This document shows positions 1 to 64,000 of a DNA stretch of 64,000 nt, piece after piece. Within the stretch, counting starts at the first letter, position 1, and each line of letters begins with the position of its first letter. This DNA comes from Cytophagales bacterium (GTDB taxonomy: Bacteria > Bacteroidota > Bacteroidia > Cytophagales > Spirosomataceae): assembly GCA_013298125.1 (NCBI GenBank), contig JAAFJP010000005.1, positions 1 to 64,000 of the forward strand, written 5' to 3'. The translations under genes were made by a program, and so were the position numbers. Under the pieces are notes generated by a model. The model saw only the letters and a list, made by a program, of their open reading frames with translations, was not told the DNA's origin and did not search any database.

Positions 1-130
1 AGTCGATGGTGATATGACCTGTTTCATCACGAAGTTTAGCAATATCAATTGCTTTTTCATCCTCACTTCCTGTAATTACTGGAAATTGATACTTTTTGTC
101 GCCTAACGATAATTCTGCAAATTCTGACAT
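1..130 (-). CDS. gltA: Citrate synthase, N-terminal fragment (runs off the window)
   Basis: The first 43 codons of a minus-strand gene start at the ATG complementary to 128-130. The translation begins MSEFAELSLGDKKYQFPV and continues with a VITGSEDEKAIDIAKLRDETG stretch ending in HITID, which is the typical N-terminus of bacterial type II citrate synthase (short beta-strand region before the first helix). The enzyme condenses oxaloacetate and acetyl-CoA in the TCA cycle, in the cytoplasm. The catalytic residues lie outside the window, so the assignment rests on the N-terminal pattern alone. It is transcribed divergently from the secreted beta-helix gene at 419; the 288 bp between them must hold both promoters, and I see no convincing operator there. 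Confidence 0.8.
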   Translation of the reverse strand, partial: MSEFAELSLGDKKYQFPVITGSEDEKAIDIAKLRDETGHITID

Positions 131-418
131 GACCTATATAATATTTGGCTTTATCTGTTAAAGATATATTTTTATTTTGTTGATACGAAGATAAAAGAAA
201 AAATGAGTTGTGATTTACTTGTCGTTTTTTTCTTAGGAAATTTAATTTTGAAATAAGAAATGTTCTATTTTAATGATAAAACATTCTTAATTTAGAAATG
301 TTAATGCAAGATAAACACGAAATTTTAAAGGATTGTTAAATTTTATTACTTATGATAAAATAACTGTAAAAAAGATTCAGACCTTTGTTAAATTATTTAG
401 AATAACACATACTTTCTC

Positions 419-2491
419 ATGAAAAATCTTGCTATTAAAAACTTCTTGGTAATTTTATTTACCTGCATTTTTTGCAACGTAAATGCCCAGCAAACTTATT
501 TTCCACAAACAAATGTAGCTTGGAAAAACATCAAAACGGTTTATGGTGCTTATGGAGACGGAATCCATGATGACACCCAAGCCTTTCGAACGGCAGTTAG
601 AACAACGCTCAATCGGTTTAATAGCACCGTTGCCGTTTATATTCCCAAAGGCACTTATTTGGTTAGTGATAGTATTCAAAGTCTGATGGGCTACTACGAT
701 TGTTGTTTGATTTTGCAGGGCGAAAATCGTGATAGTACCATCATCAAAATAATAGATAATGCCCCTAATTTTCAGAGTAAAACCAATCCGAGACCCGTTT
801 TCAAAACTCGTGGAGGCAATCAGGCTTTTGGGAATTACTTTTTGAATTTAACGATAAATACGGGTTTGAATAATGGCGGTGCTGTGGCATTTGACTATGT
901 AACGAGTAATTTCGGAGCAATTAGAGATGTCAATATTATTTCTCCTGACGGTAGTGGTTATTGTGGTTTGAAAATGGAACAGAATTGGCCCGGACCTGGG
1001 ATTATCAAGAATGTAAATATTAATGGTTTTGATTATGGTATTAGGGTAGCAACCTGCGAATACTCTATGACTTTTGAGGATATTACGCTGACTAATCAAG
1101 CTATTAATGGACTTTACAATAACTGTAATACGTTGTCAATCAGACACTTAAAAAGTAATAACTCTGTAACGGCAATTCGGAATTTAGGGAGAGTAGTTTT
1201 GATTGATAGCGAATTGAAAGGTGGTATTTCCACTAATTCAGCCATTAATAGTGGAGGGTTTTTGTTTATTAGAAATGTAAATACGCAAGGTTATGGCTCA
1301 TCAATTATTTACAAAACTCAAACTATCACAACGCCTTATGTTGCAGAATTTCGGGATATTACCAATTATTCAAAATTCCCAAATGATAATAAAAGCCTTG
1401 GTTTACCAATCGAAGAAACGCCCGAATATCACAATAATAAACCAACAGATTGGGCAGATGTAACTACTTATGGAGCAAATCCAACGAACCCACAATATGG
1501 CTTTTCAAATGCTACTGCGGGCGTTCAAGCGGCTTTTAATTCTGGCAAAAAGGTAGTTTATTTTGGCAAAATTGGCGATAACGGTACGGGCTATTGTATA
1601 TATGCTGATGTGGTTATTCCAGCCACGGTTGAGAAGATTACAGGACTGAATTTATCCAAATTTATCTTTTTCAATAATAGTAAATTTATTGTTGATTCAT
1701 CAGCAACGAAGCCTCTTTTTATTGATAGTTTTAAAGGCGGGATAAAACTACTAAACAATAGTAAAAGGACTGTTGTGATAAAATCAACGGGGCTTCAATA
1801 TAATAATACCGTTCGGAACACCAACGGAAAAGTGTTTATTGAAGATATGGTTGAGGCTTTTACGCCACAATTTCCTGTACGTATGTGGGCAAGGCAATTG
1901 AACCCCGAAGTACAACCCGAAAATGAAAAAGACCTTGATAATGTTGGGGGTAAATTCTGGATTTTAGGTCTGAAAACCGAAGGACGAGCCGTGATAGCAA
2001 ACACAACCAACGGCGGAGCAACGGAAATATTAGGAGCATTGGTTTATCCAGCCTCTCAATTCTCTGGAAATAGTCAGCCCGCTTTTACTATTCAAGATGC
2101 TTGTTTCAGCGTTGTGGGGCTAACAATGACCAGTTACGTCTCAAATGGTTGGTATGGAATTGGCGTAATTGAAAGTCAAAACGGTGTCTCGAAAACATTG
2201 AAAAGTGATACGATTTGGAAGAATTCTCCTTACCAATTTGGATTTTATAAAAGTAGCGTAGCAAATTGTTGTTTGAAAATGGAAACCACCAAATCAGGCA
2301 ATTGGGACGACCCGAGTGTTTGGTCGTGCAATAGAATTCCTGATATTTCAGACGATATTTATATAAATTCAACTCATTTGATTCAAGTTCCAATAACGAA
2401 TACGACTATTTTTGCGAATAAAATTTACTATCAAGGCGGAAGCGTTCAATTGTCGAATGGGACGATTTTGAAATTGAAGGAAGAGTATTAG
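419..2491 (+). CDS. Secreted tandem beta-helix protein (pectate lyase 3 / GH55-like)
   Basis: This 690-residue protein has a signal peptide (residues 1-24, ending in VNAQ). A pectate_lyase_3 type N-terminal strand follows, with the hallmark GDGIHDDTQAF at residues 46-56. A second, weaker copy begins near residue 345 (DVTTYGANPTN, then GVQAAFNSG). Two tandem right-handed beta-helices of this type are characteristic of GH55 exo-beta-1,3-glucanases and related polysaccharide-active or phage-tail-like proteins, so a role in carbohydrate breakdown is likely but the substrate is unknown. Near residues 626-660 there is a SGNWDDPSVWSC segment, a module often seen in secreted Bacteroidota proteins. 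I see no type IX sorting domain at the C-terminus. The gene stands alone and is followed by a strong hairpin at 2529-2557. Confidence 0.75.
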   Translation: MKNLAIKNFLVILFTCIFCNVNAQQTYFPQTNVAWKNIKTVYGAYGDGIHDDTQAFRTAVRTTLNRFNSTVAVYIPKGTYLVSDSIQSLMGYYDCCLILQGENRDSTIIKIIDNAPNFQSKTNPRPVFKTRGGNQAFGNYFLNLTINTGLNNGGAVAFDYVTSNFGAIRDVNIISPDGSGYCGLKMEQNWPGPGIIKNVNINGFDYGIRVATCEYSMTFEDITLTNQAINGLYNNCNTLSIRHLKSNNSVTAIRNLGRVVLIDSELKGGISTNSAINSGGFLFIRNVNTQGYGSSIIYKTQTITTPYVAEFRDITNYSKFPNDNKSLGLPIEETPEYHNNKPTDWADVTTYGANPTNPQYGFSNATAGVQAAFNSGKKVVYFGKIGDNGTGYCIYADVVIPATVEKITGLNLSKFIFFNNSKFIVDSSATKPLFIDSFKGGIKLLNNSKRTVVIKSTGLQYNNTVRNTNGKVFIEDMVEAFTPQFPVRMWARQLNPEVQPENEKDLDNVGGKFWILGLKTEGRAVIANTTNGGATEILGALVYPASQFSGNSQPAFTIQDACFSVVGLTMTSYVSNGWYGIGVIESQNGVSKTLKSDTIWKNSPYQFGFYKSSVANCCLKMETTKSGNWDDPSVWSCNRIPDISDDIYINSTHLIQVPITNTTIFANKIYYQGGSVQLSNGTILKLKEEY

Positions 2492-2528
2492 GAAGTAATA
2501 AATTATAAGTGATAAGTTTGTACAACAC

Positions 2529-2557
2529 GGAAGTCGTCCTTCAAAAGGACGACTTCC
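2529..2557 (+). terminator. Strong hairpin after the beta-helix gene
   Basis: A perfect 13-bp inverted repeat (GGAAGTCGTCCTT / AAGGACGACTTCC) has a 3-nt loop (CAA) and lies 38 nt after the stop at 2491. It is followed by an AT-rich tract (ATAATTTTATTTA) but no clean T-run. It probably ends the upstream transcript; the high GC of the stem in an AT-rich gap could also mark a dispersed palindrome. Confidence 0.6.
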
Positions 2558-2586
2558 ATAATTTTATTTAGAATTGATAGATCATC

Positions 2587-3834
2587 ATGCTAAAAAACTA
2601 TAAAAACACAGCCAAAGAACGGTTCTTGAAATACGTTCAAATAGATACACAATCAGACCCATATTCTGACACTCAACCATCCACTGAAAAACAGATGGAT
2701 TTGAGTAGAATTTTAGTGGAGGAATTATTAGAAATGGGTATTGAAGATGCTCATTTGGATGAATTTGGCTATGTGTATGCCACCATTCCAAGTAATACAG
2801 AAAAGAACGTTCCAACGATTTGCTTTTGCTCACACGTGGATACTTCACCCGACTGTACGGGTGAGGGTGTGAAGCCCATTATTCACGAAAATTATCAAGG
2901 ACAAGATTTAGTTTTACCAGGCGATAATTCTCAGATTATCAAGTTGTTAGAACATGAAGACTTGGCTCAACAAATTGGCAACGACATCATCACAGCCAGT
3001 GGAACTACGCTTTTGGGGGCTGATAACAAGGCGGGAGTTGCTGAAATTATGGATGCGGCTTATCATTTAGTTAATAATCCAGACATCAAACACGGTAAAA
3101 TTAGAATCCTTTTTACCCCTGATGAAGAAATTGGAAGAGGCACTGCGGCAGTTGATTTGAAGAAATTAGGGGCAGATTTTGGCTATACGATTGACGGTGA
3201 AACGTTGGGTTCTTTGGAAGATGAAACCTTTTCAGCGGATGGTGTCAAAATCAACATCACGGGCGTGAGTCAGCACCCAGGATTTGCAAAAGGACGGATG
3301 GAAAGTGCCTTGAAAATTGCCTCTGAAATTGTAGCAAGATTACCTAAAAACACCCTCTCACCAGAATCCACGGAAGGAATGGAAGGATTTATTCATCCAA
3401 CTAATATTACTGGAATGGTCGAAATGGCGACCTTGGAGTTTATTGTTAGAGATTTTACCGTTGAAAAACTACACGCCCATGAGTTTGCGTTGCGTGAAAT
3501 TATGAACAATGTTTTACGGAATTATCCCAACTCAAAAGCCACTTTTGAAGTCCATGAACAATATCGAAATATGAAGGAAGTGTTGGATAAAGTTCCACAC
3601 GTGAGCGAGTACGCTTTGGAGGCAATCAGAAGAAGTGGATTAGAACCCAATCGCAGAAGCATCAGAGGCGGAACGGACGGTTCGAGGTTATCATTTATGG
3701 GTTTGCCTTGCCCAAATATCTTTGCGGGCGAACACGCTTTTCATGGAAAGCACGAATGGGTTTCTGTACAGGATATGGAAAAAGCGGTAGAGACGATTGT
3801 GAATTTGTGTATGATTTGGGAGGAAAAAAGTTGA
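2587..3834 (+). CDS. pepT: Peptidase T (tripeptide aminopeptidase)
   Basis: This 415-residue cytoplasmic M20B zinc aminopeptidase removes the N-terminal residue from tripeptides. The family's metal and catalytic residues are all in place: HVD at 83-85 (CSHVDTSPD), GADNKAG with D146, the paired glutamates E180-E181 in PDEEIG, D203 in IDGE, and the last histidine ligand in AFHGKHEW near residue 386. The RGGTDGSRLSFMG signature of PepT lies just before it. Length matches the family (about 410). Its stop is 41 nt before the start of the ABA4-like membrane protein, so the two may be co-transcribed. Confidence 0.95.
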   Translation: MLKNYKNTAKERFLKYVQIDTQSDPYSDTQPSTEKQMDLSRILVEELLEMGIEDAHLDEFGYVYATIPSNTEKNVPTICFCSHVDTSPDCTGEGVKPIIHENYQGQDLVLPGDNSQIIKLLEHEDLAQQIGNDIITASGTTLLGADNKAGVAEIMDAAYHLVNNPDIKHGKIRILFTPDEEIGRGTAAVDLKKLGADFGYTIDGETLGSLEDETFSADGVKINITGVSQHPGFAKGRMESALKIASEIVARLPKNTLSPESTEGMEGFIHPTNITGMVEMATLEFIVRDFTVEKLHAHEFALREIMNNVLRNYPNSKATFEVHEQYRNMKEVLDKVPHVSEYALEAIRRSGLEPNRRSIRGGTDGSRLSFMGLPCPNIFAGEHAFHGKHEWVSVQDMEKAVETIVNLCMIWEEKS

Positions 3835-3875
3835 TATTAACTATCTTTGAAAATCAACAACAAATCCCTAAAACC

Positions 3876-4298
3876 ATGACCCCAGAAAAAGTATTCCGAT
3901 TTGCCAATACCATTGTCCTTTTGCCTTGGCTTTTGATGATGATTGTACCCCATGCTGAGATTACCAAAACCGTTATTAATTCCAATGCCTTCCCTTTGGT
4001 TTTGGCGGTTTTGTATGGATTTTATATCGTTAAAACTTTCGGAAAATCGGGAGGGAATTTCTTTACTTTGGCAGGGGTCGAAAAACTATTTTCAAAGCGT
4101 GAAGTGCTGTTGGCAGCTTGGATTCATTACTTAGTTTTCGACCTTTTTGTTGGTGCTTGGGAATGGCGTGATGCTTTGCAAAACAATATTTCTCAATGGT
4201 TTTTAGTGCCTTGCTTGATTCTAACGCTAATGTTTGGACCTATTGGGTATTTGATTTATTTTGGTTTTCGGGTGTATTTGGTGGGGATGCCGTTTTAA
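3876..4298 (+). CDS. ABA4-like (DUF4281) integral membrane protein
   Basis: I place the start at the ATG at 3876, giving 140 residues; the open frame extends back into pepT but without a reason to start there. The protein has about four hydrophobic segments (residues about 8-24, 37-51, 78-95 and 107-133). The motifs WIHYLVFDLFVGAWEWRD and a LMFGPIGYLIYFGFR tail are typical of the ABA4-like family, whose plant member is needed for neoxanthin synthesis. The bacterial members have no established reaction; a carotenoid-related role is possible because many Cytophagales are pigmented, but no carotenoid gene is visible nearby. Confidence 0.8.
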   Translation: MTPEKVFRFANTIVLLPWLLMMIVPHAEITKTVINSNAFPLVLAVLYGFYIVKTFGKSGGNFFTLAGVEKLFSKREVLLAAWIHYLVFDLFVGAWEWRDALQNNISQWFLVPCLILTLMFGPIGYLIYFGFRVYLVGMPF

Positions 4299-4303
4299 TT
4301 TAC

Positions 4304-4338
4304 CGCAAGGACGCAAAGTAAATCGTTGCGTCCTTGCG
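4304..4338 (+). terminator. Hairpin after the ABA4-like gene
   Basis: A perfect 13-bp inverted repeat, CGCAAGGACGCAA (4304-4316) and TTGCGTCCTTGCG (4326-4338), has a 9-nt loop and is followed by ATAAAAAC. It lies 5 nt after the stop codon and is probably the transcript end, or a dispersed palindrome acting as one. Confidence 0.55.
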
Positions 4339-4362
4339 ATAAAAACTAATAAACTAAGTAAT

Positions 4363-4385
4363 CGTCGATAAATAATCGACGTTTT
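4363..4385 (+). terminator. Second hairpin with T-run between convergent genes
   Basis: CGTCGAT (4363-4369) and ATCGACG (4375-4381) form a 7-bp stem with a 5-nt loop, followed directly by TTTT. It lies between the convergent ABA4-like and hsp20 genes and could serve the plus-strand transcript. Confidence 0.45.
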
Positions 4386-4456
4386 GATTTTGTATAAGTA
4401 ATTGATATTCAGAGACTTTAACCACTAACCACCAATCACTATTTACTAATCACTAC

Positions 4457-4903
4457 TTATGCCACGGCTATTTCTTTCACCGCTGGCTTTAATTCTTCTT
4501 TTTTAGGCAAACCTACGTGCAAGATACCATCTGTGTATGAGGCTTCAATTTTTTCGCCATCCACATTTTTAGGTAAAGTAAAAGTACGTTGGAACGAAGT
4601 ATAATTAAACTCCTGACGGCTATACTTCTCCGTTTTTTCTTCTTTATTTTCTTCTTGTTTTACCGATATGATCAAACGGTTTTCGTGAAGACTTAATTTA
4701 AAATCTTCTTTCTTCAAGCCTGGGGCAGCTACTTCTATTTGAAATGCGTTTTCATCTTCTTTCACATTCACGGCTGGAATGTTGTTGTACGCTACATTGT
4801 TGAATGATTTTGCTGGGAACATGGTGTCTAATTGGTTTAAAATGTTGTTAAATTCTGAGTTAAAAAATGATTTTGCTGGTTGATTTACTGTTACGAATCT
4901 CAT
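4457..4903 (-). CDS. Small heat shock protein, Hsp20/alpha-crystallin family
   Basis: This 148-residue cytoplasmic ATP-independent chaperone holds unfolding proteins under stress. The alpha-crystallin domain spans about residues 42-138: it opens with NIPAVNVKEDENAFQIEV, contains APGLKKEDFKLSL, and ends with the DGILHVGLPKKEE strand. The C-terminal tail KEIAVA contains an I-x-V element like the I-x-I/V motif used for oligomer assembly. The short N-terminal arm (about 40 residues) is normal for bacterial class A-type members. The leader upstream carries a TAGTTTTG box and an inverted repeat (4947-4967), which may be where heat control acts. Confidence 0.93.
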   Translation of the reverse strand: MRFVTVNQPAKSFFNSEFNNILNQLDTMFPAKSFNNVAYNNIPAVNVKEDENAFQIEVAAPGLKKEDFKLSLHENRLIISVKQEENKEEKTEKYSRQEFNYTSFQRTFTLPKNVDGEKIEASYTDGILHVGLPKKEELKPAVKEIAVA

Positions 4904-4946
4904 GATTTCTATGATTTAAAATGTTAAGTTTTGATTTTATGTAATC

Positions 4947-4967
4947 TTGAAGTTTTCTTCAAAACTA
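4947..4967 (-). promoter_or_regulatory. Candidate hsp20 promoter box with adjoining inverted repeat
   Basis: On the minus strand, TAGTTTTG (4967-4960) fits the Bacteroidota -7 consensus TAnnTTTG and lies about 57 nt upstream of the hsp20 ATG. The perfect palindrome TTGAAG-TTTT-CTTCAA (4947-4962) overlaps its downstream edge, where the transcript would begin. It does not match CIRCE. A TTTG lies 15 bp upstream of the -7 box, which is shorter than the usual spacing, so the -33 element is doubtful. Confidence 0.4.
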
Positions 4968-5189
4968 CATTTGCCATTTCTTCAAATCTTGTACCATTTG
5001 ACTTTTAATGACACTTTGGCATATTTTAATAATTTTTTAATATATTTTAATGACAAAATTTCCGAAAATTATATTTATGTATGACAAAACAACTACAAAA
5101 TGATATACTACTTTTCCTAATCCCCAATTCCCCAATCCTTAATCCCTAATACATAATTTAGTTTACGGTAGTATAGAGTTATTAAATGG

Positions 5190-5221
5190 TTGATAGGTTT
5201 TAATTTAACCTTTATACCTTG
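5190..5221 (+). promoter_or_regulatory. Candidate promoter of the beta-barrel gene
   Basis: TTG at 5190-5192 and TACCTTG at 5215-5221 are spaced 22 bp apart. They resemble the Bacteroidota -33 TTTG and -7 TAnnTTTG elements, with one base short in the -7 box. The putative -7 box lies 39 nt before the chosen ATG at 5261. Confidence 0.35.
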
Positions 5222-5260
5222 CATCCATATTTTTCAGTCCACATAATCCAATTTAAAATC

Positions 5261-6256
5261 ATGAAAAATCAATTTATCGCTGCCTTGCTATTTTTTTGTA
5301 TGAGTACAATAGCAATGGGGCAAACCAAGAAACCCACAACAACTCCAACGAGAAAACCCTCAACGACAGTGAAGTCAACGCCTCCAAAGACGACGACTAA
5401 AACCACAACCAAGACAACAACGACGACTTCAAGCCCAGTAGTAACAACGCCAGTGGAGCAACCAACGCAAACAACCACCACGACGACCACTACAACTCCA
5501 CAGTCTCCGTCTTCACAAAAGACAAGTACCACAACCAGCACAACTCCATCGACAACCACGACCACACAGTCGTCTGGTCCATCGAAAGGTAAAAAAACGG
5601 CTGAACCTAAACCAGAAAAAGTAAAAGAGCCAAAGCCAGAAAAGGTAAAAGAACCAAAACCTGAGAGAGTGAGAGAGCCTAAACCTGAGAAAGTGAGAGA
5701 ACCCAAACCTGAGAAAGTAAGAACTCCAAGAGCATCGAGAGACGGTGGAGGAGTGAGATTTGGAATTAGAGCGGAAGCAAATCAGTTTTTTTCTATTGAA
5801 TCAGGAGGAGAACAACCTGAAATTTCACCAGGTGTTAATGCTGGTTTGATTGTTAATATTCCTTTTAGCGAAAAAGTGTCTATCCAACCAGAAGTTTTGT
5901 TTTCAATGCAACCTTTAAAAAGTGCCACTTTCAAGGGAACTCAGAACCAAATTTTAGCCCCAATCATGTTCAATTTTAATTTAGGGCAAGGTTCAACTAA
6001 GTTTATGATAAACGCAGGTGGATATATGGATTATTTACTGAGTTCATCTTCTGATATTTTTAACCCTATTAGCCAAAAAACGGAATCGGTTTCTGCCGAT
6101 TTAACAGGCTTCGATAGATTTGGCTACGGAGCTGGCTTAGGTTTAGGCGTAAAAATCAATGGAAATTTCTTGATTGAAACTCGTGGTTTTTACGATTTAA
6201 AAACCTCTAATAGTAAAGCAATTTTTGCTACTTTGGGAATAGGTTATATGTTCTAA
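5261..6256 (+). CDS. Outer-membrane beta-barrel protein with Thr/Pro-rich and EPKPEKV-repeat linker
   Basis: I start at the ATG at 5261, which gives a clean signal peptide (MKNQFIAALLFFCMSTIAMG, residues 1-20) and 331 residues. Residues about 22-112 are almost entirely Thr, Pro, Ser and Lys. Residues about 115-154 hold five tandem copies of an EPKPEKVK/R octad. Residues 165-331 have the alternating pattern and final aromatic (YMF) of an outer-membrane beta-barrel of the OMP_b-brl_2 type. The charged proline-rich octads suggest a stiff periplasmic spacer, perhaps peptidoglycan-spanning, before the barrel. No ligand or transport function can be assigned. The gene is monocistronic, ending before a long palindrome at 6271-6372. 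Confidence 0.75.
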   Translation: MKNQFIAALLFFCMSTIAMGQTKKPTTTPTRKPSTTVKSTPPKTTTKTTTKTTTTTSSPVVTTPVEQPTQTTTTTTTTTPQSPSSQKTSTTTSTTPSTTTTTQSSGPSKGKKTAEPKPEKVKEPKPEKVKEPKPERVREPKPEKVREPKPEKVRTPRASRDGGGVRFGIRAEANQFFSIESGGEQPEISPGVNAGLIVNIPFSEKVSIQPEVLFSMQPLKSATFKGTQNQILAPIMFNFNLGQGSTKFMINAGGYMDYLLSSSSDIFNPISQKTESVSADLTGFDRFGYGAGLGLGVKINGNFLIETRGFYDLKTSNSKAIFATLGIGYMF

Positions 6257-6270
6257 ATTGCTAAGTGTTT

Positions 6271-6372
6271 TGTCATTGCGAACGTAGTGAAGCAATCTGT
6301 ACATTTTGAGAAAGGGTGTTTAAACAACCCTGCATCAATCCAACGGATTGCGTCACTACGTTCGCAATGACA
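6271..6372. repeat. Dispersed palindromic element (TGTCATTGCGA family)
   Basis: A 30-bp inverted repeat pairs 6271-6300 with 6343-6372 with two mismatches. The arms begin TGTCATTGCGAACGTAGTGA. The 42-bp centre carries a smaller palindrome around GTTTAAAC. The same arm sequence recurs at 20379-20479, so this is a dispersed family. It sits between convergent genes and may also stop transcription from both sides. Confidence 0.85.
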
Positions 6373-6378
6373 TGGCAT

Positions 6379-7620
6379 TTAAACTTCTACATCCACCAAA
6401 TTCCTCACAATATCTTCAAAAGTATCTCGCTTCCGAATCAATTTTGCTTCGCCCTCATGTATGAGTACCTCCGCAGGTAAGAGTCTTGAATTATACTGTG
6501 AAGCCATTGAAAAACAATAAGCTCCTGCATTTTTCATCGCAATAATATCTCCTGCCGTCACTTTATTCATCAATCGCTCACCTTGTTTGCCTTCCGGAGT
6601 CCATGAAAAGGTATCGGTTTCACAAATATATCCTACCACACGGTATTCATTTTGCTCAGATTCATCTTGATTTGAAGCATTGAAAATATCGTGATATGAA
6701 CCATACATCATCGGTCTGCCTAAGTGGTTAAGCCCTGAGTTTACGCCTACAAATGTCTTGATTGGGTCGGTTTTTACTACGTTGGCTGTTGTCAAAAATG
6801 TACCTGCCTCACTCACTAAAAATTTGCCTGGCTCGAACCATAATTGCAATTCACGACCATATTTTTTAGAGAAATCAAGGAAAGCATTGGTTAGTACCTC
6901 CCCTACTTCTGCCATGTCTGTCACTACGTCTTCATCCTTATACGCAACCTTAAATCCGCCCCCTAAGTCAATGATTTCTAAGTCTTTAAAACTATAAGCC
7001 ATGTCCAAAATTGCCGAAGCTGCTTTCGTGAAAGCGTCCGCATTTTTCACGTCCGAACCTGTATGTTGATGCAAGCCGATGATTTTCATGTTGTACTTTT
7101 CCACAATCGCCAAAATCTCTTCTTTTTGATGAATAGAAATCCCAAATTTTGATTCTGGATGAGCCGTCATAATTTTTTCGTTACCTCCGCCAAAAACGTG
7201 GGGTTTCAGACGAATCAAAGCTCCTTTTCTATTGCCATATCGTTGTCCAAATTTTTCGAGAACGTCCAAATTATCCAAGTTGATTCTTGTGCCTAATTCA
7301 GCCGCCAATTCAATCTCATCAAACGACACGCCACTGGGTGTGAAGGTGATTTGCGAACCTTCAAAACCCGCCATCAATGCCAAGCGTAATTCTTCGGGCG
7401 AGACTACGTCAATCTCCACGCCATGTTTACGCATCAACTTTAAAATCGCTAAATTGGTGTTGGCTTTGCAGGCGTATTTTATTTTTAGATTAACATTCTT
7501 GAAAGAATCACGGAGAATGGAGATTTTTTCGATAATTTTGTTAGCGTCATAGACGTACAAAGGTGTGCCGAATTGCTCGGCTAAATCAGTCAGTGGAATG
7601 GATTGAATGTGGTAGTACAT
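6379..7620 (-). CDS. lysA: Diaminopimelate decarboxylase
   Basis: This 413-residue PLP enzyme decarboxylates meso-diaminopimelate to L-lysine, the last step of the DAP pathway, in the cytoplasm. The fold type III signatures are present: PLP-binding lysine K52 in YACKAN, H186 in HTGSD, the glycine loop LGGGF at 219-223, EPGKFLVSEAG from 263 (Lys in place of the more common EPGR), catalytic C333-E334 in YICETD, and Y376. Length is normal. It is transcribed divergently from the PhoD-like gene across a 128-bp gap containing a palindrome (7643-7677). Confidence 0.96.
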   Translation of the reverse strand: MYYHIQSIPLTDLAEQFGTPLYVYDANKIIEKISILRDSFKNVNLKIKYACKANTNLAILKLMRKHGVEIDVVSPEELRLALMAGFEGSQITFTPSGVSFDEIELAAELGTRINLDNLDVLEKFGQRYGNRKGALIRLKPHVFGGGNEKIMTAHPESKFGISIHQKEEILAIVEKYNMKIIGLHQHTGSDVKNADAFTKAASAILDMAYSFKDLEIIDLGGGFKVAYKDEDVVTDMAEVGEVLTNAFLDFSKKYGRELQLWFEPGKFLVSEAGTFLTTANVVKTDPIKTFVGVNSGLNHLGRPMMYGSYHDIFNASNQDESEQNEYRVVGYICETDTFSWTPEGKQGERLMNKVTAGDIIAMKNAGAYCFSMASQYNSRLLPAEVLIHEGEAKLIRKRDTFEDIVRNLVDVEV

Positions 7621-7642
7621 TTTTCGATGCTCAGTTTACTTA

Positions 7643-7677
7643 AACCCTCGCAAGGGTTTTGAACCCTTACGAGAGTT
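7643..7677. repeat. Palindrome between lysA and the PhoD-like gene
   Basis: AACCCTCGCAAGGGTT (7643-7658) and AACCCTTACGAGAGTT (7662-7677) form a long stem with a 3-nt loop and two mismatches. Each arm also has an internal AACCC/GGGTT-type pairing. It lies in the 5' regions of two divergent genes, so it is not an ordinary terminator; a dispersed intergenic repeat or a regulatory hairpin for lysA is possible. Confidence 0.65.
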
Positions 7678-7748
7678 ACTCGTAGAATTCGTTGATTAAA
7701 TTTTCCACAAAGATACCCTTCAAAGTTTATCAACTAAAATCAAACCCA

Positions 7749-9062
7749 ATGAAAAAACTTATTTTATTATTCCTACTCATTCAAATTACTGGCGTAAACG
7801 CCCAAATAAAAAATGGTCCAATGGTTGGCTATTCCGACATGAAAGAGGTCATGCTATGGGTGCAAACTGAGAAACCCGCCAAAGTAAAATTCAATTATTG
7901 GGAGCAAAGCAATCCTTCTGTAAAAATGACAACGGACGAAGTTTTGACTACAAAGAAGGACGGCTTCATCGCTAAAATAGTATGTGACCAAGTTACGATG
8001 GGCAAAAAATATACATACGAAGTATTACTGAATAACAAAGTAGTCGCACGTGATTATCCGCTTGCCTTCCAAACACAGGAGCTTTGGCAATACCGCAAAG
8101 ATCCGCCCAATTTCAAATTTGCCTTGGGAAGTTGTAATTACATCAACGAAGAAGCCACTGACCGCCCAGGTCGTGGATATGGTGGACAAAACGAAGTTTT
8201 CAAATCAATCCACAGCAAAAAGCCCGATTTTATGATTTGGGGGGGCGATAATGTCTATTACCGTGAGGCAGATTGGGGAACTCGTACGGGTATGATTCAC
8301 CGCAATACGCATTCACGCAACATCCCTGAGTTACAGGCACTTTTGGGCAGTACGCACCATTACGCAATCTGGGACGACCACGACTACGGAACAAACGACT
8401 CTGACCGTTCATTTTGGAATAAAGAAATGTCTCTGGAAATGTTCAAATTGTTTTGGGCAAACCCAAATTATGTTTTCAAAGACCAAGCCAATACGGGTAC
8501 GTTTCAGTGGGGTGATGTGCAGTTTTTCTTGATGGATAATCGTTGGTTCAAAGCACCTAATGAAAACTTTACGGGAGACCGTGATTATTACGGGAAAAAA
8601 CAATTGACATGGCTAATTGATGCCCTATCAACGAGTAATGCCACTTTTAAGGTTATCGTAACGGGTGGACAAGTCGTGAATAATGCCAAGGTTTTTGAGA
8701 ATATGGCTAATTACGAAGCCGAGAGAGAAGAATTATTGAAGAAAATAACCGATGCCAAAATCAAAGGCGTAATGTTTGTTTCGGGCGATAGACACCATAC
8801 TGTTCTTCAAAAATTAGACCGTTCAGGAGCTAATTATCCACTCTATGATTTGACTGTTTCGCCGCTGACTTCGGGTCCATCAAAACCCGTAAAAGCTGAG
8901 GATAATTCGCCTATCGTAGAAGGTACAGTTTATACAGAACGTAATTTTGCTATATGTGAAGTATCAGGAACTTTGAAAGATAGAGTCTTGAAAATCAGTA
9001 TTTTTGATAATAAAGGAGAGCAAAAATGGATGAGGGAAATTAAAGCGAGTGAGTTGAAGTAA
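7749..9062 (+). CDS. PhoD-like alkaline phosphatase family protein
   Basis: I start at the ATG at 7749, giving 437 residues with a signal peptide (residues 1-19, ITGVNAQ). An N-terminal beta-sandwich of about 110 residues is followed by the PhoD-type metallophosphoesterase domain: ALGSCNY at 125-131, WGGDNVYYRE at 164-173, IWDDHDYG at 207-214, and VSGDRHH in the C-terminal half. These Asp, Asn and His residues are the usual metal ligands of this calcium/iron-dependent phosphomonoesterase/diesterase family. It probably acts in the periplasm to release phosphate from organic esters. No Pho-box-like element was recognised, so phosphate control is unproven. Confidence 0.88.
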   Translation: MKKLILLFLLIQITGVNAQIKNGPMVGYSDMKEVMLWVQTEKPAKVKFNYWEQSNPSVKMTTDEVLTTKKDGFIAKIVCDQVTMGKKYTYEVLLNNKVVARDYPLAFQTQELWQYRKDPPNFKFALGSCNYINEEATDRPGRGYGGQNEVFKSIHSKKPDFMIWGGDNVYYREADWGTRTGMIHRNTHSRNIPELQALLGSTHHYAIWDDHDYGTNDSDRSFWNKEMSLEMFKLFWANPNYVFKDQANTGTFQWGDVQFFLMDNRWFKAPNENFTGDRDYYGKKQLTWLIDALSTSNATFKVIVTGGQVVNNAKVFENMANYEAEREELLKKITDAKIKGVMFVSGDRHHTVLQKLDRSGANYPLYDLTVSPLTSGPSKPVKAEDNSPIVEGTVYTERNFAICEVSGTLKDRVLKISIFDNKGEQKWMREIKASELK

Positions 9063-9160
9063 ATTTGTTGAATTGCTAAGCTTTGAGTAATATCAACATA
9101 GTGCAACTTTACGCTAATGAAAATGCAGGAACAACCAGATAACAGCAAGTTACCAAAGGA

Positions 9161-9314
9161 CTCATTACACTGTTTAATAAGTTTTCGTTCATAAAATTCA
9201 GAACACGATTTTGAGGATTTATATGATTGTCATTCCCAATCCTGTTTAATCAAATTAATCACTATAATCGTATTCTAAAACAGTACACGAAAACTTATTA
9301 AACAGTGTACTCAT
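9161..9314. mobile_element. MITE-like element, copy 1, with CTCAT target duplication
   Basis: The 144-bp unit at 9166-9309 is bounded by perfect 23-bp inverted ends (9166-9188 and 9287-9309), starting TACACTGTTTAATAAG. It is flanked on both sides by CTCAT (9161-9165 and 9310-9314), which looks like a 5-bp target-site duplication. Further in, AGAACACGAT is matched by an inverted ATCGTATTCT, so most of the element folds into one long hairpin. There is no coding capacity, so it would depend on a transposase elsewhere. Confidence 0.85.
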
Positions 9315-9463
9315 TACACTGTTTAATAAGTTTTCGTTCATAAAATTCAGAACACGATTTTGAGGATTTATATGATTGTCATTCCCAATCCTGTTTAATC
9401 AAATTAATCACTATAATCGTGTTCTAAAAAAGTACACGAAAACTTATTAAACAGTGTACTCAT
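9310..9463. mobile_element. MITE-like element, copy 2, in direct tandem with copy 1
   Basis: The second 144-bp unit at 9315-9458 shares the CTCAT at 9310-9314 with copy 1 and is followed by a third CTCAT (9459-9463). The period is 149 bp, element plus target duplication. Copies 1 and 2 differ by only two bases near the right end (ATCGTATTCTAAAACAG versus ATCGTGTTCTAAAAAAG), implying a recent duplication. Confidence 0.85.
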
Positions 9464-9522
9464 CCACTTAAAACTTATCAACTACTTAATGAGGTACTGA
9501 TTTAAAATAATAAATTTAGACA

Positions 9523-11025
9523 ATGGCAAAGCATAAAATACTCGGACAGGTTTTTACACCCCATTGGATAATTGCTCAGATATTAGATTTAGTTGGTTAT
9601 AATAATGACAGTATTTTAGACAAGTATATTTTAGAGCCATCAAGTGGAGACGGTGCGTTTTTGCTTGAAATTGTGAGCAGATATATCAATATTTGTACGG
9701 ACAAAAAAATGGAAACGCCTGAAATAATAGTGCGTTTAGAGAAATATATTCATGCTGTTGAACTTGACGAAGTTGAATACACGAACTCAATTCAAAATCT
9801 AAATCAATTAGTTTACGAAAAACTTCACATCAACGAGAATTTGAACTGGAAAATTTATAATCAAAACACCTTAGATTTTTATAAAAACTACCTTAGCTAT
9901 TTTGATTTTATTGTTGGTAATCCACCATATATACGCATACACAACCTTGACACAAAGACAAAAGAAACACTAAAAAAAGACTTTCTTTTTTCTGAAGGAA
10001 CGATTGACATTTACTTGTCTTTTTTTGAAATGGGCTTTAAAATGCTCAAAAAAGGTGGTTTTTTAGGATATATCACGCCAAACAGTTATTTGCACAATTC
10101 ATCTTATGGTTTGTTCAGAGAATATTTAAAAAGCCATAAAATTGTAAAAACGTTAATTGATTTTAAAGCAAATAAAGTTTTTAAAGGCTTTTCAACTTAC
10201 ACCGTAATAACAATAATTAGTACAAACCAAACTGAAAGTCATTTTGAATATAAAGAATTGGTAAACGATAAAATTGAGTTTATCAATAACATAAATTTTG
10301 AAACGCTAAATAAAAATGATTGGTCATTTACTAACACGAATGATGAAGACTTTTTGAACCAATTAGAAAAAGGGAAAAATTGTGCTATAAAAGATTTTTT
10401 TGATGTTCAGTATGGTTTTGCGACATTACGGGATAAAATTTTCATCTCAAAAACCATCGACTACAATGATGAGTTAGTCTATTTTAATGGCTCCTTAGTT
10501 GAAAAAAATATCTTGAAAAAGGTTATAAAAGGCTCAAAATTCAAAGGAAAAATCAATGAAAATGAGCAAATTTTATTCCCCTATGAGTTAATTAATAAAC
10601 GATATACCGTTATTTCTGAGGAAAAGCTAACGAATACTTATCCTTACGCCTACAAATACTTATTAGACAATAAACAAGAACTTGAAAGCAGAGATTTAGA
10701 CAAAGGGGCAACGTGGTACGAGTTTGGTAGAAGTCAAGGAGTACAAAGTATTCATAACGAAAAAATTGTTTTGAGTACATTAGTAAACGGACAAATTGAT
10801 TATTATAAAGTACCCGATGATGTTTTGATGTATTCGGGCTTGTTTATCATCAAAAACAAACCTTATTCTGACTGGAATATTATTGAAAACACTTTAAAAT
10901 CCGATGATTTTTACAAATATATTAGGCTAACAGGCAAAGACTTTTCGGGCGGATATAAATCTATAACTTCAAAGCAAATCAAAGAATTTAAAATTAACGC
11001 ATACAACCCCGAGTCTATAAATTGA
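9523..11025 (+). CDS. Solitary N6-adenine DNA methyltransferase, Eco57I/TaqI-like class
   Basis: This 500-residue protein transfers methyl from S-adenosylmethionine to adenine N6 in a specific DNA site. Gamma-class motif order is clear: motif X GQVFTP at 8-13, motif I EPSSGDGAFL at 38-47, and catalytic motif IV NPPY at 133-136 followed by IRIHNL. The region after about residue 280 (FFDVQYGFATLRDKIF onwards) matches the TaqI-like C-terminal specificity domain. No restriction subunit or fused nuclease is present and the next real gene is unrelated, so it may be an orphan, protective or regulatory methylase, or the survivor of a broken type II system. The AT-rich composition and the neighbouring mobile element fit horizontal acquisition. 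Confidence 0.88.
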   Translation: MAKHKILGQVFTPHWIIAQILDLVGYNNDSILDKYILEPSSGDGAFLLEIVSRYINICTDKKMETPEIIVRLEKYIHAVELDEVEYTNSIQNLNQLVYEKLHINENLNWKIYNQNTLDFYKNYLSYFDFIVGNPPYIRIHNLDTKTKETLKKDFLFSEGTIDIYLSFFEMGFKMLKKGGFLGYITPNSYLHNSSYGLFREYLKSHKIVKTLIDFKANKVFKGFSTYTVITIISTNQTESHFEYKELVNDKIEFINNINFETLNKNDWSFTNTNDEDFLNQLEKGKNCAIKDFFDVQYGFATLRDKIFISKTIDYNDELVYFNGSLVEKNILKKVIKGSKFKGKINENEQILFPYELINKRYTVISEEKLTNTYPYAYKYLLDNKQELESRDLDKGATWYEFGRSQGVQSIHNEKIVLSTLVNGQIDYYKVPDDVLMYSGLFIIKNKPYSDWNIIENTLKSDDFYKYIRLTGKDFSGGYKSITSKQIKEFKINAYNPESIN

Positions 11026-11090
11026 TTAACAATTCAAACCACAATAAGAAAGAATTAGAAGATATTTTGAGAGAGCGAAATTTGAAATAG
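11022..11090 (+). pseudogene. Possible remnant of a partner gene start
   Basis: A 22-codon frame overlaps the methyltransferase stop (TTG start within the ATTGATT at 11021-11027) and reads MINNSNHNKKELEDILRERN then LK and stop. Overlapping stop/start junctions are typical of restriction-modification pairs, so this could be the first residues of a lost endonuclease gene. It is far too short for any family call and could be chance. Confidence 0.2.
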
Positions 11091-11125
11091 TAAATCATAG
11101 GTCTCAATAACACCCAAATAAAGTG

Positions 11126-11704
11126 ATGAATCCAAAAGTCGATTTTTATTTCAACAAATCCACAAAGTGGCGAGAAGAGTTAGGGATATTAAGAAAAATT
11201 ATTCTCGAAGTCGAACTCACTGAGGAGTTAAAATGGGGTGTTCCGTGTTATACTTTTCAGAAAAATAATGTGGTTTTAATCCACGAGTTTAAGGAATATT
11301 GTGCGGTTTTGTTTCCGAAAGGGGCTTTGTTGAATGATTCCGAAGGTATTTTGATTCAACAAACCGAAAACGTACAAGCTGCCCGTCAGATTCGTTTTAC
11401 CAACGTTCAGCAAATAATAGAAATACAAACCTCTTTGAAAGCCTACATTTACGAAGCCATCGAAATAGAAAAAGCGGGCTTGAAAGTGGAATTAAAAAAG
11501 CCCTCAGAATTCAAAATAGCGGAAGAATTCCAACAAAAATTAGACGAAAATCCTACCTTGAAATCTGCCTTTGAAGCCTTAACCCCTGGGAGACAAAGAG
11601 CCTATCTCCTCCATTTTTCTGCCCCCAAACAATCCCAAACTCGTGAAGCACGGGTTCAGAAATGTATGCCTTTGATTTTGGATGGGAAGGGTTTGAATGA
11701 TTAG
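11126..11704 (+). CDS. YdeI/OmpD-associated family protein (DUF1801 plus C-terminal YdeI domain)
   Basis: I prefer the ATG at 11126 over the overlapping GTG at 11123; this gives 192 residues. Residues about 5-115 form a DUF1801-like domain (FYFNKSTKWREELGILRKII, LKWGVPCYTF, and ending ALLNDSEGIL). Residues about 135-190 carry the YdeI signature AFEALTPGRQRAYLLHFSAPKQSQTREARV with the conserved Arg-rich helix. The family is widespread; structure suggests small-molecule or iron handling, but no reaction is established. No signal peptide is present. A clean terminator follows at 11757. Confidence 0.85.
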   Translation: MNPKVDFYFNKSTKWREELGILRKIILEVELTEELKWGVPCYTFQKNNVVLIHEFKEYCAVLFPKGALLNDSEGILIQQTENVQAARQIRFTNVQQIIEIQTSLKAYIYEAIEIEKAGLKVELKKPSEFKIAEEFQQKLDENPTLKSAFEALTPGRQRAYLLHFSAPKQSQTREARVQKCMPLILDGKGLND

Positions 11705-11756
11705 GGGGAAGAGGATAAGTGGTTTGATTTCAGAGGGTTAAGAATGAGTTTTAGAC

Positions 11757-11787
11757 AAAAGAGGAGCGAGAAATTGCTCCTCTTTTT
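11757..11787 (+). terminator. Rho-independent terminator after the YdeI-like gene
   Basis: AAAAGAGGAGC (11757-11767) pairs perfectly with GCTCCTCTTTT (11776-11786) across an 8-nt loop and runs straight into a T-tract. It lies 53 nt after the stop codon. Confidence 0.85.
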
Positions 11788-11939
11788 GTGCTACCTACCG
11801 TATAATAAGATTTTTGTGGATTATTGGAGATTTATTTGCGTTGCTTAAAGTTTTTTTTCAACTTCAAACCAGAATTTTAAAGAAAGAAAATATTTGGTAG
11901 AATTTGAGAAGATTTTATTTTTTAAAAGCAATAACCATA

Positions 11940-13352
11940 ATGATCAAAATAATAAAACTATCACTGATTGTATATCTCAGTTTGCTTGTTCAGTTTGGTG
12001 CTTTGGGACAGGGGAATGAGTATAAGGAGTTTGTTAAAACGGTGAATGCTCTTTATAGTGATTCCTTAACATTCAATGATGCAACTTTAAATATCAATGG
12101 TGTAGAGTTAGCAAACTCTCCCGTTGGCGTTGCATTTGCATATTTTAACGCCAAAAATAATAAGAGGTACATACTAATTAACTATCAATATTTATTTCGT
12201 ACAATTTGGCAAGATGCAAGTTTAACAAATAAGAATAATGTACTGAAAGTTATTCTTGCCCATGAGTGGTCACATCATTATTTAGGACATACTTTTCAAA
12301 AACTAAGCGTTATTAATGAGCGTAATGCAGATATTTTAGCAGGTAGAATTTTAGCAGAAGATGGAAATCTTGATATTGAAAATGACCCATCCGTCATTCA
12401 ATTTTTCAAAACTCTTCCTTTAAATCAACATCATTTACCAGTGATAACGAGACTTGATTTACTTGAAAAAGGAAATCTTACTCATATACTAATAAAAAAA
12501 GATCTTGATAAGTTAAAAAGAGATGTCATTGCTGAGGCAGAAAAAAGGTTATTAAAAAAGAAGAAACAGTTAGAGTTTCTAAAGTTAAGTGAGATAAAGT
12601 TAGTTAATGATAGTTTAAAATTATCTCAAAAACAACTATTGTTTGGTATTGCTAATGATAGAGCGAATCTGTTTAAAAAAATACAAGAAAAAGATTCTGT
12701 AAGAGAAATGACAGAATGGTTTATTGCCAATTTTATTGACCATAGCCGAGTTATACGTTTCAAAAATACATTACCTTCTAATGATTCACTTGTAAACAAT
12801 ATTAAGCAAGAAATTTTGCCTGATTTATCAGAAATAAATCTTCGTTATAAAGTTATTTTGGATACTCTTGATTTGAAAGCAAACTCATCATTATCTAAGA
12901 TAGAAGCTGCCTACTCAATTAAAATAGGTTCTTTAAGAACAAATCAATTTATTACAGACACTTCTCCTTTTGTAGAGTCATTGTATAATAAATGGTACAC
13001 AACAAGTTCACTTTTAAATACCACTCTACCAGAATTAAAAACCCTCGCAGTACCTCTATCTAAATCTAACACTAACAAAATGCTAACATATAAACTTAAT
13101 GGAGATATAATAATTAACATTGATTTTACAGAAAAAAAACCAGACAAACCTATTTTAATGAAGATTGGAAGGATAGAATATCAATATACCTTACTTAAAA
13201 ATAGTGATGATAAATTTCCTTATTATTTCAAAACTCGTGAAGGAGAGATTTTTTATTTAGATAGATATTATCATCTGTGGAGTAAAACGCTTGCAGCTCG
13301 TTCAATTCAGGATAAATTATTTTTACAACGTTACGAAGACCAAAATTTATAA
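11940..13352 (+). CDS. Secreted M48-like zinc metalloprotease with coiled-coil tail
   Basis: I start at the ATG at 11940 (470 residues), which gives a signal peptide ending in GALGQ at about residue 24. The zinc motif HEWSH is at 108-112 (VILAHEWSHHYLGH), and ERNAD at 127-131 supplies the third ligand glutamate and the conserved Asp, as in M48/Oma1-type peptidases. Residues about 170-245 are Lys/Glu/Leu-rich and predicted to be coiled coil; the rest is unlike any family I recognise. It is probably periplasmic or surface-exposed. The next gene starts 4 bp after its stop, so the two are translationally linked, and the M15 peptidase gene follows. Confidence 0.72.
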   Translation: MIKIIKLSLIVYLSLLVQFGALGQGNEYKEFVKTVNALYSDSLTFNDATLNINGVELANSPVGVAFAYFNAKNNKRYILINYQYLFRTIWQDASLTNKNNVLKVILAHEWSHHYLGHTFQKLSVINERNADILAGRILAEDGNLDIENDPSVIQFFKTLPLNQHHLPVITRLDLLEKGNLTHILIKKDLDKLKRDVIAEAEKRLLKKKKQLEFLKLSEIKLVNDSLKLSQKQLLFGIANDRANLFKKIQEKDSVREMTEWFIANFIDHSRVIRFKNTLPSNDSLVNNIKQEILPDLSEINLRYKVILDTLDLKANSSLSKIEAAYSIKIGSLRTNQFITDTSPFVESLYNKWYTTSSLLNTTLPELKTLAVPLSKSNTNKMLTYKLNGDIIINIDFTEKKPDKPILMKIGRIEYQYTLLKNSDDKFPYYFKTREGEIFYLDRYYHLWSKTLAARSIQDKLFLQRYEDQNL

Positions 13353-13356
13353 AATC

Positions 13357-15699
13357 ATGAAAAAATATTTATTAACGCTAATTGTTTGTTTTATTGGATA
13401 TTCAAACGTTTTTGCACAAAATGCGTATTACGATGCTATTTATTGTGCTTCTCTCAGACCCGGAGACTTTGAGATAGATGGAACAATTACTTTGTCCAAA
13501 GGTGATAATGCTATTTTGAGCGAAATGATAGAATTTCATAAAGATCCTTTCTCAAAGAAACGCCCTGATTTTAATAGAGTGCGAACTATTTTTAGCAAAA
13601 TCAAAAGTATACAAACTGGTGCACAAGATAAAAGTGCGATTGCTGGTCTCGAAGTATTAGGCTTACTCTCTCCCATTTTCAATCTCTCCAAAATGTCCTC
13701 AGCTCAAACTGACACGCTTTTGTATGGGCTTACTGTGTATTTAGCGGAGGAGTTTCGTAAGGGATATATGCACACATACATGAATGGAGTCAAAAATACT
13801 ATCGGTAAATCTGGGGAATTAAGAGTCCTATTTCCAATGACTTATCAAAAAATATCAACCTTTGATCCCATCAGATATAAAGATTTTGGTAATGAAATGA
13901 AAGCCGTTTTTGATGATGATTTGGGTAGTTCATTGGAAAATTTGATGAAACATATTGCAGAACCTGATACAAAATTGACCTATTCTGTATTGGATAGTAC
14001 TTATTGCAGTAATCTTAGAGAAAAAGATATTTACCCTTACTTAGGTCTAACCGCATCTATGGGTCAAAAACTTATCAATGGTATTCATCCGTCAGACGTG
14101 TTGGGTTTTTTAGATGAAAAATATTATAAATCTGATGTTAAAAATGAAAAAAAAATCGGTGAGACCATTCACTTGCTAAACATTCTCCAAAGGAATCTCC
14201 GAGATACTGCAACTCGTCAAAGCAACCAGTTTTCAAATGTGTGGTTGAATTTTGAGAAACTTTCAAAATTGAATAATCAGGAGGTTTCAAAATATTTTTT
14301 AGCATTAGTTCAAAAGGAAGATTCTGTTTTTTTTGAAAAAGAATTAAAGCTGAAAGGAAAAAATTCAGCTCAATATTATGAATTATATAACACACTAAAA
14401 AGAGATAAAATAACTCCTTTACTTTCAATACTAACAAAATTAGATGAACTGACTAAGCTCAAAGACAAAAGCCTTTTAGAAGAAAAAAACTTTGAAATAT
14501 ATCTCAAAAATGTTGGGGAATTGGTAGCACTTGTTGAAACAACTACAAATACTTTAAAGTCTCCTAAACTTAAAAATGTAGTCGCAATTACGTCTAATGT
14601 ATTTCAAATTTATAACGCTGTAAGAGTTAAGAATTACAGTAATTTGCCTGTCTATTTGGGGAATATTTTGTCTGAATTGAGTGGATTAAAAAGAATGGAA
14701 AAGGATGAATTGATAAAGATGATGAACTATGAAATAGATATAATCAAAGATAAAGATTTTAAAAAATCAATAGATAAAGGGGTTAAGGATGAAATTAAGG
14801 ATGAAATTAAAAGTAAGTTTCTTTCTTATGTAAATGAATATCAAAAAGATTCAAAAATGCTTGGAGATAGTATATTGATATATGGTAAATCTGTAAAAGA
14901 CTCATTGAATAATAAGAAAACAAAGAAGGACTCCCTAATTGTAAAAGAAATCTTCTCTTCTGTTACGTTAGATAATTTAATTAAACATAAAGATTTAATA
15001 AAAGAAAATAAATTTATCAATTTAGAAAACTTACTTGTAAAATTTTTAAGTATAGAGAGTAGTTTAAAAAATTGTAAAATTATAAGCAATTCAATTTCGC
15101 AATATAATTTTCAACCTTTAATTACAAGTATCGACAAGTTTTCAGGCTTCTCATCGGGTATTGTGAGTGCTAAAACCAGTGCAGATGTGAGTAAGGTAAT
15201 CAGCAATTTTGCTGCACCACCAGCCTCATTTATCAGCAAACGTCAAGAGTCAGGGGTTCGATTTACATTAGGAGCAATGCCTGGGCTGTCTTTTGCTTAT
15301 GAAAAAATAGATACTGTTGGCTCAGACGGGTATAAAGCCAATGTAGGGCTTTCACTTCCTATTGGTTTAGATATTACTACTCGTTTATGTGAAAATAAAA
15401 AAGGTAAAAGGTCATCAATTGGTTTGTTCCTGCAAGTTATAGATTTAGGAGCTATGCTCAACTATCGTCTTCAAAGCAGTGCCAATACTTTACCTGATAA
15501 AGTTGGGTGGTCAGCTATTTTTTCTCCTGGTGTTTCTATATCAATTGGGTTACCAGAAACTCCTTGGAGTATTCAAGTAGGTTATCAGAGAGGTCCAGAA
15601 TTAAGAAAAATTACCAAAGATGGGAATGGAGCTTTATTACCATCTGACCGTTTTCAAATACGATTGGCTTACGATATTCCATTATTAAGGATTAGATAA
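13357..15699 (+). CDS. Large outer-membrane-like protein of unknown function
   Basis: I start at the ATG at 13357, giving 780 residues and a signal peptide (residues 1-21, GYSNVFAQ). Residues about 25-600 are mostly helical, rich in Lys, Leu, Ser and Asp, with long stretches likely to be coiled coil (for example the KDSKMLGDSILIYGKSVKDS region). Residues about 630-780 switch to alternating hydrophobic beta-strands (RFTLGAMPGLSFAYEK, then GLSLPIGLDITTRL, SIGLFLQVIDLGAMLNYRL) ending in LRIR, compatible with a C-terminal beta-barrel or beta-sandwich. I do not recognise the family. It lies 4 bp after the M48-like protease and 38 bp before the M15 peptidase. Confidence 0.6.
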   Translation: MKKYLLTLIVCFIGYSNVFAQNAYYDAIYCASLRPGDFEIDGTITLSKGDNAILSEMIEFHKDPFSKKRPDFNRVRTIFSKIKSIQTGAQDKSAIAGLEVLGLLSPIFNLSKMSSAQTDTLLYGLTVYLAEEFRKGYMHTYMNGVKNTIGKSGELRVLFPMTYQKISTFDPIRYKDFGNEMKAVFDDDLGSSLENLMKHIAEPDTKLTYSVLDSTYCSNLREKDIYPYLGLTASMGQKLINGIHPSDVLGFLDEKYYKSDVKNEKKIGETIHLLNILQRNLRDTATRQSNQFSNVWLNFEKLSKLNNQEVSKYFLALVQKEDSVFFEKELKLKGKNSAQYYELYNTLKRDKITPLLSILTKLDELTKLKDKSLLEEKNFEIYLKNVGELVALVETTTNTLKSPKLKNVVAITSNVFQIYNAVRVKNYSNLPVYLGNILSELSGLKRMEKDELIKMMNYEIDIIKDKDFKKSIDKGVKDEIKDEIKSKFLSYVNEYQKDSKMLGDSILIYGKSVKDSLNNKKTKKDSLIVKEIFSSVTLDNLIKHKDLIKENKFINLENLLVKFLSIESSLKNCKIISNSISQYNFQPLITSIDKFSGFSSGIVSAKTSADVSKVISNFAAPPASFISKRQESGVRFTLGAMPGLSFAYEKIDTVGSDGYKANVGLSLPIGLDITTRLCENKKGKRSSIGLFLQVIDLGAMLNYRLQSSANTLPDKVGWSAIFSPGVSISIGLPETPWSIQVGYQRGPELRKITKDGNGALLPSDRFQIRLAYDIPLLRIR

Positions 15700-15737
15700 A
15701 ATTAAAAATAATTTCAAACCCATAAACAATTAACAAA

Positions 15738-16517
15738 ATGAGACTACTGAAAATTGGAGATGCCAACGAAGACGTAACAAGATGGGAGTTTTTTCTGAGA
15801 GGACAAAACCTCTTTCACGAAGTTGTCGATGGAAAGTTTGACATCAACACGCATAATGCAACGGTTAGATTTCAGTCCATGTACGGACTACAACCTGATG
15901 GTATTGTGGGGAATAAAACCGTAGGGCAAGCCATGCTACTTGGTTTTGGCGTAATTATTGACCCCAATACAGGTATTACGAGTGAGAACTTTCCTCCTAA
16001 ACCAGCATTTAGCCCATTGGTTAATAATGCAGATAGGGAAAGAGTTTTTGGAAAATTTGCATATCAACCTAAACCATTATTGCCAGACAATCGTGAAAAT
16101 ATAGAAGTAACGGATGATTGGAGAAAGGACAATATTATAACTGTGCAAATTCCTCAATTGATACGTATAAAAGGCAATGATAGAGTAGCGTTTCATAAAT
16201 TAGCGGCTAATCAATTAAAGAAATTATGGCAAGATTGGGAAGATGCTGATTTAATTCATAATGTATTAACTTGGGAAGGGTCTTACGATCATCGATTTGT
16301 TCGTGGAAGTACAACTGTACTGAGTAATCACGCATTTGGTAGTGCATTTGACATCAATTATTCTTGGAATAAATTAGGTGTAACTCCTGCCTTAGTTGGT
16401 CAAAAAGGTAGTGTGAGAGAGTTAGTAAAAATTGCCCACGATAATGGATTTTACTGGGGAGGGCATTTCAACAGTCGAAAAGATGGAATGCACTTTGAAG
16501 TTGCTCAAATAAAATAA
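15738..16517 (+). CDS. Peptidoglycan-binding M15 peptidase (VanY / L-Ala-D-Glu endopeptidase-like)
   Basis: This 259-residue two-domain protein has a PG_binding_1 domain at residues about 4-66 (GDANEDVTRWEFFLRGQ, VRFQSMYGLQPDGIVGNKT), a linker, and a C-terminal M15 peptidase at about 140-257. The zinc ligands are H198 and D205 in SNHAFGSAFD and H252 in DGMHFE, which is the complete M15 set. It should cut stem peptides of peptidoglycan. No signal peptide is visible, unlike the two genes before it, so it either leaves the cell by another route or acts on lysis. M15 endolysins are common in phages and contractile systems, but nothing phage-like flanks it. It is the third gene of an apparent operon ended by the hairpin at 16524. 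Confidence 0.85.
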   Translation: MRLLKIGDANEDVTRWEFFLRGQNLFHEVVDGKFDINTHNATVRFQSMYGLQPDGIVGNKTVGQAMLLGFGVIIDPNTGITSENFPPKPAFSPLVNNADRERVFGKFAYQPKPLLPDNRENIEVTDDWRKDNIITVQIPQLIRIKGNDRVAFHKLAANQLKKLWQDWEDADLIHNVLTWEGSYDHRFVRGSTTVLSNHAFGSAFDINYSWNKLGVTPALVGQKGSVRELVKIAHDNGFYWGGHFNSRKDGMHFEVAQIK

Positions 16518-16523
16518 AAATAA

Positions 16524-16566
16524 TTTTCCAATCAAATCTCACACACATTGAGATTTGATTGGAAAA
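16524..16566 (+). terminator. Long terminator hairpin after the M48-like/OMP/M15 cluster
   Basis: A perfect 18-bp inverted repeat, TTTTCCAATCAAATCTCA (16524-16541) and its complement (16549-16566), has a 7-nt loop. The stem is AT-rich and there is no long T-run, but its place 7 nt after the stop codon supports transcript ending or 3' stabilisation. Confidence 0.7.
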
Positions 16567-16670
16567 TGTAATGTAAAAATAGTTCTTTAAATTTCCTTAT
16601 CGTCTCCCCAAATCCACCCCTTAACATTTTTTAACGCCCTCTCTATACCAATCCACTCCACAAAAAGCGT

Positions 16671-16678
16671 TATCTTTA
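16671..16678 (+). promoter_or_regulatory. Candidate -7 box of the SurA-like gene
   Basis: TATCTTTA lies 22 nt upstream of the ATG at 16701 and matches TAnnTTTG at seven of eight positions. No TTTG is visible at the expected -33 position, so this is only a weak candidate. Confidence 0.3.
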
Positions 16679-16700
16679 CACAATATTTAATTTTTTGTAC

Positions 16701-18047
16701 ATGAAATTCTTGAAAAATCTTCTTTTATTATTTATCCTAACTGCAACATTTCAACATTCACTTGTGGCTCAAACGCCTTTGGTGCTTGATAAAATCATTG
16801 CGAAGGTGGATAATTATTACTTGCTAAAATCCGAACTGGAAACTCAGTTGGCTCAATATGCCCAAAGCCAACAACCTGCACCTCCCAAATGCCAATTATT
16901 AGAAAGTCTTGTAGTAGGAAAATTGATGTTGGCAAAAGCTGAAATTGACTCTGTCACGGTGGATGAGAAACGCTTGGAAAATGAGTTAAATGGTCGTATG
17001 GAGCAAATGGAACAACAATTTGGCTCTCAAAAAAATATCGTGGAGGCTTATGGAAAGACGATTTCTTCTTTGAAAGACGACTTACGTTCTGCCATCAAAG
17101 AGCAAATGACGACTCGTAAAATGCAAGAAAAAATTACGGGAGATGTGAAAGTTACGCCCAGAGAGGTTAGACGTTTTTTTGAAGCAATCCCCAAAGATTC
17201 ATTGCCTTATTTGCCTTCAGAAGTAGAAGTAGGACACATCGTAAGACTTGCCAAAACTACCAAAGCTCAAAAAGAGGAATTGTATAAAAGATTGAACGAA
17301 TACAAAAAGCGAGTTGAAAACGGAGAGAAATTTGAAGAATTAGCCAAATTATTTTCGGAAGATATTGGTTCTGGAAAACGTGGAGGAGACTTAGGTTTTG
17401 CCAAACGTGGAGCAATGGTTGCACCCTTCGAGGCGGCAGCTTTGAAGTTGAAGCCTAATCAAATGTCTGACGTAGTAGAATCTGAATTTGGGTATCACCT
17501 TATCAAATTATTAGAAACTCGTGGACAAGAATATCATGCTCTTCATATTCTCTTACGTCCTGATTATCAAAGACTTGATGTGACAGAGCCTAAGCGTTTT
17601 TTGGATAGTGTTAGGGTTTTGATTCAACGTGATACTTTGAAATTCCAGAATGCTGCCAAACAGTTTTCGGAAGATAAAGCTACCCAAGATGCAGGAGGAA
17701 TGCTCTCTGACCCACAAACTCGCTCCATCAGAATGCCTTTGGACGGTACGATGGAATCAGGTTTATATTTTACCGTTGATACTATGACTGTTGGGACGGT
17801 TTCAGCTCCAATGGCATATCGTACAGAAGATGGTCGTTCGGCGATGAGAATTTTGTATTACAAGAAAAAACACGCTCCACATTACGCCAATATGGAAGAT
17901 GATTTCCAGAGATTGTCGATGTACACCTTGAATAAGAAAAAAAATACCGCCATCGAAAAATGGTTCGCCAAAGCTAAGGAGGATGTATTTATTTATGTGG
18001 TGGATGAATATAAGGAATGCAATGTGATGAAGATGAATGGGAATTGA
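16701..18047 (+). CDS. Periplasmic SurA-like peptidylprolyl isomerase with two parvulin domains
   Basis: I start at the ATG at 16701 (448 residues), with a signal peptide ending LVAQ near residue 24. A SurA N-terminal chaperone region (DKIIAKVDNYYLLKSELETQ onwards, to about 165) precedes the first PpiC/parvulin domain (about 170-275: EVEVGHIVRL, FEELAKLFSEDIGSGKRGGD, FGYHLIKLLETRG). A second, more divergent domain follows (about 280-395: YHALHILLRP, FSEDKATQDAGGMLSDP). It should escort unfolded outer-membrane proteins through the periplasm and isomerise X-Pro bonds. It lies alone, followed by a hairpin at 18179 and by moxR. Confidence 0.92.
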   Translation: MKFLKNLLLLFILTATFQHSLVAQTPLVLDKIIAKVDNYYLLKSELETQLAQYAQSQQPAPPKCQLLESLVVGKLMLAKAEIDSVTVDEKRLENELNGRMEQMEQQFGSQKNIVEAYGKTISSLKDDLRSAIKEQMTTRKMQEKITGDVKVTPREVRRFFEAIPKDSLPYLPSEVEVGHIVRLAKTTKAQKEELYKRLNEYKKRVENGEKFEELAKLFSEDIGSGKRGGDLGFAKRGAMVAPFEAAALKLKPNQMSDVVESEFGYHLIKLLETRGQEYHALHILLRPDYQRLDVTEPKRFLDSVRVLIQRDTLKFQNAAKQFSEDKATQDAGGMLSDPQTRSIRMPLDGTMESGLYFTVDTMTVGTVSAPMAYRTEDGRSAMRILYYKKKHAPHYANMEDDFQRLSMYTLNKKKNTAIEKWFAKAKEDVFIYVVDEYKECNVMKMNGN

Positions 18048-18178
18048 ATTTGAAACGGGGTCGCCCGTGCGATTTGAAGATGTGCTAATTTGAAGATTGA
18101 ATGAAAGAATTTTTAAATTTTCAAATAGCCAAATTTTCAAATTAAAAGAACTTTGGCAATAATTTTGTTTAGATTTGT

Positions 18179-18208
18179 AAAGTGTCAGGTATATTTGCCT
18201 GACACTTT
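18179..18208 (+). terminator. Hairpin between the SurA-like gene and moxR
   Basis: AAAGTGTCAGG (18179-18189) and CCTGACACTTT (18198-18208) make a perfect 11-bp stem with an 8-nt loop, followed by GATTTTTAT. The flanking DNA (18080-18140) has short ATTTGAAGAT / AAATTTTCAAAT repeats, as seen in dispersed Bacteroidota intergenic repeats. Confidence 0.65.
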
Positions 18209-18297
18209 GATTTTTATACCAAATCATAATTTTAACTTGAACATTGTTCATTGAGCATTGCAAATTGAACATTTAAAATTACAATTTCCTAAATAAT

Positions 18298-19263
18298 ATG
18301 GCTCAATACCAGTCAGATGTTGAAGCAGTAGATGCTTTGAAAGAATCTTATCAAAAACTTACCGCCGAAATCGGGAAAGTCATTATCGGTCAAGAAGAAA
18401 CAGTCAAAATGTTACTCACCGCTATTTTTTGTCAGGGACACTGCCTTCTCGTGGGCGTACCTGGACTGGCAAAAACCCTCTTGATTCAAACTATTTCAGA
18501 TGCTTTGGATTTGGACTTCAACCGTATTCAATTCACGCCCGACTTGATGCCTTCTGACATTGTCGGTTCTGAAACTTTGGATAATGAGCGTAATTTTAGA
18601 TTCGTAAAAGGACCTATTTTTGCTAACATCATCCTTGCCGATGAGATTAACCGTACGCCTCCCAAAACGCAATCAGCTTTGTTGGAAGCCATGCAGGAAT
18701 ACGCTGTCACGGTGGCAGGTAAAAAATATGCTTTGGATAAACCTTTTTTCGTATTGGCAACTCAAAATCCTATTGAACAAGAAGGTACATATCCACTCCC
18801 AGAGGCACAATTAGACCGTTTTATGTTTTTGGTAAAATTGGATTATCCATCTTACCAATCAGAATTGGATATTGTAAAAAGCACTACCTCTGATAAAAAA
18901 TATAAAGTACAAACCCAAGTAACAGGCGAGCAAATTCTGGCTTATCAACAGCTTGTAAGACGTGTACCTGTGGCGGATAATGTAGTAGAATATGCCGTTA
19001 AATTGGTACATAAAACTCGCCCAAATACAGGCATAGCAGATGCCCTCTCGAACAAATATTTGGAATGGGGTGCTGGACCAAGAGCTTCTCAAAATTTGAT
19101 TTTGGCAGCTAAATGTAATGCCCTTTTAAATGGCAAGTATTCGCCTGATATTGAGGATGTTAAGGCAGTGGCAATGGCAGTTTTACGTCATAGAATTGTG
19201 CGTAACTTCAAGGCAGAAGCGGAGGGAATATCAGTTGAAGAAATCATTTCAAAATTGATGTAA
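18298..19263 (+). CDS. MoxR-family AAA+ ATPase
   Basis: This 321-residue cytoplasmic ATPase belongs to the MoxR class, which assists assembly or metal loading of partner complexes, often VWA-domain proteins. The nucleotide site is complete: Walker A GVPGLAKT at 53-60, Walker B IILADE at 111-116 followed by INRTPPKTQSALLEAMQE, sensor 1 ATQNP at 154-158, and LDRF with a likely arginine finger at R174. Usually a DUF58 and VWA genes follow; here the next gene is an unrelated, convergent OsmC protein, so the partners must lie elsewhere. Confidence 0.93.
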   Translation: MAQYQSDVEAVDALKESYQKLTAEIGKVIIGQEETVKMLLTAIFCQGHCLLVGVPGLAKTLLIQTISDALDLDFNRIQFTPDLMPSDIVGSETLDNERNFRFVKGPIFANIILADEINRTPPKTQSALLEAMQEYAVTVAGKKYALDKPFFVLATQNPIEQEGTYPLPEAQLDRFMFLVKLDYPSYQSELDIVKSTTSDKKYKVQTQVTGEQILAYQQLVRRVPVADNVVEYAVKLVHKTRPNTGIADALSNKYLEWGAGPRASQNLILAAKCNALLNGKYSPDIEDVKAVAMAVLRHRIVRNFKAEAEGISVEEIISKLM

Positions 19264-19295
19264 ATTATAATTCGAGAATTTTTATTAATATATTG

Positions 19296-19330
19296 AAAAA
19301 GGCTATTTCTATTGTGGAAATAGCCTTTTT
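19296..19330. terminator. Bidirectional terminator between moxR and osmC
   Basis: AAAAAGGCTATTTC (19296-19309) pairs with GAAATAGCCTTTTT (19317-19330) across a 7-nt loop. It has A- and T-runs on both sides, so it can serve the two convergent genes. Confidence 0.9.
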
Positions 19331-19335
19331 TAGTT

Positions 19336-19758
19336 TTATACCTCAATCTCAAAGCTATGCGTAATCACAGCTGTGGAACTAAATTGAGCCGTGGCTGAAC
19401 AGTATTTCTCCATCGACATCACGATAGCTTTTTGAGCCTTATCTTCCGAAAGATTACCTTTGAATTTAAAATGAATATTGATTTTGCGGAATGGAGTCAT
19501 TTCTGTACCTTCGATTTTTTCACGCTCGCCTGAGATAGAAATTTTTAAATCTTCTACGATTTGACGCTGTTTTTTCATAATCAACAATACATCAATGGCC
19601 GTGCAACCGCCTAAGCCCATCAACAACAATTCCATAGGTCTTGCACCTGCATTATGCCCGCCGATATTCTCGGCAGCATCTATATGTACGGGTACGCCCG
19701 ACATTCCTTTTGCCTCAAAATGAAAGGCATCATCTAATCTTACTAATTCTACTTGCAT
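19336..19758 (-). CDS. OsmC family thiol peroxidase-like protein
   Basis: This 140-residue cytoplasmic protein of the OsmC/Ohr fold uses a cysteine pair to reduce organic hydroperoxides. Both cysteines are in place: C52 in GLGGCTAID and C120 in MEKYCSATAQ, with R40 and E43 in GARPMELLL near the expected Arg-Glu activating pair. The SATAQ and final ITHSFEIEV pattern fits the YhfA-like OsmC subgroup rather than Ohr. It converges with moxR and its start borders a 1-kb repeat-rich gap. Confidence 0.92.
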   Translation of the reverse strand: MQVELVRLDDAFHFEAKGMSGVPVHIDAAENIGGHNAGARPMELLLMGLGGCTAIDVLLIMKKQRQIVEDLKISISGEREKIEGTEMTPFRKINIHFKFKGNLSEDKAQKAIVMSMEKYCSATAQFSSTAVITHSFEIEV

Positions 19759-20260
19759 TTGCTAATTGGTTATATTTCAAAACAACAATTTTGGAATACT
19801 TGAAAGTTCAAATTCTCACTCCATCCGCAATAAATCCCCCTAAAACGTGGTATATTTTGGACTAACTTTATTTTCATTACCCTTCGAAAGCACTATTTGT
19901 GCCTTCATCTATACCCGCAACTTTAAAATTCAACACCGAAATGGGTGAAACTTTGGTAGATTGTTTAATCCTTTTTTTCATCTTTAACCGTGTTTTACGG
20001 ATAAAGAAAACAAATCGGACCGCTGATGCGGTAGAATAGTCCTATAATGAATACTCTTCCTAACGAAGTCGATGAATTAAAAATTCCAAACTATTCTCTA
20101 TCTCTGATTGCTTGACTATTATTCTATGCCACGCTACGACACGAACTATTACGTATCAGTAGATTTACGGCTTTTGCTCTTTGTTTTCACAACAAGTAAA
20201 TACTCGGTTGTTCGTTTTTGTTCATAAACCCCGTTTAGGTCTGTCGCTACAACCAGATAC

Positions 20261-20348
20261 ATTCGTGCCTCGCAATGACAAGAAATCAAACATTTTTGTA
20301 GGCACAGTACGCCCAGAGGAGTTTTTGATAAGGGTGAGTTGGGGAGAG
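20261..20348 (+). repeat. 88-bp direct repeat, copy 1
   Basis: It starts ATTCGTGCCTCGCAATGACA and ends in GTTGGGGAGAG. The matching copy lies 291 bp to the right with about four differences. Its first 20 bases equal one arm of the TGTCATTGCGA palindrome family, so the two repeat types are nested. Confidence 0.8.
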
Positions 20349-20378
20349 ATGGGTTATTGGGGGAAGAATTTTGAGCTT

Positions 20379-20479
20379 TGTCATTGCGAGCGTAGCGAAG
20401 CAATCTGTTAGCCTACGGTAAGAAAATTTCAAACTCCTTTTCACCATTCCAACAGATTGCTTCGTGCCTCGCAATGACA
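20379..20479. repeat. Dispersed palindromic element (TGTCATTGCGA family), second copy
   Basis: The left arm 20379-20409 reads TGTCATTGCGAGCGTAGCGA and on to AGCAATCTGTT. The right arm 20451-20479 is its near-complement with a short mismatch in the middle. It is the same family as 6271-6372 but with a different 41-bp centre. Confidence 0.85.
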
Positions 20480-20551
20480 GGGTGTGATGTACTTTAAAAA
20501 ATCTTCAAACACTTTTGCATCAATCAAACAGATTGGTTTAACGAAACTCCG

Positions 20552-20639
20552 ATTCGTGCCTCGCAATGACAAGAAATTAAACATTTTTGTAGGCACAGTA
20601 CGCCCAGAGGGATTTTTGATAAGGGTGAGTTGGGGAGAG
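20552..20639 (+). repeat. 88-bp direct repeat, copy 2
   Basis: Second copy of the sequence at 20261-20348, beginning ATTCGTGCCTCGCAATGACA and ending GTTGGGGAGAG. It lies outside the palindrome, showing that parts of these intergenic repeats move or duplicate separately. Confidence 0.8.
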
Positions 20640-20721
20640 TTGAGATACTGCGGGAGCTACTTTTTTGAATTTATATTTCTTTCCTAAATCCAACAACGTG
20701 CGGATGCTCTACGAAGTTTTA

Positions 20722-20743
20722 GGTCGTAGCGTCCGCTACGACC
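20722..20743. repeat. GGTCGTAGC palindrome
   Basis: GGTCGTAGCG-TCC-GCTACGACC forms a stem of 9 or more bp just 13 nt beyond the stop of the zinc lipoprotein gene. A related half-palindrome (GGTCGTAGG...GCTACGACC) occurs at 21572-21604, so the pair brackets that gene. It may end its transcript. Confidence 0.65.
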
Positions 20744-20755
20744 AGATATAGTATT

Positions 20756-21475
20756 TTAAAATTGTCCAACATAGTTTTTTGCATTTGAAACTGCATCTAA
20801 AAGTGAATATCCAATCCCAATTCCAACTCTACTTTTTGAAAAATTATAGCCCGCCATAAGACAAGCTACTCTTTGAGAAGGTGTCCCATGATGTCTAGGG
20901 TCATTAAATGCATAATCCCCTATCGAGTAAAATGAATTTGCTACTTCTCGTACATATTGCTCGCCAATTGTCATACTTTTCAAGTGAAGATAACACCCAG
21001 CTAAATAGTCTGCAAAAAGTTCACTTTTATATGATTGAGTATTGTAAACACTATATTTAACATCAACACAATGTCCAAATTCGTGTGCCATAATTATGGC
21101 TATGCTTACCCCACTATTTGTAGGAGAGTTTGCAAATTCCTTTTTGATCCAACTCAAACCAATTGCAACTTGACCGTCAGGGTATTGATTATTTGAAATT
21201 TGAGGAGTAAAATAAGCATTTGGAGAATTGCCGTCATCATAAAAAAAAATATCTGGTTTCACTCCAAATCTTTGAATTAAATTATTATACTCTCCGTAAT
21301 GCCAAAAGTCAAGTTGTTGATTACCTGATGTTTTATATAATTGTCCTAACTGTCCAAAATTTGAAGCAAAACAATACCCACTTGTTGATTTTGTTGGTAA
21401 ATCTTCTTCAATGCAGCCTGAAATTGCAAATACAACTATAAACAAAAGAAATTTAGAATTTAGATTACTCTTCAT
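20756..21475 (-). CDS. Lipoprotein zinc metallopeptidase (YpfJ/neutral zinc metallopeptidase-like)
   Basis: This 239-residue protein has a lipoprotein signal with cysteine C21 (FAISGC), so it is anchored in the outer membrane. The zinc motif HEFGH is at 131-135 (IIMAHEFGHCVD), ELFAD at 152-156 gives the third ligand, and HGTPSQR at 196-202 matches the HGSSEQR segment of the YpfJ-type zinc_peptidase family. Together these are stronger than the HExxH alone. The substrate is unknown. It lies just downstream of, and in the same direction as, a papain-like lipoprotein, 177 bp apart. Confidence 0.78.
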   Translation of the reverse strand: MKSNLNSKFLLFIVVFAISGCIEEDLPTKSTSGYCFASNFGQLGQLYKTSGNQQLDFWHYGEYNNLIQRFGVKPDIFFYDDGNSPNAYFTPQISNNQYPDGQVAIGLSWIKKEFANSPTNSGVSIAIIMAHEFGHCVDVKYSVYNTQSYKSELFADYLAGCYLHLKSMTIGEQYVREVANSFYSIGDYAFNDPRHHGTPSQRVACLMAGYNFSKSRVGIGIGYSLLDAVSNAKNYVGQF

Positions 21476-21571
21476 GATTTTATTAAGCTATATGTTATAA
21501 TTTATTTTTTATTTCACTCAGATACCATCATTCACCAAAATTAATTCGCTCTGTAATACAATCCCACTTCT

Positions 21572-21604
21572 GGTCGTAGGTTTAGCAAAGCAGTTGCTAC
21601 GACC
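21572..21604. repeat. GGTCGTAGG half-palindrome
   Basis: GGTCGTAGG and GCTACGACC are separated by a loop containing TTTAGCAAAGCAGTT. It is related to the palindrome at 20722-20743 and lies between the two lipoprotein peptidase genes. Confidence 0.5.
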
Positions 21605-21652
21605 CAAAACCATCACAAAACCCAATTTGGTGTGCAGTAATATTCGTTGAAT

Positions 21653-23209
21653 TTATAGTTGATACAGTTTTTGAATCTCGCTTTCATCTAATGCTCTATT
21701 GTAAATACGAAAATCGTCGATAGTTCCATTAAAGGGGTAGGTCAAACTTGGATATGTGCTAATCGATGAACCCGTATTACCTATTTTAAGACTTCCTGTA
21801 TTACTAAGAGATAAATTAAAATTTATACTTGAGTTTACATTCCAAACTAACGAACCATTTTTATACACTTTAACTCTGCTGTTAGCATATACAAATACAT
21901 AATGCATCCAAGAACCAATAGTAGAACTTGCACTTCCAATACCAGAACCATTGGTTTGTCCAAAACTAACTGAAGATAGATTTTGATAACCTTTTATGTC
22001 AAATAAAATAGCACCTTTCATTGGGTCACCTTTTGCGAATACGCCTAAAAATGATGGTGTAGAATTTCCGTCTGCTGGGTTTGTAATTCCACCTCCACCC
22101 GTTCCTATGAGACTATTAACTTTCAGCCAAACAGAAATAGAAAAGGATGTACTTAAAGTTAAGGATGTACTATTTGGAACTGTTACAGATGCTTGATTGT
22201 AATATCCACCAAATTGATATGCACTATTTGCATTCCCTTTTCTATCAGTGGTTAGTGTAGCACCACTTACAGTGCCATTGTTGTTATTCCCACTAACATC
22301 ATTAGCATTGCCATTAAATGGAAGATTTATAATTAAGCCCTGACTTAAATTATCTGTTGGACTTGTTATCTGCGGATATACTACATAGCATTCCATAGAA
22401 TTAACTGCTGTAGGGAAGAAGCTATAGCTAATCCAGAGATAGCCATTATCCTTCCAGTTTGTTCCCCAAGAATTTTGAACCTTGAATGCATTTTTTGTAT
22501 CATCGTATCCTACAACAGTAATAGCATGTCCCCCACGAGCGTTTCCACTTTTTGCAGTCCAAATATATGGTGACTGTAAATTATCGAAACTGGCATCAAC
22601 TGTTACAGCTATCATCACGGGAAATCCTGAATACAGTACTGTCTTGATATTTGTGATATTAGTTTTGTCAAGACGTTCCCACTTCAAAATTTTGTTTCTT
22701 GCAGCAGCGGTATTTTGTGCAGCAGTTGGTTGTAAACTACATTCGCTATCATTATATGGCATTTCGGATAGAGTACAAATTCCTTTTGTTTGCAAAATAT
22801 TAAAGGCAGCTGGGTATGTTGAACCACCATTACAATCACTTAAATACTTACTTTGATTATACAAGTATTTCGGGCTACATAAGTTATTAGAAGAACCATA
22901 GTTTGTTCCGTTGGCTTTGTTCATAAAATAGCTTTGAGCAGCATAGCCAGTAGCCCAAGAAACACAAGAGCCTTGCCCACCTTGATTTCCTGGTGTTGGC
23001 ATATTTAAGAAGAAACTCGAAGGTAAAGTCCCCATTAAAAGTTCAGGGACTGATTCAGAACCCGCAAGTTCAGCACTTGATGCTGCTACAAAACCGAGAC
23101 TTGGTTCAGTAGGTTGAGGTGTAGGATTTGTTGTATCTTCTGTTTTTTCACAAGATGCAAAAGTGATGGCAAAAAATAAACCTAACCAATTTGATTTTTT
23201 AAATTTCAT
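21653..23209 (-). CDS. Surface lipoprotein papain-like (C1) cysteine peptidase with LamG domain
   Basis: This 518-residue protein has a lipoprotein signal with C20 (FFAITFASC) and a Thr/Pro-rich spacer. A C1-family peptidase domain follows (about 65-280) with the full catalytic set: oxyanion Q79 and nucleophile C82 in NQGGQGSCVSWA, H228 in GGHAITVVGYDD, and N246 in NSWGTNW. Residues about 295-515 are a LamG/concanavalin A-like domain (LPFNGNANDVSGNNNNGTVSG, then TIDDFRIYNRALDESEI), which usually binds sugars or proteins. It should face the cell exterior. Its location 390 bp from the end of the giant adhesin gene, on the same strand, makes it a candidate for processing or release of surface proteins, which is inference from position only. 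Confidence 0.9.
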   Translation of the reverse strand: MKFKKSNWLGLFFAITFASCEKTEDTTNPTPQPTEPSLGFVAASSAELAGSESVPELLMGTLPSSFFLNMPTPGNQGGQGSCVSWATGYAAQSYFMNKANGTNYGSSNNLCSPKYLYNQSKYLSDCNGGSTYPAAFNILQTKGICTLSEMPYNDSECSLQPTAAQNTAAARNKILKWERLDKTNITNIKTVLYSGFPVMIAVTVDASFDNLQSPYIWTAKSGNARGGHAITVVGYDDTKNAFKVQNSWGTNWKDNGYLWISYSFFPTAVNSMECYVVYPQITSPTDNLSQGLIINLPFNGNANDVSGNNNNGTVSGATLTTDRKGNANSAYQFGGYYNQASVTVPNSTSLTLSTSFSISVWLKVNSLIGTGGGGITNPADGNSTPSFLGVFAKGDPMKGAILFDIKGYQNLSSVSFGQTNGSGIGSASSTIGSWMHYVFVYANSRVKVYKNGSLVWNVNSSINFNLSLSNTGSLKIGNTGSSISTYPSLTYPFNGTIDDFRIYNRALDESEIQKLYQL

Positions 23210-23598
23210 ATTTTGTGATATTAATTGCCTACTGTTTTAAAATTCAGTTTTCGGCATCCCTGTTTATGTCAAACGTCGAACCAATAAAATTTTATGAAAT
23301 AGAGCAAGGTATTTTTACTTTTTTTGTTTAGCTGACTGGTTTGAAATATTACATACAATAAGCGTATAATCATATATACATATATACCCTTATTTTTGTT
23401 AGTTTTATTGCGTCTATATTCCAAGTGTTTACACCTATTGAAATATTCATCTCCGAATACCTCACAAACATATATTTTTCATTTTCCTCTCTCTAACAAA
23501 TTCAAATAAATCAACCAAAAATCTTATTATTCGGTAAATCCCACAAAAAAAGGAGCAATTTCTTACCCCCTTTTCATAAAAAATCAATCCTAAAACCC
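23210..23598. other. AT-rich gap between the giant gene and the papain-like gene
   Basis: Apart from the terminator at 23544-23574, this stretch is AT-rich with an ATATATACATATATA run near 23371-23388 and no credible open frame. It must contain the promoter of the cysteine peptidase gene; I could not pick out a convincing TAnnTTTG box. Confidence 0.6.
23544..23574 (-). terminator. Terminator of the giant adhesin gene
   Basis: Read on the minus strand, AAAAGGGG (23574-23567) pairs with CTCCTTTT (23555-23548) with one G-T wobble. An 11-nt loop separates the arms and a run of seven T follows (23550-23544). It starts 25 nt after the stop codon at 23599. Confidence 0.65.
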
Positions 23599-23880
23599 CT
23601 ACCGCATCAAAGTCATACTCCGCACAAATTCCTTTCCATTCGACAACCTCACAATGTAGAAATACGTGCCGTCTGGTAAGCCTGTTTTGCCCGTTGGGTT
23701 AATGCCTTGGTTGGCGGTTCCGTCCCAATCATTTTGGTATTCTTCTTGGGCGTAAACCAATCCTCCCCAACGGTTATAGATTTGCAGATTGATGGTTAAA
23801 GCCTTGTCTGTCAAGTCGATAACGAATAAATCATTGATGCCATCACCGTTTGGCGAGAAGCCTTCTGGAATGAAAACTTC
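23599..23880 (-). other. CHU_C / type B T9SS sorting domain of the giant protein
   Basis: The last 94 residues read EVFIPEGFSPNGDGINDLF, then NLQIYNRWGGLVYAQ, NDWDGTANQG, LPDGTYFYIVRL, ending in VRSMTLMR. FSPNGDGIND and YNRWG are the hallmark of the gliding-motility-associated C-terminal (type B) domain, which targets proteins to the type IX translocon and is not always cleaved. Confidence 0.97.
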
Positions 23881-26800
23881 CTTCGGTTCTTCTCTCGGTT
23901 TCTGTACGTTCAATACCCTAATTGGCGTTGGTTTCGAGTCGTCCGTTGGGTCGTTATTGCCGTCTGGATTGATGTCCATGCCATTGTTTGAAACGTCTTG
24001 CACCACTATTTTTCCAGCCTTCGCTACCGCAAGGGCGGAGTTATAGAAGGTATCGACTCGGGCATTGGTAAAATCAACTCTGACCCTAATCTGAATGCCT
24101 TTGATTTTGCCTTTTTTCAAGGCACTCAACGTGTCTATCAATAGCTGATTTTGGTCTCTGCCGTTGTATTTTGGATTAATCGCCAAGCCTTCATCGCCTT
24201 TTACGGATAAGACATTCACAATTTTTGCACCCTTGTTCGTAAATACATCATCCAGATTATCAAGCACTTGCAGTTGTTCAAAGTCGGCATTGCCCAGATT
24301 GACTACTCGCAAATTATAGGTAATGTCAAACACTTTTTCCGAAATCCTGATGGGCGTTTCGGCTTCTTTGCAAAGGGCAATTTGTGGTTTTTCAACGGTC
24401 AAAGTGCTGTCTTTTTTACAGTCCGAAACGATGAAATATGCCGCCGATGATGATTCGGATTTGCAAGTATTCATCTCACAAATTGCCGTAAATTGGTATT
24501 GCGTTTTGGTTGGTTTTACCAAAATAGTTTGCCCAATTTGCCCATCCGACCACGTTACTTTTCCGTTCTCGCAACCGTGTGCTTTCAAGACTTCCGACTC
24601 GCCCAAACATAGGCGTTCACGTCCGCAAGTGATATAGATTTTGTCGATTCCGACTTTCACCGTAACCTCATTCGAGCGTGGACTTTTACAATTTCCTTCT
24701 TGACAAATTGCTGTATATGAAGTAGTTACGTTGATTTTATCCGACATCGTTACGCCCATTTTTCCATTCGACCATATCACCATGCCTTTACAACCCGACG
24801 ACACCAAGGTTACGGAATCGCCCGCACAAATTTGTTTTTGGTTGGTGCTAATCACGGGTGCGGATGGCGAGCTTACTGTCAATTTAACCTCTTTCGATAC
24901 CTGACTCACGCAGGTACTCGATTGTACGCAAGTGGCGGTATAAACGACATTGCCCGTTGGACTCACCGTGATAGAATTGCCCTTTTGTCCGTCCGACCAC
25001 AGCACTTCGCCCGTGCATCCCAAGGCGGTCAAAATGACTGATTCTGAACAACTTAGCTCGGCTTTCGAGGCGATGATGTTTGGTGCGGTTTTGTCGCATG
25101 GCAATTTTGCACGAACTACGCAACTGGCTTCATCGTCTTCTGAACCTTCAAATTTGCCATTGCCTGGGGTCGAATCTGGGTCTGGTTGGTCGGATTTCGA
25201 GACTTGGGCTTTGTTTACTAAACTGCCCGCCTTCGTTACCAAAACCTTATACCCAAACACCGCAATACCGCCTTTTTCGATGCTCGCTGCCTTGAAAGTG
25301 ATGAGATTTCCGACCAAAGTTCCGTTGTTCGATTCCACCAATTGCAAGCCATCGGGCAGTAAATCTGACACCTCAACGTTGGTCGCTTCCGATGGTCCAG
25401 CGTTGTTCACCTGCACCATGTATAGGAGCGTATCGCCGACGGTTACGTCCGTATGATTCACGATTTTATTCAAACTCAAATCCGCTTGCTGACCAATGAG
25501 CGTAACCACTCCGACATCATCCTGACCGTCTTCTGTGCCTGTATTTGGCTGAGAATCAGGGTCATACTGACGAGTATCGAATATTTCGGCTTTATTCGTA
25601 ATCAATCCTCCTTTCAATACTCGTGCTTTGAAAGTCAAATCCACGTAGGTATTTGGTTGAATGATTGGGATAATTTTACTCAAAATTCCTTCGCTCGGAT
25701 TGTAGAAATCTATCTTTTCGCTCAATGCTAATTCCTTCGGTAAATAATCTTTTACGATGGTATTTCTCGCTAATTCTGGTCCTGCGTTGCGTACTCTGAG
25801 GGTGAAGGTTACATCGCTGCCTACATTTGGTTTATTTGTTGAAACAAATTTCTCTAAACTCAAATCCGCTCCACGACCATTCACCGTTACAGAATCCGTA
25901 TCGTCTTCTCCATCTTCTGTGCCTGAATTTGGACAAGAATCTGGGTCGAATTGGTCAGATTTTGTGATTTCAACTTTGTTGGTTATCGGCTTTCGGCTTT
26001 CGGCTGTCGGCAAGATTTTCGCTGTGAAAGTTAATTTCTCTTTCTTGTAAACTCCTACCGAATCCAATTTTACAATCAAACTTCTTGACGTTTCGTTGTA
26101 GTCAAAATCGTTTGAAGAGATGAATTTTAAGCCTTCTGGTAAAATATCTCTTACGTGAATATTCGTGCCTGTGCTTGGTCCATCGTTGCTAACGGTTACC
26201 GTAAACGTTACGTTCTGTCCGATGTTTGCTTTCCATGGAGACACGTCCTTTCTGATACTCAAATCGGCTGTTCCTGCATTGATGGTTACGCTTACTTCGT
26301 CGTCTTCGTCATTATCCGTTCCGTTATTTGGTTTTGAATCTGGGTCGAATTGGTCGGATTCGATTATTTGGGCGTGGTTGGTCAGCCCCCCAGCCCCCAG
26401 AGGGGGAGTTTTTATCACTTGAACTTTGAAAACCCAAGCAATTGATTTACCATTTGGAATACTATCTATTGAGAGTATTAATTTTCCTTTATTATTAATT
26501 ATATCATCCGAGTAAATAATACCGTCCGAAACTCCCCCTCTGGGGGGTAGGGGGCTACTTTCCACGAATTTCAAACCCGTTGGAAGTATGTCTTGCACCT
26601 TCACATTGGTTGCTGTGATTGGTCCAGAATTTTTCACGATGATAGTGTAAGTAACTGATTCACCAGCTTTTACGTTGTATTTATCAACCTTTTTCTTCAA
26701 ACTCAAATCCGCAGATTGGATGCAAACGCTCACGGAATCTGTATCGTCTTCACGAATATTTACGCCATTTCCTACCTTAGAATCTGGGTCAAACTCTGAT

Positions 26801-29800
26801 GCTTTCCAGATTTCTGCCTTGTTGGTCAGTACGCATTTTTCGGCAAAACGATTCACCAAAGCCGTATATTCTATCGTTACGGAGTCGTCAGGGGCAATAA
26901 TTGCAATTGGCGTTGGATTTCGCAAGACGTTTTTCACCGATTTCAAATCATAACTTTCGAGCATCGTCAAACCCGCTGGCAAATAATCTTGCACCTGTAC
27001 ATTGGTCGCTTCGTCTGGTCCCGCATTTCTGATGGTCAGTTTGTAGGTCAGCGTATCGCCTAAGTTTGGTTTCAAATTATCAACTGTTTTACGCAAACTC
27101 AAATCTGCCTGTTTTCCGTTGATTATCACGCTTGCTTCATCGTCTTCGCCTTTATCCGTTCCGTTTCCGTGAGGAGAATCTGGGTCAAATTGGTCGGCTT
27201 TCGAGATTTCCGCTTTGTTGATAATAGCACTATTTGAGGTTACACGAGCAATAAAATCAACCGATTGAGAAGTCCCTGCGGCAATGGCTGGGATTTTAGC
27301 AATCAGCGTTGAACCTGTTGCTTTGAAGTCTGAACTACTTACAAAAGTCAATCCCGAAGGCAAAATATCTTTCACCTCCACATTGTTCGCCATGGCTGGT
27401 CCTGCATTGTAAACCGTCAAGGTATAAGTAACCGTTTGCCCTTTCAATGGTGAACGATTCGAGACGTTTTTCTTCAAACTCAAATCCGAAATTTGAGGCA
27501 TGATGGCAAAATATCCAGCATCATCCTGACCATCTGCCGTGCCTGTATTCGGTTGAGAATCAGGGTCAAACTGGTCAGATTTCGTAATTTCAGCACGGTT
27601 AATAATCGTATTAGCCACTTCTTCACCGCCTACACTTGTGATTTTTACTTTGAATTTTAATTTAACAGAACTACCTACTTTAATCGAATCAATCGTTCTT
27701 GAAACAGCCGTTCCGTTCAATAGAGTAAAATCGGTACCGGCAGGCGTTCCTGTACTCAAAAACTGAATTCCTTTTGGTAAAATATCACTCACTTGTACAC
27801 GGGTTGCGATGCCCGGTCCTGCGTTGCGTACTTCCAATACATACGAAATTGTGTCACCTACATTTGGCGTGCTGGCGTAACCGTCCACTCCCTTGATGAG
27901 GCTCAAATCCGCTTGGTCGCCGTTGAGCATCGCACAGGCTTCGTCGTCTTCACCGTTTCCAGTTCCATTCCCAACTTGTGAATCTGGGTCTGATTGATCG
28001 GCTTTGAAGATTTCTGCACAGTTCATTATCATGCCTTTGTCTTTCACTTTGGCAATGAAAATCAAGGTATCCGCTTTATTTGGGGCGATTTTCAAGATTT
28101 TACGAGAAATCAAAGCCGAGCCTGTCATCGTGAAATCGGTACTTGCTACAAAGCCCAAACCTGCTGGCAAGACATCACGAATCACTACATTGGTGGCGGT
28201 GTCTGCCCCTGCATTTCTGACAATCAATTTGTACGTTACCTGTTCGCCCAAATTGGCGTTTGGTTTATTGACCAATTTTATCAAACTTAAATCAGACGAT
28301 TTTCCTCCGATGCTTACTGAATCCTTATTGTTTTTAAGATTCGGGTCGAATTGGTCGCTCTTGGTTATTTCGACTTTGTTAGAAATTGTTGAAGTTTGAT
28401 TTGTTGAATTGTTGAGTTTTGCAACCACACTCAAAATCTTAGTTTCTCCTAACTTAATCGAATCAATTTTTGCTGTTAAAATTGTTCCTGACAAACTGAA
28501 ATCTTTACTATTTACAAACGTCAAACCTTCTGGTAAATAATCTTTTACCTCAACATTCGTAGCCGTGTTTGGTCCATTGTTTTTCACCGCAATCGTGTAC
28601 GTGACATTCTCGCCTACATTTGGTTTACGATTTGAAACGGTTTTCTTGATTTCCAAATCCGCTGACTCCCCTCCTATCGTTGCCGTTGCTTCATCATCTT
28701 CGCCTTTTCCAACTCCATTTCCAACTTGTGAATCTGGGTCGAATTGGTCGCTCTTCGTGATTTCGGCTTTGTTTACGATACTTCCACCCGCTAAAATTTT
28801 GGCAGTGTAAGTAAACGATTTGCTATCTCCTGTATTCAATCTTCCGATTTTCAAAGTCAAAGTATCTTTTGAAATCGTGAAGTCGTTACTACGAACATTT
28901 CCTAAACCTTTTGGCAAATAATCTTTCACCTCAACATTAGTCGCATTGTCGTTTCCGTCATTCGTTACGGTTATCGTATAAGTTACTTCCGAACCAATTG
29001 AAGCCGTTGGATTTGATACCGTTTTCTTCAAACTTAAATCAGAAATCGGTACACTAATCGTGGCTCTACTTTGGTCGTCTTGACTGTCTTCTGTTCCTGT
29101 ATTTAGTTGAGAATCAGGGTCGAATTGGTCAGATTTTGTAATTTCCGCACGGTTGGTAATTGTTGAGTTGTTGAGTTGTTGAGTTGTTGAGTTGTTAAAG
29201 AAATCCTTTGTTACCATTGCAACAACTGTTAAGCTAACTGTCTGATTTACATTGATTTGATTAATATTTTTACCTATTAATAAACTATCACTTGCTTTCA
29301 CGAAGTCTGGGGACGAAACGAAAATTAAACCTTTTGGTAAATAATCTTTCACCTGTACGTTAGTCGCAATGCTTGGTCCTGCGTTGGAGACTTTCATCGT
29401 GAATGTTGTTGTTTTTCCAACATTAACAAATTGGTCGGCAACAGTTTTTACCAAGCTCAAATCTGCCTGTTCACCGCCCACAGTTACCCTTGCATTATCA
29501 TCTTCACCGTCTTCTGTACCTGTATTTGGTTTAGAATTTGGGTCATAAACATCCGATTTTACAATTTCGGCTTTGTTTGTAATCATGCCTTCTTTCACGA
29601 CACGGGCGATAAATCTTAACGTGTCTGCCTTGTTTGGAGCAACGGTTATTGCTTTACTTGTCAAGACTACATCATTCGACATTGTAAAGTCATTACTTGA
29701 TATAAATTCCAATCCCGCAGGTAAAACATCCTTCACGACCACACGAGTTGCGGAGTCTGGACCTGCATTTTTTACGACCAATTTGAAGGTAATATTCGTA

Positions 29801-32800
29801 CCAATATTTGTCGTTTTACGGTCTGATAATTTTTGCAAACTCAAATCTGCAATTCTTGGTTTCACCGTCTCAGAATCGGTATCATCCTGACCATCTTTTG
29901 TACCTGTATTCGGTTGAGAATCAGGGTCGTATTGGTCAGATTTTGTAATTTCTGCACGGTTGGTAAATGCTGCCGAACCACTTACCAGAGCTTTGTAAGT
30001 CAAAATAACGGTTGAATCTTTGCCAATTCTACGGATTTGACCGTAAAGCGTACTGCCCAAATCATCGAAATTATCGCTTTGGATAAAGGTCAATTCTTTT
30101 GGTAATTTGTCTTTTACCTCCACATTCGTAGCCGCATCTGGACCAGCGTTATGCACTGATATTGAGTACGTTAGCGTATCACCCACGTTAGGGCGTTTAT
30201 TAGAAACTGACTTTATCAAACTCAAATCCGCTTGTTCTCCATTGATTAAAACACCCGCTTCATCGTCCTCACCTTTACCCGTTCCGTTGCCGTGTGGCGA
30301 ATCTGGGTCGAACTGGTCGGCTTTTGAAATTTCGGCTTTATTCGTCAATGCCCCTGGGGTCAAAACCTTCACTTTGAAACTTACCGAACGGCTCGTTCCT
30401 GCATTGATTAATGGAATCAAATTGCGTAAAGTATCACCCGATTTTGTCCAACCAGAACCCGAAACGTATTGCAAGCCCAATGGTAAAATATCCTTGACTT
30501 CCACGTTGGTTGCGTTGCTCGCTCCGTCGTTGGTTACGGTCAAAGTATAATCAATCTCTTCATTGATTTTTGGTTTACGATTCGAGGCAGTTTTTGCCAA
30601 ACTCAAATCAGCATATTGGATTTTTATCTCCGCATCATCCGTATCATCCTGACCATCTCCGTAACCCGTATTTGGTTGAGAATCAGCATCATACTGGTCA
30701 GATTTAATCACTTCGGCAAAGTTTTTCACGGATGAACCACGAGCCATTGCTAAGGCTGTCACTCGATTTCTCACTAATAAAGTTACCGTAGTATTTGCCT
30801 TAATTTCTGGAATAATTTTGCTAATTAACGTACTATCATTCGCCATTGTCCAGTCATTAGCATTTGGAATAAATTGTAATCCTCTTGGCAAATAATCTTG
30901 TACTTGAACATTGGTCGCCGTTGAAATTCCACTATTTTTGACTTTGATAGAATAGGTTATCACATCGCCCACATTTGGTACGGCATTATCCACATCTTTG
31001 GTCAAACTCAAATCGGCAGATTGCCCTCCAATCGTTACGGAAGCCTCATCGTCTTCGCCATTTTGCAAGCCATTATTTGGCTCAGAATCTGGGTCGAGTT
31101 GGTCAGATTTTGAGATTTCAGCACGGTTTGTAATTAGCCCCCCGACCCCCAGAAGGGGAGAAAGACGTGCGAAAAACTTCAAAGTATCGGTGCTAATTAT
31201 AGCTCCCCCACTGGGGGCGGGGGGGGCTATTTTAGCAATATTTTTACTTAACAGAACCCCATTATTATTCGAGAAATCATTGCTTGAAACGAAATCTAAG
31301 CCCGTTGGAAGAATGTCTCTAACCTGTACGTTGGTCGCAAAATCAGGACCATTATTCATCACAACTAACTTATATTCAAAGACTTGCCCGATTTGTGGAG
31401 CTTGATTTGAAACCAATTTCCGTAAGCTCAAATCCGCTACTCGTACTCGTACCTGAGCGTTGTCCGTATCGTCTTCGCCATTATCCGTTCCGTTGTTGGG
31501 TTGCGAATCTGGGTCGGGCGTGTCAGAGTCCGTAATCTCGGCTTTGTTCACGAAATAAACGGGCAGTAAATTATTCGATGCCACATTTTCCAAAACCGTC
31601 TTTTTGATTTTTGCCGTGAACGTTAATTTAACGGTTGAATCCTTTTTGACGTTGAAAATGGTTGCCGATAAAGTCCCTGCCGAGTTAGAGAAATATTTAC
31701 TCGAAATAAATTCTATACCCGTTGGTAAGTAATCTTTTACGGTAAATTGTCCGACGGCATCAGGTCCTGAATTTCTAACAGCAATCGTATAAGTAACTGT
31801 TTGTAAAGAAGTTACAACAGAATCTGAAACGGTTTTGGTCAAACTCAAATCGGCAGAACGTCCGAATGTACTGACTTCGGCACGGTCATCTTCGGCATTA
31901 TTCGTACCATTACCCACCTTAGAATCAGGGTCGAATTGGTCGGATTTAGCAATCTCTGCCGTGTTCAACACATTACCTGCTTGGGTGATTTTAGCAACAA
32001 ACGAAAGCGTGCGAGAAGTACCTGCCGCCAAAGACGGAATCGTACCAATCAACGTGCCGTTATTGTTCACAAAATCTGTCGGATTTACCAACTCTAAACC
32101 TTGTGGCAAAATGTCTTTTACTTCCACATTCGTAGCTGTCGAAGGTCCTGCATTACTCACCGTCAAGCGATACGTTACGATTGAACCTTTCGTTACAGAA
32201 GTTGCTCCGTCCAAGGTTTTCTTCAAACTCAAATCCGCCAGTTGGATGTTGATAACGGCATCATCGGTATCATCCTGACCGTCTTCTGTTCCACTGTTTG
32301 GATTAGAATCTGGGTCGTAGAGGTCGCTTTTTGTAATTTGAGCGACATTTCTAATAGTTGTTGGCTGTTGGCTGTTAGCTATTGGCGAAAGGACTCTTGC
32401 TGTGAAAATTAGTGTTTTTGTTTCCTTTATTCCGATGCTACCAAACTGTGCTGATAGAATATTTCCAACTTTTGAAAAATCCCCTACCGATACAATTTCT
32501 AAACCGTTTGGCAATACATCTTGTACCTCAACATTGGTCGCAATGTTTGGTCCTGCGTTGGAAACTTTGATGGTATAAGTTACCACATCGCCTACGTTTG
32601 GATTAGTATTATCTACCCCTTTTATCAAACTCAAATCCGCTTCTTGACCGTTCAGCGTTACGCCTCCTGTATCATCCTGACCGTCTGATGTACCTGTATT
32701 TGGTTGAGAATCAGGGTCGTAGGTTTCAGATTTCAATACTTCGGCTTTGTTCACCAATGACACAGGTTGGGAAACCTGTGCTACGAATGATAACGCTATG

Positions 32801-35800
32801 CTATCGCCATTGGCTATTGTTGGAATGGTTTTACTTAGTAAATTTCCATCTCCTAACAGACTGAAATCTGAGCTACTAATAAACTCCAAACCAGTTGGCA
32901 TATAATCTTTTGCCTGAACATTTTGAGCCGCATCTGGTCCTGAGTTTTTGACGTAAATCGTGAATGTAACGTTGCTTCCAACACTTGGCGTGCGGTTTGA
33001 AACAGTTTTTCTTAAACTCAAATCTGCCGCTTTTTGCGTGGTAATTATCACCGAATCACGGTTATTTTTTGGCTCTGGGTCGAACTGGTCAGATATTACG
33101 ATGATACCCGTATTTTGGATTGAACCTGATTTCGTAATCTTCGCAATGACCGTGAGTGTCTGCGTAGTTCCAACTCCCAAGCTACCGATTCCTGCCGTGA
33201 TTTTTCCGTTAGTATTGATAAATCCTGTTCCCGAAACAAACGATAAACTACTTGGTAATGAATCACTTACGACTACATTGGTCGCTAAACTTGGTCCGTT
33301 ATTTTTTACCGTAATCGTGTAAGTAATGTTATCCCCAACATTATAAGGTCCTGCCGAAACTGCCTTTTTGATTGACAAGTCAGATGCCTGTGTCGTGAAG
33401 CTTACACCATCTGTATCGTCCTCACCGTTTTCTGTTCCGTTGTTTGGAGAAGAATCTGGGTCGAATTGGTCGGCTTTACTAATCTCGGCTTTGTTAATTA
33501 TTGAAAGTTGAATTGTTGAATTGTTGATGTTTTTCGCTAAAAACATTAGAGCAACTACTTGACCTACTTTTACTGAATCAACTTTTCCAATTAATGTTCC
33601 ACTTACGTTTAAGAAATTGGGACTACTCACAAATTGTAAACCCGCTGGTAAAACATCTTTCACCTCAACATTAGTCGCTACGTTTGGTCCTGCATTGCTT
33701 ACTTTGATGGTGTAAGTAACGATTTCACCTAAATTTGGGGAGGTATTCGAGATATTTTTCTGCAAACTCAAATCCGCTTGTTGTCCGTTCAAAATCACTC
33801 GACCAATATCATCTTGACCGTCTTCTGTTCCTGTATTTGGTTGAGAATCAGGGTCAAATTGGTCTGAGGTGATGATTTCGGCTTTGTTTGTGATTGAGCC
33901 TGATTTGGTGATTTTTGCTAAGAATGATAATTTCGCCGTGCCATTTGGAGCAATCGAAGCGATGTTTTTAGAAATCAATGCTCCACTATTATCAGCAAAA
34001 TCTAAGGCATTTACCAACTCTAAACCGATAGGCAAAATATCTTTCACCTTCACATTCGTAGCCGTGTCAGGTCCAATATTCGTAACCGTCATCGTGAAAG
34101 TTACTACATCGCCCACGTTGGCTGTCGGATTACTAACCGTTTTCGCCAAACTCAAATCTGCCACTTGCGAACCGATGGTTACACGGTCTTGGTCGTCTTC
34201 GCCATTTTCTGTTCCGTTATTTGGTTTAGAATCTGGATCGAATTGGTCGGATTTTGAAATTTCAGCTTTATTGGCTATCGGCAATCGGCTGTCGGCTGTC
34301 GGCGAAATCTTAGCTACCAAAGTAAACGTTTTTGTTTGGTTCGCTTTGATGGTATCGGCTTTTGCCGTTAAGATTGTTCCTTGTTGGATGAAGTCATTAC
34401 TACTTACAAAAGTTAATCCCGCTGGTAAATAATCTTTTACCTCCACATTCGTAGCGGTTGATGGTCCTGCGTTGGAAACGGTTATCGTATAAGTGAAGTT
34501 TTCACCTACATTTGGCTTCTGATTCGAGACGGTTTTCTTCAAACTTAAATCCGCTTGGTTCACCACAACTCTTACGCTATCGGTATCATCTTCACCGTTT
34601 TGTGTTCCGTTATTTACCTGAGAATCAGTATCATACTGGTCAGATTTAGAGATTTGGGCTTTGTTGATTTTCTCGCCCGTCTCCGTAATTCTTGCTCTGA
34701 AAGTTACCGTTTGAGAACCGCCTACTGCCACCGTTGGAATGTTTGCCAACAAGGTATCTGAATTAAATTTGAAGTCTTTTGAACTTACAAAAATGATTCC
34801 CGAAGGCAAAATATCTTTCACCTGTACGTTAGTCGCAAGGTCTGGACCCGCATTGGCAACCGTGATGCTGTACGTTACTTCATCGCCCACATTGATTACT
34901 GGTTTATCAACGGTTTTGCGTAAACTCAAATCGGCAGTTTGTGGTACGATGGTGATTTTGTCGGTATCGTTTTGACCGTCTTCTGTCCCTGAATTTGGTT
35001 TAGAATTAGGGTCAAACTGGTCTGATTTCGTGATTTGAGCTTTATTTGTGTAGGCTGTCGGCTGTTGGCTGTTGGCTGTTGGCGATTGCACTTTTGCAGT
35101 ATAAATCAAATCCACAGTCTGATTGACTAATATGCTGTCAATATTTGCCGTTAAAGTATCGCCACTTTTTTGTAAGATATTTGATGAAATAAATAACAAA
35201 CCATTCGGCAAAATATCCTTCACCTGTACCTTAGTCGCCTTGCTTGGTCCTGCGTTGTTCACTCGTAGCGTATAGGTAATGACATCACCCACGTTCGGAC
35301 GCTGATTTGAGACTAATTTCTTCAAACTCAAATCCGCTTGCTGACCGCTTAATGTTACTGCACCCACATCATCTTGACCATCTTCCGTACCTGTATTTGG
35401 TTGAGAATCAGAATCATACGTATCAGATTTTACGATTTCGGCTTTGTTAGTGATTCTTCCAGATTGTGTAATTTTTGCTTTGAAAGTCAATACTTCTGGC
35501 GTGCCTTTTACAACGATTGGAAGCGTTTTACTTAATAAAATATTGCCTCCTGAAAGTGTAAAATCGCCTGAACTTACAAACTCTAAACCAGTGGGTAAAA
35601 TGTCATTCACTTGTACGTTGGTCGCAATATCTCCACCGTCATTATTGACAGTTAAACTGAAAGTTACGATATCGCCCACATTGGCACTTGCATTACTTAC
35701 CGCTTTCATCAAACTCAAATCCGCCTGACGAACTCTCACCGTTACTGAATCCTTATCATTGGTCTTGATTGGGTCTGGAATTTGTGGCGAAATTAGCTGT

Positions 35801-38800
35801 GCAATGTTCTTTAAAGAGGCATTGTAAGAACTAATTTTTGCTCTATAAGTAAGCGTTTTTGTTTCACCTACCAATAAATTTTGTACCTGACTCGTAAGCG
35901 TATTTCCTTGATTTACAAAGTTTTGACTACTTACAAATACTAATTCCGCTGGTAAAATATCTTTCACCGTAACATTGCTTTGGGCATCCGTTCCGTTGTT
36001 TTTTACTTTGATTGAATACGTGATTACATCGCCCACATTGAAAACAGAATCAGAAGCAATTTTATCAATTGACAAGTCCGCAAAACGTCCGTAAACCGCT
36101 GTGCTGTCGGTGTCGTCTTCTCCGTTTTGTGTTCCGTTATTTGGACTTGAATCAATGTCAAATTGGTCTGATTTTGTAACTTGTGCTTTGTTTATCGTTG
36201 AAATATTAGAAATTAATTTCGCTTGATAAACAAATTCTTTTGTTAAACCAACGGGTAAATTTTGAACTGTTCCTATCAATATTCCTGCATTATTTGTAAC
36301 ATCGTTAGAAGACACAAAAGTTAATCCTAATGGTAAAATATCTTTGATTTCAACATTGGTAGCCGTTGAAGGTCCTGCGTTTGTTACTTTCAAACGATAC
36401 GTTAAAATATCTCCAATATTGAAAATGGCAACTCCGTTTGTAGTGAATGACGTTGCGTTATCCACTGATTTTGAGAGACTTAAATCCGCAACTTGTGCCG
36501 TTACGATGGCATCATCCGTATCATCCTGACCATCATTTACGCCTGTATTTGGTTGAGAATCAGGGTCGAATTGGTCGGATTTAGTGATTTGAGCCTTATT
36601 GGCTATCGGCTGTCGGCTATCGGCTGTCGGCAAAATTTTAGCGGTAAAAGTTAACACTTTTGGAGTACCTACGGCAACAGTTAGTAAACTTAAATTTGTT
36701 AAAGTATCTCCTGACTGATTGAAGTCTAAGCTACTCACAAATTGTAATCCCGTTGGCAAAATATCCTTCACCTGTACGCCCGTAGCCACATCTGGACCTG
36801 CGTTGCGAACGGTGATTGAGTACGTAACGGTCTCTCCTACATTCGGCGTAGGGTTACTGACTGATTTCTCCAAACTCAAATCCGCTTGTTGTCCTCCGAT
36901 AATTACACCACCCGTATCGTCTTGACCGTCTTCTGTGCCTGTATTGGGTTGAGAATCAGAATCATACGTGTCAGATTTTGAGATTTCGGCTTTATTTATA
37001 ATTGCTCCATTTGCCGTTACTCTTGCTACGAAAGACAATTTAACACTATCATTTGGAGCAATTTTTTGAATATTATTACTTGATAAAGTCGTTAAGGACA
37101 GACTGAAGTCTGTGGTACTTACAAACAATAAACCCGCTGGTAACACATCTTTTACCTGTACATTTCTGGCGGTATCAGGTCCTGCATTTTTCACGGTAAT
37201 CGTGTAAGTAATCAAATCATTTACGTTTGGCAAACGATTGCTCACAGCTTTTGTTAAGCTCAAATCTGCGGCAGGTTGTGTGCTAATTACCTCATTATCA
37301 GTATCATCTTCACCATTTGCCGTGCCATTATTTGGGCTTGAATCTGGGTCGAATTGGTCGGCTTTCGTGATTTGAGCCTTGTTATCAATCGTTCCAGATT
37401 TCGTGATTTTTGCTTGATAGGTCAAAACCGTACTCGTGCCAATCGCCAAGCCTGTGATATTGGCTTTCAATGTTCCTGCATTATTGACAAACGAAGTACT
37501 ACTCACGAAACTCAATCCCGTTGGGAGAATATCCGTTACCTCAATATTAGTCGCCAAATCTGGTCCTGCATTATTTACCGTGATAGAATACGTTACGACA
37601 TCGCCCACATTATAAGGTCCTGCCGAAACAGTTTTCAACAAACTTAAATCTGCCTGTTGGGTCTGAATCGTTACGCCGTTTTGGTCGTCTTGCCCATCCT
37701 TCGTTCCTGTATTTACCTGAGAATCAGGGTCATACTGGTCAGATTTAGAAACTTCCGCACGGTTTTCTATTGCTCCCGACTGCACCACTTTTGCTTGGAA
37801 AGTCAAACTCGCAGACGTTCCCACGGCAATTGAATCTATGTTTTTAGATTTCAAAGAGTCGTTTGAATTCGTGAAATCGGCAGACGCTACAAAGTCTAAA
37901 CCTGTTGGTAAAATGTCTTTCACCTGTACATTCGTCGCCTTACTTGGACCTGCATTGAAGACTTTTATCGTGTAAGTAATGACCTCGCCAACGTTTGGTT
38001 TTAAGTTAGAAACCGTTTTTTCTAAACTCAAATCCGCTTGTTGAGAGTTGATAATTACGCCGTCCGTATCGTTTTCGTTGTTGTCCGTTCCATTGTTTGG
38101 CGTTGAATTTGGGTCGGCTTGGTCTGATTTTGTAATCTCCGCTTTATTTAAAATCGTACCCACCTTCGTAACCTTCGCTTGGAAAGTCAATGGTATTTCT
38201 TGACCAACAGAAATTGAGGCTATATTATTGGATGTCAATACATTAGCTGTTGTCAGAGCGAAGTCAGAACTACTCACAAAGGTCAATCCATCGGGCAAAA
38301 TATCCTTCGCCTGTACGTTGGTCGCAATGTCCGAACCGTTATTTTTTATCTTAATCGTGTAAGTAATCACGTCCCCAACTTGTGGATTGGTGGTGCTTAC
38401 TAATTTCTTCAAACTCAAATCTGCCGAACGTGGTTTTACACTCACCGAGTCCGTATCATCCTCACCGTCAGAAGTTCCAGAATCTGGATTTGAGTCTGGG
38501 TCGAATTGGTCAGATTTACTAACTTCGGCTTTGTTGGTATATGAAATATTATTGGCAGTTCGAGGCAATATTTTTGCAATAAATGTCAAACTCTTTTTAT
38601 CTCCATTTGCGATATTTGGAATTTGTGCCGTTAGAATATTTCCCTGTTGGATAAAGTCCGAACTACTGATAAATTGTAAGCCCGTTGGTAAAATATCTTT
38701 CACCTCAACATTAGTCGCCGTTGATGGTCCAGCGTTGGTAACTTCAATTGTATAGGTTACGTTTTCACCCACATTTGGCGTTGGATTCGAGACTAATTTC

Positions 38801-41800
38801 TTCAAACTTAAATCCGCTTGTTGTCCGCCAATCGTAACATTGTCATTATCATCTTGTCCGTCCGTAGTACCTGTATTTGGTTGAGAATCAGGGTCATACT
38901 GGTCAGACTTTGTAACTTCTGCCGCATTTGTGATAGCTCCCGCTTGGGTTACTTTTGCTACGAAAGTCAAAACTCTGTTCGTTCCAGAAGCCAAATTTGC
39001 TACCGTAGTTTTGAGCGTTCCCGAAGGACTTTCCACAAAATTTAGCGAACTCACAAATGTTAATCCCGTTGGTAATATATCCGTAATTTCTACATTCGTG
39101 GCGGCACTCGTTCCCTCATTCGTAACCGTGATTGAGTAGATTACATTTGAACCCACCGTTGGACTTGGATTTGAAACGGTTTTCAGTAATCTCAAATCGG
39201 CAACTTGGATTGTCAATAAGGCATCGTCCGTATCATCCTGACCGTCAGAAGTCCCTGTATTTGGTTGAGAATCAGGGTCTTGTTGGTCAGATTTACTAAT
39301 TTCAGCTTTGTTGTTTATTGAGTATTGATTGTTGATTGGCGTTAAAACTTTCGCTTTAAAAGTTACCACTTTTGGCGTTCCGATTTGTACGTTGCTGATG
39401 CTTGCTTTTAAGGTATCACCATTTGCTGTAAAGTCAGTCGAACTTACAAATTGCAAACCTGTTGGCAAAATATCCTTCACTTCAACATTGGTCGCCACAC
39501 TTGGTCCTGAATTGCTTACCGTAATTGAATACGTTACAATATCACCCATATTTGGAGCGGCATTGTCGATGTCTTTTTTCAATGACAAGTCGGCTTGTTG
39601 TCCACCAATCGTTACGGCATCCGTATCGTCTTCGTTGTTCTCCGTTCCGTTATTTACCTGAGAATCAGGGTCATACTGGTCAGATTTCGTAATTTGAGCC
39701 TTGTTTGTAATGCTTCCCGAAGCCGTAACTTTGGCTTTGAAGGTCAGCACCGCTTCGCCATTTACGGCAATCGAAAGAATGTTATTTGAGGTTAAAATAT
39801 TCGTACCTGAAAGTGTAAAGTCATTTGAGCTTACAAAAGTTAAACCCGCTGGTAAAATATCTTTCGCCTGTACATTCGTGGCTACATCCGTTCCTGCATT
39901 TTTGACGGTAATCGTATATGTAATTTCATCGCCCACGTTTGGCTGTTGATTCGAGACGGTTTTTGTCAAACTCAAATCCGAAACTTGGGGTTTCACAACT
40001 GTCGAATCGGTATCATTTTGACCGTCTTCCGTGCCTGTATTTGGTTGAGAATTAGGGTCGAATTGGTCAGCCTTAGAAATCTCCGCTTTGTTCACAATCT
40101 TCTGAGAACCAATAACTTTTGCTACAAATTTTAAGGTTTTTGTTGAGCTATTGGTCAATAAAGGCACATTCGCCAATAGGATAGTTCCTTGCGAAGTGAA
40201 GTCAGACGAACTAACAAATTGCAAGCCCGCAGGAAGCACATCACGCACCTCAACGTTGGTCGCATCACTCGGTCCTGCATTGTTTACGGTGATAGTATAA
40301 GTTACGTTTTCACCCACATTTGGACGTGGATTATCTACCGTTTTTGTCAATGATAAATCCGCTTGTTGCCCACCAATCAAGACTCCACCCGTATCATCCT
40401 GACCGTCTTCCGTACCTGAATTGGGTTCAGAATCTGGGTCAAATTGGTCAGATTTTGAGACCTCCGCTTTGTTCAAAATTGCTCCCGATTGCGTAACTTT
40501 TGCGACAAATGTCACCGAGCGAGTTACGCCCAAAGGTATGTTCGCAATCGTGCCTGTGAGTGTACCTGCATTGTTGGTTAAATCTGTTGATGAAACAAAT
40601 TGTAAACCCGTTGGCAATACGTCTTTTACCTCAACATTGGTGGCGGTGTTTGGTCCTTCGTTGGTTACAGAAATTGTATAACTAATTGATTCTCCAACAG
40701 TTGGATTGGTTTTAGAAACGATTTTCTGTAATTTTAAATCCGCTTGTTGAATCGTCAAAACAGCATCATCCGTATCATCCTGACCATCTTCTGTACCTGT
40801 ATTTGGCTGAGAATCAGTATCAACTTGGTCAGCTTTTGAGATTTCAGCCTTATTGGTAATGGCTGTTGGCTGTTGGCTATTGGCTGTTGGCGGAAGTACC
40901 TTAGCTTTGAAAGTTAAGGTTCTTGGCGTACCAACGGCTAATGTTAAAGGAGCAATTGTTTTTAACGTATCATTTGAATTGACAAAATCTGAGCTACTCA
41001 CAAACTGTAAACCCGAAGGTAAAATGTCTCGAACCTCAATACCTGTACCCGTTGAAGGTCCTGCGTTATTGACCGTGATGGTATAAGTTACGATGTCCCC
41101 AACATTTGGCGAAGCGTTGTCAATGTCTTTTTTCAAGGACAAATCTGCTTGTTGACCGCCAATCGTGATACCGTCCGTATCGTCCTCATTATTCGTAATT
41201 CCATTATTTGGCGAAGAATCTGGGTCGAACTGGTCAGATTTAGAAATCTCTGCCTTATTCGTTATCGGACTGGTTGTCAAAGGTTTACCTAAGAAAGTCA
41301 AAACCACTTCGCTACCCGCTGGCACACTCGGAATATTGTTTGAAGTCAATAATCCAGAAGTATTTGTGAAGTCCGAAGAACTCACAAAATCCAATCCCGC
41401 AGGAAGTGGGTCTTTCACTTGCACATTCGTCGCATTATCTGGTCCTGCATTCTTGACTTTTATCGTATAAGTTATTGTCTCCCCTACGTTTGGATTGGTT
41501 TTACTTACTAATTTCTCTAAACTCAAATCCGCAATTCTTGGAACAACTTTCACAGAATCGGTATCATCCTGACCATCTTGTGTACCTGTATTTACCTGTG
41601 AATCTGGGTCGAATTGATCGGATTTTGAAACTTCTGCTTTGTTCGTAATTTCTTGATTACCAGTAACTTTTGCTACGAATGATAACGATTTACTACCGAC
41701 TGGTAAACTTCCAATTTGACTCGTCAAAGTGCTTCCCGATAATTGAAAATCACTTGAACTGATAAATTGTAAACCTGCTGGTAATACGTCTCTTACTTCT

Positions 41801-44800
41801 ACATTGGTAGCCGTTGAAGGTCCTGCGTTGGTTACGTTTATGGTGTAAATAATTTGGTCACCTACGTTTGGAGATGTATTATTTACGGTTTTTGTCAAAC
41901 TCAAATCTGCTTGTTGTCCACCTATCAAGACTCCGCCTGTATCATCCTGACCGTCATTTGTGCCTGTATTCGGTTGTGAATCATTATCGAATTGGTCGGA
42001 TTTTGAAACTTCGGCTTTGTTTAAAATTGCTCCTGCTTGGGCTACTCTGGCTTGGAAAGTTACTGAACGAGTTGCTCCCAAAGGTATATTCGCAATTGTT
42101 CCTGTTAATGTTCCAGAATTGTCTATTAAATCTGTTGATGAAACAAAAATCAATCCTACCGGCAATACGTCTTTTACCTCAACATTCGTTGCAACATTAG
42201 GTCCTTCGTTGGTTACTGAAATCGTGTAAGTTATTGTTTCGCCTACCGTTGGATTGGTTTTGGAAACCGTTTTCGTTAAACTTAAATCTGCAATTTGAGG
42301 CGTGAGAACGGCATCGTCTGTATCATCTTGACCATCTTCTGTACCTGTTCCAACTTGTGAATCTGGGTCGAATTGGTCGGATTTACTTACTTCTGCTTTG
42401 TTCGTAATAGCCTGATTACCAGTTACTTTTGCTATAAATGTTAATGTTTTTGGACTACCTACTGGAAGACTTGCAATTGCTCCTGTTAATGTTCCATTGG
42501 TATTTATAAAGTCACTTGAACTTATAAATTGCAAGCCTGCTGGCAAAATATCCAATACCTCAACATTAGTCGCTGTGCTTGGTCCTGCGTTGGTAACTAC
42601 GATTGTGTAGGTTACATTATCACCAACATTTGGGGTTGTATTTGAAACTGATTTTTGTAAACTCAAATCTGCTTGTTGTCCTCCAATCAAGACACCTCCT
42701 GTATCATCTTGACCGTCTTCTGTGCCTGTATTGGGTTGTGAATCTGGGTCATAAACATCTGATTTTGAGACTTCTGCTTTGTTCAGAATCGCTCCGCTTT
42801 GGGTAACTCTGGCTTGGAAACTTAGACTTACTTCGCCACCTGCGGTTACGCTTGCGATGTTGTTTGACAACAATAATCCAGAGGTATTAGTAAAATCTGT
42901 ACTACTGATAAACTGTAAACCTACTGGCAAGACATCTTTCACCTGCACATTGGTCGCATTGTCTGGTCCTGCATTTTTTACTTTTATCGTGTAGGTAATC
43001 GTCTCACCTACGTTTGGATTGGTTTTACTTACTAATTTCTCTAAACTTAAATCTGCAATACGTGGTGTAACTCGCACTGAATCTGTATCATCCTGACCGT
43101 CTTGTGTACCTGTATTAGGCTGTGAATCTGGGTCGAATTGGTCGGATTTACTGATTTCGGCTTTATTGGTAATTCCTTGATTACCAGTAACTTTTGCTAC
43201 AAATGATAATGATTTTAAACCTACTGGCAAGCTCGCAATCTGACTCGTCAAGGTGCTACCTGATAATTGGAAATCACTTGATGAAATAAATTGTAAACCT
43301 GCTGGTAGTACGTCTTTTACTTCAACATTTGTAGCCGTTGAAGGTCCTGCATTTGTTACATTTATGGTATAAATAATTTGGTCACCAACGTTTGGAGTCG
43401 TGTTATTTACCGTTTTTGTTAATGATAAATCTGCTTGTTGCCCTCCGATCAAAACCCCTCCTGTATCATCCTGACCGTCTTCTGTGCCTGTGTTAGGCTG
43501 AGAATCATTATCGAATTGGTCGGATTTTGAGACTTCGGCTTTGTTGAGGATTGCTCCTGCTTGCGTTACTCTAGCTTGGAAGGTTACACTTCTGGTTGCT
43601 CCCAAAGGTATGTTCGCAATTGTTCCTGTTAATGTTCCTGCATTATTTACTAAATCTGTACTTGAAACAAATTGTAATCCTACTGGCAACACATCTTTCA
43701 CCTCAACATTGGTGGCGGTGTTTGGTCCTTCGTTGGTAATTGAAATCGTGTATGTTATCGTTTCTCCTACCGTTGGATTGGTTTTAGAAACTGTTTTTGT
43801 CAAACTTAAATCCGCAATTTGAGGAGTTAGAACTGCATCATCTGTATCATCTTGTCCGTCTTCTGTACCTGTACCCACTTGTGAATCTGGGTCGAATTGG
43901 TCGGACTTACTAACTTCGGCTTTGTTGGTAATCGTTTGATTTTCAGTTACTTTTGCAATAAATGTCAAGGTTCTTGGAGAACCAACTGGAAGACTTAAAA
44001 CTTGTCCTGTTAATGTTCCATTTGTATTGATGAAATCTGAACTTGAAACGAATTGTAAACCCGCTGGTAAAATATCTTGTACCTCTACATTAGTCGCTAT
44101 TGAAGGTCCTGCATTGGTTACGACTATCGTGTAAGTTACATTATCACCTACATTTGGAGTTGTATTTGAAACAGATTTTTGTAAACTCAAATCAGCTTGT
44201 TGTCCACCAATCAAAACCCCTCCTGTATCATCCTGACCGTCTTCTGTGCCTGTGTTAGGTTGTGAATCAATGTCATAAACATCCGATTTTGAGACTTCTG
44301 CCTTGTTCAGAATCGCTCCACTTTGCGTTACTCTGGCTTGGAAACTTAGACTTACTTCGCCTCCTGCCGTTACGCTGGCGATGTTGTTTGACAACAATAG
44401 TCCAGAAGTATTGGTAAAATCTGTACTACTAATAAATTGTAAACCTGCTGGCAAAACATCTTTCACCTGCACATTGGTCGCATTGTCAGGTCCTGCATTT
44501 TTTACTTTGATAGTATAAGTAATCGTCTCGCCTACGTTTGGATTGGTTTTAGAAACTAATTTCTCTAAACTCAAATCTGCAATTCTTGGCGTAACTCTCA
44601 CTGAATCCGTATCATCTTGACCGTCTTGTGTACCTGTATTCACTTGTGAATCTGGGTCGAATTGGTCACTTTTACTGATTTCGGCTTTATTGGTAATACC
44701 TTGATTACCAGCAACTTTTGCTACAAAACTCAACGCTTTACTACCCACTGGCAAACTCACAATCTGACTCGTCAAAGTGCTTCCTGATAATTGAAAATCA

Positions 44801-47800
44801 CTTGAACTTACAAATTGTAATCCTGCTGGTAATACGTCTTTTACTTCAACATTAGTAGCTGTACTTGGTCCTGCATTTGTTACATTTATCGTGTAAATAA
44901 TCTGGTCACCAACGTTTGGAGAAGTGTTATTTACGGTTTTTGTTAATGATAAATCTGCTTGTTGCCCACCGATTAAAACCCCGCCTGTATCATCCTGACC
45001 GTCATTTGTGCCTGTATTTGGCTGAGAATCTGGGTCGAATTGGTCAGATTTTGAAACTTCGGCTTTGTTTAAGATTGCTCCTGCTTGCGTTACTCTGGCT
45101 ACGAATGATAATGAACGAGTTACGCCCAAAGGTATGTTCGCAATTGTTCCTGTTAATGTTCCAGAAGTATTCGTTAAATCAGTTGAACTTACAAATTGTA
45201 ACCCTACTGGCAATACATCTTTTACTTCAACATTGGTCGCAATATTTGGTCCTTCGTTGGTTACAGAAATCGTGTAAGTTATCGTTTCGCCTACCGTTGG
45301 ATTGGTTTTAGAAACGGTTTTTACTAAACTTAAATCCGCCATTTGAGGTGTCAATACGGCATCATCTGTATCATCTTGACCGTCTTCTGTTCCCGTACCT
45401 ACCTGTGAATCTGGGTCGAATTGGTCTGATTTACTAACTTCTGCTTTATTAGTAATGACTTGATTACCAGTCACTTTGGCAATGAAAGTTAAAGTTTTTG
45501 GACTGCCTACTGAAAGACTTGAAACTTGTCCTGTTAATGTTCCATTGGTATTTATGAAATCTGAACTTGAAACAAATTGAAGTCCTGCTGGCAAAATATC
45601 CAATACTTCCACATTGGTCGCTGTACTTGGTCCTGCGTTGGTAACTACGATTGTGTAGGTTACATTATCCCCCACGTTTGGATTGGTGTTTGACACTGAT
45701 TTTTGTAAACTCAAATCCGCTTGTTGTCCACCAATCAAAACCCCGCCTGTATCATCTTGACCGTCTTCTGTTCCTGTGTTAGGCTGTGAATCTGGGTCGT
45801 AAACGTCTGATTTTGAGACTTCTGCTTTGTTCAATATCGCTCCACTTTGCGTTACTCTGGCTTGGAAAGTTAAATTTACTTCCCCACCTGCCGTTACACT
45901 TGCAATGTTATTTGACAACAATGGTCCAGACGTGTTTGTGAAATCTGTGCTTGAAACAAATTGTAAACCAACTGGCAAAACATCCTTCACCTGAACATTC
46001 GTCGCATTATCGGGTCCTGCATTTTTGACTTTGATGGTATAAGTAATTGTCTCGCCAACGTTTGGATTGATTTTAGAAACTAATTTTTCTAAACTCAAAT
46101 CTGCTATTCTTGGTTTTACACTCACTGAATCGGTATCATCTTGACCGTCTTGTGTGCCTGTATTGGGCTGACTGTCAGGGTCGAATTGGTCTGATTTGCT
46201 GATTTCTGCTTTATTGGTAATTCCTTGATTACCTGCAACTTTCGCTACAAAACTTAACGATTTACTACCCACTGGCAAACTTGCAATCTGACTCGTCAAA
46301 GTGCTTCCCGATAATTGAAAATCACTTGATGAAATAAATTGTAAACCTGCTGGCAATACGTCTTTTACTTCAACATTTGTTGCCGTTGAAGGTCCTGCGT
46401 TTGATACAACGATTGTGTAAGTGATGTTATCGCCAACGTTTGGAGAGGTATTATTTACGGCTTTTGTTAATGATAAATCTGCTTGTTGTCCTCCGATCAA
46501 AACCCCTCCTGTATCATCCTGACCATCATTTGTGCCTGTATTAGGTTGTGAATCAATATCAAACTGGTCAGATTTTGAAACTTCGGCTTTGTTTAAGATT
46601 GCTCCTGCTTGTGTTACTCTGGCTTGGAAAATTACGCTTCTTGTTGCTCCCAAAGGTATGTTCGCAATCGTGCCTGTAAGTGTTCCAGAATTATTTACTA
46701 AATCATTCGAAGAAACAAATTGTAAACCTCCTGGCAATACATCTTTTACTTCAACATTAGTCGCTACATTTGGTCCTTCGTTGGTTACAGAAATCGTGTA
46801 AGTTATCGTTTCGCCTACCGTTGGATTGGTTTTAGAAACTGTTTTTGTCAAACTTAAATCCGCAATTTGAGGAGTTAGAACTGCATCATCTGTATCATCT
46901 TGTCCGTCTTCTGTACCTGTACCCACTTGTGAATCTGGGTCGAATTGGTCGGACTTACTAACTTCGGCTTTGTTGGTAATCGTTTGATTTTCAGTTACTT
47001 TTGCAATAAATGTCAAGGTTCTTGGAGAACCAACTGGAAGACTTAAAACTTGTCCTGTTAATGTTCCATTTGTATTGATGAAATCTGAACTTGAAACGAA
47101 TTGTAAACCCGCTGGTAAAATATCTTGTACCTCTACATTAGTCGCTATTGAAGGTCCTGCATTGGTTACGACTATCGTGTAAGTTACATTATCACCTACA
47201 TTTGGAGTTGTATTTGAAACAGATTTTTGTAAACTCAAATCAGCTTGTTGCCCACCAATTAAAACCCCGCCTGTATCATCCTGACCATCTTCTGTGCCTG
47301 TATTAGGCTGTGAATCAAGGTCGAATTGGTCACTTTTTGAGACTTCTGCCTTGTTCAATATCACTCCGCTTTGCGTTACTCTGGCTTGGAAAGTTAGGCT
47401 TACTTCACCACCTGCTGTTACGCTTGCAATGTTATTTGACAACAATAGTCCAGAAGTGTTGGTGAAATCGGTTGAACTGATAAATTGTAGACCTACTGGC
47501 AGTACATCTTTAACCTGAACATTCGTAGCATTATCAGGTCCTGCATTTTTTACTTTGATAGTGTAAGTAATCGTTTCGCCAACATTTGGATTGGTTTTAC
47601 TTACTAATTTCTCTAAACTTAAATCTGCTATTCTTGGCGTAACTCTTACAGAATCGGTGTCGTCTTGACCGTCTTGTGTGCCTGTATTCACCTGTGAATC
47701 TGGGTCAAATTGGTCAGATTTTGAGACTTCTGCTTTATTTACAATTGACTGATTACCAGTTACTTTCGCTACAAAACTTAATGATTTATTACCCACTGGT

Positions 47801-50800
47801 AAACTTGCGATTTGACTTGTCAATGTACTTCCTGATAATTGGAAATCACTTGAACTTACGAATTGTAAACCTGCTGGCAATACGTCTTTTACTTCAATAT
47901 TCGTTGCTGTACTTGGTCCTGCGTTGCTTACATTTATCGTGTAAATAATGTTATCCCCAACGTTTGGAGACGTGTTATTTACCGTTTTCGTTAAACTCAA
48001 ATCCGCTTGTTGTCCTCCAATCAAAACCCCTCCTGTATCATCCTGACCGTCTTCTGTGCCTGTATTGGGCTGAGAATCATTATCGAATTGGTCACTTTTT
48101 GAGACTTCGGCTTTGTTTAAGATTGCTCCTGCTTGTGTTACTCTGGCTACGAAACTTAAACTTCTTGTTGCTCCTAACGGAATATTCGCAATAGTACCTG
48201 TTAATGTTCCAGAGTTGTTGATTAAATCACTTGAAGAAACAAACTGTAAACCTGCTGGCAATACGTCTTTTACTTCAACATTGGTCGCTGTATTTGGACC
48301 TTCGTTGGTTACAGAAATCGTGTATGTTATCGTTTCGCCAACCGTTGGATTAGTTTTAGAAACTGTTTTCAATAAACTTAAATCTGCAATTTGAGGAGTC
48401 AAAACGGCATCGTCTGTATCATCCTGACCGTCTTCTGTGCCTGTACCAACCTGTGAATCTGGGTCGAATTGGTCGGATTTACTTACTTCGGCTTTATTCG
48501 TAATCGTTTGATTTTCAGTTACTTTTGCTATAAAAGTTAATGTTTTGGGATTACCAACTGGAAGATTTAAAACTTGTCCTGTCAATGTTCCATTTGTATT
48601 GATGAAGTCTGAACTTGAAACGAATTGTAATCCCACTGGCAAAATATCTAATATCTCAACATTGGTTGCTGTTGAAGGTCCTGCATTGGTTACGACTATC
48701 GTGTAGGTTACATTATCCCCAACATTTGGGTTTGTGTTTGAAACTGATTTTTGTAAACTCAAATCTGCTTGTTGCCCACCAATCAAGACTCCGCCTGTAT
48801 CATCCTGCCCGTCTTCTGTACCTGTGTTAGGCTGTGAATCTGGGTCATAAACATCTGATTTTGAAACTTCTGCCTTGTTTAAAATCGCTCCGCTTTGGGT
48901 AACTCTGACTTGGAAAGTTAAGTTTACTTCTCCTCCTGCCGTTACGCTTGCGATGTTGTTTGACAACAATAGTCCAGAAGTGTTGGTAAAATCAGTTGAT
49001 GAAACAAATTGTAATCCCGTTGGTAAAACGTCCTTCACCTGAACATTGGTCGCATTGTCTGGTCCTGCATTCTTGACTTTTATCGTATAAGTAATCGTCT
49101 CGCCTACGTTTGGATTGGTTTTAGACACTAATTTCTCTAAACTTAAATCCGCTATTCTTGGCGTAACCCTTACAGAATCCGTATCATCTTGACCGTCTTG
49201 TGTACCTGTATTAGGCTGACTGTCTGGATCGAATTGGTCAGATTTACTGATTTCCGCTTTATTCGTAATTGATTGATTACCTGTTACTTTTGCTACAAAA
49301 GTGAGTGATTTATTGCCTACTGGCAAACTCGCAATTTGACTGGTCAAAGTGCTGCCTGATAATTGGAAATCACTTGATGAAATAAATTGTAAACCTACTG
49401 GCAATACGTCTTTTACTTCAACATTAGTAGCCGTTGAAGGTCCTGCGTTTGATACATTTATGGTGTAAATAATTTGGTCACCTACGTTTGGAGAGGTGTT
49501 ATTTACCGTTTTAGTTAAGCTCAAATCCGCTTGTTGTCCACCGATTAGAACCCCTCCTGTATCATCCTGACCGTCTTCTGTGCCTGTATTCGGCTGACTG
49601 TCATTATCGAATTGGTCACTTTTTGAGACTTCGGCTTTGTTTAGGATTGGGCTTGATATTAATACTTTTGCAATGAATGAAAAAGTTTTTGTTCCTCCAA
49701 TTGGGATGGCTAATGCTGTGCCTGTTAATGTTCCTGCATTATTTGTCAAATCAATACTACTCACAAATTGTAAACCCGCTGGTAATACGTCTTTTACCTC
49801 AACATTGGTCGCAATATCTGGTCCTGCATTGCTTACAGTTATCGTGTAAGTTACATTGGTATTTACGCTTGGAGCGGTGTTTGAAACGGCTTTTGTCAAA
49901 CTTAAATCCGCTGATTTTGGGGTAATTGCAGCATCATCCGTATCGTCTTGACCATCCGTTACGCCTGTATTCGGTTGAGAATCTGGGTCGAATTGGTCGG
50001 CTTTTGAAATTTCTGCACTATTTGTAATAAGCTGATTACCAGTAACTTTTGCAATGAAAGTTAAAATTTTAGGCGTTCCTACGGCAATACTTGAAATCGT
50101 TGAAATCAATGTTCCAGAAGTATTTGTAAAATCACTTGAACTCACAAATTGCAAGCCTGCTGGTAAAATATCTTGCACCTCTACATTGGTTGCCGTGCTT
50201 GGTCCTGCGTTGTTTACCGTAATCGTATAAGTGATATTGTCTCCTACATTTGGTGCGGCAGGCGTTCCTGTGACGTTTGAAACTGATTTTGTCAAACTCA
50301 AATCTGCCTGTTGTCCGTTCAAAGAAACCGCTCCAACATCATCCTGACCGTCATTTACGCCTGTATTTGGTTGAGAATCTGGGTCAAATTGGTCTGATTT
50401 TGTTATCTCCACTTTATTCGTAATCGTTCCAGAAGCGGTAATTTTTGCCTTAAATTTCAAGGTCGTTGAACCGTTTACTGGAATATTGGCGATGTTATTT
50501 GAAGTTAAAACTCCCGAAGTATTTGTAAAATCTATACTACTGACAAATTGCAAACCTACTGGCAAAACATCTTGCACTTGGACATTGCTCGCCGCATCTG
50601 TTCCTGCATTATTTACCAACAACGTAAACTCTACAACATCCCCTACGTTGGCGTTAGCGTTGCTCACAAATTTTTGCAAACTCAAATCCGCCACACGCAC
50701 CCGCACACTCGTAGAATCTGTATCATCTTCACCATTCAAAATACCATTATTGGGCGATGAATCTGGGTCTGGGACGCTATTGAAAGCGATTTCGGCGTTG

Positions 50801-53800
50801 TTTGTAATCTTTCCAGTACCCGTAACTTTCGCCAAAAACTTGAAGGTCTGAGACTGATTTACACCCAGATTTGATACTTGTCCTGTCAATGTCCCTCCCG
50901 CATTTGCTAAGGTTGATGAGCTTACAAATTGTAATCCCGAAGGCAAAACGTCTCTGATACTTGCCGTTGAAACTGCACTTGGTCCTGCATTAGTTATCAC
51001 AATCGTAAACTCCACATTTTCATTCGGATTCACGACTGATTTATTGACCGTTTTTATCAAACTCAAATCCGCTAAATTTCCGCCAACCGTTATTTGGTCG
51101 GTATCATCTTGTCCGTCTGTCGTTCCTGTATTTGGTTGAGAATCAATATCATACTGATCAGATTTCGTAATTTGGGCAGCATTAGTAATGTTTCCTGCTT
51201 GGTTTAAAGTTGCTGTGAAAGTAAAATTTTGCGTAACTCCCACCGCCAAACTTGGAATCGTGGCGGTCAATGTTCCTGCATTATTCGTAAAATTTCCTGC
51301 ATTAACCAACGTCAAACCTGCTGGGAGAACGTCTTTCACCTCCACATTCGTAGCCGTCGAGGGTCCTGCATTACTTACCTGAATCGTGTAAGTAATGACA
51401 TCGCCCACATTTGCCGACAATGGATTGGCTAATTTCTTCAAACTCAAATCTGCAACCTGTGGCGTAAGCGGGGCATCATCTGTATCATCCTGACCGTCTT
51501 CCGTACCTGTATTCACCTGAGAATCAGGGTCAAACTGGTCAGATTTTGAAATTTCAGCTTTATTATTTATCGCACTCGAAGCGGTTACTTTTGCTCTAAA
51601 TGTCAATGTTTTTGGCGTACCAACTGCCACCGTTAAATTCGATGCGGTCAATGTTCCTGCTGTATTTACAAAATCCGTACTGCCAATAAATTGCAACCCA
51701 AAAGGCAAAATATCTTTCACCTCCACGCCCGTAGCCGTGGATGGTCCTGCATTGGAAACGGTGATGGTATAATCAATTTCTTCACCCACATTTGGTGCGG
51801 CAGGCGTTCCTGTTGAATTACTCACCGATTTTTGCAAACTTAAATCCGCTTGCTGTCCTCCGATTAAAACTCCGCCCGTATCATCTTGTCCATCTGACGT
51901 TCCTGTATTTGGTTGAGAATCAATATCATACGTATCAGATTTACTTACTTCTGCCTTATTCAAAATCGCTCCTGCTTGCGTAACTTTTGCTACGAAAGTC
52001 AGGTTAATAATGCCATTGGCAGAAATCGTTGGGATATTATTTGAGAATAAAACGCCCGAAGTATTTGTAAAATCCGTTGAACTTACAAATTGTAAACCTG
52101 CTGGTAATACGTCTTTTACTTCTACATTGGTCGCTGCATCTGGACCATCATTTTTGACTGAAATCGTGTAAGTAATATTTTCCCCAACGTTTGGATTCGT
52201 TTTAGAAACCGTTTTCGTTAAACTTAAATCCGCAGTTTTAGGGGTTAGAGGTACTCCGCCTGTATCATCCTGACCGTCTTCTGTACCTGTATTGGGTTGA
52301 GAATCTGGATCGAATTGGTCGGATTTACTAATCTCCGCTTTATTGGTAATTAATTGATTTCCAGCAACTTTTGCTACGAAAGTTAGCGTTTTTGTACCTA
52401 CTGGCAAACTCGCAATTTGTCCTAATAATGTTCCTGAAAGGTTTGTAAAATCGGTTGAACTTACAAATTGTAAACCTGCTGGCAATACATCTTTTACTTC
52501 CACATTGGTAGCCGTACTTGGTCCTGAATTGGTTACTACAATCGTGTAGGTTACGTTATCTCCCACATTTGGTGCGGCAGGCGTTCCTGTTGTGTTTGAA
52601 ACGGCTTTCGTCAAGCTCAAATCTGCTTGTTGTCCACCAATCAAAACGCCTCCTGTATCGTCCTGACCGTCATTTGTGCCTGTGTTGGGTTGAGAATCTG
52701 GGTCAAATTGGTCGGATTTACTCACCTCCGCTTTATTCAAAATAGCACTTGAATTCAATACTCTCGCAACGAAAGTAAATGATTTTGTTGCCCCAACCGC
52801 AACAGTTTGTGTTGTGCCTGTGAGTGTTCCTGTATTGTTCGTTAAGTCAGTTGAACTTACAAATTGTAAACCTGCTGGCAATACATCTTTTACCTCAACA
52901 TTGGTGGCAATATCAGGTCCTGCGTTGGTTACGTTTATTGTATAAGTTACATTTGAATTAACGTTTGGAGTTGTGTTTGAAACGGCTTTTGTCAAACTTA
53001 AATCCGCAGATTTTGGTGTGATAATGACATTTCCTGTATCATCTTGACCGTCTTCTGTACCTGTATTTGGTTGAGAATCTGGGTCGAATTGGTCGGCTTT
53101 TGAAATTTCGGCTTTATTGGCTATTGGCTGTTGGCTATCGGCTGTCGGCAATACCTTGGCGATAAAGGTTAATATCTTTGGTGTTCCAACGGCTACTGTT
53201 AATGGCGTTGTATTTGTTAATGTTCCAGAAGTATTTGTAAAATCTGTTGATGAAATAAATTGTAATCCCGCAGGTAACACATCACGAACTTCTACGCCAG
53301 TTGCGGTGCTTGGTCCTGCATTGTTTACCGTGATGGTATAAGTTACATTATCCCCCACATTTGGCGTGCTGTTTGAAACTGCTTTGGTCAAGCTCAGATC
53401 AGCTTGTTGTCCACCAATTAAAACCCCGCCTGTATCATCCTGACCGTCATTTGTGCCTGTATTTGGTTGAGAATCAGGGTCAAATTGGTCGGAAGCTGAA
53501 ACTTCTGCTTTATTCAAAATACTGCCTGCTTGTGTAACGGTTGCTACGAATTTTAAAACCACATTACCGCCCGAAGTTATCGAAGCGATGTTGTTTGAAA
53601 TTAATGTTCCAGAGGTATTCACGAAGTCTGTTGAACTTACAAAAGTTAATCCTGCTGGTAAAATATCTTTGACCTTTACGTTGGTCGCATTGTCACCGCC
53701 TTTGTTGGTTACGGTAATTGTGTAAGTGATATTCTCACCCACATTTGGATTGGTTTTGGAAACTGTTTTAACCAGTTCCAAATCTGCTTCCCGAACTCTA

Positions 53801-56800
53801 ATAGGTTCATTATCAGTATCATCTTCTCCATTGTCTGTTCCGTTATTTGGGGTTGAATCTGAATCTGGCACATCGCTACTCGCAATTTGTGCCTTGTTAA
53901 TTATGGTGCCTGTACCCGTCACTTTCGCTTGAAAAGTAAAGGCGGTTGAGGTATTTGGTTGTAGGTTCGTAAACGTTCCTACCAACGTTCCTGCATTGTT
54001 TGTGAGCGTTGAAGAGCTTACAAATTCCAATCCCGAAGGCAAAGCATCCGAGATTGTTCCAGTCGTTACAGAATTTGGTCCTGCATTAGAAACCGTTATC
54101 GTAAACGTGACAATTTCATTCGGATTCACGACAGATTTATCAACCGTTTTCACCAAACTCAAATCCGCTAATTTTCCTGCAATCGTGATATTATCGGTAT
54201 CATCTTGTCCGTCCGTTGTGCCTGTATTTGGTTGAGAATCAGGGTCGTACTGGTCAGATTTTGTAATCTCTACCGAGTTTTTTAATGCTCCTGCTTGGGT
54301 AACTTTTGCTTTGTAAGTCAAGGTTTGAGACGTTCCCGAAGCAATAGTCAAACCGCTTGCCGTGAGTGTTTGTCCAGAGGCGGTGAAGTCCACGCTTGAA
54401 ACAAATTGTAGTCCCGTTGGCAATAAATCTTTCACCTCCACATTGGTAGCGGTGTTCAAACCTGCATTGTTTACGGTGATACTATACGTAATTTCATCTC
54501 CTACATTTACCGATAATTTACTCGCATTTTTAGTCAATGATAAATCGGCAGTTTGAATCGTCAAAGGTGCATCATCGGTATCATCTTGACCGTCCGAAGT
54601 TCCTGTATTTGGTTGAGAATCAGGGTCAAATTGGTTGGATGATTTGATTTCTGCCTTGTTATTAATTAGCCCCCCAACCCCCAGAGGGGGAGTGTTCGGC
54701 GAATTAGCTCCCCCACTGGGGGCGGGGGGTGCTATTTTTGCGGTAAATGTTAATGTTACTGGCGTTCCAACATTGACTGTTAAAGGCGTTGTATTGGTTA
54801 ATGTTCCTAATGTGTTTGTCAAAGTTGAACTGCTCACAAATTGTAGTCCCGCTGGTAAAATATCTTGAATCGTTACGCCCGTTGCTGTTGAAGGTCCTGC
54901 GTTGGAAACGGTGATGGTATAAACTACATTATCACCAACATTTGGATTCGTATTTGAAACTGATTTTTGTAAACTCAAATCCGCTTGTTGTCCACCAATC
55001 AAAACGCCTCCTGTATCATCCTGACCGTCTTCTGTTCCTGTATCTGGTTGAGAATCAGGGTCATATTGGTCAGATTTACTCACTTCGGCTTTGTTTAAAA
55101 TACTTCCCGCTTGGGTTACGGTTGCTACAAAAGTGAGAGCAACCGACCCATTGGCAGGAATTGAGGCGATGTTAGTTGATAATAATGTTCCTGATGTGTT
55201 TGTGAAATTTCCTGACGAAACAAAGCTCAAACCTGCTGGCAAAACGTCCTTTACCTGCACATTCGTAGCTGGTGATGGTCCAGCATTTGAAACCGTAATT
55301 GTGTATGTAATATTTTCACCCACATTCGGATTCGTTTTTGAAACCGTTTTCACCAAACTCAAATCGGCTTGTTGGGCGTTAATGTCCACTGAACCTCTGT
55401 CGTCTTCGGTGTTTCCAGTTCCGTTTCCATGTGGAGAATCCAAGTCTGGTTGGTCAGCGTTTGAGACCTCGGCGGCATTGGTTGTTAATCCTGCCGACAA
55501 AACTTTGGCTACAAAAGTTACTGATACTGAACCATTTACGGCAATACTTGAAATCGTTCCTGTCAATGTTCCTGCAACATTTGTTAAGCTCGCTGAACTC
55601 ACAAATTGTAAACCCGCTGGCAAAACGTCCTTCACCTCCACATTCGTAGCGGTGTTTGGTCCTGCATTGGTTACGGTGATGGTGTAGGTTATTGTTTCAC
55701 CAACATTTGGATTCGTTTTTGAAACTGTTTTCGTCAAACTCAAATCCGCCTGATTCTGAATCGTTACGGGCGTTGGCGTGCTTCCTGCGGGCGTTGGGTC
55801 GTTTCCGTTATTTGAAATATCCGTAGTATTTCCACCCGTAGTCCCTGTGGCTGAGGCAGTTACGTTATTCAAGAAAGTATTACTTCCTGTATAACCATTC
55901 AATTTTATGTTTACTGTAAATTGATACGAATTACTCTGATTTAACAACAAAGAACCCGTACCCGTCAGAAGATTTTGACCCGTTGGCGTTCCTAAAAATC
56001 CTGTGTTAATATCGCTCGCCCCTGTTTTAGAAATAACCGTATAAACAATCGGTGAAGGAAAGGTAGTTGCCAGATTTTCAGTCACTTGCACATTATTCAG
56101 CACCACATTTCCGAAGTTTTTTACCACAACCTGATACGTCACATTATAACTTCCATCGGGTTGCAGAGCAATTGAATTTATCGTAGTTTTTGACGATCCA
56201 ACTACTGGATTCGCAATCGTTACAGGAGTTGGCGTATTTTCACCATTATCTCCCGCAAAACCATTAGAATTTGGGTCGATGGCAGCTTCATTTCCATTAT
56301 TTGACAAATCCGAAACGCTCTGTCCCGAAGGGTTTGTCGCCGTTGCCGATACCTGATTATTGAAAACGGATTGCGTAGAACCATTCATCGTCAAACGAAC
56401 GGTGAAGGTAATCGTGCGAGATTGTCCAGGGGTCAAAATTGAGGCATTGGCAGAACTGGCAACCAGCAAACGAGTCTCCGTAGTGCCATTAAAAGCGGTT
56501 TCTGCCAATAATGGGGCTAAGGTTTGCGAGCCTTGCGAAATCGTAAAAGTGGTTGGTGATGGAAAAGTAGTCGTCAAATCGTCACGCACTTGCACGCCCG
56601 AAAGATTGACATTGCCAATATTTTTAACGGTAACTGTATAAGGAATATCATAAACGCCATCCGAAATTTTCACGGGCGTTCCTGCCGATTTTGCCACACC
56701 AATATTACCGTTTACGATGCTTACAGGCGTAGGAGTATCTTCGCCAAATTCCCTTGGATTTCCGTTGTTATTGGGGTCAATCGCATTCGCTCCACCGTTG

Positions 56801-59800
56801 TTTGAAACGTCCGCAATTGAACTCACTGAACCACTCGGATTGGTTGCTCCTGCCGTAGCGGAGTTGTTGAAAAGTGTCTGTGTCGAACCATTCAGATTGA
56901 CTCTGACCGTAAAAGTGATGGTCTGACTCGCACCAATGGCTAAGGTTGAAGAAGCTGAGGTTAATAAATTTTGGTTCGTATTTCCGTTAAATAAAGTATT
57001 GGCGGTTAAAGGCAAACTCGTTGAATTTGAGACAATTGAGTACGTTATCGGACTTGGAAAAGTAGCATTGAGATTCTCTACAACCTGCACATTCGACAAG
57101 GCTACATTGCCCAAGTTTTTCACCGTAACCGTATATGGCACATCATAAACGCCATTCGTCACCAAGACTGGATTGGTCGCTGATTTTGCAACCCCAATCA
57201 CTGGATTATCGTTACAACTCACATTGGCAGTGGTAGAATTGATACAACCCGTTGCGGCATCTTTAATCGTAATCGTGTAAGCTCCATTTGCTAAATTATT
57301 AAAGGTGTTTGTGTTTTGAAATGCTCCTGAATTTAAAGCATAATTCAATGTTCCACCCGTTGGATTAGTCGCTCCCGCAACCGTGATTACGCCCGTACCT
57401 GCACCACCCACACACGAAGGTGTAGCGGATGAAAGCGTAGGTTTTGGACGAACTGTTACCGTCATTTCATCGAACGAAGTACAATTTCCAGATGCTCCAA
57501 TAGTCCAACGATATTTATAAGTCCCTGCCAGTAAACCAGTTACGGTTGTATTTGGAGAATTTACATTCGTAATTACCTCTGGACTTCCCGAAGGACCAGC
57601 GACTTTTGTCCAAGTTCCAGTTCCTACGGCTGGCGTGTTTCCGTTCAAGGTCAAAGTTGAACCTTCGCAAATCGTCTGACTTGCTCCTGCCGTTGCGGGC
57701 GTTGGGGCGGCTACGATATTTACCGTAACTTCATCAAAAGAAGTTTGGCAATCGTTCGGAGAATTTACGCCCGTTGAAACCGTCCAACGGAAAACATATT
57801 GCCCTAAATCCGTTCCTAAAACTTGTGAAGTGGCAGAATTTGGGGATAAAAATGTGACGTTCGGATTGGCGGAAGGCTTGGAAATTTGCGTCCAAGTTCC
57901 CGTTCCTGCCGTTGGTAAAGTAGCGTTGAGATTGATGGGCGAAAACTGACAAACGATTTGGTCAACCCCTGCATTGGCGGTACTCGGCACAGCTAAGTTC
58001 TTGACAATCACCGTATCACGAGAAATACAAGCCCCCGAAGTTATCGTCCAAATGTATTTATAAGTTCCAGAAGTTAAGCTCAAAGCCGTCGTTGCGGGTG
58101 CTGTTCCTGATGCAGGAGAAAACACCGAAAACGGCGAATCAGGTGTCTTTGACCAAGCACCTGTACCAACCGTTGGCGTATTTCCAAAAATATTCGTTGC
58201 CGTTCCGTTACAAATCGTTTGGTCAGCTCCTGCGTTGGCAGTTGTTGGGGCGGGGTCAGGCACATTTATTGTTACATCATCCGTCGAAACCGCACACGAA
58301 CCATTTGAAATTGTCCATCTAAAAACATAGCTTCCTGCCGCATCAATTCCTGTAATATCAGTCGTTGCAACTTGTGGATTTAAAATCGTTGGCGTTGGTA
58401 AGGTGGCAGGTGTTTTTGAAATCAAAGTCCACATTCCTTGCCCAACGGTTGGCACATTACCCGTCATTTTTACGGTCGGCGGACAAACCGTTTTATCCAC
58501 TCCTGCATTCGCTACGGTAGGAATTTGGAAATATTCAATCCGCACTTCATCGCCAATAACACACGTCCCATTCGTGATTGTCCATTTCAAAACATACAGC
58601 CCATATTTATTAGTCGAACCAATATTTAAAGTTGCATTGGGCGATGTGGCATTTGATAAAGTGGCGTTAGAAGTATTAGTTGGTTGAGCTAAAATCGTCC
58701 AAAGCCCCGTTTGTCCCGCAGGTACTGGATTTGGTTGAATATCATTGCCACTATTCAGATTTATTGCCGTTCCCGAAGTTTCACAAATCTGTTTGTCCAA
58801 ACCTGCATTGGGCGTACTTCCCGCCGCCGAGACATTCAAAACCACTTGGTCAGCCGTCGGATTTGGGCAAGAAGTCGCATTCGGATTTTTAACAATCGTA
58901 TAAGCAAAAACATATTGTCCAGTCGTCAAACCAGTTACCACCGCATCACTCGAAGGTGAAGAAGTGGGCGTAATTGTCTGAGTGCCAGGACCAGAAATCT
59001 TCGTCCATGTTCCCGAAGAACCATTTCCTGCCAATAAAGTAGAGTTACTCAAACAAACATTTTGGTCAGCTCCTGCATTCGAGGCTTCTTGTACAAAAAC
59101 ATCAATATCATCCGTAGTCGTAGGGCAATTTGTTCCGCCCGTAACCGTCCATCTAAATTTATAATTACCTTGTTTTAAGTTACTTACAGTTGTTGTGGGA
59201 GAAGAATTTGAAGAAAAACTAACCTGCGAAGGAGCATTACCCACAATCGACCATGTGCCTGTACTGACTGAATTTATCGGGTCAGCTACCAACGTTGCAC
59301 TTGAATTACTTGGACAAATCGTTTGATTTGCCACCGCAATATTTGCCGTTGAAACAGGTTCAGAAACTTTCACAGTTACATCCGCCTGAGAGCCATTCGT
59401 ACAAACGCCATTGGCAATCGTCCATCTGAAAACATAATCACCCGCAACCAATGAAGTTATCGTTGAATTAGGCAAATTCACATTCGTAATATTCGCCTGA
59501 GAAGGTCCTGAAACCTGTGTCCAAGTACCAATTCCCGCCCCTGCATTATTGCCCGAAAGTGTCGTGGAAGTACCACACAGAGCCTGAGTTGCTCCTGCCG
59601 TAGCGGTTGGAATATTTGAATTTACCGTAACCACAACGGTATCTCTTGAAATACAAGTTCCGTCCGTTATCGTCCAGACAAATTTATACGTACCAGCCTG
59701 TAAACCAGTCGCTTGTGCATTGGCAGAAGCTGTATTCGGACTAAAATTGGGCGTTGGATTAGCGGAAGGTTTACTCCCCAAAGACCACGACCCCGTATTC

Positions 59801-61965: not shown

Positions 61966-61996
61966 GGCGGTGATTTTCAGCGTTTTAAGCAATTAT

Positions 61997-62024
61997 GAGT
62001 ACGGAATAATTTCTTTCCGTACTC
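61997..62024 (-). promoter_or_regulatory. Inverted repeat in the leader of the giant gene
   Basis: GAGTACGGAA (61997-62006) and TTCCGTACTC (62015-62024) make a perfect 10-bp palindrome with an 8-nt spacer. It lies 31 nt upstream of the ATG at 61965 and 4 nt upstream of the alternative TTG. It could be an operator or a leader hairpin controlling expression of this very costly protein; it could also be a chance or dispersed palindrome. Confidence 0.45.
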
Positions 62025-62155
62025 TTTATAAAAGCCAAAACCATGCCATTAACTTGAAAAAGAGAGAATAAACAGTTGATTTAGTCGATGAATTAAAATC
62101 TCATAAAAATAAAAAAGACAACCCTATTCGCAATTAACTTGATTCCCAATACTTT

Positions 62156-62290
62156 CGTCCCCGTGGATGGTGTCCCCACCATCCATCGTGCGTCAGCAAC
62201 TCACTAAGTTGGATTCATTTACAATTAGTTGATAATCAGATGTTTGTATTGCTGACGCACGATGGTCGGTGGAGACACCGACCACGGGAC
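62156..62290. repeat. 135-bp cruciform element, copy 1
   Basis: Arms of 40 bp (62160-62199 and 62249-62288, starting CCCGTGG) are inverted copies except for a few bases. Each arm also folds on itself: TGGATGGTG-TCCC-CACCATCCA on the left and TGGTCGGTG-GAGA-CACCGACCA on the right. The positions where the arms differ keep each small hairpin paired. Confidence 0.9.
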
Positions 62291-62431
62291 AGATATTTTG
62301 GAGTATCTATGAACTAATAAAATACATCAATTAAATTAACAAATACATCAATCATGCTGTTAAAAGCAAATATAAAACTGGAGTACATAACTAAATAAAA
62401 ACCTTACTTACAACATTTTTAACCTCAAAAA

Positions 62432-63001
62432 ATGCAAGACATTGAACCTCACTATCGTTGGGAAAATCTATACGTTGCCTCACGAGATGAACGCTCTCCT
62501 TTCTACGAGCGACTTTATAATTTAGATTACTACGAAAACGTAATTTACGGCTATTACATCCACCCAATGTGGGACGAGATAGGCTCTGAAACGCTTTATT
62601 GCAAGATTTTATACGCAGATTACGAAAAACAATTTGTCATTATTGAAATGTTTGGCGAATGGAATGATACGCTTCATAATGACATTATGTACTTCAAAAG
62701 AGTGGTGATTGACCATTTGGTAAATGAAGGAATTAACAAGTTTATTCTCTTGGGTGAAAATGTCTTGAATTTCCACGGTTCGTATGAAGATGATTATTAC
62801 GCCGAATGGTTTGAGGACGTAGAAGATGGTTGGATTACCGCTTGTAATTTCCCAGATCACGTAGCCACTGAATTTGCCAAATATAATCTTGACATCTATA
62901 TTAACATGGGTGGTACTTTGAACATTACTAACTGGCTAACAATGAAGCCCTTGCAATTTTTTGAGTTGGTTAATGGGTTAATTGTTAGGCGATTGAACTG
63001 A
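62432..63001 (+). CDS. Conserved-looking protein of unknown function
   Basis: This 189-residue protein starts MQDIEPHYRWENLYVASRDE. It is rich in aromatic and acidic residues (YERLYNLDYYENVIYGYYIH, HGSYEDDYYAEWFEDVEDGW), has no signal peptide or membrane segment, and appears soluble, with predicted alternating strand and helix (QFVIIEMF, KFILLGENVLNF). I do not recognise the family. Codon use and composition match the neighbours. It is flanked on both sides by near-identical 135-bp cruciform elements (62156-62290 and 63038-63172). Confidence 0.75.
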   Translation: MQDIEPHYRWENLYVASRDERSPFYERLYNLDYYENVIYGYYIHPMWDEIGSETLYCKILYADYEKQFVIIEMFGEWNDTLHNDIMYFKRVVIDHLVNEGINKFILLGENVLNFHGSYEDDYYAEWFEDVEDGWITACNFPDHVATEFAKYNLDIYINMGGTLNITNWLTMKPLQFFELVNGLIVRRLN

Positions 63002-63037
63002 TTTTTAATTTTGTAGCGATAAATATGATTTCACCTT

Positions 63038-63172
63038 CGTCCCCGTGGATGGTGTCCCCACCATCCATCGTGCGTCAGCAACTCACCAAGTTGGATTTAT
63101 TTACAATTAATTGATAATCAGATGTTTGTGTTGCTGACGCACGATGGTCGGTGGAGACACCGACCACGGGAC
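63038..63172. repeat. 135-bp cruciform element, copy 2
   Basis: It has the same length and identical arms as copy 1, in the same orientation, with a few changes in the central 49 bp (for example TTAATTGATAATC versus TTAGTTGATAATC). It starts 37 bp after the stop of the gene at 62432. Confidence 0.9.
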
Positions 63173-63198
63173 AAAGATGCTGGTTATTGCTAATAAAT

Positions 63199-63238
63199 AA
63201 TAATAGCCCAATGAAGAATTCTCCATTGGGCTATTATT
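63199..63238. terminator. Terminator between the unknown gene and ribBA
   Basis: AATAATAGCCCAATG (63199-63213) pairs with CATTGGGCTATTATT (63224-63238) as a perfect 15-bp stem with a 10-nt loop. It lies 22 nt beyond the ribBA stop and can serve the minus-strand transcript. Confidence 0.8.
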
Positions 63239-63260
63239 CAAAATATACCGTAAATTTCTC

Positions 63261-64000
63261 TTACTCATTCTCCAAAATACTATGCCCCATTTTATCTCTT
63301 TTGGTTTTTAGATATACTTCGTTGTGAGGATTTGAGGCAATTTCAATAGGAATCGTATCAATTATTTCTAAGCCATAGCCCAACAACGCCGCTCTTTTTT
63401 TAGGATTATTTGAAATTAATCGGATTTTACTAACGCCCAAATCTCGAAGGATGGCAGCCCCTACCCCATAATCTCTTTCGTCCATTTTGAAGCCCAATTC
63501 AAGGTTTGCTTCTACGGTATCACGACCCATTTCTTGGAGTTTGTAGGCTCTGAGTTTATTGACTAAACCAATGCCTCTTCCTTCTTGAAACATATACAAA
63601 ATAATTCCTTTTCCTTCTTTTTCGACCATTTCCATGGCACGATGTAATTGTCCTCCACAGTCACAACGACACGAACCAAAAATATCACCCGTCACACACG
63701 AGCTATGCACACGTACCATCACAGGTTCATCGCTTTCCCAACTTCCTTTGGTGAGTGCTAAGTGAGTATCTCCAGTTTTGATTTGTTTGAATGCTATCAA
63801 ATCAAAATGTCCAAATTCAGTAGGCATATCCACACCAATCTCACGTTTGATGAGGCTTTCTTGTTTCAGTCTGTATTCGACTAAATCTTTGATAGTCACC
63901 AATTTAAGGTCAAATTTATCCGCAATTTTTCTTAAATCAGGCAAACGTGCCATTGTTCCATCTTCGTTCAAAACTTCAATCAAAACGCCTGATGGTTGAA
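63261..64000 (-). CDS. ribBA: RibBA: end of DHBP synthase and GTP cyclohydrolase II (5' end outside the window)
   Basis: The frame is open to the window edge; residues before the first possible start ([20 protein letters not shown]) are the conserved C-terminal end of 3,4-dihydroxy-2-butanone 4-phosphate synthase, so this is a bifunctional gene cut by the edge. The complete GTP cyclohydrolase II part follows: [20 protein letters not shown] holds the three zinc cysteines, then [20 protein letters not shown] with the catalytic Arg/Tyr region, and [13 protein letters not shown]. It opens riboflavin synthesis from GTP and ribulose 5-phosphate in the cytoplasm. Confidence 0.93.

Follow-up and report, generated by a model that had tools for sequence, protein, structure and literature searches.

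The window (the whole 64-kb stretch of DNA analysed) carries on its minus strand a single reading frame (23599..61992) with zero internal stops, confirming the uninterrupted frame described in the first-pass annotation. From its ATG to the stop (23599..61965) the gene encodes a protein of 12,788 aa, with a mass of 1,332.6 kDa and a pI of 4.4; a start at the in-frame TTG upstream (61992) would lengthen it by 9 aa, to 12,797 aa. Because 3,674 of the 12,798 codons lie one substitution away from a stop and none is a stop, the open frame is not a product of chance. The protein can fairly be ranked with the largest known in bacteria, as first claimed, but it is no record, as bacterial proteins longer than 12,788 aa exist. 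Directly downstream lies a gene for a papain-family protease with a laminin-G-type lectin domain (21653-23209, minus strand), and two tandem 149-bp units (98% matching) occupy an intergenic position at 9160-9463; searches of the 64-kb window against Rfam gave zero matches at gathering scores. The same genome (G000, a 5.85 Mb draft in 72 contigs) holds another giant open frame, 11,690 aa long (G000:C34, L025 6386 to L027 1455, minus strand), with Ig_7 and SdrD_B modules abundant in the 9,537 aa scanned.

From N to C terminus, the giant protein comprises a putative signal peptide, 16 PKD/Ig modules, an SprB-like module, three DUF7507 modules, 79 DUF11 modules, three weakly matching Ig_7-like modules, a fourth DUF7507-like stretch and a type B sorting domain of the type IX secretion system (T9SS), all encoded on the minus strand. 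The hydrophobic N terminus, read by eye, contains a putative signal peptide of about 41 aa that ends ...FPMVLQAQ (61843..61965), hence with the residues LQAQ. The PKD/Ig-like modules (57451..61840), likely the distal part of the fibre, number 16 by recurrence (15 by pattern and one divergent module by eye), in agreement with the earlier count, whereas the Pfam family K319L-like_PKD matches the protein in only 10 separate stretches. The module at 57208..57447, read by eye, is presumably an SprB-type repeat, and received no name from any family search of the giant protein. The three modules at 55750..57204, previously taken as CARDB/DUF11-like, are indeed present but belong to DUF7507 (CLIPPER_2; Pfam, 54.5 bits). 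The DUF11 array itself (25102..55749, modules of 119-148 aa) was recovered by PF01345 at exactly the number counted before: the genome holds 96 DUF11 matches, 81 of them in the giant frame, and 79 of these form the regular array, all above 24.6 bits, with the two remaining matches weak (28.9 and 23.1 bits against a cut-off of 24.6) and within the DUF7507 region. The three Cys-containing Ig-like modules (24418..25101) match Ig_7 only below its cut-off (22.2 versus 27.3 bits). The type B C-terminal domain (23602..23871) is confirmed by both CHU_C (87.6 bits, cut-off 27) and TIGR04131 (52.1 bits, cut-off 35), and the T9SS translocon domain SprA_N occurs in 8 of 8 Arcicella genomes versus 0 of 14 control genomes. 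Surface proteins with type B T9SS C-terminal domains, such as SprB, are among the closest known systems: they share with the giant protein a TIGR04131/CHU_C C terminus, Ig/PKD-type modules and a T9SS translocon in the genome, but the stalk of the giant protein consists of putative isopeptide domains, and gliding is at most a possible function of it.

The window's genome groups with Arcicella, and was compared with seven other Arcicella genomes (G001-G007). The C-terminal 513 aa of the protein have full-length matches, 70-79% identical, in four of the seven (G001, G003, G005 and G007), and only weaker paralogues in G002, G004 and G006; as the gene is absent from three of the eight genomes, it is dispensable at the genus level. 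The G003 orthologue is complete, with a frame of 10,222 aa and the same domain order, and partial orthologues that run off their contigs extend to at least 6,072 aa (G001), 2,868 aa (G005) and 804 aa (G007). All orthologues seen are in frame. The 59 DUF11 domains of G003 pair in order with domains of the array here, 59 of 59, at identities of 0.71-0.95 (colinearity was imposed on the pairing, which is arbitrary inside the repeat block described below); each domain keeps its identity by position across species. Median dN/dS values are 0.10 for 59 domains compared with G003, 0.115 for 38 with G001 and 0.101 for 18 with G005, all of them rough because dS is near saturation (median pS 0.5-0.6). 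Selection had previously been argued from the lack of stops; that conclusion holds, with the dN/dS medians of 0.10-0.115 as its stronger evidence, and on these comparisons the locus is a selected gene, not an artefact. Across 150 family genomes, 13 match at E ≤ 1e-60; five are Arcicella (the window's genome included) and eight belong to two other genera, in which the matches are confined to the last 245-360 residues (39-47% identity, in frames of 714-768 aa). The giant form is thus seen only in Arcicella among these 150 genomes.

The array appears to have grown internally. Domains 17-37 (41533..49530, minus strand) form a higher-order repeat of four domains that is expanded in comparison with G003: inside the stretch of domains 15-38, domains four apart share 0.84 nucleotide identity, which drops to 0.70 at a distance of one or three domains and to about 0.67 in other parts, and all 20 domains without a G003 partner fall within domains 15-36. 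Such growth would be by unequal exchange of the four-domain unit. Copies four domains apart differ by a dS of 0.39-1.10 (17 pairs), so the expansion is not recent, save for a 437-bp identity between domain 23 (46814..47250) and domain 31 (43766..44202). This 437-bp pair and a further one of 72 bp are the only exact repeats of at least 60 bp in the gene, and the former is the single place where short-read assembly could have misjoined. That the great length is itself an assembly artefact would fit a draft of 72 contigs, the presence of the 437-bp repeat (copies 3,048 bp apart) inside the array, and the ending of the G001, G005 and G007 orthologues at contig ends. It is nevertheless highly improbable, since the G003 frame is complete, the higher-order copies are strongly diverged at the dS values just given, and only one exact repeat has the length to confuse a short-read assembly, which might thereby shift some eight domains but not produce the array. 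We therefore reject a pseudogene or an assembly artefact on the G003 frame, the colinear domains, the dN/dS values and the paucity of exact repeats, and the orthologous 10,222-aa frame with its 59 ordered domains largely answers the chimera concern raised in the first-pass annotation. The earlier interpretation is partly supported overall: its central reading, a single giant surface protein, is borne out as a T9SS protein kept by selection. The points that go beyond it, all read from sequence, are the isopeptide triad, the positional identity of the domains, the higher-order repeat in domains 17-37 and the in-frame dispersed repeats.

DUF11 domains, renamed CLIPPER, are described in the available part of PMC12617251 as cross-linked by an isopeptide bond from Lys to Asn, close to an Asp, with resistance to heat and protease, and as lacking the bond in some members; the work described there is a survey of AlphaFold DB models with one solved Acinetobacter domain. 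Every one of the 79 domains here has the Lys-Asp-Asn triad (the Lys formed part of the splitting pattern, and splitting with the Lys optional gave the same 79), as do 59/59 in G003, 37/40 in G001, 17/18 in G005 and 2/2 in G007. In the four misses (G001 and G005) the pattern failed on neighbouring residues, with the Asp and Asn still visible in the sequence. Across 69 aligned three-domain rows the nine triad positions never vary, and the sole sequence match in the PDB is 9ifr, the structure from PMC12617251. The Lys-Asp spacing is usually 34 here and is 34 in the 9ifr chain as read, or 33 by the residue numbers in the available text of that paper; the Asp-to-Asn spacing ranges from 45 to 71 across domains, the loop being variable in length in many of them. 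These features predict a covalently locked stalk of a 1.33-MDa protein, with 79 self-locking domains. The CLIPPER adhesins described in the accessible part of PMC12617251 are built alike, with a DUF11 triad stalk that has a signal peptide and adhesion-type domains on one side and a sorting domain on the other, whereas the 79 copies, the T9SS anchor and the higher-order repeat are, against that description, the giant protein's own. The giant DUF11 adhesin is thus a new and extreme case of a known adhesin type.

Short dispersed DNA repeats lie in frame within the array. Apart from the domain array, Tandem Repeats Finder, run blind on the window, picked out six short arrays in the gene, and all six end between 2 residues before and 1 residue past the isopeptide Asn; under a uniform spread, allowing 15 residues per domain, the chance of six out of six is about 6e-7. 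Inserts of the heptamer GCCRAYA (minus strand) occur in domains 7 (53117..53149), 39 (40853..40891), 50 (36601..36631), 54 (35049..35083) and 56 (34287..34303), and those of an octamer (TTCAACAA), also on the minus strand, in domains 58 (33512..33527) and 69 (29160..29196), with an octamer-like insert in domain 71 (28375..28419). A third family, PAL, consists of two G+C-rich arms placed head to head around a variable spacer. One PAL, in domain 3 (54668..54731), sits with its two arms together in the loop that precedes the isopeptide Asn; two others are split, the arms lying in separate loops on either side of a native strand in domain 64 (31136..31228, the second arm degenerate) and of native sequence in domain 76 (26384..26556). 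In the split PAL pairs (these two and L065) the arms flank native coding sequence, not the usual spacer. When the arrays, the PAL arms and two more repeats are taken together, the loop before the Asn holds 12 of the 14 mapped features; outside it lie only the first arms of the two split elements, in domains 64 and 76 (two of six PAL arms thus being in other loops). The higher-order block of domains 17-37 contains no recognised insert.

The content of these loops differs between species. At domain 56 the insert reads PTADSRLPIA in the window's genome, while G003 has TNSQLANSQL and G001 has TNSQFTQSQI; where the window's genome has PAL at domain 64, G003 carries TNSQFTNSPI and G005 a short loop of native appearance. 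Judged from sequence counts, the insert family used in the array follows each genome's own repertoire. Raw heptamer matches number 29 in the window's genome (13 in the giant gene) and two each in G003 (both inside the G003 giant gene), G005 and G006, with none in the others; the control, the pattern read backwards, gave 7 in the own genome and 0 elsewhere. The TCAC family gave 79 raw matches in G001, 49 in G002, 37 in G003, 10 in G007, 7 in G005, 2 in G006, 2 here and 1 in G004, many of them belonging to one long array, with controls of 0 or 1. PAL gave at least 108 raw matches here (overlapping; control 0), 62 in G005 and 0-2 in the other six Arcicella, and its pattern matched at least once in 50 of 121 family genomes, some of these being single stray matches. 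G005 is PAL-rich, yet zero PAL were seen in the compared loops of its 18 available domains. The 64-kb window holds 5 heptamer, 2 octamer and 4 PAL loci, compared with 1, 1 and 6, respectively, in 280 kb of the genome outside it.

We considered that all of the dispersed repeats might enter genes, and reject this idea: in G001, 0 of 21 TCAC clusters (20 loci from the head of the list) are internal to a long frame, and outside the giant gene only 2 of 12 fetched GCCRAYA loci are (L040 and L049). It is because these mainly intergenic TCAC and heptamer repeats enter frames exceptionally, and do so there, that we read the loop as permissive ground. Intergenic heptamer repeats (TAACTGA) are described for Beggiatoaceae, cyanobacteria and five Bacteroidetes in the accessible part of PMC4679880; those too are species-specific seven-base repeats that are mainly intergenic, but the unit here differs and is also found in frame within the giant gene.

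Three other accounts of the inserts were weighed against this reading. The heptamer and octamer arrays could be contingency switches kept for phase variation by frame shift, since units of 7 and 8 bases inside a frame are not multiples of three and several such sites lie in a single surface-protein gene. We regard this as unlikely: each array is a short run of some 2 to 5 units with imperfections, the PAL inserts in the same loop are incapable of such slippage, the matching families of the relatives are intergenic (as for the TCAC clusters in G001, 0/21 internal to a long frame) and every orthologue seen is in frame. Replication slippage, a known source of short tandem repeats, might instead have made the inserts in place, with no arrival of dispersed repeats, and the variation in loop length across many domains (Asp-to-Asn 45-71) would agree with that; it is just as improbable an origin, however, for units that are families found elsewhere in the same genome and that change with the species, and slippage cannot make PAL, a two-armed hairpin with dispersed copies. 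The inserts might also be selected, either because they tune loop chemistry or stalk mechanics or because they seed recombination that alters stalk length. Their concentration in one loop type and their recurrence at the same domains in different species speak for such a role, which we nonetheless consider rather doubtful, as domains 17-37 lack a recognised insert, so that inserts are not markers of array expansion, and as unrelated sequences occupy one site among species, as tolerance would also give. The loop as tolerant ground for whatever repeats a genome holds remains our preferred reading.

Elsewhere in the genome, PAL is a palindrome found inside coding genes. It folds as a long hairpin (z scores of -9.27, -10.16 and -5.00 for three elements); a fourth stretch, with one arm only, gave z = -2.32, with 3 of 200 shuffles as good. 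Intact pairs span 55-105 bp between the outer C5/G5 tracts, and pairs are often split. Of 42 clusters listed outside the giant gene, 33 lie in an open frame of at least 200 aa; four of the 33 are 12 residues or fewer from the frame start, where they may sit in a leader, leaving 29 of 42 internal. Among the host frames scanned, 18 of 20 match a known family (NCBIfam 10/10 at 1e-29 or better, Pfam 8/10), although only LeuRS, PheT, methylmalonyl-CoA mutase and a rhamnulose-phosphate-type aldolase pass the curated NCBIfam cut-off, several of the sub-cut-off frames being partial. The hosts include LeuRS, ValRS, PheT, UvrA, methylmalonyl-CoA mutase and cell-wall enzymes. Internal in-frame PAL were also found among the matches listed in G005 (5 of 5 clusters) and in G079, a member of another genus (6 of 14), with 0 of 1 in G060.

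Comparisons of individual hosts indicate how the copies vary. Two complete leuS genes of the genome (L080 on G000:C2 and L081 on G000:C3) are identical at 922 of 964 aligned residues (95.6% protein identity); one PAL is common to both and each has one PAL of its own, at which the partner carries unrelated residues, in one instance, as read, a different small palindrome. Methylmalonyl-CoA mutase was read in six relatives and ValRS in four, all without PAL, and for the mutase a seventh relative appears to lack it from a split match. In one of the four, G003 (valS, L102), the loop that holds PAL in the window's genome contains a short repeat-like NSEQLAVNSNA instead. No target-site duplication or clean empty site for PAL was found in the relatives compared; at its position they have other residues (ETGEG-type in the mutase, 14 unrelated residues in the second leuS), so that insertion with local replacement, or later loss of the flanks, is possible. 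The window's genome and G005 share a PAL site in two genes (L148/L077, in a different reading frame, and L132/L083, alike), which implies that some copies are shared or that sites are hot, and counts against simple recent insertion. Like the REP/RAYT elements described in the available part of PMC3733652, PAL comprises short palindromes in head-to-head pairs; unlike them, it lies mostly inside genes. Mobilisation by a RAYT was looked for at five Y1_Tnp loci of the genome and found no support, with a PAL-type C5..G5 core in 0 of 5 fetched flanks. Two Y1 transposase genes (L118 and L119, on G000:C6 and C4) are flanked by other near-perfect palindromes, as in REP/RAYT.

In-frame protein-coding palindromes are known from Rickettsia and Wolbachia, both intracellular, according to the accessible parts of PMC10969869 and PMC2229807, and in its accessible part the former, a 2024 review, calls a similar process elsewhere only conceivable. 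The Rickettsia palindromic elements (RPE) described in those parts are, as PAL is, dispersed palindromes that lie in frame in unrelated conserved genes, where they add a peptide insert, with further copies between genes. Like RPE, PAL forms a hairpin, has in-frame copies in unrelated conserved genes and, for the two enzymes compared, is absent from the relatives read; against the same descriptions, it differs in its Bacteroidota host, in its G+C-rich arms and in its length of 55-105 bp, which falls short of the roughly 105-150 bp of RPE. By analogy PAL would work like RPE, beside which we set it by mode of occurrence; we do not class it as one, because the length differs and the likeness drawn is one of behaviour. 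We found no report of an in-frame palindrome system in Bacteroidota in the open-access literature searched. On balance we favour the view that in Arcicella and related Bacteroidota RPE-like palindromes have spread into housekeeping genes as translated surface-loop peptides, with the giant adhesin as their most permissive site.

Taken as a whole, the locus quite probably encodes a T9SS-exported fibrillar adhesin with a CLIPPER stalk, in which the loop before the Asn hosts dispersed repeats in frame. This account draws on what the sequence itself shows: the frame, the purifying selection, the conserved triad, the expansion, the match of insert family to genome and the loop position of the inserts. 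Export would run through the type IX secretion system, and the type B C-terminal domain would tether the protein to the cell, leaving the PKD/Ig part outermost. Each of the 79 CLIPPER modules is predicted to close a Lys-Asn isopeptide bond with the Asp as helper, and a stalk of modules locked in this way should therefore be rigid and should withstand both proteases and unfolding. The permissive spot would be the loop immediately ahead of that Asn, where the host's dispersed DNA repeats land in frame and survive, presumably under neutral tolerance, because the loop is, as we propose, exposed at the surface and can vary in length without upsetting the triad.

If this is correct, each of the 79 loops can take whichever dispersed repeat the genome has, so that the stalk records the genome's repeat history and may diversify its surface through repeat inserts. 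With 79 predicted self-locking domains in its stalk, a 1.33-MDa T9SS protein is extreme both as an export substrate and as a subject for single-molecule mechanics, and raises the question of whether the isopeptide bonds would form before or after the outer membrane is crossed. The host is a free-living freshwater bacterium, presumably cultivable, and has PAL in tRNA synthetases, UvrA and cell-wall enzymes, which would make the spread and the cost of such elements measurable, and the two leuS genes that differ in their PAL inserts offer a natural pair for dating insertions.
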